Shown here: piece after piece, positions 1 through 64,000 of the stretch
How positions within the stretch are numbered: the stretch's first letter is position 1
How the letters are laid out: each line of letters begins with the position of its first letter
The notes under the pieces: generated by a model
Database searches by the model: none
What the model saw: the letters and a program-made list of their open reading frames with translations, nothing else
Told to the model about the DNA's origin: nothing
From: Nonlabens agnitus
Lineage (GTDB): Bacteria; Bacteroidota; Bacteroidia; Flavobacteriales; Flavobacteriaceae
Assembly: GCF_002994045.1 (NCBI RefSeq)
Contig: NZ_MQUC01000003.1
Location: 1,216,501 to 1,280,500, forward strand
Direction of reading: 5' to 3'
DNA: 64,000 nucleotides
Position numbers and translations under genes: made by a program

Positions 1-31
1 CGCTTAAGCAATCAGCGGTTTAAGTGAAAAT

Positions 32-105
<74 letters not shown>

Positions 106-113
106 CGAAAAAA

Positions 114-138
114 CCCTTCAAATTTGAAGGGTTTTTTT
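114..138. terminator. Bidirectional terminator after tRNA and LacI gene
   Basis: A perfect palindrome at 114-131 (9-bp arms CCCTTCAAA/TTTGAAGGG) is followed by seven T on the plus strand and preceded by an A run, so it can stop the tRNA transcript and the convergent LacI-family gene ending at 137. Confidence 0.85.
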
Positions 139-1141
139 ATTTTCTAGTGGTTCCTCTTTCTAGCAGCGAGGTCTTTAGGGTATGCACTCTAGTCACCTTG
201 ATATCTTCAAGGTTGTTGATCAAGTTGCGCAATCTTGTAAAGGTCTTATTTCCCATTTCTACTGCATGTTGATCCACAACAGTCATTTTAGGGAACGAGT
301 ATTCTGAGGTGACTACATTAGAATAGCAAATGATCTGTAGATCATTTGGAATATTGACACCCAATTCTTTTGCTTTATTAAGCGCAATAATACCAGCCAT
401 TTGATCTAAGGCGATGATGGCGTCGATACCATCGTATTTTAAGGCATCCTCAATACGTGCATCAAGTTGTTTTTCATCCACATTAGTAATGACATTCAAC
501 AGTACATCTTCGTGTTGCGCCACTTGTCTTCTAATTCCTTCTTCTCTTAATTTACCAACACTTAATTGACTTATGGTGCTTATCATGCACAATTGCTTGT
601 CTCTTTTTTCAACTAGAAACTGTACTGCTCTGATTCCTGAAAGTAAATCATCGTTAGTGATTTTATCGCATTCAAGCTCGTCCACCACACGATCAAACAT
701 CACCATAGGGATTTTACGATCCAGTACTTTTTGAAAGTGACTGTAGTTGGAAGCGACCTGGGATTCCTCTGCCACGGCAACTATAAAACCATCAATAGTG
801 TTGTTGAGAAGGCTTTCTATAAAAGAGGCTTCTTTCTCAGTAGAGTCTCCAGTAAGGCACGTCAGGATCTTGTAATCATTCTCGGCTGCCATTTGTTCGA
901 TACCTGTAAGCACCTGGGCAAAAAAGCCGTTGACCACATCTGGAATGACCACAGCAATAATCTTATGGGCTTTGGGATGCTCAACCGTTCCTTTGTATCC
1001 CATCTTCCTGGCCGTGTTGACTACCAGTTGTTTAGTCTCTTCACTTATCTCGTTACTATTCTTCAGGGATTTTGAAATCGTAGAGATAGACAGTCCGAGC
1101 TTTTCGGCAAGTATACTTAAGGTGACCTTGTTTTTCTTCAC
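137..1141 (-). CDS. LacI-family transcriptional regulator
   Basis: This 334-residue protein has the LacI plan: an N-terminal helix-turn-helix (about residues 5-25, with SISTISKSL as recognition region), a hinge near residue 50, and a periplasmic-binding-protein-like effector domain (about 60-330). Members normally bind a sugar or nucleoside and repress or activate nearby carbohydrate genes. It is transcribed divergently from the LamG/T9SS protein at 1396, and the shared 254-bp intergenic region holds an imperfect inverted repeat that could be an operator. The effector cannot be read from sequence. Its 3' end abuts the terminator it shares with the tRNA. Confidence 0.9.
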   Translation of the reverse strand: MKKNKVTLSILAEKLGLSISTISKSLKNSNEISEETKQLVVNTARKMGYKGTVEHPKAHKIIAVVIPDVVNGFFAQVLTGIEQMAAENDYKILTCLTGDSTEKEASFIESLLNNTIDGFIVAVAEESQVASNYSHFQKVLDRKIPMVMFDRVVDELECDKITNDDLLSGIRAVQFLVEKRDKQLCMISTISQLSVGKLREEGIRRQVAQHEDVLLNVITNVDEKQLDARIEDALKYDGIDAIIALDQMAGIIALNKAKELGVNIPNDLQIICYSNVVTSEYSFPKMTVVDQHAVEMGNKTFTRLRNLINNLEDIKVTRVHTLKTSLLERGTTRK

Positions 1142-1193
1142 TCTAGAATTTTTAATAAAGGTAAATGTTTTGTTGTAGATACCATTAAAATTT

Positions 1194-1209
1194 CGCTTTC
1201 GCGAAAGCG
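1194..1209. repeat. Iterated 16-bp palindrome, copy 1 (intergenic)
   Basis: Perfect CGCTTTCGCGAAAGCG; symmetry extends to 22 bp (1191-1212). It lies upstream of the LacI gene start, in the divergent intergenic region. Confidence 0.98.
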
Positions 1210-1310
1210 AAACAACCGTTAAAACCTTTATATCTATTTTTACATTATACGCTTATGCGAACAAATATTCGTTATTAATTAATCGATAATATGTTTAAAT
1301 GCATTTATAT

Positions 1311-1355
1311 ATCGTTTAAAAACTATTAAAATGTTATAATGCATATTTTAACGAT
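1311..1355. promoter_or_regulatory. Candidate operator, imperfect inverted repeat
   Basis: ATCGTTTAAAA (1311-1321) and TTTTAACGAT (1346-1355) are inverted copies, one base different in length, separated by 24 nt in an AT-rich region between the LacI regulator and the LamG protein. It is a plausible LacI-family or promoter-proximal site. This is inference only. Confidence 0.3.
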
Positions 1356-1395
1356 TAACTGTGATATATTAGTTGTGTCCTAAAAATTACTAGAT

Positions 1396-4011
1396 ATGCT
1401 AAAAATTAATTCCTTTATCTCAACATTGATAATAGTACTATCTAATAGTTTTGCATTTGCTAATCCAACGATTCTCACATCTATGGGTAGCATTTCGCTT
1501 AATGGCAGCACAGATCAAGTCATTCTGCAAAATGACATATCATTTGGTGAAGCCTTTACCATATCTACATGGATAAATACGAGCAGCGATCAAAGCAGTG
1601 CCGTTCAAACCATCATTTCCAAAGGCGATCAAAATAACGGTTGGAACATCCAGCTTAATGAAAGCAATAAAATCCAAGTGACTTTTTATAAGGAAGGCGC
1701 AGCCACTCAAATGATTTCAAATCACTTCTTGAGTTATGACGTGTGGCGCCAGATCACTCTTACTTATACTGATGGCAGTTTGAAGATTCACATAGATGGT
1801 ATTTTGGACTCTGTTCAATCCTCTAATTTGACGGATCAATCTCAAAACCTACCCTTAATCATAGGTGCGACAAATTCATCAACTCCGCAACATTTTAAAG
1901 GATCTATTGATGAGGTTCGTGTTTTTGACAGAGCTCTTACTGTAGAGCAAATACGCTTCTTCATGAATCAGGAGCTAGTTAATGAAAATGATATGCTCGC
2001 TGGCGCCATCATCAAAACGTCTTCAAATAACACCAGTGCTTTACCCTGGAACAGCTTGATTACCTACTTAACCTTTAATAATGGAATCGCAACAGATCTC
2101 TCTGTGAGCGCTGCCACTTTAGACGCTCAACATTCAAGCTTCACGACAAACAATCAAAGTGCACCACTACCCTATGTTTCTGTTCAAAATGGAAACTGGA
2201 ATGCCAGTGATATTTGGGATGCTCAAAGTACTATCCACGCACCTGGATCTTTTAGAATCATGAATGGGGAGCAAGTTCGTGTTACTTGGAATATTGTGAA
2301 CAGTTATCATGATATTATCGTTTCTGAGGAGACTGAACTTTTGGCATTACAACTTAAAGCTAACACCATCAAAATTCAAAATGATCAAGCCCTAACCATT
2401 ACTGGATTTCTGCAACTTAATGGAACCTTAGATCTTGAAAATGAATCCCAACTTATTCAGACTGCTGGTAGTGAATTAGATCCATCCAGTACAGGGAAAA
2501 TTGAACGTGATCAACAAGGCACTGGAAACAAATACAATTACAACTACTGGAGCTCACCGGTGAGCTATACTGGTGTTAACGAGATCAATGGTGGTTTTGA
2601 CCTATCTGCCGTTATGATGGATGGGACCGACCCAGCGGCACCTAAACCATTAAACTTTACGAATCCAACCGACTCAGATGGTGCACCAGCAACCGAAAGC
2701 CAGGCAGCAACCGTATCTTCAAAATGGATACACAAATATGCCAATCTACCCTCAGGAACCTATGCCAACTGGCAATTTGTAGGTAACACAGGAAAGCTAA
2801 AGGCTGGAGAAGCCTATTCCATGAAAGGTACAGGATGTTCTACAGATCAAAACTATACATTTATGGGATTACCCAACAACGGCCCTATCGAGTTGACGGC
2901 TAATGCTGGTAACGATTATTTAGTTGGCAATCCATACCCTAGTGCTATGGACGCTACTCAATTCATCGCAGACAATCCTTTATTGGATGGCACGATTTAT
3001 TTTTGGGAGCATGTTGGCGGTGAGAGTCACAACCTTGAAAATTATGAAGGTGGTTACTCTATGTACAATCTTTCTGGTGGCACTCCTAATCCTACCATAG
3101 GCACTTCTGATGCCTTAATGAATAACGACGGGAAACAAGCCGAACTTCCTGGACGCTATATCCCAGTGGCACAAGGTTTTTTTGTGATAGTTAAAGATGA
3201 CGGTGCCATCAAGTTCAATAATGCCCAGCGCGTTTTTGAAAAGGAAGCATCAGGAAATAGTGTTTTTAAAGCTGCGCCAGGAAGTAATTTCAATCCATCG
3301 CTAGCCACTTATCAGCAACATGCAGACGAACGTACAAAAATTAGAATAGGATTTGATTCCCCTAACTTGATCCACAGGCAATTATTATTGACGATTGATC
3401 CAAACGCTACCACAGGTTATGATCGCGGTTATGATGGTTTGCAATTTGATGATCAAATGGATGACATGGCTTTCTGGGTAAAAAATGAGCGTCTATCCAT
3501 TCAAGGGATTGGGATTGTGAACGATGCTATAGAACTGCCTTTATTTGTAAAGCTTAGTGATCATGGAACGATCAAAATAGGATTGGATCACATAGAAAAC
3601 CTAGATCCAGACCAACCTGTATTTCTTAAAGATTCGGTTACCGGCGAAATGCATAACCTAAGAGAAGGCAAATTTCAAAGTCCTTTCTTATTTAGAGGTC
3701 AATACAAAACCAGATTCTCCATCATATTTCATGGTAAATCTACTTTGAGTAACGAGACGTTGGAAGATCAGGATAATATCTTAGTGTTCACGCCACAAGC
3801 GACTGACGCGATCCATATCAAAACTCCTGGAAATATTCAGTTGGATGAGGTGGTATTGATCAATATGATGGGACAACAAGTAAAATCTTGGAACGTTTCA
3901 ACGGGCAGCAAGGAGATCATTCTACCTCGTCAGAGCATAGCCAGTGGTAATTACATCGTCACTATGAAAAGTGATGGGCAAGATTACCAGCGCAAGGTGA
4001 TTTTGAAATAA
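1396..4011 (+). CDS. Secreted LamG-domain protein with T9SS sorting domain
   Basis: The 871-residue protein starts with a signal peptide (about residues 1-22, ending SFAFA). A LamG/concanavalin A-like jelly-roll domain follows at about 29-190 and includes the typical SIDEVRVFDRALTVEQI signature. The long middle (about 260-780) has no domain I can name. The last 75 residues form a type A T9SS sorting domain (VLINMMGQQV, then SGNYIVTMKSDG and a final KVILK), so the protein should cross the outer membrane by type IX secretion and be attached or released at the surface. It probably binds glycans or acts in adhesion; no catalytic residues are recognisable. It lies opposite a LacI regulator. Confidence 0.85.
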   Translation: MLKINSFISTLIIVLSNSFAFANPTILTSMGSISLNGSTDQVILQNDISFGEAFTISTWINTSSDQSSAVQTIISKGDQNNGWNIQLNESNKIQVTFYKEGAATQMISNHFLSYDVWRQITLTYTDGSLKIHIDGILDSVQSSNLTDQSQNLPLIIGATNSSTPQHFKGSIDEVRVFDRALTVEQIRFFMNQELVNENDMLAGAIIKTSSNNTSALPWNSLITYLTFNNGIATDLSVSAATLDAQHSSFTTNNQSAPLPYVSVQNGNWNASDIWDAQSTIHAPGSFRIMNGEQVRVTWNIVNSYHDIIVSEETELLALQLKANTIKIQNDQALTITGFLQLNGTLDLENESQLIQTAGSELDPSSTGKIERDQQGTGNKYNYNYWSSPVSYTGVNEINGGFDLSAVMMDGTDPAAPKPLNFTNPTDSDGAPATESQAATVSSKWIHKYANLPSGTYANWQFVGNTGKLKAGEAYSMKGTGCSTDQNYTFMGLPNNGPIELTANAGNDYLVGNPYPSAMDATQFIADNPLLDGTIYFWEHVGGESHNLENYEGGYSMYNLSGGTPNPTIGTSDALMNNDGKQAELPGRYIPVAQGFFVIVKDDGAIKFNNAQRVFEKEASGNSVFKAAPGSNFNPSLATYQQHADERTKIRIGFDSPNLIHRQLLLTIDPNATTGYDRGYDGLQFDDQMDDMAFWVKNERLSIQGIGIVNDAIELPLFVKLSDHGTIKIGLDHIENLDPDQPVFLKDSVTGEMHNLREGKFQSPFLFRGQYKTRFSIIFHGKSTLSNETLEDQDNILVFTPQATDAIHIKTPGNIQLDEVVLINMMGQQVKSWNVSTGSKEIILPRQSIASGNYIVTMKSDGQDYQRKVILK

Positions 4012-4014
4012 GCC

Positions 4015-5385
4015 TTACTTAAATCGCTGGATAAGCTCATCGGCAGTGAGTTGGTTTTGCTCACCGGTCTTCATGTTCTTAAGCGTTAGCTTACCAGATT
4101 TAATCTCGTCTTCACCGGCTAGAATCACAAATGGTATATCATTCTTATCTGCATAAGTCATTTGCTTTTTCATTTTCCCGCTGTCTGGATAGAGCTCTGT
4201 TTTGATGCCGCTTTCGCGAAAGCGAAACATCAATTTCATACAGTAACTAGCTTCAACCTCTCCAAAATTGATAAACAATATCTGCACGCCTGCTTTAACG
4301 GTTTCTGGAAAAAGATTCAGTTCTTCCAAGACCAAATAGATGCGGTCCAGCCCAAAGCTGATTCCAACACCACTCATGTCCTTCATTCCAAAAATACCGG
4401 TAAGGTCATCATATCGACCGCCACCACTTATGCTGCCCATAGCCACTCCTGCTGGAGCCGCCACTTCAAAAATGCAGCCGGTATAATAGTTAAGACCTCT
4501 GGCAAGGGTGATGTCAAGATCCAGATGTGTGGTTTTGAGTTCTAACCCAACCAGGTTTTCCTTTATAAATTCCAACTCTGCAATTCCTTGTAGTCCAATG
4601 TTGGAAGACGCCAACAAATTCTTCATCTGACCGATCTTCTCTTCAAAAGAACCATCCAGTTCAAAAACAGGTTGTAGTTTTTCTATCGCTTGTGGGTCAA
4701 TGCCTTTGTCCAGCATTTCCTGCTTCACCTTATCTGCTCCAATTTTATCAAGCTTGTCCAGTGCCACGGTAAAATCAATGAGCTTATCTTCTGCTCCCAT
4801 CATTTGAGCAATACCGGCAAGAACCTTACGATTGTTGATTTTGATCGTGCAACCCTCTAAGCCTAGATCGGTATAAACATCATCAAATAGTTTGATAAAT
4901 TCCACTTCTTGTAGCAATGAATCGCTACCAACAACATCGGCATCACATTGCGTGAATTCTCTAAAGCGACCCTTTTGCGGACGGTCTGCTCGCCACACGT
5001 TCTGGACTTGGTATCTTTTAAAGGGAAACGCAATCTCATTCTGGTGCTGTACCACATAACGCGCAAAAGGTACCGTCAGGTCGTAACGCAAGGCACGGTC
5101 GCTTATTTGCGGTGTGATGACCGATTCATCCTTTGTGGATAGGTCATCGTTATTCACTTTACTCAAATACTCACCATTATTCAAAATTTTGAATATCAAG
5201 CGGTCGCCTTCTTCTCCATATTTACCCAGCAATGTGTCAGAATTTTCAAAACTCGGTGTCTCAATCGGCATGAATCCGTAGGTCTGAAAATGCTTCTTGA
5301 TGGTGCTTATGATATATTCTCTACGAGATACTTCAGTAGGGTTAAAATCTCTAGTTCCTTTAGGTATGGAAGGTTTTTGTGCCAT
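4015..5385 (-). CDS. hisS: Histidyl-tRNA synthetase
   Basis: Class II aminoacyl-tRNA synthetase that charges tRNA-His, 456 residues from the chosen start. Motif 2 (WRADRPQKGRFREFTQCDAD), the histidine-binding ARGLNYYTG segment, GGGRYDDL and motif 3 (GVGISFGLDRI) are all present, followed by an anticodon-binding domain (about 355-456). I chose the ATG at 5385 because the longer frame starts only at TTG and the family begins with MAQKPSIPKGTRDF. A -7 box at 5403-5410 fits this start. One copy of the iterated palindrome (4209-4224) is read in frame as RFRES near the C-terminus. Confidence 0.97.
   Translation of the reverse strand: MAQKPSIPKGTRDFNPTEVSRREYIISTIKKHFQTYGFMPIETPSFENSDTLLGKYGEEGDRLIFKILNNGEYLSKVNNDDLSTKDESVITPQISDRALRYDLTVPFARYVVQHQNEIAFPFKRYQVQNVWRADRPQKGRFREFTQCDADVVGSDSLLQEVEFIKLFDDVYTDLGLEGCTIKINNRKVLAGIAQMMGAEDKLIDFTVALDKLDKIGADKVKQEMLDKGIDPQAIEKLQPVFELDGSFEEKIGQMKNLLASSNIGLQGIAELEFIKENLVGLELKTTHLDLDITLARGLNYYTGCIFEVAAPAGVAMGSISGGGRYDDLTGIFGMKDMSGVGISFGLDRIYLVLEELNLFPETVKAGVQILFINFGEVEASYCMKLMFRFRESGIKTELYPDSGKMKKQMTYADKNDIPFVILAGEDEIKSGKLTLKNMKTGEQNQLTADELIQRFK
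4209..4224. repeat. Iterated palindrome, copy 2 (in hisS)
   Basis: Perfect 16-mer CGCTTTCGCGAAAGCG inside hisS, read on the minus strand as MFRFRESG in the anticodon-binding domain. Confidence 0.98.
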
Positions 5386-5402
5386 GAATTGCAATAAAGA
5401 TG

Positions 5403-5410
5403 CAAATATA
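5403..5410 (-). promoter_or_regulatory. -7 box for hisS
   Basis: On the minus strand this reads TATATTTG, matching Bacteroidota TAnnTTTG, 17 nt upstream of the hisS ATG. Confidence 0.6.
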
Positions 5411-5545
5411 AAACCTTGAGCATAGAACTGAAGTTATGGTGACGGTTATTGTTGAACTATAAAACCAGTCAGTCGAATAACAAACGAGACATTAAATATT
5501 TCTCACTTGTATAAAACAATAAGTATTAAGTAAAAATTCCAGTCT

Positions 5546-5553
5546 TAGATTTG
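5546..5553 (+). promoter_or_regulatory. -7 box for ABC permease
   Basis: TAGATTTG matches TAnnTTTG, 33 nt upstream of the permease ATG at 5587. Confidence 0.55.
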
Positions 5554-5586
5554 TAACTTTTAAACTCATCATTAGTCCTATTAAGC

Positions 5587-6828
5587 ATGATTGGATTATT
5601 TAAGGAAAACCTAAGCATCGCCCAGCAGAACATTAAAGGTCAACTGCTGCGCACTATTCTTACCGTTTTTATCATCGCTATAGGAATTACAGCGTTGGTA
5701 GGTATTCTAAGTGCGGTCAATGCATTAGAGAGAACCTTGAGCGATGGTTTTTCTGATATAGGAACCAACACCTTTAGCATCCAGCGATATTCTTTAGGGA
5801 TACGACGCAGCGGCGGTGGCGAGGTACGCAAGATCAATCCAGTTATAGGGTACAGCGATGTTCGTGCTTTTGAAGGTGATTACGATTTTCCTACTGCACA
5901 AGTTGGCGTCTCATTTCAGGCAACCTCTCAAGCTGAGGTAAAAAGCGAGGATCGAAAGACGAAACCTAAAGTCATCGTATCTGGAGTTAATGAACACTTC
6001 ATAGATAACAGCGGTACTAAAATTGTGGATGGCCGTGGCTTTTCTGCCAGCGACATTGAAAATAATTCGAGAGTCGCTCTATTGGGCAGCGATATGGAAG
6101 ATGCTTTATTTCAGGGATTGAATCCTATAGGTCAAACCATTAGCATACGCGGTAACAAATTTACCGTGATAGGATTGTTGGAAGAAAAAGGGTCCACCTT
6201 TGGAAACAACGTCGACTTACGCGTACTGATACCATTAAATGTTGCGCGCAGCATCTACACCTTGCCTAATATCAATTATGACATTAGTGTGAAAGTAAAC
6301 GACCAGCAACTTATGGATGCCGCGAGAGACAAAGCAACACTGCTCATGCGCAGCATACGCGGTTTGACACCACTGGAAGAAGATAATTTTGGGATCGTAC
6401 AGCGTGACGAGCTCATGTCATCAGTTGACGAAATAAGCGTTGCGCTTAATGCAGCGGCGATTATCATAAGCGTGATTACCATTTTTGGTAGTTCCATTGC
6501 ATTGATGAACATCATGCTGGTATCTGTAACGGAACGTACGCGTGAAATAGGCGTGCGCAAAGCGCTTGGAGCCAAAAGATCTACTATTTCCTGGCAATTT
6601 TTTATTGAGACCTTACTGGTAAGCCAGTACGGCAGTATTGTCGGAATTATTTTAGGGATGTTGATAGGTTGGGGCGTTTCGGCAGGGTTTGAAATTCCGT
6701 TTCAAATACCGTGGACAGCCATCATTTGGGCCATCATCATTTCCATTGTGATCACCATATTCTCTGGTATTATTCCCGCTATCAAGGCGTCAAGATTGGA
6801 CCCTATCGAGGCATTGAGGTATGAGTAA
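5587..6828 (+). CDS. MacB/FtsX-type ABC transporter permease
   Basis: The 413-residue protein has one N-terminal membrane helix (about residues 20-42), a large periplasmic MacB_PCD-type domain (about 45-270) and three C-terminal helices in an FtsX domain (about 285-405, with the family motif VTERTREIGVRKALGAK). Such permeases pair with an ATPase and work as mechanotransmission or efflux devices for peptides, lipoproteins or macrolides. No ATPase gene is adjacent, so its partner must be encoded elsewhere. It overlaps the methyltransferase gene at 6821 by 8 bp, suggesting co-transcription. Confidence 0.9.
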   Translation: MIGLFKENLSIAQQNIKGQLLRTILTVFIIAIGITALVGILSAVNALERTLSDGFSDIGTNTFSIQRYSLGIRRSGGGEVRKINPVIGYSDVRAFEGDYDFPTAQVGVSFQATSQAEVKSEDRKTKPKVIVSGVNEHFIDNSGTKIVDGRGFSASDIENNSRVALLGSDMEDALFQGLNPIGQTISIRGNKFTVIGLLEEKGSTFGNNVDLRVLIPLNVARSIYTLPNINYDISVKVNDQQLMDAARDKATLLMRSIRGLTPLEEDNFGIVQRDELMSSVDEISVALNAAAIIISVITIFGSSIALMNIMLVSVTERTREIGVRKALGAKRSTISWQFFIETLLVSQYGSIVGIILGMLIGWGVSAGFEIPFQIPWTAIIWAIIISIVITIFSGIIPAIKASRLDPIEALRYE

Positions 6829-7405
6829 GATCATCACTCAAGTATATCGTTCTCCTCTGGGCGAACTTACTTTGGGTGTTTTTGAAAATCAACTTTGCTT
6901 ATGTGATTGGACCTATCGTAAGATGCGTGATCAAATCGATCAACGCATTCAAACCTTTTGTCGCGCTACCATGACTGAAGGTGATCATGAATTGATAGAT
7001 CTCGCCATCCAGCAATTGGATCAATACTTCCTTAAAGAACGCACACAATTTGATATCCCATTGCTATTGTGTGGTACGCCATTTCAGCAAAGCGTGTGGG
7101 ACAGCCTACTGCAAATTCCTTATGGAGAAACGGTTTCGTATAGTTCGCTTTCGCGAAAGCGAAATCAAAACAATCTTTCATCACAAACTCAACCTCAGGT
7201 TCTGAACAACGATGTATCCCCTAAAGATGTGCGAGCAGTTGCAGCTGCCAACGGTGCCAATGCAATTTCCATCATCATACCATGCCACCGAGTTATAGGT
7301 AGTGATGGTTCATTGACTGGGTACGCCGGTGGATTGAACGCCAAGAAAAAGTTATTGGAGCTGGAAGGAGTCGATCTTACGCACGGCCAGCAACGGTTAT
7401 TTTAG
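6821..7405 (+). CDS. Methylated-DNA--protein-cysteine methyltransferase
   Basis: Suicide DNA repair enzyme that takes the alkyl group from O6-alkylguanine onto a cysteine. The active-site motif PCHRVIG contains Cys155, and the DNA-binding region (VRAVAAANGANA) precedes it. Relative to the usual family pattern, where the SYSSLA segment is followed within about 10 residues by VRAVAAAN, this 194-residue protein carries some 15-20 extra residues (about 112-136). They begin exactly at the iterated palindrome (7146-7161, read SLSRKR). The gene overlaps the upstream permease by 8 bp and shares a 4-bp stop-codon overlap with the convergent gene at 7402. Confidence 0.93.
   Translation: MSKIITQVYRSPLGELTLGVFENQLCLCDWTYRKMRDQIDQRIQTFCRATMTEGDHELIDLAIQQLDQYFLKERTQFDIPLLLCGTPFQQSVWDSLLQIPYGETVSYSSLSRKRNQNNLSSQTQPQVLNNDVSPKDVRAVAAANGANAISIIIPCHRVIGSDGSLTGYAGGLNAKKKLLELEGVDLTHGQQRLF
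7146..7161. repeat. Iterated palindrome, copy 3 (in methyltransferase)
   Basis: Perfect 16-mer with 20-bp extended symmetry (7144-7163), translated SSLSRKRN. It sits at the edge of an unusual insertion in the protein. Confidence 0.98.
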
Positions 7406-7896
7406 AAACCGTTTTTCTCTTTTCCCATTTCCATCAAATCATCAAAATAGCGGAATAAATCACCTTTTGTGATGACTGCACCAGATTCGATGAGTTTGAA
7501 TTTGTCGAGGTTGGGATCCTCGCCGTAGGTTTTGTTTGCCGTAAAGATTTTTACTTCTTCATCCAGCAAATTGTTTTGCAGCCATTTGTAACCGGTTGCA
7601 GTGGTGATGTCAATCTTGTTGTCGCCCACGATGATTGAGATCAAGCCCATGTCCTTTTCTCGCAGTTCAAAGAGATTCATCGTTTGCGGACTTATGTGTT
7701 CCAAAAACTTGGCCTTGCCTAATACACCTTCCCAGACCAAATCCGAGAATATGTCGATCTCTTCTTCAGCTACTTCAGGCTTATCTTTTTTTATTTTGTC
7801 CCATTCTGCCGCGTCAATAGATTGAGTGGCTAGAAAGTTGATGAATTCTGGATGTAATTCTTCCAGCTGTTCTTTAGTAAGTCTTCTGTACTTCAT
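7402..7896 (-). CDS. Conserved hypothetical protein (DUF6495-like)
   Basis: This 164-residue acidic protein opens with MKYRRLTKEQLEELHPEFINF, which I recall as typical of the Flavobacteriaceae DUF6495 family; that assignment is from memory. It has no signal peptide or membrane segment, so it is probably cytoplasmic, and its function is unknown. It lies just downstream of the rpsF-rpsR-rplI operon on the same strand, behind a terminator hairpin, so it may get read-through transcription. Its TAA stop overlaps the TAG of the methyltransferase on the other strand. Confidence 0.75.
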   Translation of the reverse strand: MKYRRLTKEQLEELHPEFINFLATQSIDAAEWDKIKKDKPEVAEEEIDIFSDLVWEGVLGKAKFLEHISPQTMNLFELREKDMGLISIIVGDNKIDITTATGYKWLQNNLLDEEVKIFTANKTYGEDPNLDKFKLIESGAVITKGDLFRYFDDLMEMGKEKNGF

Positions 7897-7907
7897 ATCA
7901 AGTCATA

Positions 7908-7937
7908 AAAAAGCCGTCCCAAAATTTGGAACGGCTC
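7908..7937 (-). terminator. Terminator of the rpsF-rpsR-rplI operon
   Basis: AGCCGT (7912-7917) pairs with ACGGCT (7931-7936), with an internal CC/GG extension. On the minus strand it is followed by a T run. It lies 20 nt after the rplI stop. Confidence 0.8.
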
Positions 7938-7956
7938 TATTCAATTCAATTGTGTG

Positions 7957-8409
7957 TTATCCTTTTGTAGCGACAACATCAAATGTGAAAGAAGTCTGTA
8001 CTTCACGGTGAAAACGCACCGTTGCTTCATATTGTCCCAATCTCTTGATGTTACCACCAGCGATAGAGATGAACTTCTTGTCTATTTCAATGCCTTCTTT
8101 TGCAAGAGCGTCAGAAAGATCTGCTGTCGTTACAGAACCGAAAAGCTTGTCGCCTTCTCCTGCTTTTACAGCCATTTTAAGATCCAAAGCGCTTAGTTTG
8201 TCTGCTTGCGATTGTGCCGCCTTGACATTAGAAGCTTCTTTATGTGCACGCTGCTTTACCGTTTCGGCAAGTTGCTTTTTTGCTCCAGGTGTTGCCATTA
8301 CAGCTTTTCCTTGAGGTATCAAAAAGTTACGGCCATAACCAGGCTTAACAGTAACCACATCGTCTGTAAAGCCTAGGTGCTCTACATCTTGTTTTAGTAT
8401 TAGTTCCAT
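7957..8409 (-). CDS. rplI: 50S ribosomal protein L9
   Basis: 150 residues, the normal length. The N-terminal rRNA-binding domain (MELILKQDVEHLGFTDDVVTVKPGYGRNFLIPQGKA) is followed by a long connecting helix (about 45-75) and the C-terminal domain. It is the last gene of the rpsF-rpsR-rplI operon, 18 bp after rpsR, with a terminator behind it. Confidence 0.97.
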   Translation of the reverse strand: MELILKQDVEHLGFTDDVVTVKPGYGRNFLIPQGKAVMATPGAKKQLAETVKQRAHKEASNVKAAQSQADKLSALDLKMAVKAGEGDKLFGSVTTADLSDALAKEGIEIDKKFISIAGGNIKRLGQYEATVRFHREVQTSFTFDVVATKG

Positions 8410-8427
8410 TGTTTGAGTCTGATTAGA

Positions 8428-8724
8428 TTATTTTAATAGGTCACCTTCAAATGGCATCAAAGCGATGTGTCTACATCTTTTGATGGCAACGGCTACCTTG
8501 CGCTGATATTTAAGACTTGTTCCTGTCAATCGTCTAGGAAGTATTTTTCCTTGCTCGTTGACAAGACCCATCAAGAAATCTGGATCCTTGTAGTCTATAT
8601 ATTTAATACCGCTACGTTGAAAACGACAGTATTTTTTTCTCTCTTGAGTCTCGATCTTTAAAGGAGACAGGTAACGTATGTCACCGTCTTTTTTTCCTTT
8701 AGCTTGTTGTTGTAATGTTGCCAT
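8428..8724 (-). CDS. rpsR: 30S ribosomal protein S18
   Basis: 98 residues with the S18 core ([27 protein letters not shown], then [21 protein letters not shown]). S18 forms a heterodimer with S6 on the platform of the small subunit, matching the adjacent rpsF two bases upstream. The N-terminal 30 residues are basic, as is common in Bacteroidota. Confidence 0.97.
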
Positions 8725-8726
8725 AA

Positions 8727-9071
8727 TTAAGCTTGAGATTTTTTAGACATTCTACTTCTTCTTTTTTCTGCCCACTCGATAGCGTATTTATCAAGTCTTA
8801 CAGTAAGGTATCTCATCACGCGCTCGTCACGACGGAATTCTACCTCATAGTCATTGATTACCTCACCTGGTGCGGCAAATTGGAAAAGGTGGTAAAAACC
8901 ACTCTTCTTGTTGTCGATTGTGTAAGCCAATTTTTTAAGGCCCCAATCTTCGTTAGCTACCATCTTGGCACCACGCTCAGTAAGGAAATTCTCAAACTTC
9001 TTTACTGTTTCCTTTACCTGATCATCAGATAAAACGGGATTCAAAATGAAAACAGTTTCGTATTGATTCAT
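8727..9071 (-). CDS. rpsF: 30S ribosomal protein S6
   Basis: 114 residues with the ferredoxin-like S6 fold signature ([22 protein letters not shown] at the start, [23 protein letters not shown] later). It is the first gene of the three-gene ribosomal operon. A -7 box lies at 9095-9102, 24 nt upstream of the ATG. Confidence 0.97.
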
Positions 9072-9094
9072 GTTACATTATTTTAAAACGAGTG

Positions 9095-9102
9095 CAAAAA
9101 TA
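9095..9102 (-). promoter_or_regulatory. -7 box of the rpsF operon
   Basis: The minus strand reads TATTTTTG, a perfect TAnnTTTG match, upstream of rpsF. Confidence 0.65.
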
Positions 9103-9281
9103 CATTTTTTCCACAAACCCAGCAATATATTTTATACTAGTTATTTAGGTCATTACCTGAAAAACAATACTGGCTCAAATCGTTAAAAAAACCTAAAGTA
9201 TCGATTAATGAACACTTTTATTTGCATTTCGTCTATAAAGGTATTAGTATTGTTTAGTATTTACTTAACCAGACTTTTCTT

Positions 9282-9986
9282 ATGACAGATACTATTCTCA
9301 AATGTTTTGTCGTTGACGACTCAAGCATACAGCGACTTGCGATCGTTAAGCTGATTGAAAACCATCCTAACTTAAAGCTTGCAGGAGAATTTAGCAATGC
9401 TATTGAAACGAAAGCTGCAATTAAGGATGCTGGTGTTGACCTTATATTTCTTGATGTAGAGATGCCTATTCTGACAGGTTTTGACCTTTTGGATGACATT
9501 ACTGAAAAGCCAGGCGTCATATTTGTAACAGGTCAAACTAAGTATGCCTTTAAGGCTTTTGACTACAGTGCTATTGATTACCTTCAAAAGCCTATAAAAA
9601 AGGACCGCTTCCTTTATGCCGTAGAACGTGCGCTTCTTGCTCATAAGATGCGAACAGAAATGGTAGAGGACAAAGGCGAATTCATTTTTGTCAAAAGCAA
9701 CCTGAAGAAAAGAAAGGTATATCTGAAGGATCTTAAATTTATACAGGCATTAGGTGACTACGTTAAATTAATTACAGAAACTGAAAGTCTGGTCGTCCTT
9801 TCTACCATGAAAGCTTTTGAAAAGCAGTTACCTGAAGAAGACTTTCTGCGCATACACAAATCTTATATAGTCAATTTACGTCGTGTAGAGAAATTCAATT
9901 CCAAAGCAGTAGAACTTGACTCTGAAGTGTTGCCATTAAGTCGTAATCGCAAGGCAGACTTGGTAGAAGCACTTTCGCAATTCTAA
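9282..9986 (+). CDS. LytTR-family response regulator
   Basis: 234-residue two-component response regulator. The receiver domain (about residues 7-122) has the acidic pair D12/D13, the phospho-acceptor D58 in FLDVEMP, and the conserved KP at the end of its core. The LytTR DNA-binding domain (about 137-232) contains the family signature FLRIHKSYIVNLRRVEKF. Such regulators usually pair with a LytS-type histidine kinase, but none is adjacent, so the signal is unknown. The gene stands alone with its own terminator. Confidence 0.93.
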   Translation: MTDTILKCFVVDDSSIQRLAIVKLIENHPNLKLAGEFSNAIETKAAIKDAGVDLIFLDVEMPILTGFDLLDDITEKPGVIFVTGQTKYAFKAFDYSAIDYLQKPIKKDRFLYAVERALLAHKMRTEMVEDKGEFIFVKSNLKKRKVYLKDLKFIQALGDYVKLITETESLVVLSTMKAFEKQLPEEDFLRIHKSYIVNLRRVEKFNSKAVELDSEVLPLSRNRKADLVEALSQF

Positions 9987-10010
9987 AAAATCAATACATA
10001 ATCATAAGAA

Positions 10011-10037
10011 AGCTCAACTTAATCGTTGGGCTTTTTT
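10011..10037 (+). terminator. Terminator after the LytTR regulator
   Basis: An 8-bp stem AGCTCAAC/GTTGGGCT (10011-10018 with 10025-10032, one G-T pair) followed by six T. Confidence 0.85.
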
Positions 10038-10083
10038 AGTTTAAAGCTTCTAAACCAACTGCCAGCTATGAAACAAGTAATTT

Positions 10084-10683
10084 TTACTGCTTACCACCTA
10101 AAAATGGCACAAACCTAAACTCACCATAAGTGGTTTTGCGATAATCTGTTTCGGACTCTCTAACGATAAGCGTCATGATTTGCTCGTCTTGACCTACTGG
10201 AATGACAAGCCTACCTCCTATTTTAAGCTGACCCAGCAAGCTTTGAGGAATTTCTGGAGCGCCACAGGTGACTATGATTCCGTCAAAGGGTGCCTCGTCC
10301 GGTAGACCTAGATATCCATCACCAAAAACGAACTTACGAGGTCTATAACGCAGCTTCCTAAAAAGTGTGCTGGTTTTTTTGAACAATTCATTTTGTCGCT
10401 CAATGGTGTAGACCTGCAGTTTCATTTCCAACAGCACCGCACATTGATAACCACTACCAGTTCCTATTTCCAGGACCTTATCACCAGCTTGTGCCTGGAG
10501 AAGTTCGCTTTGAAAAGCTACGGTATAGGGATGTGATATGGTCTGGTCAGCACCTATAGGGAAAGCTTTGTTCTGGTATGCATGCTCCATAAAAGAACTG
10601 TCCAAAAACAAATGCCTGGGCACTTTGTTGATAGCTTCCAGCACGGCATTGTCGCAAATACCTTTCTCCTTCATGAGTTGCAT
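10084..10683 (-). CDS. pcm: Protein-L-isoaspartate O-methyltransferase
   Basis: SAM-dependent repair enzyme that methylates isoaspartyl residues in damaged proteins. Motif I is VLEIGTGSGYQCAVLLEM, with the family segments PRHLFLDSSF and ISHPYTVAFQSELL before it. The coordinates use the first in-frame ATG (199 residues), but conserved family sequence continues 14 codons upstream (KDDFIHKGKRRHL). That extension begins at an ATC codon (10723-10725), 4 nt after a perfect -7 box (10730-10737), and an in-frame TAG lies just beyond. The ancestral start was probably an ATG there. Today translation either uses ATC or starts at 10683 with a shortened N-terminus. Confidence 0.9.
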   Translation of the reverse strand: MQLMKEKGICDNAVLEAINKVPRHLFLDSSFMEHAYQNKAFPIGADQTISHPYTVAFQSELLQAQAGDKVLEIGTGSGYQCAVLLEMKLQVYTIERQNELFKKTSTLFRKLRYRPRKFVFGDGYLGLPDEAPFDGIIVTCGAPEIPQSLLGQLKIGGRLVIPVGQDEQIMTLIVRESETDYRKTTYGEFRFVPFLGGKQ

Positions 10684-10729
10684 GAGGTGGCGTCGTTTTC
10701 CTTTATGTATGAAGTCGTCTTTGATGCGG

Positions 10730-10737
10730 CAAAAATA
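10730..10737 (-). promoter_or_regulatory. -7 box of pcm
   Basis: The minus strand reads TATTTTTG, followed by CCGC and then ATC AAA GAC. This is the same geometry as the leaderless promoters at 49683 and 19127. Confidence 0.6.
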
Positions 10738-10889
10738 GAACGCCTACTGCAAATCCATCAGGATGTAGCCATCCTTTTTGAGATCATTTATTCACAGATT
10801 TAGATACGCTCTTTTTTTACCAATTATTCCTACAACAATGCGGAACTCTGGATAATGCCAATACATAAATAAAAATCCATAGGTTGCTT

Positions 10890-10996
10890 GCGTTAGGGAT
10901 TGAAGAGGAAATCCTTTCTTTCTAGAGTGCCTGCATGGCACTCTAGAAAGAAAGATTGAAACGTAAAGCCCGACCGAGGTTTTGGCGAGGGAACGC
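10890..10996 (+). ncRNA. Structured intergenic element with 18-bp hairpin
   Basis: The element is closed by GCGTT (10890-10894) pairing with AACGC (10992-10996). Inside, arms at 10914-10931 and 10937-10954 form a perfect 18-bp stem with loop TGCAT. Flanking parts read GCGTTAGGGATTGAA on the left and AAAGCCCGACC...GGGAACGCCC on the right. I recall this frame, with a variable central hairpin, as a dispersed intergenic element of flavobacteria, but cannot verify it or match it to an Rfam family. It has no T run directly after the main stem, so it is not a standard terminator. It lies between pcm and the Gfo/Idh gene. Confidence 0.6.
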
Positions 10997-11077
10997 CCTT
11001 AAAAATTTCATTATCAAATTGTTTTAAAATTGGTCATATCGGTATCAAAAGACGTCGATAACCAGCTTCAAAATCCC

Positions 11078-11085
11078 TATTTTTG
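11078..11085 (+). promoter_or_regulatory. -7 box of the Gfo/Idh operon
   Basis: TATTTTTG, 17 nt before the ATG at 11103. It lies across the in-frame GTG at 11085, which argues against that earlier start. Confidence 0.65.
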
Positions 11086-11102
11086 TGGGAAACACAAGCA
11101 AT

Positions 11103-12071
11103 ATGTTGAAAGCTGGGGTTCTGGGCGCAGGACATTTGGGTAAAATCCACTTGAAATTATTACAGCAGTCCACGCGTTACGATCTTGTGGGATTTTATGA
11201 TGCTAACGAGTCCTATGCCCGTGAGATTGAAAAAGAGTACGGCTACAGGTACTACAGCAACATGGATGAGCTCATCGCTGCCTGCGATATGGTAGATGTC
11301 GTGACGCCTACCACTTTTCATCACGAGTCTGGTAAAAAGGTTCTTGAAGCTGGTAAGCACCTCTTTATTGAAAAACCCATCACGGTTACCGTTGAAGAGG
11401 CTCAAGAGTTGATATCGCTTGCGCGAAAGCATAATGTCAAAGGCCAGGTAGGACAAGTAGAACGTTTTAATGATGCCTTTAGAACCGTGCAGGACCGCAT
11501 TGAAAATCCCATGTTTATTGAAACACATCGCCTAGCGGAATTCAATCCACGAGGAACCGATGTGAGCGTGGTGCTGGATTTAATGATCCATGATATTGAT
11601 GCGATACTTAGCGTGGTGAAAAGTCCCGTGAAGCATGTGAGTTCCAGTGGCGTTTCCGTCATATCAGAAACTCCAGATATTGCCAATGCGCGCATTGAGT
11701 TCGAAAATGGTTGTGTGGCCAATCTAACTGCCAGCAGGATTAGCCTCAAAAAAATGCGCAAGGCAAGATTTTTCCAGCGCGATGCCTATATCTCTGTCGA
11801 TTTTCTAACCAAGAAGGTAGAAGTTGTTCGTATGAAGGATGCTCCAGAAGTTCCGGGAGATTTTGACATGATCCTTCAAAATGCTGAAGGCATCAAGAAA
11901 CAAATCTACTTTGACAATCCAGACATTACCGAAACCAATGCGATCTTGATGGAACTGGAGACTTTTGCAGATGCCATTGAGGACGACACCGTTCCTGTGG
12001 TTAGTCTGGAAGACGGCACAGCAGCGCTGGACGTTGCGATGCAAGTGATTGAAAACTTCAAGTCCTTGTAA
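11103..12071 (+). CDS. Gfo/Idh/MocA-family oxidoreductase
   Basis: NAD(P)-dependent sugar-type dehydrogenase, 322 residues from the ATG at 11103. The N-terminal Rossmann motif GVLGAGHLGKIHLK and the EKPITVT segment with its family lysine are clear, followed by the C-terminal alpha/beta dimerisation domain. The substrate cannot be read from sequence. A degenerate copy of the iterated palindrome lies inside (11416-11431). The gene begins a co-directional run with hbd, DUF1015 and yggS. I preferred this ATG over the GTG at 11085 because that GTG overlaps the -7 box. Confidence 0.9.
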   Translation: MLKAGVLGAGHLGKIHLKLLQQSTRYDLVGFYDANESYAREIEKEYGYRYYSNMDELIAACDMVDVVTPTTFHHESGKKVLEAGKHLFIEKPITVTVEEAQELISLARKHNVKGQVGQVERFNDAFRTVQDRIENPMFIETHRLAEFNPRGTDVSVVLDLMIHDIDAILSVVKSPVKHVSSSGVSVISETPDIANARIEFENGCVANLTASRISLKKMRKARFFQRDAYISVDFLTKKVEVVRMKDAPEVPGDFDMILQNAEGIKKQIYFDNPDITETNAILMELETFADAIEDDTVPVVSLEDGTAALDVAMQVIENFKSL

Positions 12072-12172
12072 TCTCGTCAAACCGAATAACTAAAATCTCT
12101 TATAAAAATTAATAAAAAGCAACTCTAGAAATTTTTATTAGAACAACCTTTTTTAACCCGTAAATACATCAA

Positions 12173-13063
12173 ATGAAAAATATTACCATCATAGGCGCCG
12201 GAACCATGGGAAACGGCATTGCACATACTTTTGCCCAGTCAGGATTTAAGGTTTCTCTGGTTGATATATCTCAGGAAGCTATCGATAGAGGTTTGGGAAC
12301 GATAAGTAAGAACCTGGACCGCATGATTGCCAAAGAAAGAATTACCGAGGCAGATAAAAAGGAAACCCTAGATAACATCACCTCCTATACTTCTATCCCA
12401 GATGGTGTTCAGAAAGCAGATCTTATTGTTGAGGCGGCTACAGAGAATTTAGAGTTGAAATTGAAGATCTTCAAACAACTGGATGAGGCTGCACCAGCAG
12501 ATTGTATTCTAGCTACAAACACTTCTTCCATCTCCATCACTCAAATTGCTGCCATTACCAGCAGACCTGATCAGGTAATTGGAATGCATTTTATGAATCC
12601 GGTGCCTATCATGAAGTTGGTAGAGATCATACGCGGTTATTCCACCAGCGATGAAGTCACTAAGACTATTATGGACTTATCTGTTCAGCTAGGAAAAACA
12701 CCAACTGAAGTAAACGACTATCCAGGTTTTGTGGCTAACCGCATCTTGATGCCTATGATCAATGAGGCGATTGAAACCTTATACAATGGCGTTGCTGGAG
12801 TTGAAGAGATTGATACCGTAATGAAATTGGGAATGGCACATCCTATGGGACCACTACAACTTGCAGATTTTATAGGGCTGGACGTTTGTCTCTCTATATT
12901 GAATGTGATGTATGACGGTTTCAAAAAAGATAAATACGCACCATGCCCACTATTGGTCAATATGGTGATGGCTGGCAAGAAAGGCGTTAAATCTGGTGAA
13001 GGTTTTTACGATTATTCAGTATCAAGAAAAGCAGAAAAGGTTTCTAAGAGTTTTATTGATTAA
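12173..13063 (+). CDS. hbd: 3-hydroxybutyryl-CoA dehydrogenase
   Basis: NAD(P)-dependent 3-hydroxyacyl-CoA dehydrogenase, 296 residues. The Rossmann motif GAGTMGNGIAH is at residues 8-18, the catalytic His139 is in GMHFMNPVPIMKLVE, and the C-terminal helical domain (about 185-285) contains the family segment GYPGFVANRI-like DYPGFVANRILMPM. It interconverts 3-hydroxybutyryl-CoA and acetoacetyl-CoA in fatty-acid or amino-acid breakdown. It lies in the same run as the Gfo/Idh, DUF1015 and yggS genes. Confidence 0.93.
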   Translation: MKNITIIGAGTMGNGIAHTFAQSGFKVSLVDISQEAIDRGLGTISKNLDRMIAKERITEADKKETLDNITSYTSIPDGVQKADLIVEAATENLELKLKIFKQLDEAAPADCILATNTSSISITQIAAITSRPDQVIGMHFMNPVPIMKLVEIIRGYSTSDEVTKTIMDLSVQLGKTPTEVNDYPGFVANRILMPMINEAIETLYNGVAGVEEIDTVMKLGMAHPMGPLQLADFIGLDVCLSILNVMYDGFKKDKYAPCPLLVNMVMAGKKGVKSGEGFYDYSVSRKAEKVSKSFID

Positions 13064-13068
13064 CGAAC

Positions 13069-13479
13069 ATGAAAAAATCGATTGTAATTGTATTTGCTTT
13101 GATAATGTTCTCGTCTTGCGATAACATATTGAAAAAAGAAAATCCATATGTCTTTCCAAAATTCAATTCAGAACGTAACACCTTTAATGAAGAAATCAAA
13201 TCTGAAACGAAGGCTAAAAATGTCAGTTTTGGAGTTTCGTCAATGAATAATGACTCTATAACCATATTAACAATTAATGTTAAGGAACCGAAGTTCAATT
13301 TTTACAATGACAGTTTACTAAGAATAAAAGGAATTAAATTGTTCAGTATAAGTCAAAAGGAAATATCAAATCTTGAAATTTATGATTCTCTATATTTTCA
13401 CTTTGAAAAGTCTGATCATAAGAAATTTGTTGAAAGACAAGAGATCGCAATTTTGAAGTATCCTATTCAGAGAAAATAA
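13069..13479 (+). CDS. Small lipoprotein, unknown function
   Basis: 136 residues with a lipoprotein signal peptide (FALIMFSSC, lipidated Cys about residue 17), so it should be membrane-anchored. The rest is polar and Lys/Glu-rich with no domain I recognise. It is visibly more AT-rich than hbd before it and DUF1015 after it, and lies 5 bp after the hbd stop, as if inserted into an older operon. It may be a late acquisition. Confidence 0.6.
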   Translation: MKKSIVIVFALIMFSSCDNILKKENPYVFPKFNSERNTFNEEIKSETKAKNVSFGVSSMNNDSITILTINVKEPKFNFYNDSLLRIKGIKLFSISQKEISNLEIYDSLYFHFEKSDHKKFVERQEIAILKYPIQRK

Positions 13480-13495
13480 ACTCAAAGCTTCAGAA

Positions 13496-14722
13496 ATGCC
13501 CACCATAAAACCTTTCAAAGCCATTAGAGCAACGCCAGAAAAGGCGGCGCATGTCATCTCGCGCACCTATCAGGATTACGGCCCAGAAGAATTGGAGGCA
13601 TTGCTTAAATTCAATCCGTTTAGTTTTTTGCACATCCTTAATCCAGGATACAAATACAGCCACGAGATTACTGGTGAAGAAAGATTCAATCTCGTACGCA
13701 ATAGGTTTCTGGAGTTTAGGGAAGAAAATCATTTACTTCAGGAAAGTGTTCCTGCCTTTTACCTTTATGAGAATAAAGATCCCCATCATGAGTACACGGG
13801 AATTATTGCCGCCGCAAGTGTAGAGGATTACCAGAGCAACCGCATCAAAAAACACGAAGATACCTTATCACATAAAGAGGTGTTGTTTAAAGAGTATCTT
13901 AAAATCGTAGGTTTCAACGCAGAACCGGTATTGTTAACCTATAAAGATGATGATGTCATAGAAAACATCACCGAACAGATAAAGAAATCTTTACCTGCAT
14001 ATCATTTTTCGACCACAGATTTTAACAGCCACAAAATATGGACCGTTACAGATCCTGACCTGATTGCGTCCATTCAAAAGATATTTGCAAACAAAGAGCA
14101 TTTGTACATTGCAGATGGTCATCATCGCAGCTCAAGTTCGTCACTGCTGGCGCAAGAAATGGGAGAAAAACATGATAGCTATAACTATTTCATGAGTTTC
14201 TTGATTTCAGAGAGTCAGCTCAATATCTATGAATTCAATAGATTGGTCAAAGACCTTAATGGCCATTCTAAAGAGTCCTTTCTTATGCAGCTTGATCAGT
14301 ATTTCAGGATACAGAATCGTGGTCTGGAAATCTACAAGCCTTCAAAAAAACATCATTTTTCCATGTATCTGGATGGTGATTTCTACAGCCTTTATTTACG
14401 CAAGGGTTTGCACCGCATCAAGAATGCCCTGGACGATCTGGATACACAGATGTTATACGATTTAGTGCTGCAACCTATCCTGGGAATCGCAGATTTAAGA
14501 AATGAAGGTCGCATCGATTACAGTTATGGCAAGTCAGACTTGTTGGTGATGAAGTCAAAAATCGACCAAGGCGAATATGCCGTAGGTTTTGGACTATTTC
14601 CTGCCACGGTAGAACAAATGAAATCCATTGCAGATGCTGACTTAAGGATGCCTCCCAAAAGCACCTTCATCAGGCCCAAACTTCCCAGTGGATTGATCAT
14701 ATACGAATTTGAAAATGAGTAA
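13496..14722 (+). CDS. DUF1015-family protein
   Basis: 408 residues, normal for the family. The N-terminus carries the DUF1015 signature (IKPFKAIRATPEKAAHVISR...NPFSFLHILNP) and the middle has the conserved YIADGHHRSSSS motif, a likely active-site segment. The biochemical role is not established to my knowledge. It overlaps the yggS start by 8 bp (ATGAGTAA), so the two are translationally coupled. Confidence 0.88.
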   Translation: MPTIKPFKAIRATPEKAAHVISRTYQDYGPEELEALLKFNPFSFLHILNPGYKYSHEITGEERFNLVRNRFLEFREENHLLQESVPAFYLYENKDPHHEYTGIIAAASVEDYQSNRIKKHEDTLSHKEVLFKEYLKIVGFNAEPVLLTYKDDDVIENITEQIKKSLPAYHFSTTDFNSHKIWTVTDPDLIASIQKIFANKEHLYIADGHHRSSSSSLLAQEMGEKHDSYNYFMSFLISESQLNIYEFNRLVKDLNGHSKESFLMQLDQYFRIQNRGLEIYKPSKKHHFSMYLDGDFYSLYLRKGLHRIKNALDDLDTQMLYDLVLQPILGIADLRNEGRIDYSYGKSDLLVMKSKIDQGEYAVGFGLFPATVEQMKSIADADLRMPPKSTFIRPKLPSGLIIYEFENE

Positions 14723-15386
14723 AATAGCAGATAATATAGTTCGCTTTCGCGAAAGCGTAGAACCACAAGCCACCCTAGTAGCGGTAAGCAAGACAAAACC
14801 TATAAGCGACCTGCAAGAGGCCTATGATGCTGGACAGCGACACCTAGGTGAGAACAAGATCCAGGAAATGACCGAAAAATGGGAAACGTTGCCCAAGGAC
14901 ATTCACTGGCACATGATAGGTCACACGCAACGTAATAAGGTCAAGTACATGGCGCCTTACGTGCATTTGATTCATTCTGTTGACTCGCCGCGACTGGCCA
15001 AAGAAATCAACAAACAAGCTCAAAAAAACGATCGGGTCATCAATTGCCTATTACAGGTATTCATAGCAGATGAAGAAAGTAAATATGGATTTGACGAGGA
15101 CGAGTTGATGGCATATCTAAACTCTGACGCCTTCAAAAACCTGAAAAACATCAATATTCACGGCCTCATGGGCATGGCTACCTTTACAGATGACAAGGAC
15201 CAAGTAAGAGCAGAATTCAAATCGCTCATGGCGATGTTTGACAAAATAAAATCTGAGCAATTGCTGGATCCTAGACATGAGTTTGACGAACTTTCCATGG
15301 GAATGACGGGTGATTATGAGATCGCTTTAGAAGAAGGCAGTACCATGGTACGCATAGGCAGCGCTATTTTTGGCAGTAGAGATTAA
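14715..15386 (+). CDS. YggS-family PLP-binding protein
   Basis: Pyridoxal-phosphate homeostasis protein (PLPBP/YggS family), 223 residues from the ATG at 14715; an in-frame TTG two codons earlier is less likely. The PLP lysine is K26 in VAVSKTKP. LGENKIQEM, HMIGHTQRNK and LSMGMTGDYEIA complete the alanine-racemase-like barrel signature. The N-terminus carries one iterated palindrome read as VRFRESV (residues 9-15), in the first helix before the PLP strand. It overlaps DUF1015 by 8 bp. Confidence 0.93.
   Translation: MSKIADNIVRFRESVEPQATLVAVSKTKPISDLQEAYDAGQRHLGENKIQEMTEKWETLPKDIHWHMIGHTQRNKVKYMAPYVHLIHSVDSPRLAKEINKQAQKNDRVINCLLQVFIADEESKYGFDEDELMAYLNSDAFKNLKNINIHGLMGMATFTDDKDQVRAEFKSLMAMFDKIKSEQLLDPRHEFDELSMGMTGDYEIALEEGSTMVRIGSAIFGSRD
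14742..14757. repeat. Iterated palindrome, copy 4 (in yggS)
   Basis: Perfect 16-mer, translated VRFRESV nine codons after the yggS start. Confidence 0.98.
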
Positions 15387-15416
15387 CATGATCATGAATA
15401 AATAATATCATCAACC

Positions 15417-15812
15417 GTGGAACTAACCTTAAGCATACCAGCATTACTATTCCCAGCGATCTCATTGACCATGCTGGCCTACAATGCTAGGTATCTCGCT
15501 ATTGCGGCATTGATAAGAAGTTTGCACAGCAAATACGAAGAGTCTGCATCAGAGCCTGTGTTGCAACAGGTACGTAAATTGAGAAAGCGACTCACTATAA
15601 TCAAAAACATGCAAGCGGTCGCCATCGTTAGTTTTTTGCTGGCAGTGATCACCATGTTTTTGATATATATTGAGAAGAGCTTCTGGGCAAATATTGTTTT
15701 TGGTGTGAGTCTATTGGCCTTGATGGTTTCCTTGATTCTATCACTTATAGAAGTACAGCTATCTACAAAAGCATTAAGTATACAGCTCAAGAGCATTGGG
15801 ACGAAAAAGTGA
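15417..15812 (+). CDS. DUF2721-like membrane protein
   Basis: 131 residues from a GTG start. It has three hydrophobic segments (about 4-30, 66-86 and 90-115) with a basic stretch between the first and second, matching the small DUF2721 family of inner-membrane proteins. The function is unknown. It follows yggS by 30 bp and is closed by a terminator. Confidence 0.75.
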   Translation: MELTLSIPALLFPAISLTMLAYNARYLAIAALIRSLHSKYEESASEPVLQQVRKLRKRLTIIKNMQAVAIVSFLLAVITMFLIYIEKSFWANIVFGVSLLALMVSLILSLIEVQLSTKALSIQLKSIGTKK

Positions 15813-15820
15813 TAAAATCA

Positions 15821-15852
15821 AAAAGCCCGACTTTAACAGTCAGGCTTTTATA
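15821..15852. terminator. Bidirectional terminator
   Basis: A 12-bp stem with one mismatch (15821-15832 with 15838-15849), AAAAGCC...GGCTTTT ends, between convergent genes. Confidence 0.8.
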
Positions 15853-15869
15853 CTATTGTCAATTCGTGA

Positions 15870-16526
15870 TTAATCAAGCACGCGGCTCAAATCATAACCT
15901 CCAAATTTTTTAAGATAACCTCTTACAGAACTACCGTAGGCATCGCGACTGCGACCAGAACCATTTGTTCTCAAGTACTTCTTGACACCACCTACACCAC
16001 TAAGGTGAGCCGCGGCAAGAATACCACTTTCTGTTACCTTGACACCACCTACTTCCTTGCCTTCAAACATTTCAATGTAATCTTCCAGCATGGTGTGGTT
16101 GTACTTCAGGTTCTTTAAAAAAACACGTTCCTGTAATCTAGGCGATTGTAAAAAAGCCAAGGAATCATTAACACCAAAGGTGCGCAGGGTACTCATACCA
16201 AACTGGTATTTACCAAGATATCCCAATGTATTCACGACACCATATTTTCCTTGGGATTCCTTAAACGCAAGTGCCTCTCTAAAAGAGATAAAGGAGTCAG
16301 AATTAGGTGTTGCTAGTGAGTACTCCTTAAGATCCTTAGTATAGGATTCAAAAGTTTCATCATTGGGACCATAAAGGACAGGTCTTGTAGCACTAGTCAA
16401 AAACGTCATTTTTGACTCTTGGTGCTTTTGGATGCTTTTTACACTTAAATTGTCTTTTTTGAAGACAAAGAATCCAGCGATTAAAACTACTGGATAAGCT
16501 AAAAAGTTTACAAAGTTTGTTCTCAT
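15870..16526 (-). CDS. Lysozyme-like (transglycosylase-fold) protein
   Basis: 218 residues with an N-terminal signal anchor (about 8-22), so it acts in the periplasm. The core AFKESQGKYGVVNTLGYLGKYQFG looks like the SLT/lysozyme active-site region, with E90 as likely catalytic glutamate, and AAAHLSGVGGVKKYL is the usual helix near the end. It would cleave peptidoglycan. Its own -7 box lies at 16572-16579. It sits next to mltG, consistent with cell-wall remodelling. Confidence 0.75.
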   Translation of the reverse strand: MRTNFVNFLAYPVVLIAGFFVFKKDNLSVKSIQKHQESKMTFLTSATRPVLYGPNDETFESYTKDLKEYSLATPNSDSFISFREALAFKESQGKYGVVNTLGYLGKYQFGMSTLRTFGVNDSLAFLQSPRLQERVFLKNLKYNHTMLEDYIEMFEGKEVGGVKVTESGILAAAHLSGVGGVKKYLRTNGSGRSRDAYGSSVRGYLKKFGGYDLSRVLD

Positions 16527-16571
16527 AGTTTACTGTTTCGAAAGCTGCTGTCACCCTTTCTAAAAGCGCTG

Positions 16572-16579
16572 CAAATTTA
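16572..16579 (-). promoter_or_regulatory. -7 box of the lysozyme-like gene
   Basis: The minus strand reads TAAATTTG, 45 nt upstream of the ATG. Confidence 0.5.
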
Positions 16580-16782
16580 CAACATAATTCCAGCTGAACT
16601 ACAAAAGTTTGTTAAACAGTTAGTTAACCGATTTTCAGAACTTAAAATCGGCTGCTACAAGTGATGATTAGGGCGATTGCTGAAAACCCAAACGAATTCA
16701 AAAAGTTAAAAAAATTAACTAAAAACGGCTTTTCAGGATTTAAATAGGAGAAATACTGGACCTCAAAACGTCAGATCTGGAT

Positions 16783-17829
16783 CTAGCGATTGACTTTTTG
16801 AGCACTTATCCATTGACGATATCGATCTGCCTTTCGGTTATGCTCTGACAAGGTTTTGGAAAAATCGTGGTACCCAAAGTTGTCAATATTTGCCACAAAA
16901 TAGAGATAGTCGTGTTTTTTATAATTCAAAACCGCATCGATAGCACTTAAATCAGGCGTGACTATGGGTCCCGGCGGCACGCCAGGATATTTGTAGGTAT
17001 TGTAGCGGTTATCAATCGTGAGATCTTTGTACAAAACTCGTTTAATCACTTGATTAAAATCATTGTCCGTTAATTTCTTGGCATAAATAACGGTTGGATC
17101 TGCATCCAGTTTGATTCCGTTTTTCAGTCTATTTATGTACACGCCAGCAACAACGGGACGTTCGTCCACTTTTGCCGTTTCTTTATGAACTATGGCCGCC
17201 AGTGATGTGACTTGTTGTGGCGTCAAGCCCAGCGCTGCCGCTCTGGCTCTTCTCGTTTCGTTCCAGAAGCTTTTCCATGAGGCGAGCATTCTTCTTCTGT
17301 AAGCTTCTGGAGAACTGTTCCAGTAGAATTCATACTGGTTGGGCAGATACATCGACAATGCATTCTCTTGGGTAAATCCGTTTTCCTTAAGAAAAGTTGG
17401 GTCTCTCATGACATTAAGCAGACTCAGACTATCGGGTTCCAACTGGCTCGCGATACGACCAGCAAGGTCCTCTAATCGCTCTTGATTGTTGAACCTCACA
17501 TTCAATGGTATATTGCGGGAACGTACGGCATTAATAATGTCATTGTTACTCATACCAGGCTCGATTAGGAAACGTCCTGCTTTTACATTCTTATTATAGC
17601 CTTTACGCACTGCCGTTTCATGCAATGCATCTCGATCCTCGACAGCATCTGCCATTGCGAGAAATGCGGTATTATAATCGGCGCCCGTTGGAATAAGCAC
17701 TTCAAAGGTACCTTCAGTAAAGTTGGTGTTTGTTGTGAAAAACGTATCATAAACCCTGTAGGCAAAAAACGCCATCACAACCAGTCCCATGAGGACGATT
17801 CCCAGTAATATCTTCTTGTATTTATTCAT
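16783..17829 (-). CDS. mltG: Endolytic transglycosylase MltG
   Basis: 348 residues with one N-terminal membrane helix (about 7-28), a LysM-like region, and the YceG catalytic domain (about 195-340) with E217 in AAIVHKETA, plus the LDADPTVIYA and PGVPPGPI motifs. It cuts nascent glycan strands and so sets their length. It is the last gene of the dapF-GNAT-mltG operon and overlaps the GNAT gene by 8 bp. Confidence 0.95.
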   Translation of the reverse strand: MNKYKKILLGIVLMGLVVMAFFAYRVYDTFFTTNTNFTEGTFEVLIPTGADYNTAFLAMADAVEDRDALHETAVRKGYNKNVKAGRFLIEPGMSNNDIINAVRSRNIPLNVRFNNQERLEDLAGRIASQLEPDSLSLLNVMRDPTFLKENGFTQENALSMYLPNQYEFYWNSSPEAYRRRMLASWKSFWNETRRARAAALGLTPQQVTSLAAIVHKETAKVDERPVVAGVYINRLKNGIKLDADPTVIYAKKLTDNDFNQVIKRVLYKDLTIDNRYNTYKYPGVPPGPIVTPDLSAIDAVLNYKKHDYLYFVANIDNFGYHDFSKTLSEHNRKADRYRQWISAQKVNR

Positions 17830-18343
17830 TGATCAATTGGTAGATGACCTCATTTTTGTAGGCCTTGTCCGTTGCAATCCAGTCTTTTTTTATTCCGCTT
17901 TCGCGAAAGCGTAACTTCTCAAATAATTTCCTGCTCGCCAGATTATCCTCTGCAATTCCTGCATACAATTGGTGCAATCTTAGCCGGTTGAAGCTGTAGT
18001 CAATCATCATTTGCAAACCAGCACTGGCATAGCCTTTTGATCTATCCAGATCTTGCGGAATCACGATGCCAACTCCTGCGCGTTTGTGATAGGGATCAAA
18101 ATCGTAAAGATCCACTACTCCAACAATGCTATCGTCCTTCTTACAAATGGCAAGTCGCAACTGTTTTACTTCATAAATATCCCGATGGGCATTTTCAAGA
18201 TACTCGCGTATGGTAAACTTTGAGTAAGGTGTCAAAGTGTGGCCTACATCCCAAAGCGCTGGATTATTCTCCAGCTGATAGATGTACTCCAGATCTTCTG
18301 GATCTACGGCACGTAGTTTACAAGTTTCAGTTTCTAGGATCAT
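17822..18343 (-). CDS. GNAT-family N-acetyltransferase
   Basis: 173 residues with the RimJ/RimL-type GNAT layout: acetyl-CoA binding loop near VGIVIPQDLDRSKGYAS, and ENLASRKLFEKLRFRESG near the end. The acceptor is unknown. The iterated palindrome (17896-17911) encodes RFRES at the point where the family normally reads GF.E.G. The gene overlaps dapF by 4 bp and mltG by 8 bp. Confidence 0.9.
   Translation of the reverse strand: MILETETCKLRAVDPEDLEYIYQLENNPALWDVGHTLTPYSKFTIREYLENAHRDIYEVKQLRLAICKKDDSIVGVVDLYDFDPYHKRAGVGIVIPQDLDRSKGYASAGLQMMIDYSFNRLRLHQLYAGIAEDNLASRKLFEKLRFRESGIKKDWIATDKAYKNEVIYQLINE
17896..17911. repeat. Iterated palindrome, copy 5 (in GNAT gene)
   Basis: Perfect 16-mer, read on the minus strand as KLRFRESG near the GNAT C-terminus. 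Confidence 0.98.
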
Positions 18344-19122
18344 AACTCGATGGTGCCTTTAAAAACTTGAGTAGCTGGTCCCGTGAGCCAGATGTTTTGA
18401 TATCCTGTTGGTGTTGGTTCGAAGTTTACCTGCAAATTACCTCCAGGCGTTTGCAATTCTACCGTTTGGGATTGCGTCTGTCCGGTTTTATGCATGGCCA
18501 GCGCAACCGCTGTAACTCCAGTACCACAGCTTAAGGTCTCATCTTCAACGCCACGTTCATAAGTTCGCGCCTTAAAAGTGGATGAGGTCACTGGTTGGAC
18601 AAAATTGATATTGGCACCTTCTTTACCGTAAAGCTCGTTTCGCAAGTGTCGACCTTGATGAAATACATCTACGTGGTCAATGTTATCTGTCAACTCCACA
18701 TGGTGTGGTGAGCCGGTGTTTGTAAATACATGACCGTCAAAAAGCTGTAAATTTTTGACATCCATCATTTGTAAGCTAACCGTACCGTTGTCAAATATTT
18801 TGGCATGGTGTAGACCATCAATGGCCTCAAATGTCGTATTGTCAGTAGCTACGCCCAGAAATCGTGCAAAACTGGCAATACATCTACCGCCATTACCACA
18901 CATGCTACTCTCATTTCCATCGGCATTGTAATAAACCATGGTAAAGTCATGCAGTTTATTGTTTTGAAGCAGAATCAATCCATCTGCACCGATGCCAAAT
19001 TTGCGATCGCATAGTCTTGCTATAAGTTTGGTATCTTTTTTGGAGAATTGTTCTTGACGATCATCGATGATGATAAAATCGTTACCGGTACCTTGATATT
19101 TATGAAACGTAATAGATTGCAT
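18340..19122 (-). CDS. dapF: Diaminopimelate epimerase
   Basis: 260 residues. It interconverts LL- and meso-diaminopimelate for lysine and peptidoglycan synthesis. The two catalytic cysteines are C75 (MCGNGGRC) and C199 (TLSCGTGV), each in its conserved motif, and GTGNDFIIID is at the N-terminus. The -7 box ends only 4 nt before the ATG, so the mRNA should be leaderless. It leads the operon with GNAT and mltG. Confidence 0.96.
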   Translation of the reverse strand: MQSITFHKYQGTGNDFIIIDDRQEQFSKKDTKLIARLCDRKFGIGADGLILLQNNKLHDFTMVYYNADGNESSMCGNGGRCIASFARFLGVATDNTTFEAIDGLHHAKIFDNGTVSLQMMDVKNLQLFDGHVFTNTGSPHHVELTDNIDHVDVFHQGRHLRNELYGKEGANINFVQPVTSSTFKARTYERGVEDETLSCGTGVTAVALAMHKTGQTQSQTVELQTPGGNLQVNFEPTPTGYQNIWLTGPATQVFKGTIEL

Positions 19123-19126
19123 CTTG

Positions 19127-19134
19127 CAAATGTA
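19127..19134 (-). promoter_or_regulatory. Leaderless -7 box of dapF
   Basis: The minus strand reads TACATTTG, then CAAG, then ATG. A start about 4-6 nt after the box would fall at the initiation codon. Confidence 0.65.
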
Positions 19135-19232
19135 CGTGGATCGTTAAAATTACGATTGTTAAATACGGGTTAATCATCGACGCTCAAACAATGAAAGAAC
19201 AAATAAACAGTTTTTAATTTAAACACCATTAT

Positions 19233-20633
19233 ATGAAATCCATACTTAAATCTGTAGGAGCTGCCGTTCTAGGTGGCGCAGTGGTATTGGGATCTTATAA
19301 AACATTTATAGAACCCGATACATCATCAAAAATTGAGCTTGCTCAAGAATCCATTCTTACTGCAACGCCAGTAACTTATACCAACAATGCCATCCCTAAT
19401 GCAGTAGATTTTACTGAGGCAGCAGAAAAAACCGTACATGCAGTAGTACACGTTAAAAACCTGACCGTATCTCGCGGTAATCCAACCATGCGCGATTTAA
19501 TGTATGGACTTGTTCCCTTGCGTCAGGCTGTAGGAACCGGTAGTGGTGTGATTATCACCAAAGATGGTTACATCGTCACCAATAATCACGTGATTGAAAA
19601 TTCTCAGGCGCTACAAGTGACCTTAAATGACAATCGCACCTATGAAGCAGAAATTATAGGAACGGAACCTGGAAGTGATATTGCATTGATTAAAATTGAT
19701 GTGGATGAGGATTTACCGGTAGTCGCCTTTGGAGATAGTGATCAAGCACGAATAGGCGAATGGGTACTTGCCGTAGGGAATCCATTTAATTTGACCAGTA
19801 CGGTAACCGCAGGTATCATTAGTGCTAAAGGTCGCGACCTCAACACTAGAGATCAAATGCAGCAAAGTTTCATTCAGACAGATGCGGCCGTAAACCCTGG
19901 AAATTCGGGTGGTGCACTGGTCAATAATCGTGGTGAACTTATTGGGATCAATACCGCTATTCAATCACCAACTGGATCTTACACAGGATATTCCTTTGCC
20001 GTGCCGTCCAACAATGCCCGCAAGATCATTCAGGATTTGATGGAATATGGTTTTGTACAAAAAGGGATGCTGGGTATTTCTGGCGGTACTCTTAACGGAC
20101 GTGCCGCTCAAGAATTAGGTCTTCAAAGTGCTGAAGGGATTTATGTTTCAGAAGTGGTAGAAGACAGCGGTGCAGAGAAAGCTGGACTTAAAAAAGGTGA
20201 CATCATTACCAGTATTGACGGTGTGCGCATGAGATCTTTTGCAGACCTTTCTGGATATGTAGGATCCAAAAATCCTGGGGATTTTGTAGAAGCAACTGTA
20301 TTGCGCAATGGCAAAGAAAGACCTATCTCCATCGAGATTACTAAAAATAGCACAGTCACTATCCCAGAATTGGATATGGACTTTAGAGACCTTACCAATG
20401 ATGAAAAACGAAAATATAACCTAGACAGCGGTGCTCTCATCATAGGAACAAAAAACGGCCTTGCCGACACTAACCTTAACGGTTATGTCATTACCAAGGT
20501 CAACGATAGGAATGTCAAGAATGTGGAGAACCTAAAATACATCATGGATCAAACTGAAGCGAATCAGCGATTGATTCTAGAAGTGAAGAATCCACAAGGT
20601 CAGACAGAACGCTGGAGATTGACCGTGGACTAA
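19233..20633 (+). CDS. Periplasmic HtrA/DegP-type serine protease
   Basis: 466 residues. An N-terminal hydrophobic segment (about 8-22) serves as signal or anchor. The trypsin-like domain (about 60-265) has the triad H119 (TNNHVI), D149 (GSDIALI) and S225 (NPGNSGGAL). Two PDZ domains follow (about 270-365 and 385-460). It degrades or refolds damaged envelope proteins, and belongs with the stress functions in this window. A strong terminator follows. Confidence 0.95.
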   Translation: MKSILKSVGAAVLGGAVVLGSYKTFIEPDTSSKIELAQESILTATPVTYTNNAIPNAVDFTEAAEKTVHAVVHVKNLTVSRGNPTMRDLMYGLVPLRQAVGTGSGVIITKDGYIVTNNHVIENSQALQVTLNDNRTYEAEIIGTEPGSDIALIKIDVDEDLPVVAFGDSDQARIGEWVLAVGNPFNLTSTVTAGIISAKGRDLNTRDQMQQSFIQTDAAVNPGNSGGALVNNRGELIGINTAIQSPTGSYTGYSFAVPSNNARKIIQDLMEYGFVQKGMLGISGGTLNGRAAQELGLQSAEGIYVSEVVEDSGAEKAGLKKGDIITSIDGVRMRSFADLSGYVGSKNPGDFVEATVLRNGKERPISIEITKNSTVTIPELDMDFRDLTNDEKRKYNLDSGALIIGTKNGLADTNLNGYVITKVNDRNVKNVENLKYIMDQTEANQRLILEVKNPQGQTERWRLTVD

Positions 20634-20659
20634 ATAAATTTTCATCTCTGATACAAGAA

Positions 20660-20690
20660 GGCCCAACTTAATTTGTTGGGTCTTTTTTTT
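20660..20690 (+). terminator. Terminator after the HtrA protease
   Basis: An 8-bp stem GGCCCAAC/GTTGGGTC (20660-20667 with 20675-20682) followed by eight T. Confidence 0.9.
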
Positions 20691-20759
20691 ATGTCATACC
20701 GGTTTTGCTTAAATCTTAAACACGGCTAGCTATTATGAAATTCATGATTTTAGTGAGTT

Positions 20760-20775
20760 CGCTTTCGCGAAAGCG
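20760..20775. repeat. Iterated palindrome, copy 6 (intergenic)
   Basis: Perfect 16-mer between the HtrA terminator and the GAPDH promoter; symmetry reaches 20 bp. Confidence 0.98.
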
Positions 20776-20816
20776 AAAAAAACACCACCATATTTTACGA
20801 AAACGATTTAGTGGGT

Positions 20817-20824
20817 TATTTTTG
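20817..20824 (+). promoter_or_regulatory. -7 box of long-form GAPDH
   Basis: TATTTTTG, 23 nt before the ATG at 20848. Confidence 0.65.
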
Positions 20825-20847
20825 CAAAAAATTAAACGCTTCATTTC

Positions 20848-22296
20848 ATGAGTCAAGTAGATATCTACGAGAAGGAACTCGCTTTCCAAACAGATCGACG
20901 TCGCGCCGCAGTCGCTTTTATCAAAGCGGTGAGCGATTTATGGTACGATAAGGCCATCGAGCTGGTACTATTTAGAAACCAATTGATTGATCGCAATGTG
21001 AGCGAGATCATCAACCTGCATGAGTATGCTGGTGAATTTGTTCAAAAACCCCTATCGATTTTTGATAGTGTGGAAATCGCTCAGGCTATTCTATCGCTGG
21101 ACTTGCCGCCATCAAAACTGGATATAGGTAAACTGACTTATGAATACCATCTGGAAGAAAACGAATTGCAAGATGCTCAAGCTTTTGTCGCACGCAAGTT
21201 AAATGACGCCAGAACTACGGAAGAAATCACGCCTAAAGATGTGGTGTTGTACGGTTTTGGTAGGATAGGTCGATTGCTTGCTCGCGAACTTATGTGCAAG
21301 GCTGGAAAAGGTAGCCAATTAAGATTGCGTGCCATCGTGACCAGAGGCGCGATAACAGAAAGTGTTCTTGAAAAGAGAGCCTCACTCCTTGCCCAGGATT
21401 CGGTTCATGGGGATTTTTCTGGAACAGTAAGTTATAATCTGGATGATGAATCCTTAATCATCAATGGTACTACTGTGAAGTTGATCAGCGCCAATGCGCC
21501 AGAAGATATTGATTACACAGCATATGGCATTAATGATGCTTTAATTATCGATAATACGGGTGCGTTTAGAGATGATAATGCTCTAAGCAGACACCTCAAA
21601 GCTAAAGGAGCCCATAAAGTATTGCTTACAGCACCTGGAAAAGGGATTCCCAACATTGTCCATGGTGTGAATCACAAAGAGCATCATCCTGATAAGGTGG
21701 ATATTTTCTCTGCAGCAAGCTGTACGACAAATGCTATTACTCCAGTATTGAAGGCGATTGAAGATAGTTTTGGTGTTGTCAATGGTCATTTGGAAACCAT
21801 TCATGCCTATACTAATGATCAGAATCTTGTAGACAACATGCACAGCAAATACCGTCGTGGTCGTGCTGCTGCCCTCAACATGGTAATTACAGAAACCGGC
21901 GCTGGTAAAGCGGTAAGCAAGGCATTGCCATCTTTTGAAGGTAAGCTAACTTCTAACGCTATACGCGTACCTGTACCTAATGGATCTCTTGCGATTCTCA
22001 ATCTAGAATTGGAAACCAAAACCAGCAAGGATGCACTCAATGCTATCATGAAAAAATATGCCCTAGAAGGCGATCTAGTGGAGCAAATCAAATACAGCAT
22101 TGACAATGAACTAGTATCTACAGATATCGTTGGTTCTAATGCGCCATCCATTTATGATTCCAACGCAACCATCGTCAATGAAGAAGGTAATAAAGTTGTC
22201 ATTTATGTGTGGTACGATAATGAATATGGATATAGCCATCAAGTGATACGACTGGCTAAGTATATTGCAAAAGTGCGCAGATACACCTACTACTAG
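20848..22296 (+). CDS. Long-form glyceraldehyde-3-phosphate dehydrogenase
   Basis: 482 residues: a GAPDH core (about 130-482) behind a 125-residue helical N-terminal extension absent from ordinary GapA. The catalytic C292 lies in SAASCTTNAI and the dinucleotide motif is GFGRIGR. At the position where NAD-specific GapA has Asp (D36 of the enzyme at 40635), this protein reads RAIVTRGAI and lacks that acid, so it may accept NADP. That is inference. It could serve gluconeogenesis while gapA serves glycolysis. It has its own promoter and terminator. Confidence 0.92.
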   Translation: MSQVDIYEKELAFQTDRRRAAVAFIKAVSDLWYDKAIELVLFRNQLIDRNVSEIINLHEYAGEFVQKPLSIFDSVEIAQAILSLDLPPSKLDIGKLTYEYHLEENELQDAQAFVARKLNDARTTEEITPKDVVLYGFGRIGRLLARELMCKAGKGSQLRLRAIVTRGAITESVLEKRASLLAQDSVHGDFSGTVSYNLDDESLIINGTTVKLISANAPEDIDYTAYGINDALIIDNTGAFRDDNALSRHLKAKGAHKVLLTAPGKGIPNIVHGVNHKEHHPDKVDIFSAASCTTNAITPVLKAIEDSFGVVNGHLETIHAYTNDQNLVDNMHSKYRRGRAAALNMVITETGAGKAVSKALPSFEGKLTSNAIRVPVPNGSLAILNLELETKTSKDALNAIMKKYALEGDLVEQIKYSIDNELVSTDIVGSNAPSIYDSNATIVNEEGNKVVIYVWYDNEYGYSHQVIRLAKYIAKVRRYTYY

Positions 22297-22316
22297 AGAT
22301 TATCATAACTCTTAAG

Positions 22317-22366
22317 CTGCTTTGAAAGATTCTAAAACCTAGAATTTTTCAAAGCAGTTTTGTTTT
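22317..22366 (+). terminator. Terminator after long-form GAPDH
   Basis: An 18-bp stem with one G-T pair (22317-22334 with 22340-22357), loop AAACC, then TTTTGTTTT. Confidence 0.85.
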
Positions 22367-22435
22367 CAATCGTTTTTTAGGCTTCACGTAGCGCAACATT
22401 ACTAACTTGAATTCTCTCAAAAAAGGCGTTAGCGG

Positions 22436-23596
22436 TTAAGCACTTAATTTTTTCTTCAGTACTTTACTGGCTCTGGTATATCCGCCATTGTCTCCATCAA
22501 GAAAGTGAATGTGGTAATCGTCAATAGCCGTCACATAACAGGATAGAATACTGCTTTTGCTGGAATAATAACCGTACTGGATCTGATCATTACGCTCCAT
22601 ATTATCCAGCATCTTGAAAAACTCCTTGCGTTTCTCTACAGTTCCTGCTATGACTGTATTTATGGATCCGTCTAGAAGTAATACCTCGGTCAATTGTATA
22701 AGTTCATTGAGATAGTTGCGACCTTTTTCAGTGTACTTGACGTAAAAACTTCCAAAGATGGACCGTGCTGCCGTACTGATGATCTTGCGCAAACCTGAAG
22801 TGGCATACTTGACCTTGATCTCGTTTTTCAATTGGCTTAAACTATTGACCATCTTTAAATGTTCCATAGTAACTGGACTGCGCTGGTGATCCTCACCATA
22901 GATGCGATCCATTTCTTTGAGAATGGCTGCATAGATGTCGTGTTGAAGCGAGACATCTGTTGCATTCACTATAAGGGCGAGAACCTCATTTTGCTCTTGT
23001 GGCGGCGAGATCTTGTCCCATTTGCATTCCATACCTTCCAGGTTGAGCAGTTGAGTCTCCAATTGGGTAATGCCTAAATCCTGGGCCTCGTTGGATTTGA
23101 TCTCACTTTCTGCTCGCTGTAGTGCGTCGCCTTGAATAAGTGGCATCACGTGATAGGAATTGCGCTGAAACTTAGAAATATTGAGAACACAGCCTCTATG
23201 ACGCATCTCTTTAACCGTGCGATAGCCTACACGCAGGTAAAAATCAAATGAAGTCAGGCATCGCTCCTGATGATAGGTCAAAGCCTGTAGGCAAGACTCT
23301 TTAATCAATTTAGGAACAAGGAGCGTTGCCCCATCACCACCAAAGAAAAACGGAATATCAACTCCTGCCTCACGAGCAATATTAAGGCAAGCCACAATGC
23401 TGCCAGTAGCCGCAAGATTGACTTCCTGCTGTTTACCGTTTTGTACGGCGATGGTCGAGTTTTCCACATCGGTCACTATGATGAACCAATCATCTGGCAC
23501 CAGGCAAAAATGAGTATGATCGGCATAGATTTCTACCAGCTGCCCAGAGTACACATATAAGTCAGAATAAAAATGTGCAGATCGATCTTGATGCAT
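22436..23596 (-). CDS. DUF3095 protein, nucleotide-cyclase-like
   Basis: 386 residues from the ATG at 23596; an in-frame GTG at 23632 is less likely because a -7 box (23600-23607) lies between. The N-terminal part contains FIIVTDVENST and FFGGDGATLLVP, resembling metal- and substrate-binding segments of class III adenylyl/guanylyl cyclases and fitting the DUF3095 family. The C-terminal half (about 230-386) looks like its regulatory or effector part and is unlike any domain I can name. Activity is unproven. It is transcribed divergently from the secreted endonuclease. Confidence 0.8.
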   Translation of the reverse strand: MHQDRSAHFYSDLYVYSGQLVEIYADHTHFCLVPDDWFIIVTDVENSTIAVQNGKQQEVNLAATGSIVACLNIAREAGVDIPFFFGGDGATLLVPKLIKESCLQALTYHQERCLTSFDFYLRVGYRTVKEMRHRGCVLNISKFQRNSYHVMPLIQGDALQRAESEIKSNEAQDLGITQLETQLLNLEGMECKWDKISPPQEQNEVLALIVNATDVSLQHDIYAAILKEMDRIYGEDHQRSPVTMEHLKMVNSLSQLKNEIKVKYATSGLRKIISTAARSIFGSFYVKYTEKGRNYLNELIQLTEVLLLDGSINTVIAGTVEKRKEFFKMLDNMERNDQIQYGYYSSKSSILSCYVTAIDDYHIHFLDGDNGGYTRASKVLKKKLSA

Positions 23597-23599
23597 GCT

Positions 23600-23607
23600 C
23601 AAACATA
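23600..23607 (-). promoter_or_regulatory. Leaderless -7 box of the DUF3095 gene
   Basis: The minus strand reads TATGTTTG, then AGC, then ATG: only 3 nt between box and start. Confidence 0.6.
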
Positions 23608-23692
23608 ACCAGATCGCAGGAATTACTTCCACTTAAAATCCTAAAAAAACCAGACTTAACGTTTAGGTATCATTGAATGTATAGGTAATTGA

Positions 23693-23700
23693 TATTTTTG
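23693..23700 (+). promoter_or_regulatory. -7 box of the secreted endonuclease
   Basis: TATTTTTG, 21 nt before the ATG at 23722. A TTG at 23673-23675 lies 17 nt upstream, a fitting -33 element. Confidence 0.65.
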
Positions 23701-23721
23701 CCGAACCCCTTAAAAAAAGCT

Positions 23722-25713
23722 ATGAGAAATTTTTACGTTATATGTATTGTGGTGGTTTTCGCTTTCGCGAAAGCGAGCTCACAAGTAGTCATTAACGAAC
23801 TAGATGTCGACACGCCAAGTACCAACGATAGGCAATTTGTAGAACTCAAAACGGATGAGCCGTTCCAAACCCTAGAAAATATGGTACTCGTTTTCTTTAA
23901 TGGAAGTAATAGCTCCACGACCGGTAATGGTAGAGTATACTATAGTTATGAACTTGATGGATTGACAAGTGATGTCAATGGTTTACTTGTTTTGGGAAGT
24001 TCACTGGTGTCACCAGCCGTTGACGCAAGATTGGCCGAAAGTAATATACAATTGGGTGCAGACGCTGTTGCCATTTACTTTGGTACGGCAGATGATTTTC
24101 CTGACCAGAGTTTTGTACAGCCCAATAACCAAAATCTGATCGATGCACTAGTGTATGATACAGATGATGCAGATGTACAAGTCCTACTTGATGGTCTAGG
24201 TGAAACCGTGCAATACAATGAAAATGAAAACGGTAGAAAAACAACAGAATCCATCCAACGCAAGGCAGATGGAACCTATGAGGTAAAAGCACCTACACCG
24301 CATTCCTTAAACGATGCCACAGAGACGTCCTACATAGGTGTTGATTTTAGAATCACAGCGACTGAGGATTTGAACGAAGGTGACTTTTTTAGTCTCACCT
24401 TTACCTTAACCAGACCTGCAGATCAGGAATTCACCTTAGATTTTAGCCTCAATAATGGAACTTTTGATGAAGCAGATTATACTGGCGTGACAGAAATATT
24501 TATTCCCGCCGGCCAGACTTCACAGCAGTTGGATTTTGAATTAGTGAATGACAATATAGATGAAGGTGATGAATTTATGAGAGTCGATCTAAACGACAAC
24601 CTACCAATAGGCTTTAAGAGAATCAAAGACAATGTGGAGTACGTAGTTATAGATGATGATTTTACCGTAGCAAATTATGGGAATCCAACTACACCTACCT
24701 ACGGTAATGTGAGACCTACCATTCCTGCAGATTATTATGACGAGCTGGAAAACAAGTCCAGTCCAGAATTGGAGCAAGCCATTACCGCGATTATTGCAGA
24801 AACTGGAGTCGTACGCCACCATACGTATGCAGACATCACCACCATTCTTAAAAAAGCTGATGCCAGTGCGCTTAACAGCAATAAAGTATGGCTCATGTAC
24901 TCTGAAACTGAACGTCGTGATGTATTGTTTCAAGATGGTAGTGATGGGTCTGGAAGATGGAACCGAGAGCACGTCTTTCCAAGATCTCGTGGTGGTTACG
25001 ATAGCCTGGAAGATTTAGATGATATCGCAGATGGTATTGACGTTTGGGTAGAAACCAGCGTGGATAGTTTAAGACATGGTAATAGCGACGCCCATCATTT
25101 AAGAGCCACAGACTCTGGAACAAACTCTTCTAGAGGTGATGATAATTTTCCAGAATATAACGGCCCTACAGGCAATCAAGGTTCTTGGCATGGTGACGTG
25201 GCACGATCCATTTTCTATATGACCCTACGTTACAACTACAATGAGTCTCAAATGCTTCAGGTAGTAAATGGTTATCCTGAAAATCGTTTAGGTCAAATAG
25301 GCGATCTTCAAACGCTATTGCAATGGCACCAGGAAGATCCAGTGGATGACTTTGAAATGAATAGAAATAATGTGGTTTATGACTGGCAACGCAATAGAAA
25401 CCCTTTCATAGATCGACCAGAATTGGTAGATTTTATCTTTGGCGATAAGGTTGGACAATCCTTTACGCTTTCTAATACTACAGAGGTATTGGATCAAGTC
25501 AGCATATATCCCAATCCTTCTCGCGGTTTGTTTTATGTCAAAAATATTACAGAACCTTTGACCATGCGAGTTTATGATACCTTAGGTCGTGAAGCTTTAA
25601 CCAAGGAACTTACCAGCGATGCTCCAATACAGCACCAACTTGCCAGTGGTATTTACATGGTACGTTTGAGCGGTGACTCAGGTACTACGGTTAGAAAATT
25701 GATCGTCGAATAA
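23722..25713 (+). CDS. Secreted endonuclease I with T9SS sorting domain
   Basis: 663 residues from the ATG at 23722. The signal peptide ends FAFAKAS and is partly encoded by an iterated palindrome. A lamin-tail-like domain (about 22-195, QVVINELDVDTPSTNDRQFVEL) and a Calx-beta-like repeat (about 205-305) precede the endonuclease I domain (about 340-580), which has the catalytic segment GRWNREHVFPRSRGG and SDAHHLRATD. The last 75 residues are a T9SS sorting domain (YPNPSRGLFYV...SGIYMVRLSG). It probably degrades extracellular DNA for phosphate and nucleosides. Confidence 0.92.
   Translation: MRNFYVICIVVVFAFAKASSQVVINELDVDTPSTNDRQFVELKTDEPFQTLENMVLVFFNGSNSSTTGNGRVYYSYELDGLTSDVNGLLVLGSSLVSPAVDARLAESNIQLGADAVAIYFGTADDFPDQSFVQPNNQNLIDALVYDTDDADVQVLLDGLGETVQYNENENGRKTTESIQRKADGTYEVKAPTPHSLNDATETSYIGVDFRITATEDLNEGDFFSLTFTLTRPADQEFTLDFSLNNGTFDEADYTGVTEIFIPAGQTSQQLDFELVNDNIDEGDEFMRVDLNDNLPIGFKRIKDNVEYVVIDDDFTVANYGNPTTPTYGNVRPTIPADYYDELENKSSPELEQAITAIIAETGVVRHHTYADITTILKKADASALNSNKVWLMYSETERRDVLFQDGSDGSGRWNREHVFPRSRGGYDSLEDLDDIADGIDVWVETSVDSLRHGNSDAHHLRATDSGTNSSRGDDNFPEYNGPTGNQGSWHGDVARSIFYMTLRYNYNESQMLQVVNGYPENRLGQIGDLQTLLQWHQEDPVDDFEMNRNNVVYDWQRNRNPFIDRPELVDFIFGDKVGQSFTLSNTTEVLDQVSIYPNPSRGLFYVKNITEPLTMRVYDTLGREALTKELTSDAPIQHQLASGIYMVRLSGDSGTTVRKLIVE
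23760..23775. repeat. Iterated palindrome, copy 7 (signal peptide)
   Basis: Perfect 16-mer, read FAFAKAS across the end of the signal peptide of the endonuclease. Confidence 0.98.
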
Positions 25714-25745
25714 GCTTTTAGAAAAGCCTCAAATGGCAACAAACA

Positions 25746-25777
25746 AAAAAGCCGATTCAAGATTGAATCGGCTTTTT
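25746..25777. terminator. Bidirectional terminator between endonuclease and katG
   Basis: AAAAAGCCGATTCAA (25746-25760) and its perfect complement (25763-25777) serve both convergent genes. Confidence 0.85.
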
Positions 25778-25795
25778 GCATATTATAAATGAATA

Positions 25796-28436
<2,641 letters not shown>

Positions 28437-29189
28437 TTAGTTGGGATTAAGATGGCTAATGAGCTCTGTAGCGCTATTCACGTTGAGCTTTTTGTAAATA
28501 TTTTTTACATGGGTTTTTACTGTGTGAATGGACACATTCAATTCTTGAGCAATGTCTTTTCTAGTGTTTCCTTTTGAGAGTAACTCGGCAAGTTTTAATT
28601 CTGTTGCGGTAAGCACCTCAAGTTCATGTAAAATCATGCGGTCATAGATCAATTCTTGTCCGCTATCTGTTTGTAGTCTAACAATACCGCGCACTCCGTT
28701 GATCTGCAATGACGATTCATAACATATCCCAGTAGATGCAGTGGCGTTGCCTTGTTCATCAAAAACGGTATAAGAACTATATTCTACGATAGAAATAGTT
28801 TCCTTGTTATCGTGCCCTTTCAATCTATAGTAAACCTCAAACATGATATTGGATCTATCCTTAGGCTCCATTGCTTTGTAGGCAGTCTCCATTTCAGGAA
28901 ATATATGCTGGGCAAGTTTTGCCAGATCTTCTGAAACCATGATTTCTGGAAGAACATCCAGCCCTTTCTCGCAAAATTCTGCGGAGTTTAATCCAGTGAA
29001 TGCAGCACACTGATCACTGACAAATTCGTATCCCAACGTGTGCAGATTAAGTAGATAAGAAAATGAATTTTTATGCAGCGATTGATTGGAAGCTCGTTTG
29101 AACCTGTGAATCAATTTTTTCAAATCATCTTCAGGTAAACGAGTGTTACTTTTTAGTAGGGACTTGTGCATTTTAAGCGCTTCTTTCAT
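28437..29189 (-). CDS. LuxR-family transcriptional regulator
   Basis: 250 residues. The C-terminal LuxR helix-turn-helix (about 190-248) is LTATELKLAELLSKGNTRKDIA followed by VSIHTVKTHVKNIYKKLNV. The N-terminal half (about 30-170) looks like a PAS-type sensor, with NLHTLGYEFVSDQC resembling a PAS start, so it may sense a small molecule or redox state. There is no receiver domain. It stands upstream of katG on the same strand but 370 bp away, so a regulatory link is only a guess. Confidence 0.85.
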   Translation of the reverse strand: MKEALKMHKSLLKSNTRLPEDDLKKLIHRFKRASNQSLHKNSFSYLLNLHTLGYEFVSDQCAAFTGLNSAEFCEKGLDVLPEIMVSEDLAKLAQHIFPEMETAYKAMEPKDRSNIMFEVYYRLKGHDNKETISIVEYSSYTVFDEQGNATASTGICYESSLQINGVRGIVRLQTDSGQELIYDRMILHELEVLTATELKLAELLSKGNTRKDIAQELNVSIHTVKTHVKNIYKKLNVNSATELISHLNPN

Positions 29190-29318
29190 GTCAACACCAT
29201 TTTTTGAGCGATGTACTTAAAGGGGATTTAAAACTACATATAAAATTGTTAAAGACGTGGACTTAATTGATTAGGGACGAATAATCTAGATTAAAAGAAG
29301 CAGTGTTTAATGTTTTCT

Positions 29319-29334
29319 CGCTTTCGCGAAAGCG
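29319..29334. repeat. Iterated palindrome, copy 9 (intergenic)
   Basis: Perfect 16-mer between the divergent LuxR and RelA/SpoT genes. Confidence 0.98.
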
Positions 29335-29405
29335 AACTCAAACAATCCGACATACTGCATGATTAACTATTGGTGGATGTTTCAAACTAATGTATTTTTA
29401 CTATA

Positions 29406-31607
29406 ATGACAGAAGCTGCCGTAAAAGAGGAAAACAAGCGCATTGCCAAGGAATACAAGGAATTGCTCAAGATTAGTTATCAGGCCTTGTCCAATGACGA
29501 CAAGAAGCTGATCAGGAAAGCTTTTGACATTGCTGTAGAAGCGCATGCGCCACAACGGCGCAAGTCTGGAGAGGCGTACATTTTTCACCCGATTGCGGTG
29601 GCAAAAATTGTTGCCAAACAAATAGGCCTTGATGCCACGGCCATCGCCGCTGCCCTATTGCACGACGTGGTTGAGGATACCCAATACACGCTCGCAGATA
29701 TCGAGGAGCTATTCAATCCCACTATTGCCAGGATCGTAGATGGACTGACCAAGATCATGCACCTTAAGAATGAGGCCGATATTTCCTCACAGGCAGAGAA
29801 CTTCCGGAAGATGTTGTTGACGCTCAATGATGATGTACGGGTTATTATCATCAAGATTGCAGATCGTTTGCACAACATGCAAACCATGGACAGCATGCCA
29901 CCGGCAAAGCAAGTTAAAATTGCCAGCGAGACGCTCTATATTTATGCGCCCATCGCCCATCGATTGGGGCTTTACAACATTAAAACCGAACTTGAAGATC
30001 TAGGTCTTAAATATACAGAGCCAGAGGTTTTTGATGACATCCAGAAATCGATTAAAGAAAGTAAGGAGCAACAGGATGCTTACATCAAGCAATTCAGCTC
30101 CATAATTGATGATAGTCTGGAAAAAGAAGGCCTAGAATACTATATTAAGGGTAGACCTAAATCGGTTTTTTCCATACGTCGTAAGATGCTCAAACAAAAT
30201 GTAAGTTTTGACGAGGTCTATGACAAGTTTGCCGTGCGTATTGTTTTTAGAAGCGACAGAGCAAACGAGAAGTTTCTAGCTTGGAAAATATACAGTGTGG
30301 TCACAGACCATTTTAGACCCAATCCGGTACGTTTGAGAGATTGGATAAGCTCACCTAAATCCACTGGTTACGAAGCCTTACACATCACCGTAATGGGACC
30401 AGATGGTCGCTGGGTAGAAGTACAGATACGTAGCGAACGCATGCACGAGATTGCAGAAAAAGGATATGCTGCTCATTATAAGTACAAACAAGGAAATCAA
30501 GAAGATGGCCTTGATGAATGGCTCAACCGTCTTCAAGAGGCTTTGGAAAATTCAGAATCAAATGCGATTGATTTTGTGGAGCAATTCAAACTCAATCTTT
30601 ACAGCAAGGAAATATTTGTGTTTACTCCTAAAGGTGAGCTCAAGTCACTGCCTAAAGGAGCAACACCGTTAGATTTTGCATTTGCTATTCATACTGAAGT
30701 AGGTCTTCACACCCGTGGCGCTCGCGTAAATGGTAAACTTGTGCCATTATCACATACGCTTAATAGTGGTGACCAGGTAGACATCATTACCAGCGATAAC
30801 CAAAAGCCGACTAAGAACTGGTTGGATTATGCAACAACCGCGCGCGCGCGATCAAAAATTAAAAGTGCCCTTAAAGAGGATCAAAAGGACGTTGCCGCAG
30901 AAGGAAAAGTTATTCTTACCCGTAAGCTCAAATCCCAAAAGATCAAGCTGGACGAGAATACGGTCAATGAAATGGTTACCTTCTTTAAAATGAAAACCAG
31001 TCAAGACCTTTTCTATAGGGTTGGATTAGGCAGTATTGACAATAAAATGATCAAGGACTACGCAAACAGTCGTAGTAATGCCTTGTACTCTTTCTTCAAA
31101 AGCAAAATGCGCAAAAAGGAAGAAAATGTTGATTTGTATAAGGAAGAGGTTACTCAAAAGTACGATGAACTGGTCTTCGGTAAGGAGCAAGCCAGTCTAG
31201 ATTATACCTTATCTAAATGTTGCAACCCTATTCCGGGTGATGCGGTATTTGGTTTTACCACGGTGAGTGAAGGCATCAAGGTCCATAAAAATAATTGCCC
31301 AAATGCGATAAGTCTACAAAGTAAATATGCGTATCGTATTATTTCTGCCAAATGGATTGATTCTTCTCAAAAAGAACATCGCGCCGATATCAATTTAGAA
31401 GGAATAGATCGTATGGGATTAGTACAGGAAGTCACACAGCTTATCTCTGAAAATATGCATGTGAATATTAGAAATATAAGCTTTACCAGTGATGATGGTA
31501 TATTTAAGGGACAGATTACCGTAGTGGTTCCCAACATAAGTATGCTCACCAAGCTCATGCAGAATTTGAATAAAATAAATGGTATCGATAAGGTTACCAG
31601 ATCATAA
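29406..31607 (+). CDS. Bifunctional (p)ppGpp synthetase/hydrolase
   Basis: 733 residues of the long RelA/SpoT (Rel) type. The HD hydrolase domain (about 40-190) carries H61 and H86-D87 in [10 protein letters not shown], so hydrolysis should be active. The synthetase domain (about 235-345) follows with [10 protein letters not shown] and [15 protein letters not shown], then a TGS domain (about 390-450), a Cys-containing CC region ([10 protein letters not shown]) and a C-terminal ACT domain (about 655-733). It sets the stringent alarmone level. Fur and purA lie directly downstream, and purine synthesis is a known target of ppGpp. Confidence 0.95.
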
Positions 31608-31611
31608 TAGA

Positions 31612-32079
31612 ATGAAAGAAATTATCAACAATTTAGAAAGAGAACAAGAAATCGTTAGAGGTGTTTTTACGCAATTTCTAAGCGAAAATAAGCACAGAAA
31701 AACGCCAGAACGATATGCCATATTAGACGAGATTTATGCCAGTGAAGAGCATTTTGATGTTGAGTCGCTCTACATCAAAATGAAGGAACAAAATTATAGA
31801 GTGAGCCGCGCCACGCTTTATAACACCATAGAATTACTGTTGGATTGTGGACTTGTTCGCAGGCATCAATTTGGGCAGAATCAGTCGCATTATGAGAAGT
31901 CCTATTTTGACAGACAACACGATCATTTAATTATTCAGGATACTAACGAGGTCATCGAGTTTTGTGACCCTAGAATTGAGTCGATAAAAAAGACAATTGA
32001 AGAGGTGTTTGATGTTAAGATTGCCAGCCATTCTTTATACTTTTACGGCGTTAAAAACACAACCGAAAACAACAAATAA
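31612..32079 (+). CDS. Fur-family metal/peroxide regulator
   Basis: 155 residues from the ATG 4 bp after the rel stop. The winged helix (about 25-85) has [20 protein letters not shown]. The metal-binding segment [16 protein letters not shown] is present, but the usual CxxC of the structural zinc site (HDHLICxxC) reads IIQD, so that site is missing. It may be the Fur or the PerR of this organism. Its TAA overlaps the purA ATG by one base (TAATG), so the genes are coupled. Confidence 0.9.
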
Positions 32080-33350
32080 TGGCAGTAGATCTATTGCTCG
32101 GTCTTCAATGGGGCGACGAGGGAAAAGGAAAGATTGTAGACGTACTCACTTCTAACTATAATATCATCGCAAGATTTCAAGGTGGACCTAATGCAGGACA
32201 TACGCTTGAATTTGATGGTATCAAGCATGTACTGAGAACGATCCCATCTGGGATATTTCATGAAGAATCCATAAATGTCATAGGGAATGGTGTTGTTATC
32301 GATCCAGTAGTTTTTGTACAAGAGCTTGATGGATTAGATCAATTTAAAATTGATTACAAGAAAAAATTGATCATTTCCAGAAAAGCGCATATCATACTAC
32401 CTACCCACAGGTTGCTAGATGCGGCCTCTGAAACTTCAAAAGGAAAGGCAAAAATAGGCTCAACGCTTAAAGGCATTGGTCCTACCTATATGGATAAGAC
32501 TGGCCGTAATGGTATACGTATAGGTGATCTAGAAATGGATGGCTGGAAAGAAAAGTACCGTGCACTGGCTAACAAGCATGAAGCACTTATTAATTTCCAT
32601 GACGTTGACATTCAGTATGATCTCAATGAAATGGAAGAAGAGTTTTTTACCGCTGTAGAGCGATTAAAAGAATTGACGTTCATAGATTCTGAAGAGTATT
32701 TGCAGCAAGCCCAGAAAAGTGGAAAAAGCATTCTTGCCGAAGGTGCTCAAGGCTCATTGTTGGATATTGATTTTGGAACCTATCCGTTTGTAACATCCTC
32801 CAACACTACCGCTGCTGGTGCTTGTACCGGTTTAGGCGTTGCTCCTAATCAAATAGGTGAAGTGTATGGAATTTTCAAAGCCTATACGACTCGTGTAGGT
32901 AGCGGTCCTTTCCCAACAGAATTATTTGATGAAGTAGGAGAAAAAATGGCCAAAGTAGGACACGAATTTGGCGCCGTTACTGGTCGTCCACGCCGTTGTG
33001 GCTGGCTAGATCTTGTTGCTTTAAAATACACCTGTCAAGTCAACGGAGTTACCCAACTCATGATGATGAAAGGTGACGTGCTTTCTGGATTTAAGGAGTT
33101 GAAAGTTTGTACTGCATACAAATCCAACGATAAAGAAATTGAGCATTTACCATATAACATAGAACCAGAAAATGTGACGCCAGTCTACAAGTCCTTTCCT
33201 TGCTGGAAAGAAGACCTGACCAAAATGACAGATCCTTCACAGTTCCCTAAAGAATTAAACGAATACATAGATTTCTTAGAGAAAGAACTGGAAATTCCTA
33301 TTAAGATCGTAAGCGTTGGTCCAGACCGTACACAGACTATCCATAGGTAA
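32079..33350 (+). CDS. purA: Adenylosuccinate synthetase
   Basis: 423 residues. It catalyses the first committed step from IMP to AMP, using GTP. The P-loop-like GDEGKGK with catalytic D13 is at the N-terminus and GPNAGHTL follows. IGSTLKGIGPTYMDKTGRNG, the EGAQGSLLDIDFGTYPFVTSSNT loop and TGRPRRCGWLDLVAL are also diagnostic. It is coupled to fur upstream. Confidence 0.97.
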   Translation: MAVDLLLGLQWGDEGKGKIVDVLTSNYNIIARFQGGPNAGHTLEFDGIKHVLRTIPSGIFHEESINVIGNGVVIDPVVFVQELDGLDQFKIDYKKKLIISRKAHIILPTHRLLDAASETSKGKAKIGSTLKGIGPTYMDKTGRNGIRIGDLEMDGWKEKYRALANKHEALINFHDVDIQYDLNEMEEEFFTAVERLKELTFIDSEEYLQQAQKSGKSILAEGAQGSLLDIDFGTYPFVTSSNTTAAGACTGLGVAPNQIGEVYGIFKAYTTRVGSGPFPTELFDEVGEKMAKVGHEFGAVTGRPRRCGWLDLVALKYTCQVNGVTQLMMMKGDVLSGFKELKVCTAYKSNDKEIEHLPYNIEPENVTPVYKSFPCWKEDLTKMTDPSQFPKELNEYIDFLEKELEIPIKIVSVGPDRTQTIHR

Positions 33351-33402
33351 ATAAAACCTAAGACGTTGACATAATAACCCTTTTCCATCCACATACCACA
33401 AA

Positions 33403-34362
33403 ATGGCCTTTAGAAGAAACGTTACCGTAATACTGAAAGGAATGATGATGGGAGCAGCAGACGTGGTCCCTGGAGTATCAGGTGGAACGATTGCTTTCAT
33501 TATGGGAATCTATGAGGAGTTGATTAAAACCATCGATAACCTAGGAATCGACGTTATTAAAGATTTCTGGAGAATAGGATGGAAAGCTACTACTGTCAAG
33601 TATAATCTAGGTTTTCTTATATCGCTTTTACTTGGAATTGCCATCAGCATTTTAAGTCTGGCAAAAATCATCACCCATCTGCTTGAGAGTTATCCAGTGC
33701 TAGTCTGGGCTTTTTTCTTTGGGCTGGTACTTGCAAGTATTTTATACATTGGGAAACAGATTGATCGCTGGAAGGTTCTTACCGTAGTTGCTATTATAGT
33801 AGGAAGCATAATTTCCTACTACATTACCATAGCAGAACCATTGGGAGCACCAGACAGCTGGTGGTATTTACTCTTTTCTGGATTTATCGCTATTATCGCT
33901 ATGATCTTGCCTGGTGTGTCTGGAGCATTTTTACTATTGCTTCTGGGTAGTTATCAAACGGTACTCAACTCATTGACTGATCTGATTGAGGGAATCGTGG
34001 ATGGCGAGTGGTCCATTGCTTTTAAAAGCTTTACCAATCTTGTGTTGGTTGGCATAGGCGCCATATTAGGGATCAAACTATTCTCAAGAGTTTTGACTTG
34101 GTTGTTTGAAAACAAGAAGAACCTTACACTCGCTTTACTTACAGGCTTTATGATTGGCTCACTCAATAAATTATGGCCATGGAAAGAAGTGCTTAGTACC
34201 AGGGTCAATTCCAAGGGTCTTGAAGTTCCTTTTTTAGAAAAAAGTGTGTGCCCTCAAAATTATGCGGGTGATCCACAAATTTTATGGGTTGGTATTGTTG
34301 TAATCATTGGTTTTCTGCTTATTCTTATCTTAGAACAATGGGCAGTTAAAAAACCAGCATAA
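33403..34362 (+). CDS. DUF368 membrane protein, likely undecaprenyl-phosphate carrier
   Basis: 319 residues with about eight membrane helices. The N-terminal motif GAADVVPGVSGGTIAFIMGIYEEL and the internal repeat ILPGVSGAFLLLLLGSYQTVL identify DUF368. Work on this family (PopT) shows that it flips undecaprenyl phosphate back across the inner membrane for reuse in envelope synthesis; applying it here is by homology. The second DUF368 gene follows with no gap, so these are a tandem pair. Confidence 0.88.
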   Translation: MAFRRNVTVILKGMMMGAADVVPGVSGGTIAFIMGIYEELIKTIDNLGIDVIKDFWRIGWKATTVKYNLGFLISLLLGIAISILSLAKIITHLLESYPVLVWAFFFGLVLASILYIGKQIDRWKVLTVVAIIVGSIISYYITIAEPLGAPDSWWYLLFSGFIAIIAMILPGVSGAFLLLLLGSYQTVLNSLTDLIEGIVDGEWSIAFKSFTNLVLVGIGAILGIKLFSRVLTWLFENKKNLTLALLTGFMIGSLNKLWPWKEVLSTRVNSKGLEVPFLEKSVCPQNYAGDPQILWVGIVVIIGFLLILILEQWAVKKPA

Positions 34363-35382
34363 GTGCGTCAACCTACTCGTAACCTTAGCGATAAATTTTT
34401 TCTGGTACTTAAAGGTATCGCCATGGGAACCGCAAATAAAGTTCCTGGCGTTAGTGGTGGTATTGTCGCCTATGTCGCCGGTTTTTATGAAGAGTTCATC
34501 TATTCGTTCCAAAAACTCAACCTCAAGGCACTAAAGCTTTTGGCTGCTGGTAGGTTGCGCAGTTTTATGTACTACATCAATGGTAGGTTTCTGGGGTTAC
34601 TGATACTGGGTGAACTCATTAGCTATTTTACCGTGAGTCTGGGTTTTGACGTCCTTATTTCCTACTATCCTATTTTGGTCTGGGCAGCATTCTTTGGAAT
34701 GATTCTAGGTTCTATCTATTATCTCACGCGCAGCTATGAAGACTGGACCAGTAGAAAAGTCATATTTCTAATGGCCGGTGCGCTGGTTGGAATCGCTACG
34801 TCCCTACTCGATCCAGCCACTCAAAACACCAATCTATTATTTGTATTCTTTTGCGGGATGGTTAGCATCTCAGGAATGACGCTACCAGGTTTGAGCGGTA
34901 GCTATTTATTGATTCTATTTGGCAATTACGTCTTGTTGATGGTCGATAGTGTGAATGCCTTTCTAAACGCGGTGGTGTTGACCTTGCAAGGAGACGTTAG
35001 TTGGTGGTATGATCCCATGCAAACAGAGCTGCTACTTATTCTTACCGTTTTTGTCGCAGGCTCTTTGGCTGGTTTAATCAGTTTTTCCCACTTGTTGGGC
35101 TGGACATTCAAACATTATAGAGACGAGACCAATGCCACCATCATAGGTTTCATAACCGGATCATTGGGCGTGGTCTGGCCTTGGAAACGTGAGATTTTTA
35201 AGCTTAGCGAGACAGGAATTGCATTATTGGACAACAACGGCAACAGGATCGTAGAAAATTACCAGCGATACTGGCCATCGATTACCAGCGGCCACACGTG
35301 GCTTGCCATACTTATGATTGCCGTTGGTTTTGCCATCGTATATTTACTGGATCATTATGGAAACAAAGCAAATCCCGCGTAG
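34363..35382 (+). CDS. DUF368 membrane protein, second tandem copy
   Basis: 339 residues from a GTG directly after the stop of the first copy. It carries the same two repeats (GTANKVPGVSGGIVAYVAGFYEEF, and MTLPGLSGSYLLILFGNYVLL) and a similar helix pattern, but is clearly diverged from its neighbour, so the duplication is old. It overlaps the aroE start by 26 bp. The two may act as partners or have different specificity. Confidence 0.88.
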   Translation: MRQPTRNLSDKFFLVLKGIAMGTANKVPGVSGGIVAYVAGFYEEFIYSFQKLNLKALKLLAAGRLRSFMYYINGRFLGLLILGELISYFTVSLGFDVLISYYPILVWAAFFGMILGSIYYLTRSYEDWTSRKVIFLMAGALVGIATSLLDPATQNTNLLFVFFCGMVSISGMTLPGLSGSYLLILFGNYVLLMVDSVNAFLNAVVLTLQGDVSWWYDPMQTELLLILTVFVAGSLAGLISFSHLLGWTFKHYRDETNATIIGFITGSLGVVWPWKREIFKLSETGIALLDNNGNRIVENYQRYWPSITSGHTWLAILMIAVGFAIVYLLDHYGNKANPA

Positions 35383-36148
35383 CATTTTTGGACTCATAGG
35401 CGCACGCCTGGACTACAGTTTTTCGAGAGCCTATTTTGGTGAAAAATTCGAAAAGTTGAAGTTGAGCGATCACGAGTACCGCAATTTTGAATTGAGCAGT
35501 GAGGAAGAATTAGTTCGCTTTCGCGAAAGCGTACTCTACGACCAGCAACATCAAACCACTAATGGCAAAAACGAGATCTTACGAGGCCTCAATGTTACCA
35601 TTCCCTATAAACAAAGCATGCTCAAGATTGTGGATCATGTCCACGAAGATGCGGCTGCCATAGGCGCCATAAATACGGTGGTTATTGAGGATAACGTCTG
35701 GACGGGCCATAATACAGATGCCTACGGTTTTGGGAAGTCTTTGGAACCTTTTCTTCCCATCAAGGGAAATGCTCTGATACTGGGTACTGGCGGCGCTTCA
35801 AAAGCTATCGCCTATACTCTGGAAGCTTTGCAGATCCCATATCTTAAAGTAAGTAGGAATCCGCAGGATGATTTTACCATAGGCTATGCATCACTCAATC
35901 AAGATGTGATGCAACAGGTACGACTCATAGTCAATACCACACCTGTAGGAACTCACCCTAATATTGACCAGTGTCCAGCAATTCCCTATGAGCATCTTAC
36001 CAGCGATCATGTACTTTACGATCTGGTCTACAATCCCAGCTTGACCTTATTTATGAAAAAGGGACAACAGCATGGCGCCAAAGTCACCAACGGCCATCAA
36101 ATGCTGGTAAATCAAGCCGAAAAATCTTGGGAACTCTGGAATAAGTGA
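35357..36148 (+). CDS. aroE: Shikimate dehydrogenase
   Basis: 263 residues from the ATG at 35357, which matches the family start (METKQIPRSIFGLIGARLDYSFS). The shikimate-binding lysine is in NVTIPYKQSM and the aspartate in GHNTDAYGFGKSL. The NADP-binding GTGGASKAIAYTL follows, then VNTTPVGTHP. It makes shikimate for aromatic amino acids. The iterated palindrome encodes VRFRESV in a variable segment before NVTIPYK. It overlaps the DUF368 gene by 26 bp. Confidence 0.95.
   Translation: METKQIPRSIFGLIGARLDYSFSRAYFGEKFEKLKLSDHEYRNFELSSEEELVRFRESVLYDQQHQTTNGKNEILRGLNVTIPYKQSMLKIVDHVHEDAAAIGAINTVVIEDNVWTGHNTDAYGFGKSLEPFLPIKGNALILGTGGASKAIAYTLEALQIPYLKVSRNPQDDFTIGYASLNQDVMQQVRLIVNTTPVGTHPNIDQCPAIPYEHLTSDHVLYDLVYNPSLTLFMKKGQQHGAKVTNGHQMLVNQAEKSWELWNK
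35516..35531. repeat. Iterated palindrome, copy 10 (in aroE)
   Basis: Perfect 16-mer, translated ELVRFRESVLYD in a variable loop of AroE. Confidence 0.98.
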
Positions 36149-36210
36149 TCTGTCTATCATTGTCACAACCGTAGATTCTAATTATCTTGCCATCTTTTTA
36201 AAACCATTAC

Positions 36211-38367
36211 ATGGACACGAACGATAACCTGCCCAAAAACGCAGACGGAAAAACCAAAAAACCTACTAACGAGCAGTTAGAGGACAACACGCACGAGGAA
36301 GCGATCATCAAAGAATCTGAAACCACCAGAACCGAGGAACACATCGAGGTAGAAAAAGAATCTGATGAGAAAGTGAAAGAAGGAACCAACCGTCAAACTT
36401 CAAAAGAAAATGAGGAAGATGACGCCCATGAAGAAGCCATCATTGAAGAAAAGAAAAAAGTAGAAACCACGGTAGACACTTTTGTCGATGCAGATGACGA
36501 AGATGATGAGGATGATGAGGAATCTGAGGATGATAATGACAGCGATGACCCGACATCCCAAAACAAATCTCCAGATCAAAAGGATTACAGTGTCATGTCT
36601 ATTGCGCTTTTAACAAAGGAGTTGCGCAATTTGATGCAGGAATATCCCATCAATAAGATCAAAGAACCGGTAAAACAACTGGAAAAAGCCTTTGAACAAA
36701 AGGATAAGGAAATTCAAGCCGAACAGAAGGAAGCTTTTGAAAAAGGCCAAAAACAATTACCTGAAGAAGAGCGCACGGCAGACTTTCATTATGATAACAA
36801 GGAAAGTAAGGAATTCAAAGACCTACATGCTCTTTACCGCAAACAACGTGGAGAATTCCAACGTGAAGTAAGAAAACAAAAGGAACAAAATCTTGAAAAG
36901 AGACGTGCTATTATTGAAGGCATCAAAAACCTTATTGACGAAGAAGAAAACATAGGTACGACTTTCAAGAAATTCAACCAGCTACAGGACGAGTGGAAGA
37001 ATACGGGAAGCATACCACACGATGCTTACAACATCATTTGGGAAGATTATCGCCTGCATGTCCAGAATTTCTATGATTACATCTCCTTAAGTAAGGAACT
37101 AAGAGATAAGGATTTTGAACGCAATCTTGAATTTCATAAAAAGATTATCGCTAGAGCCCAAGAGCTAGCTGATGAGCCAGATGTCCACAAAGCACTGCGG
37201 GAATTACAGGAACTGCACCGTATGTGGAAGGAAGACACTGGTCCTGTTGCAAAGGAAATGAGAGATCCTATCTGGGAAGAGTTCAAAGCAGCATCAGATG
37301 TGATTCATGATCGCAGACAAGCGTATTATGAAGAACGCGACAAGCAAGCTGCCACCAATCAAACCATTAAGGAAAATATCATTGCAGAGCTTCATAAAAT
37401 AGTTGAGCGCGGCGGCGATAGTCATAAAGCCTGGCAAGACAGTTTACAGGAAGTTAATGCCTTACGTGAGCTTTTTACATCTACTGGTGGTGCGCCTAAA
37501 AAAGTAAATAATGAGCTTTGGAATCAATTCCGCAATGTGACGCGTGAATTTAACAAGGTGAAAAATGATTATTACAAAGGCTTGAAAAAAGAGCAACAGG
37601 ATAATCTTGACAAGAAAATGGAACTGGTCAAGATTGCCGAAGAACATGCAGAAGCTGGTAATTTTCACGAGTCACTGGATACCATGAAGCGCATTCAAGC
37701 AGAATGGAAAACTATTGGCCACGTACCTCGCAAAGACAGTGATAAAATCTGGAAACGATTCCAAAAAGCGTGTAATTCATTTTTTGATCAGAAAAACGCT
37801 CAGCGCAAAGCCGAAAGCAAAGAAGAAGTGGCAAATTATGAGGCTAAGTTGAAGGTCTATGATAAGATCAAAGAACTTTTACCACAAGATGATCAGGAAG
37901 CCATGAAGGCACAGGTAGAGGCTTTAATGGAAGAATGGTCTGCCATAGGTAGAGTACCGCATTCTAAGCGCCAATTGCAAGATAAATTTGAAAAGCTTGT
38001 AAAAGCTAAATTCATTGCTGCAGGTATGACCGCCGTGGATGCAGAGATGCTGAAGTACAACAACAAGTTGGACAGCCTAAAAGAAGGTGATGAACGTGAC
38101 TTCAAGAACGAGCGTTTCTACTTAAGAAAACGTCGAGATGAGATTCAAGATGAAATGCGACAGCTAGAAAATAATCTGCAATTCATTAATGCCAAAGATG
38201 ATAAGAATCCATTTCTCGTGCAGCAGCGTAAGAACATTGCCGCACTACAGAAAGAATTGGATGTGATTAAAGAAAAACAAAAGCAGTTAAATATTCTACA
38301 ACGACAGTTAGAACGTGAGAATGAAGATGAAACAGAGGAAGATTCTGGAACTGAAAATGAGGATTAG
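36211..38367 (+). CDS. DUF349-repeat coiled-coil protein
   Basis: 718 residues. The first 130 are extremely acidic and probably disordered (Asp/Glu runs around 95-120). The rest is a long helical array with repeated W-K-x-G-x-(I/V)-P modules (for example DEWKNTGSIPHDAYN, AEWKTIGHVPRKDSD, EEWSAIGRVPHSKR), the DUF349 repeat, ending in a coiled coil. It is widely conserved in Bacteroidota; the role is unknown to me. A terminator follows. Confidence 0.88.
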   Translation: MDTNDNLPKNADGKTKKPTNEQLEDNTHEEAIIKESETTRTEEHIEVEKESDEKVKEGTNRQTSKENEEDDAHEEAIIEEKKKVETTVDTFVDADDEDDEDDEESEDDNDSDDPTSQNKSPDQKDYSVMSIALLTKELRNLMQEYPINKIKEPVKQLEKAFEQKDKEIQAEQKEAFEKGQKQLPEEERTADFHYDNKESKEFKDLHALYRKQRGEFQREVRKQKEQNLEKRRAIIEGIKNLIDEEENIGTTFKKFNQLQDEWKNTGSIPHDAYNIIWEDYRLHVQNFYDYISLSKELRDKDFERNLEFHKKIIARAQELADEPDVHKALRELQELHRMWKEDTGPVAKEMRDPIWEEFKAASDVIHDRRQAYYEERDKQAATNQTIKENIIAELHKIVERGGDSHKAWQDSLQEVNALRELFTSTGGAPKKVNNELWNQFRNVTREFNKVKNDYYKGLKKEQQDNLDKKMELVKIAEEHAEAGNFHESLDTMKRIQAEWKTIGHVPRKDSDKIWKRFQKACNSFFDQKNAQRKAESKEEVANYEAKLKVYDKIKELLPQDDQEAMKAQVEALMEEWSAIGRVPHSKRQLQDKFEKLVKAKFIAAGMTAVDAEMLKYNNKLDSLKEGDERDFKNERFYLRKRRDEIQDEMRQLENNLQFINAKDDKNPFLVQQRKNIAALQKELDVIKEKQKQLNILQRQLERENEDETEEDSGTENED

Positions 38368-38391
38368 ATGCCTATAATCTTCGGAAACCTT

Positions 38392-38430
38392 GAAAGCCCA
38401 TTCCTCTTTTGAAGAATGGGCTTTCTTTTG
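38392..38430 (+). terminator. Terminator after the DUF349 gene
   Basis: A perfect 12-bp stem GAAAGCCCATTC/GAATGGGCTTTC (38392-38403 with 38414-38425), then TTTTG. Confidence 0.85.
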
Positions 38431-38498
38431 AAAAATCATATTGGTAAATAACGTTCACAAGCGTCAGACGCCTTAGGTAACTATTGTATATTTAATCT

Positions 38499-39149
38499 AT
38501 GTGGAAATTTTTACAACGTGTTTTGGGGGGCTCATCAATCTACTATGATAAATTGATGAAGTCTCGCGATCCTAAGGTGACGATTACAGAAGATCAAATC
38601 CAAGAGGCAAAAAGGATATTAAAGCCTCTAATCAAGAAATCCTACGGTCTAGTGGAGGCAGATCGTTCGTCTACCACGCCACAGTTTTTTGATCTTAAGA
38701 AAACAACTATTCCCTATTATAAAACTTTTTTACATCCTGAATATCTATTGCATGTTTATCTTGACTCGGACCAGAATGCAAAGCACTCTTCTAAGATTCA
38801 GTTGGTGATAGAGAATAAGGAAAACCAAAATATACCAAATGAATTTCCCTCTTTGCCAACATGGGAATCCTTGATTCACGTAGATGTATTGAAGCATAAG
38901 GAAATTGTAGCTCTAGAGCCCGACAATCCCTGGACGCTGTATAAAAAGGCTAAAGAGGAGCTGACAGGAAAAGCTAAAAAAAATCAAGTTGCCGGATATC
39001 CTCAATGGATTGAAAATGACCTAAACTTTAGAAAGATAAAGGAGAATAAATTTTTGTTGCAAATGGAATTAGAGACCGACAAACAAATTATTTACTTCTT
39101 TTTAAATAGAGATTTGCAAACCGTTGAGCACTATGTTCAAAATTTTTAA
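38499..39149 (+). CDS. Hypothetical protein, weak DUF1963 resemblance
   Basis: 216 residues, no signal peptide, no membrane segment, AT-rich. I do not recognise the family with confidence. The segment AGYPQWIEND resembles the GGYPxWIQ motif of DUF1963 (YwqG-like) proteins, which have been linked to toxin-immunity sets. The similarity is short and could be chance. It is followed 47 bp later by the CIA30 gene on the same strand. Confidence 0.6.
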   Translation: MWKFLQRVLGGSSIYYDKLMKSRDPKVTITEDQIQEAKRILKPLIKKSYGLVEADRSSTTPQFFDLKKTTIPYYKTFLHPEYLLHVYLDSDQNAKHSSKIQLVIENKENQNIPNEFPSLPTWESLIHVDVLKHKEIVALEPDNPWTLYKKAKEELTGKAKKNQVAGYPQWIENDLNFRKIKENKFLLQMELETDKQIIYFFLNRDLQTVEHYVQNF

Positions 39150-39196
39150 TATTTGCAAGACCAATAACAAATTACAACCTAACACCAATCAGACCA

Positions 39197-39709
39197 ATGA
39201 ATTATATCAAACCTGAAGTCATCTTATTTGGTGCTCAAAACCAAAATATTACTTGGCATGCTTTTTCAGATCAAGTAGTAGGTGGACTCTCTAAAGGTGA
39301 CATTATCTTTCATGAAGATTTTTTGGAATTTAAAGGATCTCTAAAGCCTACGTTAGATCGTGGTTGGGCTGGATTGCGCTCCAAAAAAGAAGAGCACGAC
39401 CTAAGTGACTATAAGTTCATTGAGATCAAGATAAAAACAGATGGTCAACCCTATCACTTTCAGTTAGAGCATAATCCTGCATGGCAAGAAGATAAATTGA
39501 GTGTAGAAATTGATATTGTTGCCAACCAATGGAAGGTGATGCATCTAGAAATGGCTGATTTCAAAATTTACAATACCCATAAAGAATATATAAGCCGTAA
39601 ACCTAAGTTAGAGCATTACCTGAGTGAGATACAACGATACAATATTCTAGCAAGTCACAGAAAAACTACCGATTTCAATTTTCAAATTGAATATATCAGG
39701 TTTCACTAA
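39197..39709 (+). CDS. CIA30-domain protein
   Basis: 170 residues that are nearly all one CIA30 (complex I intermediate-associated protein 30) domain, a galactose-binding-like beta sandwich. The N-terminus WHAFSDQVVGGLSKG matches the WxxxxDxVMGGxS signature. Bacterial members are small cytoplasmic proteins without assigned function. The stop overlaps that of the convergent kinase by 4 bp (CTAA). Confidence 0.82.
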   Translation: MNYIKPEVILFGAQNQNITWHAFSDQVVGGLSKGDIIFHEDFLEFKGSLKPTLDRGWAGLRSKKEEHDLSDYKFIEIKIKTDGQPYHFQLEHNPAWQEDKLSVEIDIVANQWKVMHLEMADFKIYNTHKEYISRKPKLEHYLSEIQRYNILASHRKTTDFNFQIEYIRFH

Positions 39710-40563
39710 CTGTTAAGTTTGCTGCGATGGTATTCTACAAGACCATCAATGGGACGTCTCACGATGTTACCTACTTCATAATCAAATTCTTCAGCTACTT
39801 GTTGGATGCGTCCTTTAGCAAAATGGGCTATACTACCCACAAAGTGAACTTGACAGGATTTTATTTCTTCATGAAACTGCAATATCATATTCCTTGAAAA
39901 CTTGCGTAAACCACGTCTCAACAATTTCTTGATGTAACTTTCATCCAGATGCTGAAAAATAAATTCGGCATGACTCGCAAGGTAAGCGTTGGGATTGGGT
40001 TGTTTGTAGAGGTTGTATTTAATATGGTCATCACTCATATCATAATTCTCTGCGAACTGCACACGTAAATTGTCTGGCATGTTTTTGAAATAATAATCTC
40101 TTATCAATTCCTTTCCATACCAATTACCACTAGCCTCATCCATAAGTGTGTAGCCCAGTGACACCACTCGTTGATGTAATTTCTCACCATCAGAATAACA
40201 GCAATTAGACCCTGTACCTAGGATACAGACCACTCCAGGCTCATCTCCTACTGCTGCATAAACCGCTGCCGCTGTATCTTCCTTCACCATTACCTCTGCA
40301 TTAGTGAAATAACTGCACAACAAAGACCTCAGAGCTGTTCTTGGTTTTTCGGTTCCACAGCCTGCACCGTAGAAAAAAACTTCTGTGACTTCATCACGAT
40401 GATTCACTAGCTCTTCACTTTCTTCAAGGCGTTGCTGTAGATCTTCAACAGATAAAATTGCAGGATTCATACCACGTGTGCGAGCTTTGAATAATTGCTC
40501 TCCATCGTCAGATAAAGCAATCCAGTCGCACTTAGTTGATCCACTGTCAGTTAATAAAATCAT
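39706..40563 (-). CDS. BadF/BadG-type ATPase, likely N-acetylglucosamine kinase
   Basis: 285 residues of the ASKHA superfamily. Phosphate-1 motif TDSGSTKCDW is at residues 5-14, and ILGTGSNCCYSDG is the phosphate-2 region. The protein is near the length of the eukaryote-like N-acetylglucosamine kinases common in Bacteroidota, so it may phosphorylate GlcNAc or another amino sugar from wall recycling. The substrate is inferred. It lies downstream of gapA on the minus strand, behind a terminator. Confidence 0.85.
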   Translation of the reverse strand: MILLTDSGSTKCDWIALSDDGEQLFKARTRGMNPAILSVEDLQQRLEESEELVNHRDEVTEVFFYGAGCGTEKPRTALRSLLCSYFTNAEVMVKEDTAAAVYAAVGDEPGVVCILGTGSNCCYSDGEKLHQRVVSLGYTLMDEASGNWYGKELIRDYYFKNMPDNLRVQFAENYDMSDDHIKYNLYKQPNPNAYLASHAEFIFQHLDESYIKKLLRRGLRKFSRNMILQFHEEIKSCQVHFVGSIAHFAKGRIQQVAEEFDYEVGNIVRRPIDGLVEYHRSKLNS

Positions 40564-40592
40564 GTTACCCTTTTATTATTTTTAAGATACAA

Positions 40593-40626
40593 AAAAGGCT
40601 GTTAGATTCAATTCCAACAGCCTTTT
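40593..40626 (-). terminator. Terminator after gapA
   Basis: AAAAGGCTGTT (40593-40603) pairs with AACAGCCTTTT (40616-40626). On the minus strand a T run follows. Confidence 0.85.
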
Positions 40627-40634
40627 CTTGAAAA

Positions 40635-41639
40635 TTACAGAGAGTTAACTTTTTCTGCTAGGTCAACTAACTTGTTGGAGTAACCGAATTCATTATCGTA
40701 CCAGCTTACTAACTTATAGAAAGAAGGGTTCAATTCGATAGCCGCTCCAGCGTCATAGATACTTGTTCTAGCATCGCTCACAAAATCCTGAGAAACGACA
40801 GGCTCATCAGTATAACCTACTACTCCTTTCATATCTCCTTTAGATGCTTTTTCAAAAGCCGCGTGGATTTCATCAAGGCTAGTTTCCTTTTCCAGTTTAA
40901 CTGTTAAGTCCACAACTGATACATCAACTGTAGGAACACGGAATGCCATACCAGTCAATTTACCTTTCAATGAAGGAATTACTTTAGTCACCGCAACAGC
41001 TGCACCAGTAGAAGCTGGAATAATGTTTACTAAGGAACTACGTCCAGATCTAAAGTCTTTCTTGCTAGGTCCATCCACAGTAGTTTGAGTGGCTGTGGTT
41101 GCATGTATCGTAGTCATCAATGCTTCCTTGATTCCAAAATTGTCATTAAGGATTTTTGCCATTGGTGCAAGACAGTTGGTCGTACATGAGGCGTTGGAAA
41201 CAATAGTTTGATCTGCAGTCAATTGATCATCATTAACACCCATTACAAACATAGGAGCTGTTTTAGATGGTGCAGAAATCACTACTTTTTTGGCACCAGC
41301 ATCAATGTGAGCCTGTGCAGTATCAAGATCTGTGAAGATTCCTGTACAGTCAGCAACTACATCTACATCTACCTCATCCCACTTCAAGTTCTTTGGATCA
41401 CGCTCTGCAGTTACACGCACTTGAACACCATCAATAATGAGATTCCCATCTTTTATTTCAATGGTACCACCGTAACGGCCATGAACAGAATCGTATTCCA
41501 ATAAATATGCGAGTTGATCAATGTCTACAAGATCATTAATAGCAACCACTTCTACATTATCACGTTCTAATGTTGCTCTAAATACTATACGTCCTATACG
41601 GCCGAATCCATTGATTCCTAATCTTAATTTCTTACTCAT
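40635..41639 (-). CDS. gapA: Glyceraldehyde-3-phosphate dehydrogenase, type I
   Basis: 334 residues, the ordinary length. The NAD-binding motif INGFGRIGR and D36 (VVAINDLVD) predict NAD use. The catalytic C152 is in [12 protein letters not shown]. It oxidises glyceraldehyde 3-phosphate in glycolysis. It follows pfkA (108 bp) on the same strand with its own terminator. A hairpin at 41700-41721 lies in the gap. The long-form paralogue is at 20848. Confidence 0.97.
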
Positions 41640-41699
41640 TTTTTTGTTCTTTAATTATTAATAGCTACTCAAAGCAGCTGTTCACTTAATTGACTTTCA

Positions 41700-41721
41700 A
41701 ACTGAAAAAATCCTTTCAGTT
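41700..41721. other. Hairpin in the pfkA-gapA gap
   Basis: AACTGAAA (41700-41707) pairs with TTTCAGTT (41714-41721), loop of six. There is no clear T run on the minus strand, so it may be a weak attenuator or RNA-stability element. Confidence 0.4.
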
Positions 41722-41747
41722 CTAAAATATATTCTTTAACTATCACT

Positions 41748-42734
41748 TTAAGTCGTCATTATATCACTCACTCTGATGAGTTCCTTATCGATAGCGGTTT
41801 TACCTTTTACAGCTTTTTCTAGAGGGCACAAAACAATTTTAGTGTCCTGTATTCCTACCATATTATTATAATTGCCATCCATCAAACTTTCAACAGCTTT
41901 AACACCCATACGGCTGGCAAGAACGCGGTCCCAACAAGTTGGCGAGCCACCACGTTGCATGTGTCCTAAAACCGATACACGTACTTCGTATTCTGGAAGA
42001 TTCTGTTCCACATAGTCCTTTAATGCAAAGACATTCTCTCCAGTCTCCACACCTTCGGCAACCACAACGATACTTGATGATTTTCCTGATGCACGGCTGC
42101 GTTTCAAACTTTCTAGCAAACGATCTCTGCCCAGGTTTTCTTCTGGAATAAGAATTTCCTCTGCTCCTGCTCCAACACCGGCATTTAGGGCAATGTTACC
42201 TACATCGCGACCCATAACTTCTACAAAAAAGAGACGGTTATGGGAACTAGCCGTGTCACGTATCTTATCGATCGCATCTACCACTGTATTTAAAGCGGTA
42301 TCATAACCTAATGTTGATGATGTACCATAAATGTCATTGTCAATGGTCCCAGGAATACCCATCACAGGGAAATCATTCTCCTCAGAAAAAATCATGGCTC
42401 CCGTAAAGCTACCGTCACCACCTATGACTACCAGTGCATCAAGACCTTGTTGTTTCGCTTTCGCGAAAGCGATATCACGGCCTTCTTTAGTCCTAAACTC
42501 TTTAGATCGTGCACTTTTTAAGATCGTACCACCTTTATGGATGATGTTATTCACGCTACGTGCATCCATAGGCTTAAAATCACCTTCAATAAGACCTTGA
42601 TACCCTCGATATATTCCTATACATTCCAGTTTGTGAAAAGCACAGGTACGAACAACGGAGCGAATGGCCGCATTCATCCCAGGTGAGTCTCCACCCGAAG
42701 TCATTACTCCTATCTTACGAATGTTTTTTGTCAT
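41748..42734 (-). CDS. pfkA: ATP-dependent 6-phosphofructokinase
   Basis: 328 residues of group I PfkA. GVMTSGGDSPGMNAAIR opens the protein. GGDGSFTGA carries the ATP-binding aspartate, PGTIDNDI the catalytic region, and GHMQRGGSPT the substrate site. It commits fructose 6-phosphate to glycolysis. The iterated palindrome is read AFAKAK in an exposed region (GRDIAFAKAKQQGL). It lies upstream of gapA. Confidence 0.97.
   Translation of the reverse strand: MTKNIRKIGVMTSGGDSPGMNAAIRSVVRTCAFHKLECIGIYRGYQGLIEGDFKPMDARSVNNIIHKGGTILKSARSKEFRTKEGRDIAFAKAKQQGLDALVVIGGDGSFTGAMIFSEENDFPVMGIPGTIDNDIYGTSSTLGYDTALNTVVDAIDKIRDTASSHNRLFFVEVMGRDVGNIALNAGVGAGAEEILIPEENLGRDRLLESLKRSRASGKSSSIVVVAEGVETGENVFALKDYVEQNLPEYEVRVSVLGHMQRGGSPTCWDRVLASRMGVKAVESLMDGNYNNMVGIQDTKIVLCPLEKAVKGKTAIDKELIRVSDIMTT
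42456..42471. repeat. Iterated palindrome, copy 11 (in pfkA)
   Basis: Perfect 16-mer, minus-strand translation DIAFAKAKQQ. Confidence 0.98.
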
Positions 42735-42852
42735 GTAGTTTTTGATAAAATCCTAGCTAATCTATTAAATCTTTGAGTTAATGGCTACCTAATTCTTTTA
42801 TATTTAGCCTTTCGTAGCAACTAAAACGTTATCGTTAATAACTTTTCACTAT

Positions 42853-44583
42853 ATGGCGCTTGAATTCATTGATTTCGCAATCATTATCTCCTTTTTTGCC
42901 ATTTCACTTATTGTAGGTATCGTCGTTTCCAGACAAAGTTCCAAAAATGCCGATTCCTTTTTCCTTTCTGGGCGCAGCATGCCTTGGTGGCTGCTGGGTG
43001 TTTCTATGGTTGCCACTACGTTTGCGGCAGATACCCCTAACCTCGTTGCAGGTATTGTAAGAACCACTGGAGTCGCTGGAAATTGGGAATGGTGGGCATT
43101 TTTACTTACTGGAATGTTGACGGTTTTTTTCTATGCTCGATTATGGCGCAGGAGCGGTATCACTACAGACCTTGAGTTTTATGAAATGCGTTACGATGGG
43201 AAAAGTGCGGCTTTTTTGAGAGGCTTTAGGGCGATTTACTTAGGTGTGATTTTCAACGTGATCATCATGGGAACTGTCTGTCTTGCGGCTATCAAAATAG
43301 GGCATGTTATGTTTGGTTTTAGCGCTGGGCGCACTCTAGTCATTGCGAGTGTCGTGACAGTGGCCTATTCCCTTTTGGGTGGTTTGAAGGGCGTACTCAT
43401 CACAGATTTCATTCAGTTTATCATTGCCATGGTAGGCTCTATATGGGCAACCGTGTACATTCTAGATCTACCACAAATAGGCGGCATGCAAAACCTTATC
43501 ACGCATCCCAATGTAGCCGATAAAATCAACCTTCTACCTGATTTCTCCAATATCGATTTGCTTATGGGAATCTTTATCATCCCTATTGCCGTACAATGGT
43601 GGAGCACCTGGTATCCAGGTGCAGAGCCTGGTGGTGGTGGTTATGTAGCACAACGTATGCTGGCAGCCAAGGATGAAAAGAACGCTACGTGGGCAGTGCT
43701 ATTTTTTAATTTGGCACACTATGCTCTACGTCCATGGCCGTGGATCATCATAGGTTTAGCTTCCTTAATCATTTACCCCAATCTGGATGCGTTAGCCACT
43801 GCCTTTCCAGACCTAGGATCACAATTTATCAAAAATGACTTGAGCTATCCTGCCATGCTTACTTTTTTGCCAGCTGGTTTGTTGGGTCTTGTGGTTACAT
43901 CGCTGGTTGCGGCATTCATGAGTACGATTTCTACTCACTTGAATTGGGGATCGAGCTATATCGTGAATGATTTTTATACTAGGTTCATCAATAAAAAAGC
44001 TAGTGAAAAACAAAAAATCATCACCGGTCGCTTATCCATCATTATCATTATGATACTTGCTGGTTTACTTTCTTTGGTATTGGAAGAAGCAAAAGACGCT
44101 TTTGATTTAGTGATACAAATAGGTGCTGGCTCTGGATTACTTTTTATACTGCGCTGGTTCTGGTACCGTATCAATCCATGGTCAGAAATCACTGCGATGG
44201 TCGTTTCCTTTTGTATGGCTATTGCATTTTTTATTAACGCAAGAATGGACGCTGCTCTGTTTACAGATATGGCAGGTTATGAAAAAATATGTCTGAACGT
44301 CCTGGTCACCAGCATCGCCTGGCTAACCGTAACCTTCTTTACCAGACCTAGTAGTCCAGACACTTTAGCAGCGTTCAATAAGGCCATCTTTGGCAACGAA
44401 TCTAAATTTCACAACTTTCAATATAAAACGATAGCCTTTCTATTAGGAGTAGCTGGTGTCTACAGTTTGCTTTTTTCTTTTGGAAAGCTACTTTATGGAG
44501 AGTTGATCATAGGACTTGTACTAATGATCGTTTTCATTGCTTGTTCAATAGGCATCATAAGCATGCGTAAAAGGCTTTTTTAA
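42853..44583 (+). CDS. Sodium:solute symporter (SSS family)
   Basis: 576 residues with about 13 membrane helices. It opens with the SSS pattern (FAIIISFFAISLIVGIVVSRQ, then FFLSGRSMPWWLLGVSMVATTFAADTPNL), and LTDLEF-like TTDLEFYEMRY is the conserved helix boundary. It imports a solute with sodium; the substrate (sugar, amino acid or other) is not decidable. It is divergent from pfkA with a 118-bp gap. Confidence 0.9.
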   Translation: MALEFIDFAIIISFFAISLIVGIVVSRQSSKNADSFFLSGRSMPWWLLGVSMVATTFAADTPNLVAGIVRTTGVAGNWEWWAFLLTGMLTVFFYARLWRRSGITTDLEFYEMRYDGKSAAFLRGFRAIYLGVIFNVIIMGTVCLAAIKIGHVMFGFSAGRTLVIASVVTVAYSLLGGLKGVLITDFIQFIIAMVGSIWATVYILDLPQIGGMQNLITHPNVADKINLLPDFSNIDLLMGIFIIPIAVQWWSTWYPGAEPGGGGYVAQRMLAAKDEKNATWAVLFFNLAHYALRPWPWIIIGLASLIIYPNLDALATAFPDLGSQFIKNDLSYPAMLTFLPAGLLGLVVTSLVAAFMSTISTHLNWGSSYIVNDFYTRFINKKASEKQKIITGRLSIIIIMILAGLLSLVLEEAKDAFDLVIQIGAGSGLLFILRWFWYRINPWSEITAMVVSFCMAIAFFINARMDAALFTDMAGYEKICLNVLVTSIAWLTVTFFTRPSSPDTLAAFNKAIFGNESKFHNFQYKTIAFLLGVAGVYSLLFSFGKLLYGELIIGLVLMIVFIACSIGIISMRKRLF

Positions 44584-44728
44584 AACAAATTTGGCATTTG
44601 AAGGTTTTCAAACTAGTGATGATCCTCTAACTTTACAAGCATAGCTTGATTTCAAGAAGCTTCAATCCCTTTGAAGCGATAAATTTCATCTTGTTTCTTG
44701 CCATTTTACTAATTGAAAAACCTTTTTA

Positions 44729-47026
44729 ATGAAACACATTGACAACCCAGAGAACTTAGAGAAATGTCCTTTTCGTGGTACCAGAATTGGTGGTGCTATA
44801 GGCTCTGCACCTAGAACAGACGACTGGTGGCCCAACCGATTACAAGTTGATCTATTACACCAGGAACAACCCATATCGAATCCCTTAAGCGATGAAGACT
44901 ATAAAGAGAAATTCAACCAGATCGATTTTCAAGAATTAAAGAAAGACATTAAAAATGCTCTAACAGATTCTCAAGACTGGTGGCCTGCAGATTACAACAA
45001 CTACGGTCCTCAAATGATTCGTATGGCCTGGCACTCTGCTGGTACCTACCGCATCGCAGACGGTCGTGGCGGCGCCGCACAAGGAATGCAGCGTTTTGCT
45101 CCTATCAATTCCTGGTGGGACAATGGTAATATTGATAAGTCACGTAGACTGATGTGGCCTATTAAGAAAAAATACGGATCTGCTCTTTCCTGGGCTGATT
45201 TGATCATCCTAACAGGTAACTGTGCCCTAGAAATCATGAACTTTCCAACTTTTGGTTTTGCAGGTGGTCGTCGTGATGCGTGGGAACCAGATCGCAGTAC
45301 CTATTGGGGACCAGAATTTTGGGATGGAAAACCTTTTGATGAATCACAAACAGGTGGAGATCGTAAGGGTCATCCAGGTGAAATGGTGAATGCTAACTTG
45401 CGCTGGGTAGGTGGACCTAAAGAAGAATATCACGATCTTGAAAACCCACTTGCAGCGACGCACTCTAATTTGATTTATGTAAACCCAGAAGGTCCAGGCG
45501 GTAACATGGATCCTACGGATAGTGCTCGTAATATTAGAGAATCATTCAAGCGCATGGCTATGAATGATGAAGAAACAGTTGCCCTAATTGCAGGTGGACA
45601 CGCATTTGGTAAAAGTCATGGTGCCGTGCCGGCAGAAAAAATAGGTGCTGCTCCAGAAGCCGCTGGTATTGAAGAACAAGGCTTTGGATGGCATAATCCA
45701 GTGGGAACAGGAAATGCAGAGTTTACCAGTACCAACGGTATTGAAGGTTCATGGACGCCTAACCCAACCAATTGGGATAATGATTATTTGATCAATCTAT
45801 TTAAGTATGATTGGAAGCAAAAGAAAAGTCCAGCCGGTGCAGGTCAGTGGACACCTATAGATCCTGACGCTCCTAAAACTCCAGATGCCCACATTGATGG
45901 CAAGATGGACGACTTGATGATGATGACCTCAGATATCGCGCTTAAAGTGGATCCAGAGTATCGCAAGGTTTGTGAGAAATTCATGAGCGATTTTGACTAT
46001 TTCACGACAGCCTTTTCTAAAGCTTGGTACAAACTAACGCACCGCGACATGGGACCTAAAGATCGTTATCTAGGTCCAGAGGTTCCAGAAGAAGACTTGT
46101 TATGGCAAGATCCTGTTCCGGCTTTGGATCATGAACTGGTCAATGATCGCGACATAGAAGACTTAAAGAATCAGATAATAGCCAGTGGACTCAGTATTTC
46201 GGCATTGGTATCTGCAGCTTGGTCCTCTGCCGCAGTATATCGTCATTCTGATAAGCGCGGTGGCGCTAATGGTGCTCGTATTGCACTAGAACCACAGAAT
46301 AACTGGGAAGTCAATCGTCCAGCAGAATTAAATCAAGTGCTCCAAAAATTAAAGGAAATTAAAAATAACTTCAACTCCAGTCAGTCTGGTAATAAAAAAG
46401 TTTCACTTGCAGATCTTATCGTTTTAGGAGGTTGCGTCGCTATTGAAAAAGCAGCTAATGATGCTGGTACTCATGTAAAAGTACCTTTTACTCCTGGACG
46501 TATGGATACGACTCAAGAGCTGACAGATGTGGAAAGCTTTGACTGGTTACAACCTGTTTCTGATGGATTTAGAAACTACCATAACAACAAAGTAGGTTAT
46601 CACACATCTTCAGAGCGCATCTTCTTGGATAGAGCTCAATTGTTGAATTTAAGTGCTCCAGAATGGACCGTTTTAGTAGGTGGTTTGCGTGTGCTGGATC
46701 AAAATTTTGATCACTCTAAACATGGTGTTTTCACAGAAAGACCAGAACAATTGACAAACGACTTTTTCCAAGTCATTACCAGTATGGACTATGAATGGAA
46801 GCCTAAGAGTTCCAGCAAAATGCTCTTTGACATCAATAGCAGAGCGAACGGCGAGACCAAATATACCGCGACACGATGCGATCTTGTTTTTGGCTCCAAC
46901 GCACAGCTGCGCAACATAGCAGAGGTTTATGCCACTGATGATGCACAGGAGCGATTTGTGCACGACTTTGTCAAAGCTTGGGACAAAGTCATGATGCTGG
47001 ATCGTTATGACGTCAAAAACGATTGA
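44729..47026 (+). CDS. katG: Catalase-peroxidase KatG, copy 2
   Basis: 765 residues. Distal R98, W101 and H102 ([18 protein letters not shown]), proximal H291 (GGHAFGK), and the adduct residues W101, Y250 and M276 are intact. It differs from copy 1 in an insertion around residues 196-230 (the large loop with [15 protein letters not shown]) and in the proximal motif, GGHAFGK against GGHTFGK. At the position corresponding to M. tuberculosis S315 it reads TNG where copy 1 has TSG. The two are old paralogues, not a recent duplicate. A strong terminator follows. Confidence 0.95.
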
Positions 47027-47046
47027 TCTAAAATTGTATCAAATGG

Positions 47047-47079
47047 AAATGCCCTTTCAAAATTGAGAGGGCATTTTTT
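47047..47079 (+). terminator. Terminator after katG copy 2
   Basis: A 14-bp stem with one G-T pair (47047-47060 with 47063-47076) and a T run at 47074-47079. Confidence 0.85.
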
Positions 47080-47178
47080 ATTTTTATGCAAACGAACTTG
47101 ATTCATGTGAAAAGCAACTAGATAAAATAAATAGTATTTAAATTATTATTAACTGTGTGCAAATTGCGTAAAGCATAA

Positions 47179-47186
47179 TATATTTG
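47179..47186 (+). promoter_or_regulatory. -7 box of secreted protein gene
   Basis: TATATTTG, 16 nt before the ATG at 47203. Confidence 0.6.
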
Positions 47187-47202
47187 ATTTCAACCGATAA
47201 TT

Positions 47203-48207
47203 ATGCGAACCACTGCCGTTCTTTTTACCTTACTTTTCTGGATCTCACCATTGTGGGCACAGCAAGATGAAGTTATAACAGATAGTACATCAATTGCGTT
47301 CATAGCCTATTGGTCTATTGGAGACAGTTATGATTATAAAATTTCCAAGGTAGAGACTAATTGGCAAAATAATTTAGAACAATCTAAAGACTCCACATCA
47401 TATCTGGCCAATTTTAAAGTCGTGGATAGTACAGCCACAAGTTACACGATAGACTGGACACACAAAAAAACATTAGTAGAAGATTCATCATTCAATTTTA
47501 TTAATGCGCTGAATGACAATGATTCAGTGTGGAACGAAATCGAAAAGCTCAATTTTAATAATGTAAAATATACTACCAATGAATTGGGAGTCTTTACCGG
47601 GATCGTCAATTGGAAGGAGATAAGCGAAGGACTCAAAATTATCTGGGATGAAATAATACGAATGTTGAAAGAAAAATATCCCAATAAGTTTAATATGGTG
47701 GAATCACAATTGCAACAATACTTAATGGCATTTACTTCAAAAGAAGGGATAGAGCAATTCTTAGTGCCAGAGTTGCAGTATTTCCATTTCCCTTTGGGAG
47801 TACAGTTTGAAACAGATGTACCCATCATGTACGAAGATGAAGTAGATCATCACCTGACAAATACTAAGATTAAGGCTGATGCCACAATAACCTTTGAAGA
47901 GGTAGATACAAAAAACGGTTTTTGCATCCTGCGCCAGGAGTCGCGTCTCAATCCTCAAGATATAGGTCGTGTTTTAGAAATATTACTGGACAAAAATAAT
48001 GTTCCCGAACACGACCGCGACGGGATAGATCTCAAAATTTTCGATAATAATTATTATCAATATTTTTACAATCCTGGCGTGCCAGAGTACATATATATCA
48101 GTAGAACGTCATCATCAGCTTATAATGATGTAAGTAAGCAAAAGCTTGTTGAGCATTACATAGAGTTACAATATGACGATAATGGAGATCCATATATCTC
48201 TTATTAG
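47203..48207 (+). CDS. Secreted hypothetical protein
   Basis: 334 residues with a signal peptide (cleavage after PLWA, about residue 19). The mature part is beta-rich, acidic and Tyr/Asn-rich, with no family I recognise. A single Cys remains. It has its own promoter and lies between a terminator and a convergent hydrolase, so it forms a separate unit. Confidence 0.65.
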   Translation: MRTTAVLFTLLFWISPLWAQQDEVITDSTSIAFIAYWSIGDSYDYKISKVETNWQNNLEQSKDSTSYLANFKVVDSTATSYTIDWTHKKTLVEDSSFNFINALNDNDSVWNEIEKLNFNNVKYTTNELGVFTGIVNWKEISEGLKIIWDEIIRMLKEKYPNKFNMVESQLQQYLMAFTSKEGIEQFLVPELQYFHFPLGVQFETDVPIMYEDEVDHHLTNTKIKADATITFEEVDTKNGFCILRQESRLNPQDIGRVLEILLDKNNVPEHDRDGIDLKIFDNNYYQYFYNPGVPEYIYISRTSSSAYNDVSKQKLVEHYIELQYDDNGDPYISY

Positions 48208-48461
48208 GTCGCTTTCACTAAATTGAAATTCCCACAATTACTAATTTTGAAATATTTAGATTTAACCACCTAAAATATAAATTTTACAAGGGTAAATGTG
48301 TCTTAATAAAAATCATTGATCCACGTGGCTTTAAATTTTAAATAAATACCGCGATTGCTATTCTCGTCTGGACTGTGATATCTTTCAGAGTTTATATCAT
48401 GATAAAATATCAAGATCAAGGAAATCGCAAGAAAAGAATTCTTCAGAAACTCGGCCAATTA

Positions 48462-49601
48462 TCACAAAGTAGCATTCAATAATTTCATGAACGCACCAAT
48501 CTTACTGGGCTCAAGCCACCTGGTGACAACCACTAGGTCATTCTTACGATCTACCACGATAAAATTCCCGCCAAAACCAGCGGCATAAAACACCTCTTTA
48601 TCCACGCCATCCCATTGTCGTTTGCCATCTGCATTGAGCCACCACATAAAACCGTAATTAGGCTCTGGTGTGGAAGAAGTTGTGGCCATCTTTATCCATT
48701 CTTTGGAGATCAGTTGTTCGTTCTTCCACTTACCGTTATTGGAAAACAGTAAACCAAATCGCGCCATATCTTCAGTATTGATAAACAAACCAGCACCGCT
48801 GTGGCCTCCGCCAGTAACGCTCTTCATTTGCAGACCGTCGATCGTTTCCCATGCGTCATCATAACCGTACCAGCGCCAGGATCTAGAAGCGCCTATCTTG
48901 TCCATAATTCTGTTTCTTAGCACAAGTGGCAGCGGCTCTCTTAAAACTTGTAGTAAACTATAGGCCAGCACATTGACACGCACATCGTTGTATTCCATGA
49001 CGGTACCAGGCGTGGCAGGCGCTGCATATTGCCAGTCATCCACATCACCATCTCGTGGTGGCCGGTCTGCCCAGTCCTTACCGCCATACAAGGTTCCTTG
49101 CCAGGCGCTATTTTGCTGTAATAATTGTCTCCATGTGATTTGGGAATTATGCCTTCCCGCAAAGGTGCCGTCCCATACATAATCAGCTACCGTGTTATTG
49201 ACATTTTTGATCAATCCATCATCCACAGCGAGTCCAGCAACCGTGGATAGGAAACTTTTGGTCACTGAAAATGTCATGTCTACACGCTTAGTGTCGCCCC
49301 AACTTGCTACCAATTTCCCATTCTTTAGAATCATGCCGGCAGGACCGCCACGTTTTTTGGTAGGACCTAAAATCTCATGGAATGGTTCTGATTTAAAACC
49401 GTCCAAAATGGCAATGCGCAAGTCCCTAGAGCCTGAATATTCGTTCGCTTTCGCGAAAGCGATAACATCATCCAGCTTTTCTGGATCCATTCCAGCATCT
49501 TGAACTGAGATTTGCTGCCAGATAGCATGACGCTCTGGAAAATAGGTTTGCTGGGCACTGGTACCAATGGCCATAAGCATAAAAAGGAAAGTTGATTTCA
49601 T
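48462..49601 (-). CDS. CubicO-type serine hydrolase (beta-lactamase family)
   Basis: 379 residues from the ATG at 49601. The longer frame would put 46 odd residues before a good signal peptide (MKSTFLFMLMAIGTSAQQ). The SxxK motif is in MTFSVTKSF and a YxN-type motif in MEYNDVRVN, so it has the class C beta-lactamase/penicillin-binding-protein fold. Substrates in this group range from beta-lactams to esters and D-amino peptides. An iterated palindrome encodes IAFAKAN. Confidence 0.85.
   Translation of the reverse strand: MKSTFLFMLMAIGTSAQQTYFPERHAIWQQISVQDAGMDPEKLDDVIAFAKANEYSGSRDLRIAILDGFKSEPFHEILGPTKKRGGPAGMILKNGKLVASWGDTKRVDMTFSVTKSFLSTVAGLAVDDGLIKNVNNTVADYVWDGTFAGRHNSQITWRQLLQQNSAWQGTLYGGKDWADRPPRDGDVDDWQYAAPATPGTVMEYNDVRVNVLAYSLLQVLREPLPLVLRNRIMDKIGASRSWRWYGYDDAWETIDGLQMKSVTGGGHSGAGLFINTEDMARFGLLFSNNGKWKNEQLISKEWIKMATTSSTPEPNYGFMWWLNADGKRQWDGVDKEVFYAAGFGGNFIVVDRKNDLVVVTRWLEPSKIGAFMKLLNATL
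49446..49461. repeat. Iterated palindrome, copy 12 (in hydrolase)
   Basis: Perfect 16-mer, minus-strand translation DVIAFAKANEY. Confidence 0.98.
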
Positions 49602-49682
49602 AATCTTAAAAATAAGGTTTGTGTCAGAATATCTAGACATCTGAAATCGCCTGAATGCAAACTTTATCCACCGCTTTATCCA

Positions 49683-49690
49683 TAAATTTG
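49683..49690 (+). promoter_or_regulatory. Leaderless -7 box of the FAD protein
   Basis: TAAATTTG, then CGCC, then ATG: 4 nt between box and start. Confidence 0.65.
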
Positions 49691-49694
49691 CGCC

Positions 49695-51248
49695 ATGATC
49701 AAAGAGATACAACTGCGCGTCACATTGCCTGAAGAACAACAGGATCCTGATATCAAAAAAAGAGCTGCGGCTTTTTTAGATGAGGATGTATCCAATATTA
49801 CTGGTGTCGTCATATTGCGCAAGTCTATTGATGCGCGTAAAAAAATCGTTGTATTCAATTACAAACTAGCGGTTTACATTAATGAAGAGCTTCCTAAGGA
49901 ATCTGAGTATCACTTTGATTATAAAGATGTTTCCAGTGCAAGCGAAATTCATATCATAGGCTTTGGACCTGCAGGAATGTATGCCGCTTTGCGTTGCATT
50001 GAGTTGGGTTACAAACCTGTGGTGCTGGAACGTGGCAAGGATGTTCAAAAACGCCGGCGCGACATCAAGGCCATCAATCAAGATCATGTCGTCAATGGTG
50101 ATTCCAACTATTGTTTTGGAGAAGGTGGCGCTGGAACCTATAGTGATGGCAAGCTCTACACGCGCAGTTTAAAACGCGGTGATGTGAGACGCATCTTTGA
50201 AAATCTAGTGTTTCACGGTGCGACCAATGAGATATTGGTAGATGCCCATCCACATATAGGAACGAACAAGCTACCTAAAATTATCAAGCGCATTAGGGAA
50301 ACCATATTGAATTACGGTGGTGAGATACATTTTGAAACCAAGGTAACTGATTTTGTCATCCAAAAGGATCACATCAAAACTTTGATTCTAGACGATAATC
50401 GTGAAATGAAAGTGGAGAAAGTTATTCTCGCCACAGGCCATTCTGCTCGCGATATTTTTGAATTACTGCATAAAAAAAATATTGCTATTGAGGCAAAGTC
50501 GTTTGCAATGGGCGTGCGTGTGGAACATCCACAACACATTATCGACTCCATACAATACAACTGCGGTATGGAGCGGCCGGACTTATTGCCAGCAGCGGCC
50601 TACAGCCTTGTCCAACAAGTAAAAGGCCGTGGTGTTTACTCCTTTTGTATGTGTCCCGGTGGATTTATCGTCCCAGCAGCTACTGAAGCTGGAGAGGTAG
50701 TCGTTAACGGTATGTCACCATCAAGAAGAAATAACAAGTTTGCCAACTCTGGTATTGTCGTAGAAATAAATGCCGATGAAGATTTGAGGTCCTTTGCGCA
50801 TCATGGTGCGCTTGCTGGTCTTGAGTTTCAAAAAAGTCTGGAACGCACATCCTTCACGGCTGGTGGGAGAACCCAAACCGCACCTGCACAACGATTGACG
50901 GACTTTGTTGATGGTAAACTCTCGCCTCAACTTAATGAAAGTTCATATCAGCCAGGATTAGTCAGTGCGCCCTTACATAGTTTATTACCCAAACATTTAG
51001 GCAGCCGATTGCGTAAAGGTTTTGAAGCCTTTGGACATAAAATGCATGGTTACAATACTAACGAAGCCAATATTGTAGGAGTAGAATCCAGAACTTCTTC
51101 ACCGGTCAAAATTCCTAGAAATGACACTCTGGAGCATCCACAGATTTCCAATCTCTTTCCTTGTGGTGAAGGTGGTGGATATGCCGGTGGTATTGTAAGC
51201 GCCGCCATGGATGGTGAACGATGCGCAGAAGCTGCCATTCAACGCTAG
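49695..51248 (+). CDS. FAD-dependent oxidoreductase (NAD(FAD)-utilising dehydrogenase)
   Basis: 517 residues. An N-terminal domain of about 75 residues precedes the FAD Rossmann motif IIGFGPAGMYAALRCIELG. The segments YCFGEGGAGTYSDGKLYTR and the C-terminal PCGEGGGYAGGIVSAAMDG are typical of the conserved YtfP/YhiN-like uncharacterised FAD family. The reaction is not known. The promoter box lies 4 nt before the ATG, so the mRNA is probably leaderless. Confidence 0.85.
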   Translation: MIKEIQLRVTLPEEQQDPDIKKRAAAFLDEDVSNITGVVILRKSIDARKKIVVFNYKLAVYINEELPKESEYHFDYKDVSSASEIHIIGFGPAGMYAALRCIELGYKPVVLERGKDVQKRRRDIKAINQDHVVNGDSNYCFGEGGAGTYSDGKLYTRSLKRGDVRRIFENLVFHGATNEILVDAHPHIGTNKLPKIIKRIRETILNYGGEIHFETKVTDFVIQKDHIKTLILDDNREMKVEKVILATGHSARDIFELLHKKNIAIEAKSFAMGVRVEHPQHIIDSIQYNCGMERPDLLPAAAYSLVQQVKGRGVYSFCMCPGGFIVPAATEAGEVVVNGMSPSRRNNKFANSGIVVEINADEDLRSFAHHGALAGLEFQKSLERTSFTAGGRTQTAPAQRLTDFVDGKLSPQLNESSYQPGLVSAPLHSLLPKHLGSRLRKGFEAFGHKMHGYNTNEANIVGVESRTSSPVKIPRNDTLEHPQISNLFPCGEGGGYAGGIVSAAMDGERCAEAAIQR

Positions 51249-51371
51249 GATTTTATGTACAATAACAAAGTAAATTCTTGTCGAAGGCAGGAAAAACAGA
51301 ACAGAGTAGTAAATTCTTTTTCACTAAATCTTACCACTACCAAAGCATAAAAGCACGCAACTTTGCAGGCT

Positions 51372-52556
51372 ATGAATCAAAACGTAACTGCAGAACCTAA
51401 ACTAAGCAATACCGTTCTTTACTTAATGAGTATTTCTGCCGGTCTCGTGGTGGCAAATATTTATTACAATCAGCCGCTGTTGAATTTGATATCGCAAAAT
51501 TTAGGCGTTTCTCAGGCTTCAGCTAGTAACGTGGCATTAGCCACACAGTTGGGTTATGCGGCAGGATTACTGATCATCATTCCTTTAGGCGACAAATTTT
51601 CCAACAAGCTCATTCTAAAATACGACTTTCTCATTTTAGTGATTTCCTTATTGGTTACCGCTGTTGCTAGCAATATCTACATTCTTATTGCTAGCAGCTT
51701 TGTCATAGGATTTGCTTCTGTGATTCCGCAATTGTTTGTTCCCATGGCGGCACGGTTGTCGGAAGAAGCCCATCGTGGCCGTGCCATAGGCATCGTTATG
51801 AGCGGTTTGCTCATCGGGATACTGGCCAGCCGTACTATTAGTGGTGTTGTCGGTGAATATTTTGGATGGCGAGCCATCTTTTACATCGCCGCTGGTTTGA
51901 TGGTTTTGCTTTTTATTCTCCTGCACTTTAAGCTCCCAAAATTAAATCCAACCTATGAAGGAAGCTATCTAAGCTTATTCAGATCCATCGCTCATTATTT
52001 CAAGACAGAGCCAACCGTACGCGTTGCCGCCTTACGCGGCGGCCTAGGTTTTGCCGCAATAAGTGTCTTTTGGACCACCTTGGTATTCCTGCTGGAAGAC
52101 TCTTTTGGATACGGCAGTGATGTTGCTGGGTATTTTGGGCTCATAGGTGTTGTAGGCGCCATGGGTGCCACAGTAACTGGTAAGTTGAACGATACCATGA
52201 ATAAGTATTACATCATCTTATCGGCAAGTATTATTCTATTGATTTCTTGGATACTGTTTTATTTCTCTGGTAATTCTATCCTAGGATTGATTATAGGCGT
52301 AGTACTAATCGATCTTGGAATGCAAGCCCTGCATATTACCAATCAGAATATCATTTTCTCAAAAAACAAAGACGCTAGAAACAGAATCAATACCATTTAT
52401 ATGGTAGGGTTTTTTGTGGGTGGTGCGTTGGGAACCTTATGTGCTTCCATCGCATGGGACAACTATGGCTGGCCAGGTGTTTCTGTTTTAGGGATTGTGC
52501 TTTGCGCTGCCATTCTGGGAACTCAACTTGTTTGGGGCAGGAATGACGATAAATAA
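51372..52556 (+). CDS. MFS transporter
   Basis: 394 residues from the ATG at 51372 (the in-frame TTG 9 bp earlier is unlikely). Twelve membrane helices in two halves; the loop between helices 2 and 3 reads GDKFSNK, a variant of the MFS motif A (GxxxDrxGrr). The family looks like the drug:H+ or arabinose-efflux type of MFS. Substrate unknown. Its stop lies 10 bp from the end of the convergent metalloprotease. Confidence 0.88.
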   Translation: MNQNVTAEPKLSNTVLYLMSISAGLVVANIYYNQPLLNLISQNLGVSQASASNVALATQLGYAAGLLIIIPLGDKFSNKLILKYDFLILVISLLVTAVASNIYILIASSFVIGFASVIPQLFVPMAARLSEEAHRGRAIGIVMSGLLIGILASRTISGVVGEYFGWRAIFYIAAGLMVLLFILLHFKLPKLNPTYEGSYLSLFRSIAHYFKTEPTVRVAALRGGLGFAAISVFWTTLVFLLEDSFGYGSDVAGYFGLIGVVGAMGATVTGKLNDTMNKYYIILSASIILLISWILFYFSGNSILGLIIGVVLIDLGMQALHITNQNIIFSKNKDARNRINTIYMVGFFVGGALGTLCASIAWDNYGWPGVSVLGIVLCAAILGTQLVWGRNDDK

Positions 52557-52566
52557 TTTATAGTGA

Positions 52567-54963
52567 TTACATACCACAACTCCCTATAGGACTACCGTCA
52601 GGAATATCCATCACTGGAATCGCCTTGATGTTTTCGGGATGGTCTTGCGCAGTCTTTATCATGTCGTGCAAAACTACATCGTGATCATCTTTGGAACCCA
52701 GCAGGCGACTGTTAATAGCATCGATTTGTTTCTTGACTTTTGACTCCACATTAAGATTCAGCTGGCTGGAATTATTTGCTATCAAAAGTTTACTCAGATA
52801 CAGTTCCTGTAAACGTCTGGCAATTAAAATTTCATAATCACCAGAAGTTTTAGCATCAAATATCTGATCCGTTAATTGGTTCATCATGTCACCTAATTCC
52901 AGGTTTTTACCATAAATACCTTGTTGTGCGATTCTATTCAATCGGGTAGCGTTAAGCATGAAGTCTATAGTGACTTCGGCGCTGGTGACAGCTGCGGCAA
53001 TGGGATCAAAAGCTACTCCAGTCTCTGATTTAAAACTTTCACGATCTCTATTATATCCATAAGCACGTGGAGGAAAATAGGATAATAAATCATCTGGGAT
53101 TCTAAGGTTTTCTGGTTCTAGCGTTGCCAATAAGGCTTCCAGTGCTGCTACCTGCTCCTTTTTGGAGACGTATTCAAAATTGGCATCACCTTTTATGGCA
53201 TAAGAATAACGCATGCCTCCTATCACCTTGGATGCAGCCTCTACCTGATAGCGATGCGAAAAATAAACCGGTACAAAAACATCTTCCAAAACACTTAAGG
53301 GTTGCCCAGCCGGAATATTATCTAAACCGAATTGCTCCATCGCCACTTTACGAATTTGCATCATACGATTGAGCTCTTCGACGGCGTCCTCGCCGCCATC
53401 CCATAGATGCGCATCTGCATGCGCGCCACTAGCCGCTCTTGCATCGCTGTCACTAATGAATTGGAGATTTTCATATTCTGCCTTTTTGATAATTCTCAAC
53501 AAAAAGTCGTTTTCAGTCTCATTTTCTTCAGGTGTTCCATAAGAATATTGAACAGTCAACTTATCCCATTCGCCTATGCCGGTATCATACGCATCTGCCA
53601 AGGAGATTTTACCATTCACCAAGTCATATTTAGGATGCGGATAATCCATCACACTAGATTGATCACTCACGCTTGCCGCGTAGTTATGTGCAAAACCCAA
53701 CGTGTGACCTACTTCATGAGCACCCAATTGACGTATTCGCGCCAAAGCCATTTTGAGCATTTCTGGAGATTCTTTTCCATTGGCAAAAGGCGCCTCCAAC
53801 ATTCCTTGAGCGAGCATATAGTCCTGGCGTATACGTAAACTACCTAGACTCACGTGTCCTTTGAGGATCTCACCCGTTCGTGGATCTGTGATGGAGCCAC
53901 CATAACTCCAGCCACGTGTACTGCGGTGTACCCATTGGATCAAATTGTACCTCAGGTCCATAGGATCTGCGTCTGCTGGTAGCATTTTGACCTGAAAGGC
54001 ATTGAAATAGCCAGCGCTTTCATAGGCCTGATTCCACCAGCTGGCACCTTCCAGCAGCGCACTGCGCACTGGTTCTGGCGTTCCTGGATCCAGATAGTAG
54101 ATGATAGGCTCTACGGCTTCACTCACAGCTGCCTGCGGATTCTTCTTTTCCAATCTATGTCTGGTGATCCAGCGTTTTTCCATAGGTGTTCCTATAGAGC
54201 TGCTATAATCCATATAACTTGTGTAAAATGATCCAGATCGTGGATGAAAGGCTCTAGGTTCAAAACCATCGTCTGGTAATTCCACAAAGCTGTGGTGTTG
54301 GATGACTGTGACGCTATTCGCATCTGGCGCCACACTTCGCAAATTGCGACCTTTAGGCTCGCCGGTAAAGGTGAGCATCGCTTCAAACTCAACGTTTTTA
54401 GGGAATGCCTTGGTATTTTCCATCCAAAGGGCACTGCGCGATTTATCGATTTTATACGAACCTTCATTACGGGATTTAAGTCGGTCCACTACTCCATGAG
54501 CGTCTTCCAGCAAAAATGGTGTCAGGTCGATCGTGTAATTAGTTTCCTTTGCAGTCTTTTCTTTCTTGTCATTTTTGATCTCAAAACCGTAGAGTACAGA
54601 TCGTGCAAAAGCCTCTTCTACAGACTGGCGCTCTTCATCATTATCTGTAATGGCGCGGTATTTTAGGTTGGGTTGCACGAGCAGCAATTTGTTTCCTGCC
54701 TTGACCCATTTCACGACCACTCCATCGCCCAACTGTCCGCGATCCAGACCTATTTCGTTGGATCCCAATCCTGTAGACAAAGAATGGACGTATAAAAACT
54801 CCTTGTCCAAATCTTTGACTTCCAGCAGGATGGTTCCCTTGCTATCGTCATAGGTGAAGTCATAAAAGCCTTTAAATTGTTGAGGTGGTTGTTGGGAGTT
54901 CGCTTTCGCGAAAGCGAAATTCAAAACCATCAGATAACACGCGAGAGTTGATAGGTATTTCAT
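52567..54963 (-). CDS. Secreted zinc-dependent metalloprotease (DUF5117 type)
   Basis: 798 residues from the ATG at 54963 (upstream TTG rejected). Signal peptide ends NFAFAKANSQ, partly encoded by an iterated palindrome. A DUF5117-like N-terminal domain (FYDFTYDDSKGTILLEV...LYVHSLSTGLGSNEIGLDRGQ) precedes the peptidase domain with HEVGHTLGFAH (HExxHxxGxxH, about residue 412) and a Met-turn SVMDYPHP. These are metzincin-like proteases of unknown target; the protein should act outside the inner membrane. Confidence 0.9.
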   Translation of the reverse strand: MKYLSTLACYLMVLNFAFAKANSQQPPQQFKGFYDFTYDDSKGTILLEVKDLDKEFLYVHSLSTGLGSNEIGLDRGQLGDGVVVKWVKAGNKLLLVQPNLKYRAITDNDEERQSVEEAFARSVLYGFEIKNDKKEKTAKETNYTIDLTPFLLEDAHGVVDRLKSRNEGSYKIDKSRSALWMENTKAFPKNVEFEAMLTFTGEPKGRNLRSVAPDANSVTVIQHHSFVELPDDGFEPRAFHPRSGSFYTSYMDYSSSIGTPMEKRWITRHRLEKKNPQAAVSEAVEPIIYYLDPGTPEPVRSALLEGASWWNQAYESAGYFNAFQVKMLPADADPMDLRYNLIQWVHRSTRGWSYGGSITDPRTGEILKGHVSLGSLRIRQDYMLAQGMLEAPFANGKESPEMLKMALARIRQLGAHEVGHTLGFAHNYAASVSDQSSVMDYPHPKYDLVNGKISLADAYDTGIGEWDKLTVQYSYGTPEENETENDFLLRIIKKAEYENLQFISDSDARAASGAHADAHLWDGGEDAVEELNRMMQIRKVAMEQFGLDNIPAGQPLSVLEDVFVPVYFSHRYQVEAASKVIGGMRYSYAIKGDANFEYVSKKEQVAALEALLATLEPENLRIPDDLLSYFPPRAYGYNRDRESFKSETGVAFDPIAAAVTSAEVTIDFMLNATRLNRIAQQGIYGKNLELGDMMNQLTDQIFDAKTSGDYEILIARRLQELYLSKLLIANNSSQLNLNVESKVKKQIDAINSRLLGSKDDHDVVLHDMIKTAQDHPENIKAIPVMDIPDGSPIGSCGM
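54901..54916. repeat. Iterated palindrome, copy 13 (signal peptide)
   Basis: Perfect 16-mer, read NFAFAKAN at the end of the metalloprotease signal peptide, as in the endonuclease at 23760. Confidence 0.98.
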
Positions 54964-55040
54964 AATTTTAGACAAAACACCTAAAATAAGGATATTCTAA
55001 AAGCTAGATCGTCCCACCACAGATAAATTAAAAATCGATT

Positions 55041-55418
55041 ATGAAGTACGCCTATTTTTTACTAGCGATTGTTTTGACCGTTGCCTGCAATGATGCAGCC
55101 GTTGATAATGATGTTGTTGGAGCCTGGAAATTATCAGAATCCATGAGTGACATAGGCGACGGTAACGCCACCTATCGCAAGGTTGAGAGCGACAAAACCC
55201 TACTTTTTACTGCTTACGGCACGGTCATCTCCAACCAAAACGTTTGTATAGGAAACAACTTCAAGGAAGGCACTGTCGCAGAATGGAATCCTGATGCCAA
55301 GGAATTTAGCCTAGAAGATTGTACCGCTAGCTATGAATTGGATGAAGCAACTGGAGAGTTAACGGTGACCTATCAATGTATAGAAGCTTGCGGTGAGCGC
55401 TATGTAAGAGCAGATTAG
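55041..55418 (+). CDS. Small lipoprotein, lipocalin-like
   Basis: 125 residues with a lipoprotein signal (LTVACND, lipidated Cys about 16). VGAWKLSESMSD and the beta-strand-rich remainder resemble small lipocalin-like lipoproteins of Bacteroidota. Four more Cys near the middle and end could form disulfides. Its TAG overlaps the convergent GlmU-like gene by 4 bp. Confidence 0.65.
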   Translation: MKYAYFLLAIVLTVACNDAAVDNDVVGAWKLSESMSDIGDGNATYRKVESDKTLLFTAYGTVISNQNVCIGNNFKEGTVAEWNPDAKEFSLEDCTASYELDEATGELTVTYQCIEACGERYVRAD

Positions 55419-56587
55419 TCCTTGCGATATTTGCTCGTTTTTTCAAACACAGCGTCCAGAATATCAATATCGATTTGCTCCAGTGATAGACCACGGCGTT
55501 TCATGACGACATCGGCCACCTCATAGGCTTTGGATGGTTTGTAAGTCATGGTTCCCTGTGGTCCACCCCAAGAAAAACTCGAGATGAAATTACGTGGATA
55601 TCCAGCGCCATAGATATTGGCACTTACACCTATCACGGTTCCCGTATTGAACATAGTATTGATGCCACATTTTGAATGGTCGCCCATCACAAGGCCGCAA
55701 AACTGCAAGCCGGTTGGTGCAAAGCGACCGGTTTCATAATTCCATAATTTGACTTCGGCATAATTGTTTTTGAGGTTGCTGGTATTGGTATCTGCTCCCA
55801 GATTACACCACTCGCCTAGCACACTGTTACCCAAAAATCCTTCATGACCTTTATTGGAATATCCAAAAATCACCGAATTGTTCACCTCGCCACCTATTTT
55901 AGAATGTGGTCCAACAGTTGTTGGTCCGTAGACTTTAGTTCCTAATTTGGTTGCGCTATGTTCACACAATGCAAAACCACCGCGTATGATACTGCCTTCC
56001 ATGACCTCGCTGTCTTTACCTAAATAAATAGGACCTGTAGAGGCATTTAGAATACAAAACTGAGCGACGGCGCCTTCTTCCAGGAATATGTTCTCAGGAT
56101 TTACTGTCTGAACGCTGTCTGGAATAGCTTGCGATTTTCGACCATTGGTGATCAGGTCAAAGTCAGCTTGAAGTGCTTTTCCGTTTTTAGAGAAAATATC
56201 CCAGGTATTAAAGATGCCATCGACTTCTTCATCTGTAAACAAAACCTGAGTGAGCTCTATGGTTGGTGTATGGATTTTTGCTGCCCGGTAGGCAATCACA
56301 TGATTGCCGCCCATGAGCTTCTGCCCTATTTCTAAATTTAGAATGGCTTGCGTTAACTTTTTGGTTGCAAAGATGTGTCCGGCAACCACGAGGTTATCGT
56401 CTGTTTCTGTAAGCGGATATTTAGTTTGTAAATAATCTTCTGTCTGATAACTCACTGGTTGTTCCAGCATCTTTTCCCAACGCTGTGCCATGGTAAGAAT
56501 CCCGCATCTTATATGAGATGTAGGACGTGTAAAGGTAAATGGCAGTAATGGCGTGTGCAGGTTAAAGTCAGACAGGACGATGTTCAT
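55415..56587 (-). CDS. GlmU-like putative sugar nucleotidyltransferase
   Basis: 390 residues. An N-terminal part (MNIVLSDFNLHTPLLPFTFTRPTSHIRCGILTMAQRW region) lacks the GlmU nucleotide loop. The C-terminal half is a left-handed beta-helix (about 190-345) with hexapeptide repeats. This is the conserved GlmU-family protein of Bacteroidota, distinct from true GlmU. Its donor is unknown. It may be involved in surface glycan or wall synthesis. Confidence 0.8.
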   Translation of the reverse strand: MNIVLSDFNLHTPLLPFTFTRPTSHIRCGILTMAQRWEKMLEQPVSYQTEDYLQTKYPLTETDDNLVVAGHIFATKKLTQAILNLEIGQKLMGGNHVIAYRAAKIHTPTIELTQVLFTDEEVDGIFNTWDIFSKNGKALQADFDLITNGRKSQAIPDSVQTVNPENIFLEEGAVAQFCILNASTGPIYLGKDSEVMEGSIIRGGFALCEHSATKLGTKVYGPTTVGPHSKIGGEVNNSVIFGYSNKGHEGFLGNSVLGEWCNLGADTNTSNLKNNYAEVKLWNYETGRFAPTGLQFCGLVMGDHSKCGINTMFNTGTVIGVSANIYGAGYPRNFISSFSWGGPQGTMTYKPSKAYEVADVVMKRRGLSLEQIDIDILDAVFEKTSKYRKD

Positions 56588-56691
56588 GTAGTAGGTTTTG
56601 ATTCAAAGGTCGGGAAAAAAGTAAACAGATAGAAAATTGGAATACCAATTGTAGAACAATCCATATCCAAATTCTAAAAAACCACAATCTT

Positions 56692-56973
56692 ATGTTCAAA
56701 AATGACCTGTTTACTAAAAGCATGTTAGGTGTTATTGCACTCAATCTATCTATTTTAAGCGCAACAATGCTAAGTAATAATACTCATGCCACCGTGCCTA
56801 ATCTGCCCGTAAATGAAGACGGCTCTATTAATGTACGTTTATCCAATACAGAGACTATCGATGTAAACATTTCCCGCATAAGCACTATGGATGAGCTGGA
56901 TGTTAATGTTGAAGAAATAGGTGGCGGCTTTGTTAGACATGGCGGCCCAATACCTGTTAAAATAGAAGATTAA
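56692..56973 (+). CDS. Small hypothetical protein
   Basis: 93 residues with one N-terminal hydrophobic segment (about 11-28), so it is probably exported or anchored. The rest is acidic (VNEDGSINVRLSNTETIDVNI). I do not recognise it. It ends 17 bp before the DUF3810 gene on the same strand, so the two may be co-transcribed. Confidence 0.55.
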   Translation: MFKNDLFTKSMLGVIALNLSILSATMLSNNTHATVPNLPVNEDGSINVRLSNTETIDVNISRISTMDELDVNVEEIGGGFVRHGGPIPVKIED

Positions 56974-56990
56974 AAAGTAATTTAGCCAGT

Positions 56991-58052
56991 ATGAAAAAAT
57001 GGCTGCCGCTCTTACTTTCCATCACTTTATTGGTAGTACAAATTATAATGTATCGCGCACTGCGCCACTTTCCAGAAATTGTGGAGCGCTGGTATAGTAC
57101 GGGCATCTATCCATACATAGGCCGCGCCATGCGTTTTGGATTGGGTTGGATTCCGTTTTCTTTTGGAGATGTTTTTTATGTATTGGTTATTCTGCTCGCC
57201 GTTAGGTGGTTGATCGTACATTTTAAAGAGGTTGTGACGCTTTCGCGAAAGCGATATACCCAGCTATTTGTGACTCTTAATGTTGTACTGGCGTTTTTTC
57301 ATGCAGCTTGGGGTTTGAATTATTACCGTCAACCGCTCCATAAGATTCTGGAACTGGAATCTACCTACACCGATGAGGAATTGCTGAAAGTGACGCGACA
57401 ACTAGTGTACACGTCAAACGAGCTGCACAAACAACTGCAATCTCAAGATAGTCTAGCGGTTGATTTCAAAAGATCTCAAGCCGATTTATTTGAGCTGGCG
57501 CCTTCTGGATTTGAAAATCTAGGATCCGTTGATCCATCATTGACCTATGGACCCAACAGTATAAAAAAATCCTTGCTCACGTTACCGCTCACGTATATGG
57601 GCTACAGCGGTTATCTCAATCCCATGACTGGCGAGGCGCAAACCAATGGCTATATCAACAATTACAAAACACCAGTTCTGATTCTGCATGAAATGTCGCA
57701 TCAATTGGGATTTGCAAAAGAAAATGAGGCCAACTTTATCGCGGTGATTGCGGGTATGAAGCATGTAGATCCATACTTTCAGTACAGTGCGAGTATTTTT
57801 GCCTTGCGCTATTGCCTTAACGATTTATACCTTAAAGATCCTGAAGCCTTTGAACTTTTGAGACCCGAAATAACACCTGGGATTTTTAAGAACTATAAAG
57901 AACTGGACGATTTCTGGGGGCCGTATGATGACAATGTGATCGAGAAAGTTTCTCAGGCCAGTTACAATACGTATTTACAGGCTAACAATCAGCCAGATGG
58001 GATGCGGACGTATTCTTATGTGGTAGCCTTGCTGGTCAATTATTATAAATGA
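56991..58052 (+). CDS. DUF3810 membrane protein
   Basis: 353 residues. About three helices in the first 105 residues are followed by a large external part. The segment LILHEMSHQLGFAKENEANF contains an HExxH-type site (HEMSH), the zinc-metallopeptidase hallmark of DUF3810. It is probably an inner-membrane protease; no substrate is known. The palindrome (57238-57253) encodes TLSRKR at the end of a membrane segment. Confidence 0.85.
   Translation: MKKWLPLLLSITLLVVQIIMYRALRHFPEIVERWYSTGIYPYIGRAMRFGLGWIPFSFGDVFYVLVILLAVRWLIVHFKEVVTLSRKRYTQLFVTLNVVLAFFHAAWGLNYYRQPLHKILELESTYTDEELLKVTRQLVYTSNELHKQLQSQDSLAVDFKRSQADLFELAPSGFENLGSVDPSLTYGPNSIKKSLLTLPLTYMGYSGYLNPMTGEAQTNGYINNYKTPVLILHEMSHQLGFAKENEANFIAVIAGMKHVDPYFQYSASIFALRYCLNDLYLKDPEAFELLRPEITPGIFKNYKELDDFWGPYDDNVIEKVSQASYNTYLQANNQPDGMRTYSYVVALLVNYYK
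57238..57253. repeat. Iterated palindrome, copy 14 (in DUF3810)
   Basis: Perfect 16-mer, translated VVTLSRKRYTQ just after a membrane helix. Confidence 0.98.
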
Positions 58053-58149
58053 TTTCTTGCTTTCTGAAAGGGTGTGGTCTGGAGATTTTCAGGAGTAATA
58101 AGGTTTTGCTCAGCTTGAACTGAATTAGTATAAGCTCTTCAATAGAAGG

Positions 58150-58170
58150 ATGCTGAAATAAATTCAGCAT
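58150..58170. repeat. REP-like hairpin
   Basis: ATGCTGAA/TTCAGCAT with loop ATAAA in the 290-bp gap between DUF3810 and the amidohydrolase. Such hairpins recur between genes in flavobacterial genomes (my recollection). There is no T run. I see nothing else in this gap. Confidence 0.5.
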
Positions 58171-58342
58171 GACAGAGATCAAATCAAAAATCTAAAATCA
58201 TTAATCCACTATCGTCAATCTTCAATGGTAACCGCCATATTCGTTTTGTAGGAAATTCTAACCACGGATTAGTTCACAATGAGATCACCTATTTAATTGT
58301 GATCAGATTGCTATCTTTAAAGCTTAAATAAATCATTTATAC

Positions 58343-61309
58343 ATGAAAAAAATACTTTTTTCGCTCTTAACGGTGGTGGCTTTTACCGCTACTGCTCAAG
58401 AGTATTTCCCAAACAATGATGACATATCTGCCGTGAGTAGTGCCACTAGAGCCATTACAAACGCCACTATCATCACCAGCCCAGGAAAACAGATGGAGAA
58501 TGCCTCTATTCTCATCAAGGATGGAAAAATCGTTGAAATAGGCAAAAACATCAAGATCCCAGAAGGCACTCTAGTAGAAGATGCTGCAGGAACCTATATC
58601 TATCCTTCTTTTGTGGAAGCATATGGAGACTTTGGAATGAAAACTCCAGAAAGAGCATCTCGTGGAGGTCAACAATATGATGAAGGCCGTGAAGGTTTTT
58701 ACTGGAATGACCATATACGACCAGAGCAGAATGCCATAGATTTTTACGAGTACGACAGTAAGGCCGCCGAAAAAATGATGGAAGCCGGTTACGGTGCGGT
58801 TCAAACCCATTTACATGATGGTATTGCAAGAGGTACTGGTATGTTAGTGGCCTTGAATAACAACGGTAATGATTCTGAGCGTATTTTGATCAACAAAAAT
58901 GGCGCTTACTACTCTTTTGACCGCAGTCGTCAAACGAACCAGTCCTACCCTACTTCGCTTATGGGCACGATGGCGTTGTTGCGCCAGTCGCATTTTGATG
59001 CCGACTGGTATGCCAAAGGAAACTCCAAAACCAAAGACCGTTCTCTTGAAGCTTTAAACGCTACCAAGAATCTAGTTCAATATATAGAAGCTGGCGATAA
59101 GAAAAATATCTTGAGAGCCGATAAGCTAGGTGACCGTGTTGGTAAACAATTTGTCATTATAGGTGGTGAAGACGCTTATGAAATGGTGGACGATATCAAA
59201 GCCACAAACGCACAATTGATCTTACCCATCAATTTTGAAGATGCCTACGACACCACAGATCCTTATCAGGAATGGTACGTGAACCTAGCTGATATGCGCG
59301 ACTGGAAACAAGGTCCTGCAAATCCTATGATGCTTTCTAAAGCAGGAATCACCTATGCTATCACAACGCACGGTTTGAAATCTCCTGGAGATTTGAATGA
59401 AAAATTGATGAAGGCCATTGAGTACGGTCTGACTAAAGAACAAGCACTAGCTTCTTTAACTACCATTCCTGCAAAAATTATCAAAGCAGAAACTATGGTA
59501 GGAACCTTGGAAAAAGGAAAACTAGCCAACTTTATAGTAACCAGCGGTGAGCTTTTTAATAAGGACACCAAGATCTTTGAAAACTGGGTACAAGGTTCCA
59601 AGCATATCTTAAAAGACCGCAGTGTCATCAATGCAGATGGAAACTACACAGTGCAGATGATGGGAGAAAGCTACTCTTTCGATATCAGTGGCGATGCTAA
59701 GAAAATCACCGTCAAACAAGACAGTACAAAATTAGGCAGCAAGATTGCGCGCAATGGTGAATGGATCACAGTAACCACTTCTCAAAAAGATACCAGTGAC
59801 AAATCCTTCACACGCTGGACCTTAAAACTGACTAATGACACTTCAAGAATCAACGGTAAAGTGTATTTACCTAATGGAACAGAAAGCAGTTTTGTTGCGA
59901 TAAAATCGGGTGAGGAATCTGAGAAAGATGATGAAGACGAAAAAGAAGAAGATGAGGATGCCATGGCAAATATGGAAATAGGACCTATCACCTATCCTAA
60001 TGTTGCTTTTGGCTCGACAAAAAAACCAACACAAGAAACTGTTTTGTATAAAAATGCCACGGTCTGGACTAATGAAGATCAAGGTATTGTAGAAAACATG
60101 GATGTTTTGGTAAAGAACGGTAAGATCTCAAAAGTAGGTACTAACCTAAGCGCTGGTGGTGCTCGTACGATTGATGCTACCGGCATGCACTTGACTAGTG
60201 GTATTATTGATGAGCACTCTCACATAGGTATTGATGGCGGTGTCAATGAAGCTGGCCACAACTCTACGGCTGAAGTTACCATCGAGGACGTCGTCGATCA
60301 TGAAGACATCAACCTATATCGTGACCTAGCTGGTGGCGTTACCACCTCACAACTATTGCATGGATCTGCTAACCCAATAGGTGGTCGCAGCGCCATCATC
60401 AAATTGAAATGGGGTTACAAGCCAGACGAGATGATTTATGACAACTCTCCTAAATTTATCAAGTTCGCTCTAGGCGAAAACGTAAAGCAATCCAGATATG
60501 ATAACGGTATTCGTTTCCCGCAAACGCGAATGGGTGTCGAACAAGTTTTTGAGGACTACTTTACCAGAGCGCAGGAATACGAAAAAACTCGTGGTACAGA
60601 TGGCTTTAGATATGATGAAGAAATGGAAACCCTTTCTGAAATCTTGAAAGGCGAACGCTACGTGACCTGTCACTCTTATGTACAGACAGAAATCAACATG
60701 ATGATGGAAGTAGCAGAACGCTATGGATTTACCTTGAACACGTTCACGCACATCTTGGAAGGCTACAAACTGGCCGATAAAATGGCTGCGCACGGTGCTG
60801 GTGGTTCTACCTTTTCTGACTGGTGGGCCTACAAGTACGAGGTGAACGATGCCATACCTTACAACGGTGCCATCATGCATTCTCAAGGCGTTGTAACTGC
60901 TTTTAATAGTGATGATGCCGAGATGTCACGCCGCTTGAATCAAGAAGCCGCCAAAGCCGTTAAATATGGTAATGTTAGCGAGGAAGAAGCCTGGAAATTT
61001 GTAACACTCAATCCTGCTAAACTCTTACACATCGATGACCGTACTGGTAGTATCAAGGAAGGAAAGGATGCAGACCTTGTGTTGTGGAACAAGCACCCAC
61101 TAGATGTTCAAGCGAGACCACAAATCACCATGGTGGATGGGATCGTTTTCTTTGACATTGAAAAAGACAAGCAAATGAGAGCTGCCGTCCAGAAAGAGCG
61201 TCAGCAATTGTCCAACGAGATGATCATGGCCAAAAATAAGGGACTTAAAACCCAAACTCCTAAACAATCTAAGAAGACTGAATACCACTGTGATACTTTG
61301 GAATGGTAA
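58343..61309 (+). CDS. Secreted double amidohydrolase
   Basis: 988 residues with a signal peptide (about 1-18). It contains two amidohydrolase modules joined by a very acidic linker (about 525-545). The N-terminal module lacks the metal-binding HxH where the strand-1 motif is YIYPSFVEAYGDFG. The C-terminal module has it (IIDEHSHIG), plus VVDHEDI and the segment YVTCHSY that would supply further ligands. Only the second half is likely to be active. The substrate is unknown. A related single-module gene follows at 61465. Confidence 0.85.
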   Translation: MKKILFSLLTVVAFTATAQEYFPNNDDISAVSSATRAITNATIITSPGKQMENASILIKDGKIVEIGKNIKIPEGTLVEDAAGTYIYPSFVEAYGDFGMKTPERASRGGQQYDEGREGFYWNDHIRPEQNAIDFYEYDSKAAEKMMEAGYGAVQTHLHDGIARGTGMLVALNNNGNDSERILINKNGAYYSFDRSRQTNQSYPTSLMGTMALLRQSHFDADWYAKGNSKTKDRSLEALNATKNLVQYIEAGDKKNILRADKLGDRVGKQFVIIGGEDAYEMVDDIKATNAQLILPINFEDAYDTTDPYQEWYVNLADMRDWKQGPANPMMLSKAGITYAITTHGLKSPGDLNEKLMKAIEYGLTKEQALASLTTIPAKIIKAETMVGTLEKGKLANFIVTSGELFNKDTKIFENWVQGSKHILKDRSVINADGNYTVQMMGESYSFDISGDAKKITVKQDSTKLGSKIARNGEWITVTTSQKDTSDKSFTRWTLKLTNDTSRINGKVYLPNGTESSFVAIKSGEESEKDDEDEKEEDEDAMANMEIGPITYPNVAFGSTKKPTQETVLYKNATVWTNEDQGIVENMDVLVKNGKISKVGTNLSAGGARTIDATGMHLTSGIIDEHSHIGIDGGVNEAGHNSTAEVTIEDVVDHEDINLYRDLAGGVTTSQLLHGSANPIGGRSAIIKLKWGYKPDEMIYDNSPKFIKFALGENVKQSRYDNGIRFPQTRMGVEQVFEDYFTRAQEYEKTRGTDGFRYDEEMETLSEILKGERYVTCHSYVQTEINMMMEVAERYGFTLNTFTHILEGYKLADKMAAHGAGGSTFSDWWAYKYEVNDAIPYNGAIMHSQGVVTAFNSDDAEMSRRLNQEAAKAVKYGNVSEEEAWKFVTLNPAKLLHIDDRTGSIKEGKDADLVLWNKHPLDVQARPQITMVDGIVFFDIEKDKQMRAAVQKERQQLSNEMIMAKNKGLKTQTPKQSKKTEYHCDTLEW

Positions 61310-61314
61310 ACAGA

Positions 61315-61374
61315 TGAACTTGAACTTGAACTTGAACTCGAACCTGAATTTGAATTTGAATTTGAATTTGAAAT
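61315..61374 (+). repeat. Hexanucleotide tandem repeat
   Basis: Ten units of 6 bp: four TGAACT, one CGAACC, four TGAATT, one TGAAAT. Within each block the units are identical. It begins 6 bp after the stop of the amidohydrolase and ends 90 bp before the next ATG. Confidence 0.9.
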
Positions 61375-61464
61375 ATCAAGTTTGGTTTGTTACAAAGAAT
61401 TACAGGAAATAAAACATATATAGAAATTCTGAATCTGGGAAACTGGATTTGTAAATTATAAAGA

Positions 61465-62769
61465 ATGAAAAAACTAATATATATCGCAAGCTTGCTCGTC
61501 GCGGCGACTGGCTTTGCACAACAGGCACCGGCACCCGTGCAAAAAACGGCCGTGCGTATCATGAATGGTACGGCACATTTGGGTAACGGTCAGGTCATTG
61601 AGAATTCGGTTATTGAATTTGAAGATGGTAAGTTGACTATTGTTGGTGATGCCACCACTATGAGACTCGCAGCACCTAAAGGCGAAGTGATCGATGCCAG
61701 CGGCAAACATATCTATCCAGGAATGATCGCGGCAAACACGACGCTGGGATTGGTAGAGGTTGACGCTGTAGGTGCCAGTGATGACGAGCGTGAGATAGGA
61801 ACCTACAATCCGCACATACGTAGCATTATCGCCTACAATGCAGAAAGTAAGATCGTAGAAACCATGCGTCCCAACGGGATACTACTGGCACAGATCACAC
61901 CACGTGGTGGTCGTGTTTCGGGTAAATCCAGTGTGGTGCACATGGACGCTTGGAACTGGGAAGATGCCGCCGTACGCATGGACGATGGTATCCACGTGAA
62001 CTGGCCGCGCAGCTTTGCCCGTTCTGGTTCCTGGCCCAACTATGGACCTATCGAACCGGCTAAGGATTATGACGAGCAGGTAGAAGAATTACGCCTGTTT
62101 CTCAACAAGGCCAAGGCCTATGCCAAAACTAAAAATCCAGACAATGTGGATTTAAAACTACAGGCGATGGGAACGGCCATGGCAGGAACGACTAATATGT
62201 ACGTTCATGTGAGTGGTGAGAAAGCGGTGATTGACGTTCTCGCTTTCGCGAAAGCGAACAACCTGACCAACAATCTCGTACTGGTAGGCGCAGAAGGATC
62301 TGAAAAGATCGCCAAAGACATCGCTGCCGCTGGCGTGCCTGTACTTGCCGCACGTGTGCACAGCTTGCCGTCCAGAGACGATGAGGATTATGACATGCCG
62401 TACAAATTCCCGAAGCTGCTGGCCGATGCTGGTGTTTTGGTAGGTCTGGAAAACTCAGGTAGCATGGAACGCCACCAGGTGCGTAACGTGCCTTTTTATG
62501 CGGGCACCGTCGCGGGTTTTGGGCTGGATATCGAGAAGGCGTTGATGATGGTGACGCTGAATCCCGCCAAGATTTTGGGCATTGATAAGGAGTACGGCTC
62601 GCTGGAACAAGGCAAGAGCGCGACCCTATTTATCTCTGAAGGCAATGCGCTGGACATGAGAACCAATAAGTTGACCAGAGCCTTTATCGATGGTCGTGAT
62701 GTCTCACTGGACACGCGCCAGAAGGAACTGTATGAACGCTATATGGAGAAATACTCGCGCGAGGATTAA
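61465..62769 (+). CDS. Amidohydrolase-family protein without HxH
   Basis: 434 residues with a signal peptide (about 1-18, ending TGFAQQ). The family strands are recognisable (VIENSVIEFEDGKLTIVGD, and GSLEQGKSATLFISEGN at the end), but where active members have HxH it reads YPGMIAANTTLG. It corresponds to the first module of the double protein at 58343, which also lacks that site. It may be a structural partner or an inactive paralogue. One palindrome encodes LAFAKAN. A strong terminator follows. Confidence 0.8.
   Translation: MKKLIYIASLLVAATGFAQQAPAPVQKTAVRIMNGTAHLGNGQVIENSVIEFEDGKLTIVGDATTMRLAAPKGEVIDASGKHIYPGMIAANTTLGLVEVDAVGASDDEREIGTYNPHIRSIIAYNAESKIVETMRPNGILLAQITPRGGRVSGKSSVVHMDAWNWEDAAVRMDDGIHVNWPRSFARSGSWPNYGPIEPAKDYDEQVEELRLFLNKAKAYAKTKNPDNVDLKLQAMGTAMAGTTNMYVHVSGEKAVIDVLAFAKANNLTNNLVLVGAEGSEKIAKDIAAAGVPVLAARVHSLPSRDDEDYDMPYKFPKLLADAGVLVGLENSGSMERHQVRNVPFYAGTVAGFGLDIEKALMMVTLNPAKILGIDKEYGSLEQGKSATLFISEGNALDMRTNKLTRAFIDGRDVSLDTRQKELYERYMEKYSRED
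62241..62256. repeat. Iterated palindrome, copy 15 (in amidohydrolase)
   Basis: Perfect 16-mer, translated VLAFAKANNL. Confidence 0.98.
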
Positions 62770-62791
62770 AACAATCCAACTACCCTATTTC

Positions 62792-62823
62792 AAAAGCCCA
62801 TTCAAATTGAATGGGCTTTTTTT
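62792..62823 (+). terminator. Terminator after the amidohydrolase
   Basis: AAAAGCCCATTCAA (62792-62805) and its complement (62807-62820), then further T. Confidence 0.85.
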
Positions 62824-63002
62824 GGTTGAATAGATGTATAGCTTTCGCTGCTGCAGTAGGAAGAAGTAACTTTCTTAAAAACCGGTATTAAACGTTTAAG
62901 ATTAAAAAGGTTTCATAACCATCTAAAATATTGGTATGTGCGATTCCCAATAAAAGTTTGGATAACCAACTCATCTGATGATAGTTTGCAATAAAAATTG
63001 GT

Positions 63003-63010
63003 TAGGTTTG
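63003..63010 (+). promoter_or_regulatory. -7 box of the HEPN-like gene
   Basis: TAGGTTTG, 33 nt before the ATG at 63044. Confidence 0.5.
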
Positions 63011-63043
63011 TTTATACACTAGTTAGCAAACATTAGAAAAAAA

Positions 63044-63859
63044 ATGATAAGTAGAAAACAATTTGCAGTAATTGACAAAGAAGTTAAAGAAAGTATTGAG
63101 GAATCTTTGGACAAACTCAAAACTCAAAATTTAGGCAATTACATTTTATTTTTAGCGGATGCTCAATATGTGGAGAATGATAATGCTGACTTTAATCCTT
63201 TTTGCATTGATTATAGAATTGATGGTAAACAAGATTCAACACGAATAGAATTTTTATCAGAATTTCTTACAAATTATTATTCATTTCCAGAAGAAATGCT
63301 TTCAACTGACGACAATTCGTATAGAATGAATATCGAGTTGATGGTATACTCTCACGTTTGGGAATCAAAATCGTTTTTGAAAAAGCTATATCGTTTAGCT
63401 CACTTAAATAATAATGAGGATTACGACTGGAATGTAAAAGTTCCACCGATGGGAAAGCACGACTTTATAATCGACAAAATACGGAAGGTTTTCAAAAATA
63501 ATAATTTAAAAATTTGGGAAGTAATAAAAAAAGGATTTCATACTTCATTAAGAAATGCGTTTGCACATTCAGAATATTCATTTGATAGAATGAATGATAA
63601 CAATCGAATTAACCTATATAATTATGGAGGAAAGAGCTGGGAATTACAGACTATCTCTTTTGACGAATGGAGTTTGAGATTTATTTACAGCGCATTATTT
63701 GGATATCATTTTTTAAAAATTATTTTAGATAGAAGATTAAATTTGATAGAAAGAAATGGAACAGATGAGTTTACAATAAAACATCCAAAAAAATCTGAAA
63801 ATTTCATCGATAGAAAAATAAAATATAGTAAAAACGGAAATGGATTTAGCTTTGTTTAA
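63044..63859 (+). CDS. HEPN-like protein, possible RNase or toxin
   Basis: 271 residues, AT-rich relative to the rest of the window, largely helical. Residues 170-175 are RNAFAH within SLRNAFAHSEYSF. This matches the R(N/D/H)xxxH motif that marks HEPN domains, where it forms the RNA-cleaving site in many toxins and abortive-infection proteins. Without a profile search I cannot name the family. HEPN proteins also occur as non-catalytic partners. The next reading frame begins 35 bp later on the same strand. Confidence 0.6.
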   Translation: MISRKQFAVIDKEVKESIEESLDKLKTQNLGNYILFLADAQYVENDNADFNPFCIDYRIDGKQDSTRIEFLSEFLTNYYSFPEEMLSTDDNSYRMNIELMVYSHVWESKSFLKKLYRLAHLNNNEDYDWNVKVPPMGKHDFIIDKIRKVFKNNNLKIWEVIKKGFHTSLRNAFAHSEYSFDRMNDNNRINLYNYGGKSWELQTISFDEWSLRFIYSALFGYHFLKIILDRRLNLIERNGTDEFTIKHPKKSENFIDRKIKYSKNGNGFSFV

Positions 63860-63907
63860 TCACTTTATTACTGAAAATATTAAAATTTAATTGATGAAAA
63901 AAAACGT

Positions 63908-64000
63908 TTGAATAACGAAAATATATATCTATCTGGGAAAACTTTTTCTCAAGGAGATGATGATATGCTTGATGCTATTGCTACATTTGAAGTAGGCGAC
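63908..64000 (+). CDS. Partial gene at window end, start disrupted at an A8 run
   Basis: The frame is open from 63884 to the end of the window. The only ATG near its start (63894) is out of frame after a run of eight A (63897-63904) and stops at 63909-63911. Nine A would join that ATG to the open frame as MKKKRLNNENIYLSGKTF and on to the edge. In its present form it must start at TTG 63908 or ATT 63890. The product is unknown and too short to name. Confidence 0.4.
   Translation, partial: MNNENIYLSGKTFSQGDDDMLDAIATFEVGD

What the first reader, a model, noticed from the sequence alone, without database searches (positions are those of the whole stretch)
1194..62256. Perfect 16-bp palindrome iterated 15 times in 64 kb
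CGCTTTCGCGAAAGCG occurs exactly at 1194, 4209, 7146, 14742, 17896, 20760, 23760, 26795, 29319, 35516, 42456, 49446, 54901, 57238 and 62241. By chance a given 16-mer would be expected about 1.5e-5 times in 64 kb. Twelve copies are inside genes, all in frame: AFAKA six times (endonuclease, katG, pfkA, hydrolase, metalloprotease, amidohydrolase), RFRES four times (hisS, yggS, GNAT, aroE), LSRKR twice (methyltransferase, DUF3810). It behaves like HIP1 of cyanobacteria or a DNA-uptake or nucleoid-organising site, with an unknown reader.
Basis: partly seen in the sequence, partly recalled or inferred. Interest (0 to 1): 0.85.

Follow-up and report, generated by a model that had tools for sequence, protein, structure and literature searches.

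The report
Genome-wide palindromic DNA signal in Nonlabens
Two groups of marine bacteria carry hundreds of evenly spaced copies of one exact palindromic DNA word, kept for its DNA sequence even inside genes, most likely a self-recognition tag read by a still unknown protein, perhaps during uptake of DNA from relatives.

Summary
The genome holds 676; all 22 other Nonlabens searched hold 180-737, all 18 Dokdonia 138-711; among other genera drawn from the family only G234 (153) exceeds 13. Synonymous shuffles give 0.365 copies in genes against 60 seen. The site is larger than reported: a strict 14-bp core plus mirror-symmetric, C-poor/GT-rich flanks of about 30 bp. It arose by substitution, not insertion, in the one gene examined. 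Cores are identical at aligned orthologous places in 40 of 45 cases versus 46 of 1559 control 14-mers; identity drops from 0.96 to 0.68 within 5 bp. Sites avoid close neighbours, favour intergenic DNA, and are missing from a defence island. This matches the uptake sequences of Haemophilus and Neisseria, but it is palindromic, in Bacteroidota, and most carriers lack a type IV pilus ATPase. Best guess: an uptake/self-recognition signal (0.45).

The parts
1194..1209 (.). exact 16-bp palindrome, intergenic
   Evidence: same place in G007, G020, G019, G008 and core kept in G022
4209..4224 (.). exact palindrome in hisS (RFRES)
   Evidence: exact in 14 of 17 other Nonlabens fetched and in G234
7146..7161 (.). 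exact palindrome in ORF 6821-7405 (LSRKR)
   Evidence: exact in G007, G020, G018, G019 and one outer mismatch in G002, G003, G011
11416..11431 (.). near copy with 2 mismatches (doubtful member)
14742..14757 (.). exact palindrome in ORF 14709-15386 (RFRES)
17896..17911 (.). exact palindrome in ORF 17822-18343 (RFRES)
20760..20775 (.). exact palindrome, intergenic
23760..23775 (.). exact palindrome in ORF 23689-25713, residue 24 (AFAKA)
26795..26810 (.). exact palindrome in ORF 25796-28066 (AFAKA)
29319..29334 (.). exact palindrome, intergenic
35516..35531 (.). exact palindrome in ORF 35318-36148 (RFRES)
   Evidence: exact in G014
42456..42471 (.). exact palindrome in ORF 41748-42734 (AFAKA)
   Evidence: not conserved in G014
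49446..49461 (.). exact palindrome in ORF 48462-49739 (AFAKA)
54901..54916 (.). exact palindrome in ORF 52567-54975, residue 20 (AFAKA)
57238..57253 (.). exact palindrome in ORF 56991-58052 (LSRKR)
62241..62256 (.). exact palindrome in ORF 61465-62769 (AFAKA)
4179..4254 (.). example of the extended site: core plus about 30 bp each side, C-poor/GT-rich on the 5' side of each strand; the other copies have the same layout on average
   Evidence: averages over sites, not shown copy by copy

Best explanation
Shown: each copy is one instance of a two-fold symmetric DNA site, a strict 14-bp core GCTTTCGCGAAAGC, a less strict outermost C/G pair, and about 30 bp of weakly specified flank on each side; it is kept as DNA, not as protein or RNA, at constant places. 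Inferred: a symmetric protein reads it, and the site is a DNA-uptake (self-recognition) signal of natural transformation. Fragments that carry it are taken up preferentially from relatives and recombined in, so sites spread and are maintained by this bias, come to be spaced by roughly the length of transferred fragments, sit in permissive places, and are missing from newly acquired DNA. The receptor is unknown and is probably not a type IV pilus protein.
For: Same features as published for uptake sequences. [quoted passage not shown] PMC1626085 (passages seen) calls this the puzzling hallmark of USS and DUS, unlike regulator sites. (2) Origin by substitution without gaps: hisS KLRAAG/KLRANG in motif-free outgroups, RFRESG in carriers; the same test is in PMC1626085. 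(3) Short gaps avoided: 2 of 93 gaps under 1 kb, 16.1 expected, 0 of 20000 simulations as low; PMC1626085 says USS and DUS lie more regularly than random. (4) Intergenic excess 30 of 93 (8.2 expected), 20 of 54 (4.5), 11 of 26 (2.0). (5) Core identical at aligned orthologous places 40 of 45, control 46 of 1559, with flanks as divergent as elsewhere (0.679 to 0.746 within 60 bp); PMC2397512 (passages) reports conserved DUS in slightly more divergent surroundings. (6) Absent from a Wadjet/nSTAND island. (7) Clade dialects: the outermost base is loose, all 14 mismatches of 15 G022 sites lie there, and the base next to it differs between genera. (8) Core plus weak flanks, as USS has AT-rich flanks. 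(9) Eroded in one relative, G234: 6 exact, 9, 5 and 4 with 1-3 mismatches. ComEC present in 22 of 22 genomes examined, carriers and non-carriers. Two Riemerella species of this family are naturally competent and prefer their own DNA (PMC7965970, passages and Discussion).
Against: No competence of Nonlabens or Dokdonia is known to me and one search listed none in its top 15. No uptake sequence recorded by these papers is palindromic. A full-length pilus/T2SS ATPase (PF00437 over cut-off) is in only 2 of 22 genomes, G000 and motif-poor G372, so the uptake machine of Haemophilus and Neisseria is missing. Density is about 1 per 4.7 kb, not 1 per kb. Low-GC phage contigs carry sites with the same flanks, more than expected for pure transformation drive unless they are long-resident prophages. 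The GT/AC strand asymmetry of the flanks has no explanation in this model. Reader unidentified.
Confidence: 0.45

Rival explanations
1. Binding site of a chromosome-organising protein or a preferred topoisomerase site: a cytoplasmic symmetric protein binds every few kb and shapes or protects the nucleoid.
For: Two-fold symmetric site with wide footprint; under-dispersed counts, variance/mean 0.60 over 23 segments of 20 kb; avoidance of short gaps; resident temperate phages also carry it.
Against: No trend with distance from parB (rho -0.11, p 0.62); no consistent extra ParB in carriers; known nucleoid proteins tolerate degenerate sites (recalled), while here perfect copies outnumber singly mismatched ones 93 to 21; sites forced amino-acid changes in hisS, a high cost for one of about 700 redundant sites.
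Confidence: 0.24
2. Recombination signal of the Chi type: the palindrome stops or switches a nuclease-helicase from either side, and the GT-rich 5' flank of each strand is where RecA is loaded.
For: GT-rich flank lies 5' of the core on both strands, which is where RecA would be loaded on a 3'-ended strand (RecA preference for GT-rich DNA is recalled); density 1 per 4.7 kb is near that of Chi in E. coli (recalled); phages carry it.
Against: 14-16 bp palindrome is longer than known Chi sites of 5-8 nt, which are asymmetric (recalled); positional conservation of single sites is not typical of Chi; recombination enzymes not examined here.
Confidence: 0.13
3. HIP1-like site maintained by an orphan methyltransferase and methyl-directed mismatch repair.
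For: Iterated palindrome with mostly palindromic extension, as HIP1 (PMC4390886); contains TCGCGA and CGCG.
Against: No PF00145 in 5 of 12 motif-rich genomes, no PF01555 in 5 of 14, neither in G009; TTCGCGAA outside the motif is not enriched: 111 of 116 occurrences are in motif copies. Other methyltransferase classes not tested.
Confidence: 0.08
4. A mobile or inserted mini-palindrome, or an RNA hairpin.
For: Many copies; it can fold as a short hairpin; in the rpoB-rpoC spacer it sits where some other genera have hairpins.
Against: No insertion gap in hisS; no shared sequence beyond the core; flanks do not covary as a longer stem at the symmetric register (z -0.5 to 0.1; two off-register tests reached z 2.9 and 2.4, of 20 made); flanks are mirror-symmetric whatever the gene orientation and between genes too.
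Confidence: 0.02

Closest known systems
USS of Pasteurellaceae and DUS of Neisseriaceae (DNA uptake sequences)
   Same: Hundreds of copies, perfect copies outnumber near copies, arose by substitution, regular spacing, intergenic preference, positional conservation, absent from new DNA, clade dialects, weak flanks around a strict core (compared with passages of PMC1626085, PMC2397512, PMC7811141).
   Different: Perfect two-fold palindrome with two symmetric flanks, 14-16 bp instead of 9-12, density about 1 per 4.7 kb instead of about 1 per kb, Bacteroidota, no pilus ATPase in most carriers, carried by some phages, uptake not tested.
HIP1 (GCGATCGC) and alternate HIPs of cyanobacteria
   Same: Iterated palindrome in and between genes, mostly symmetric extensions (PMC4390886 section 2.4), unknown function.
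   Different: Twice as long, far sparser, wide biased flanks, no universal methyltransferase among the two classes tested.
parS (ParB) and Noc sites
   Same: 16-bp palindromes with TTT...AAA halves (recalled).
   Different: Hundreds of copies all round the chromosome; the single chromosomal ParB occurs with and without the motif; a separate parS-like 14-mer palindrome GTTTCACGTGAAAC occurs twice in the own sample.
Chi sites
   Same: Similar density to E. coli Chi (recalled); GT-rich neighbourhood.
   Different: Palindromic, 14-16 bp, positions conserved between species.

Membership tests
DNA uptake sequence (USS/DUS) | Genome-wide excess of one exact short word | tested here: met
   676 copies, reversed control 0; synonymous shuffles 0.365 vs 60
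[quoted passage not shown]
   93 vs 21 own; 54 vs 6 G002+G014; 26 vs 5 G250; not in G022 (5 vs 6) and G234 (6 vs 9)
DNA uptake sequence (USS/DUS) | Origin by substitution, not insertion | tested here: met
   hisS only, one gene, 20 relatives plus own
DNA uptake sequence (USS/DUS) | Distribution more regular than random | tested here: met
   2 of 93 gaps <1 kb vs 16.1; the coefficient of variation of gaps alone is not significant (0.87 vs 0.98, P 0.11) because of motif-free islands
DNA uptake sequence (USS/DUS) | Preferential uptake or transformation of DNA that carries it | not testable with these tools
   needs an experiment
DNA uptake sequence (USS/DUS) | Type IV pilus-like uptake machine with a cognate receptor | tested here: not met
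   PF00437 over cut-off in 2 of 22 genomes only; receptor not sought
DNA uptake sequence (USS/DUS) | Under-represented in newly acquired DNA | tested here: inconclusive
   0 in a 20-kb defence island, but present in a mobile-looking copper cluster of other genera and in phages
HIP (highly iterated palindrome) | Iterated palindrome at high frequency | tested here: met
HIP (highly iterated palindrome) | Cognate DNA methyltransferase in the carriers | tested here: not met
   for PF00145 and PF01555 only; G009 has neither
parS/Noc site | ParB-family paralog present in carriers and absent elsewhere | tested here: not met
   22 of 22 have ParB; long extra copies in G014, G019 and also in motif-poor G352, G145
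Chi site | Recognised by RecBCD/AddAB, one orientation | not tested
   enzymes not searched; the site has no orientation

The most novel reading that the evidence does not exclude
The first palindromic DNA-uptake or self-recognition signal, and the first in Bacteroidota, read as a symmetric site of about 70 bp by a homodimeric receptor of a pilus-independent DNA import machine, shared by Nonlabens and Dokdonia.
Probability: 0.38. Interest if true: 0.92.

Novelty: new variant of a known kind. Interest (0 to 1): 0.82.

Why it matters
It is a strong natural signal, maintained in two genera, whose reader is unknown. If it is an uptake sequence, it opens transformation and its self-preference in Bacteroidota, where how DNA crosses the outer membrane is unclear, to direct test with a defined 70-bp oligonucleotide. 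If it is not, a sequence-specific system spans the whole chromosome of these bacteria and has no known counterpart. Either way the site makes a clean bait for finding the protein, and may be a practical handle for transforming these marine bacteria.

Tried and rejected
ParB/Noc paralog as reader: PF02195 in 22 genomes, no consistent extra copy. C5 methyltransferase PF00145 (20 genomes) and N6/N4 methyltransferase PF01555 (22 genomes): not universal in carriers. Pilus ATPase PF00437: absent over cut-off from 20 of 22. Dialects with the same outer arms in other genera: CGCTTNNGCNNAAGCG in 397 genomes, none above 17 outside Nonlabens, G234 and G250. Extended hairpin: no covariation in register. 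RNA-level reading: flanks mirror-symmetric in coding and intergenic sites. Helical periodicity of the flanks: about 10.5-11 bp leads in G002+G014 only; elsewhere a 3-bp (codon) period leads, so not claimed. Second palindrome in G234 (TGCCTGCCGGCAGGCA): two of the four copies lie in a local repeat and the flanks differ, dropped.

What failed or was weak: tree used wrongly oriented loci and is replaced; 4 of 20 stretches did not exist; synteny with the window ends after about 10-12 kb for the distant species, so many fetched stretches did not align; only G007 covers 12 of 15 sites (12 of 12 identical, but it is about 95% identical overall). Own sites against Dokdonia: 1 aligned core, not identical, so positional conservation between the two genera rests on rpoB-rpoC spacers that do not align as sequence, and against G234 on hisS. 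Skew to gene starts holds for own (25 of 63 in the first fifth) and G002+G014 (13 of 34) but not G250 (3 of 15). Literature: no paper found on this motif, all limited to the held open-access library. Genes found only in carriers were not looked for genome-wide.

Full report
What is there. The 15 exact copies are at the stated coordinates, with one near copy at 11416, in the stated frames. The window is G000:C4:1216501-1280500 of a 3.2-Mb genome with 676 exact copies. G250 is Dokdonia sinensis by the same argument (483439, NZ_REFV01000001.1), so its genus code g225 is taken as Dokdonia.

Distribution. All 22 other Nonlabens genomes searched carry 180-737 copies; all 18 genomes of g225 carry 138-711. 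In 397 genomes of the family, 48 have a match; outside those two genera only G234 (153) has more than 13. Of the 23 genomes from other families of the order, none has a copy. A degenerate form of the word finds no other rich genus. In an rpoB tree Nonlabens is one clade (9 rows, 100/100), and G250 and G234 are sisters (96/92) next to motif-poor G188; the two carrier lineages are not sisters in this one-gene tree, but the separating branch is weak (80/73). So the signal is either older and widely lost, or arose or was transferred twice.

Anatomy. In 464 kb of own sequence there are 93 exact, 21, 8 and 5 copies with 1, 2 and 3 mismatches, and 15 of the 21 single mismatches are at the outermost base. 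In G022 all 14 mismatches among 15 sites are there, so the strict core is the 14-mer GCTTTCGCGAAAGC. Of 116 TTCGCGAA in the sample, 111 belong to the 12-bp heart of the motif. Beyond the core, the 5' flank of each strand is poor in C (0.05 in the nearest five bases, 0.21-0.22 far away) and rich in G and T; the bias fades by about 30 bp. It is present in Nonlabens and Dokdonia contigs and absent around the 13 other sites. Its per-position pattern is the same on both sides whatever the gene orientation, and is stronger between genes (90 coding, 50 intergenic sites). The flanks do not covary as an extended stem in register. This is what a symmetric protein on double-stranded DNA, about 70 bp, would leave; that inference is mine.

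Selection acts on the DNA. Synonymous shuffles of 374 genes give 0.365 copies on average and at most 2, against 60. In hisS the site is exact in 14 of 17 other Nonlabens fetched (of 22 known) and in G234. Two motif-free outgroups have KLRAAG or KLRANG where carriers have RFRESG, with no gap; G016 has kept RFRESG with drifted codons, and G003 and G011 have RFRDNG. So the site arose by substitutions that changed the protein. Codon identity, given the same amino acid, is 0.78 over the site and 0.475 elsewhere; one window at the gene start is higher still. Across 16 species, own cores are identical in 40 of 45 aligned cases, controls 46 of 1559; without hisS, 27 of 29; with the contigs that had been fetched by the motif itself, 49 of 57 versus 54 of 1913. 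These figures are conditional on alignment. Identity is 0.962 in the site and 0.679 to 0.746 within the next 60 bp, against 0.706 to 0.764 further away. The rpoB-rpoC spacer carries an exact site in 8 of 9 Nonlabens (the ninth, G022, keeps the core), an exact one in G250 and a one-mismatch one in G234; none of the other 19 genomes has it there.

Layout. In the first 500 kb of the main contig 2 of 93 gaps are under 1 kb, where 16.1 are expected (0 of 20000 simulations as low); the coefficient of variation alone is not significant, since four gaps exceed 15 kb. Counts per 20 kb are under-dispersed (variance/mean 0.60, 23 segments) and do not depend on distance from parB. Sites are 3.7 to 5.5 times commoner between genes than expected with a mechanical ORF caller. 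A 20-kb stretch within a motif-free gap holds a Wadjet system and an nSTAND-like protein.

Mobile DNA. Some other genera hold 1-6 copies with recurring spacings. In G122 these lie in a copper-efflux cluster (RND pump, outer-membrane factor, multicopper oxidase, P-type ATPase, membrane-fusion protein); related DNA in G131, G352 and G033 is 70-85% alike, with sites at matching places. I read this as export from carriers by horizontal transfer, which was not tested. Of 41 viral stretches with the word, 23 distinct sites on low-GC contigs show the flank bias (C 0.09, background 0.20) and 11 on higher-GC contigs do not. Proteins of three such stretches are phage structural proteins, and one stretch has an integrase.

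How it most likely works. The list of features (more perfect than near copies, origin by substitution, regular spacing, intergenic preference, positional conservation in permissive surroundings, clade dialects, weak flanks, erosion in a relative) is the published list for DNA uptake sequences (passages of PMC1626085, PMC2397512, PMC7811141). PMC1626085 stresses that such a strong consensus is unlike sites of regulatory proteins. I therefore favour an uptake or self-recognition signal kept by transformation drive, at 0.45. Against it stand the palindrome, the lower density, the missing pilus ATPase and the phage sites. ComEC is present in all 22 genomes examined, carriers or not, so it does not discriminate. 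Natural competence with preference for own DNA is reported for Riemerella in the same family (PMC7965970). The main rivals are a chromosome-organising or topoisomerase site, and a Chi-like recombination signal, for which the GT-rich flank is suggestive. A HIP1-type methyltransferase is unlikely.

Noticed in passing
L046 (G000:C4:300001-320000): Motif-free stretch with a Wadjet system (JetD and an SMC-like JetC, DUF3375) and an nSTAND/NACHT-like protein with a weak Mrr-like part; the neighbouring gaps without motif run to about 353 kb.
   Followed up: partly
G000:C4:336408-337520: The only full T2SSE (pilus/secretion) ATPase hit in the own genome lies in a motif-free gap; of 22 genomes only G372 has another over the cut-off.
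   Followed up: no
L059-L063: Copper-efflux cluster shared by several Flavobacteriaceae genera at 70-85% DNA identity, carrying motif copies at matching places.
   Followed up: partly
L200, L215, L232 and other IMG/VR stretches: Low-GC phage contigs carry the motif with the same flank bias as the host.
   Followed up: partly
L244-L273, rpoB-rpoC spacer: Several other genera have unrelated inverted repeats in the spacer where Nonlabens and Dokdonia sinensis have the motif.
   Followed up: no
L050, L053 (G234): Another 16-bp palindrome, TGCCTGCCGGCAGGCA, 4 copies in 120 kb; two lie in a local repeat.
   Followed up: partly
window 61315-61372: Tandem repeat of TGAACT, 9.7 copies, close to the start of the ORF 61465-62769.
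   Followed up: no
window 32-106: tRNA-Met (cat) gene.
   Followed up: no
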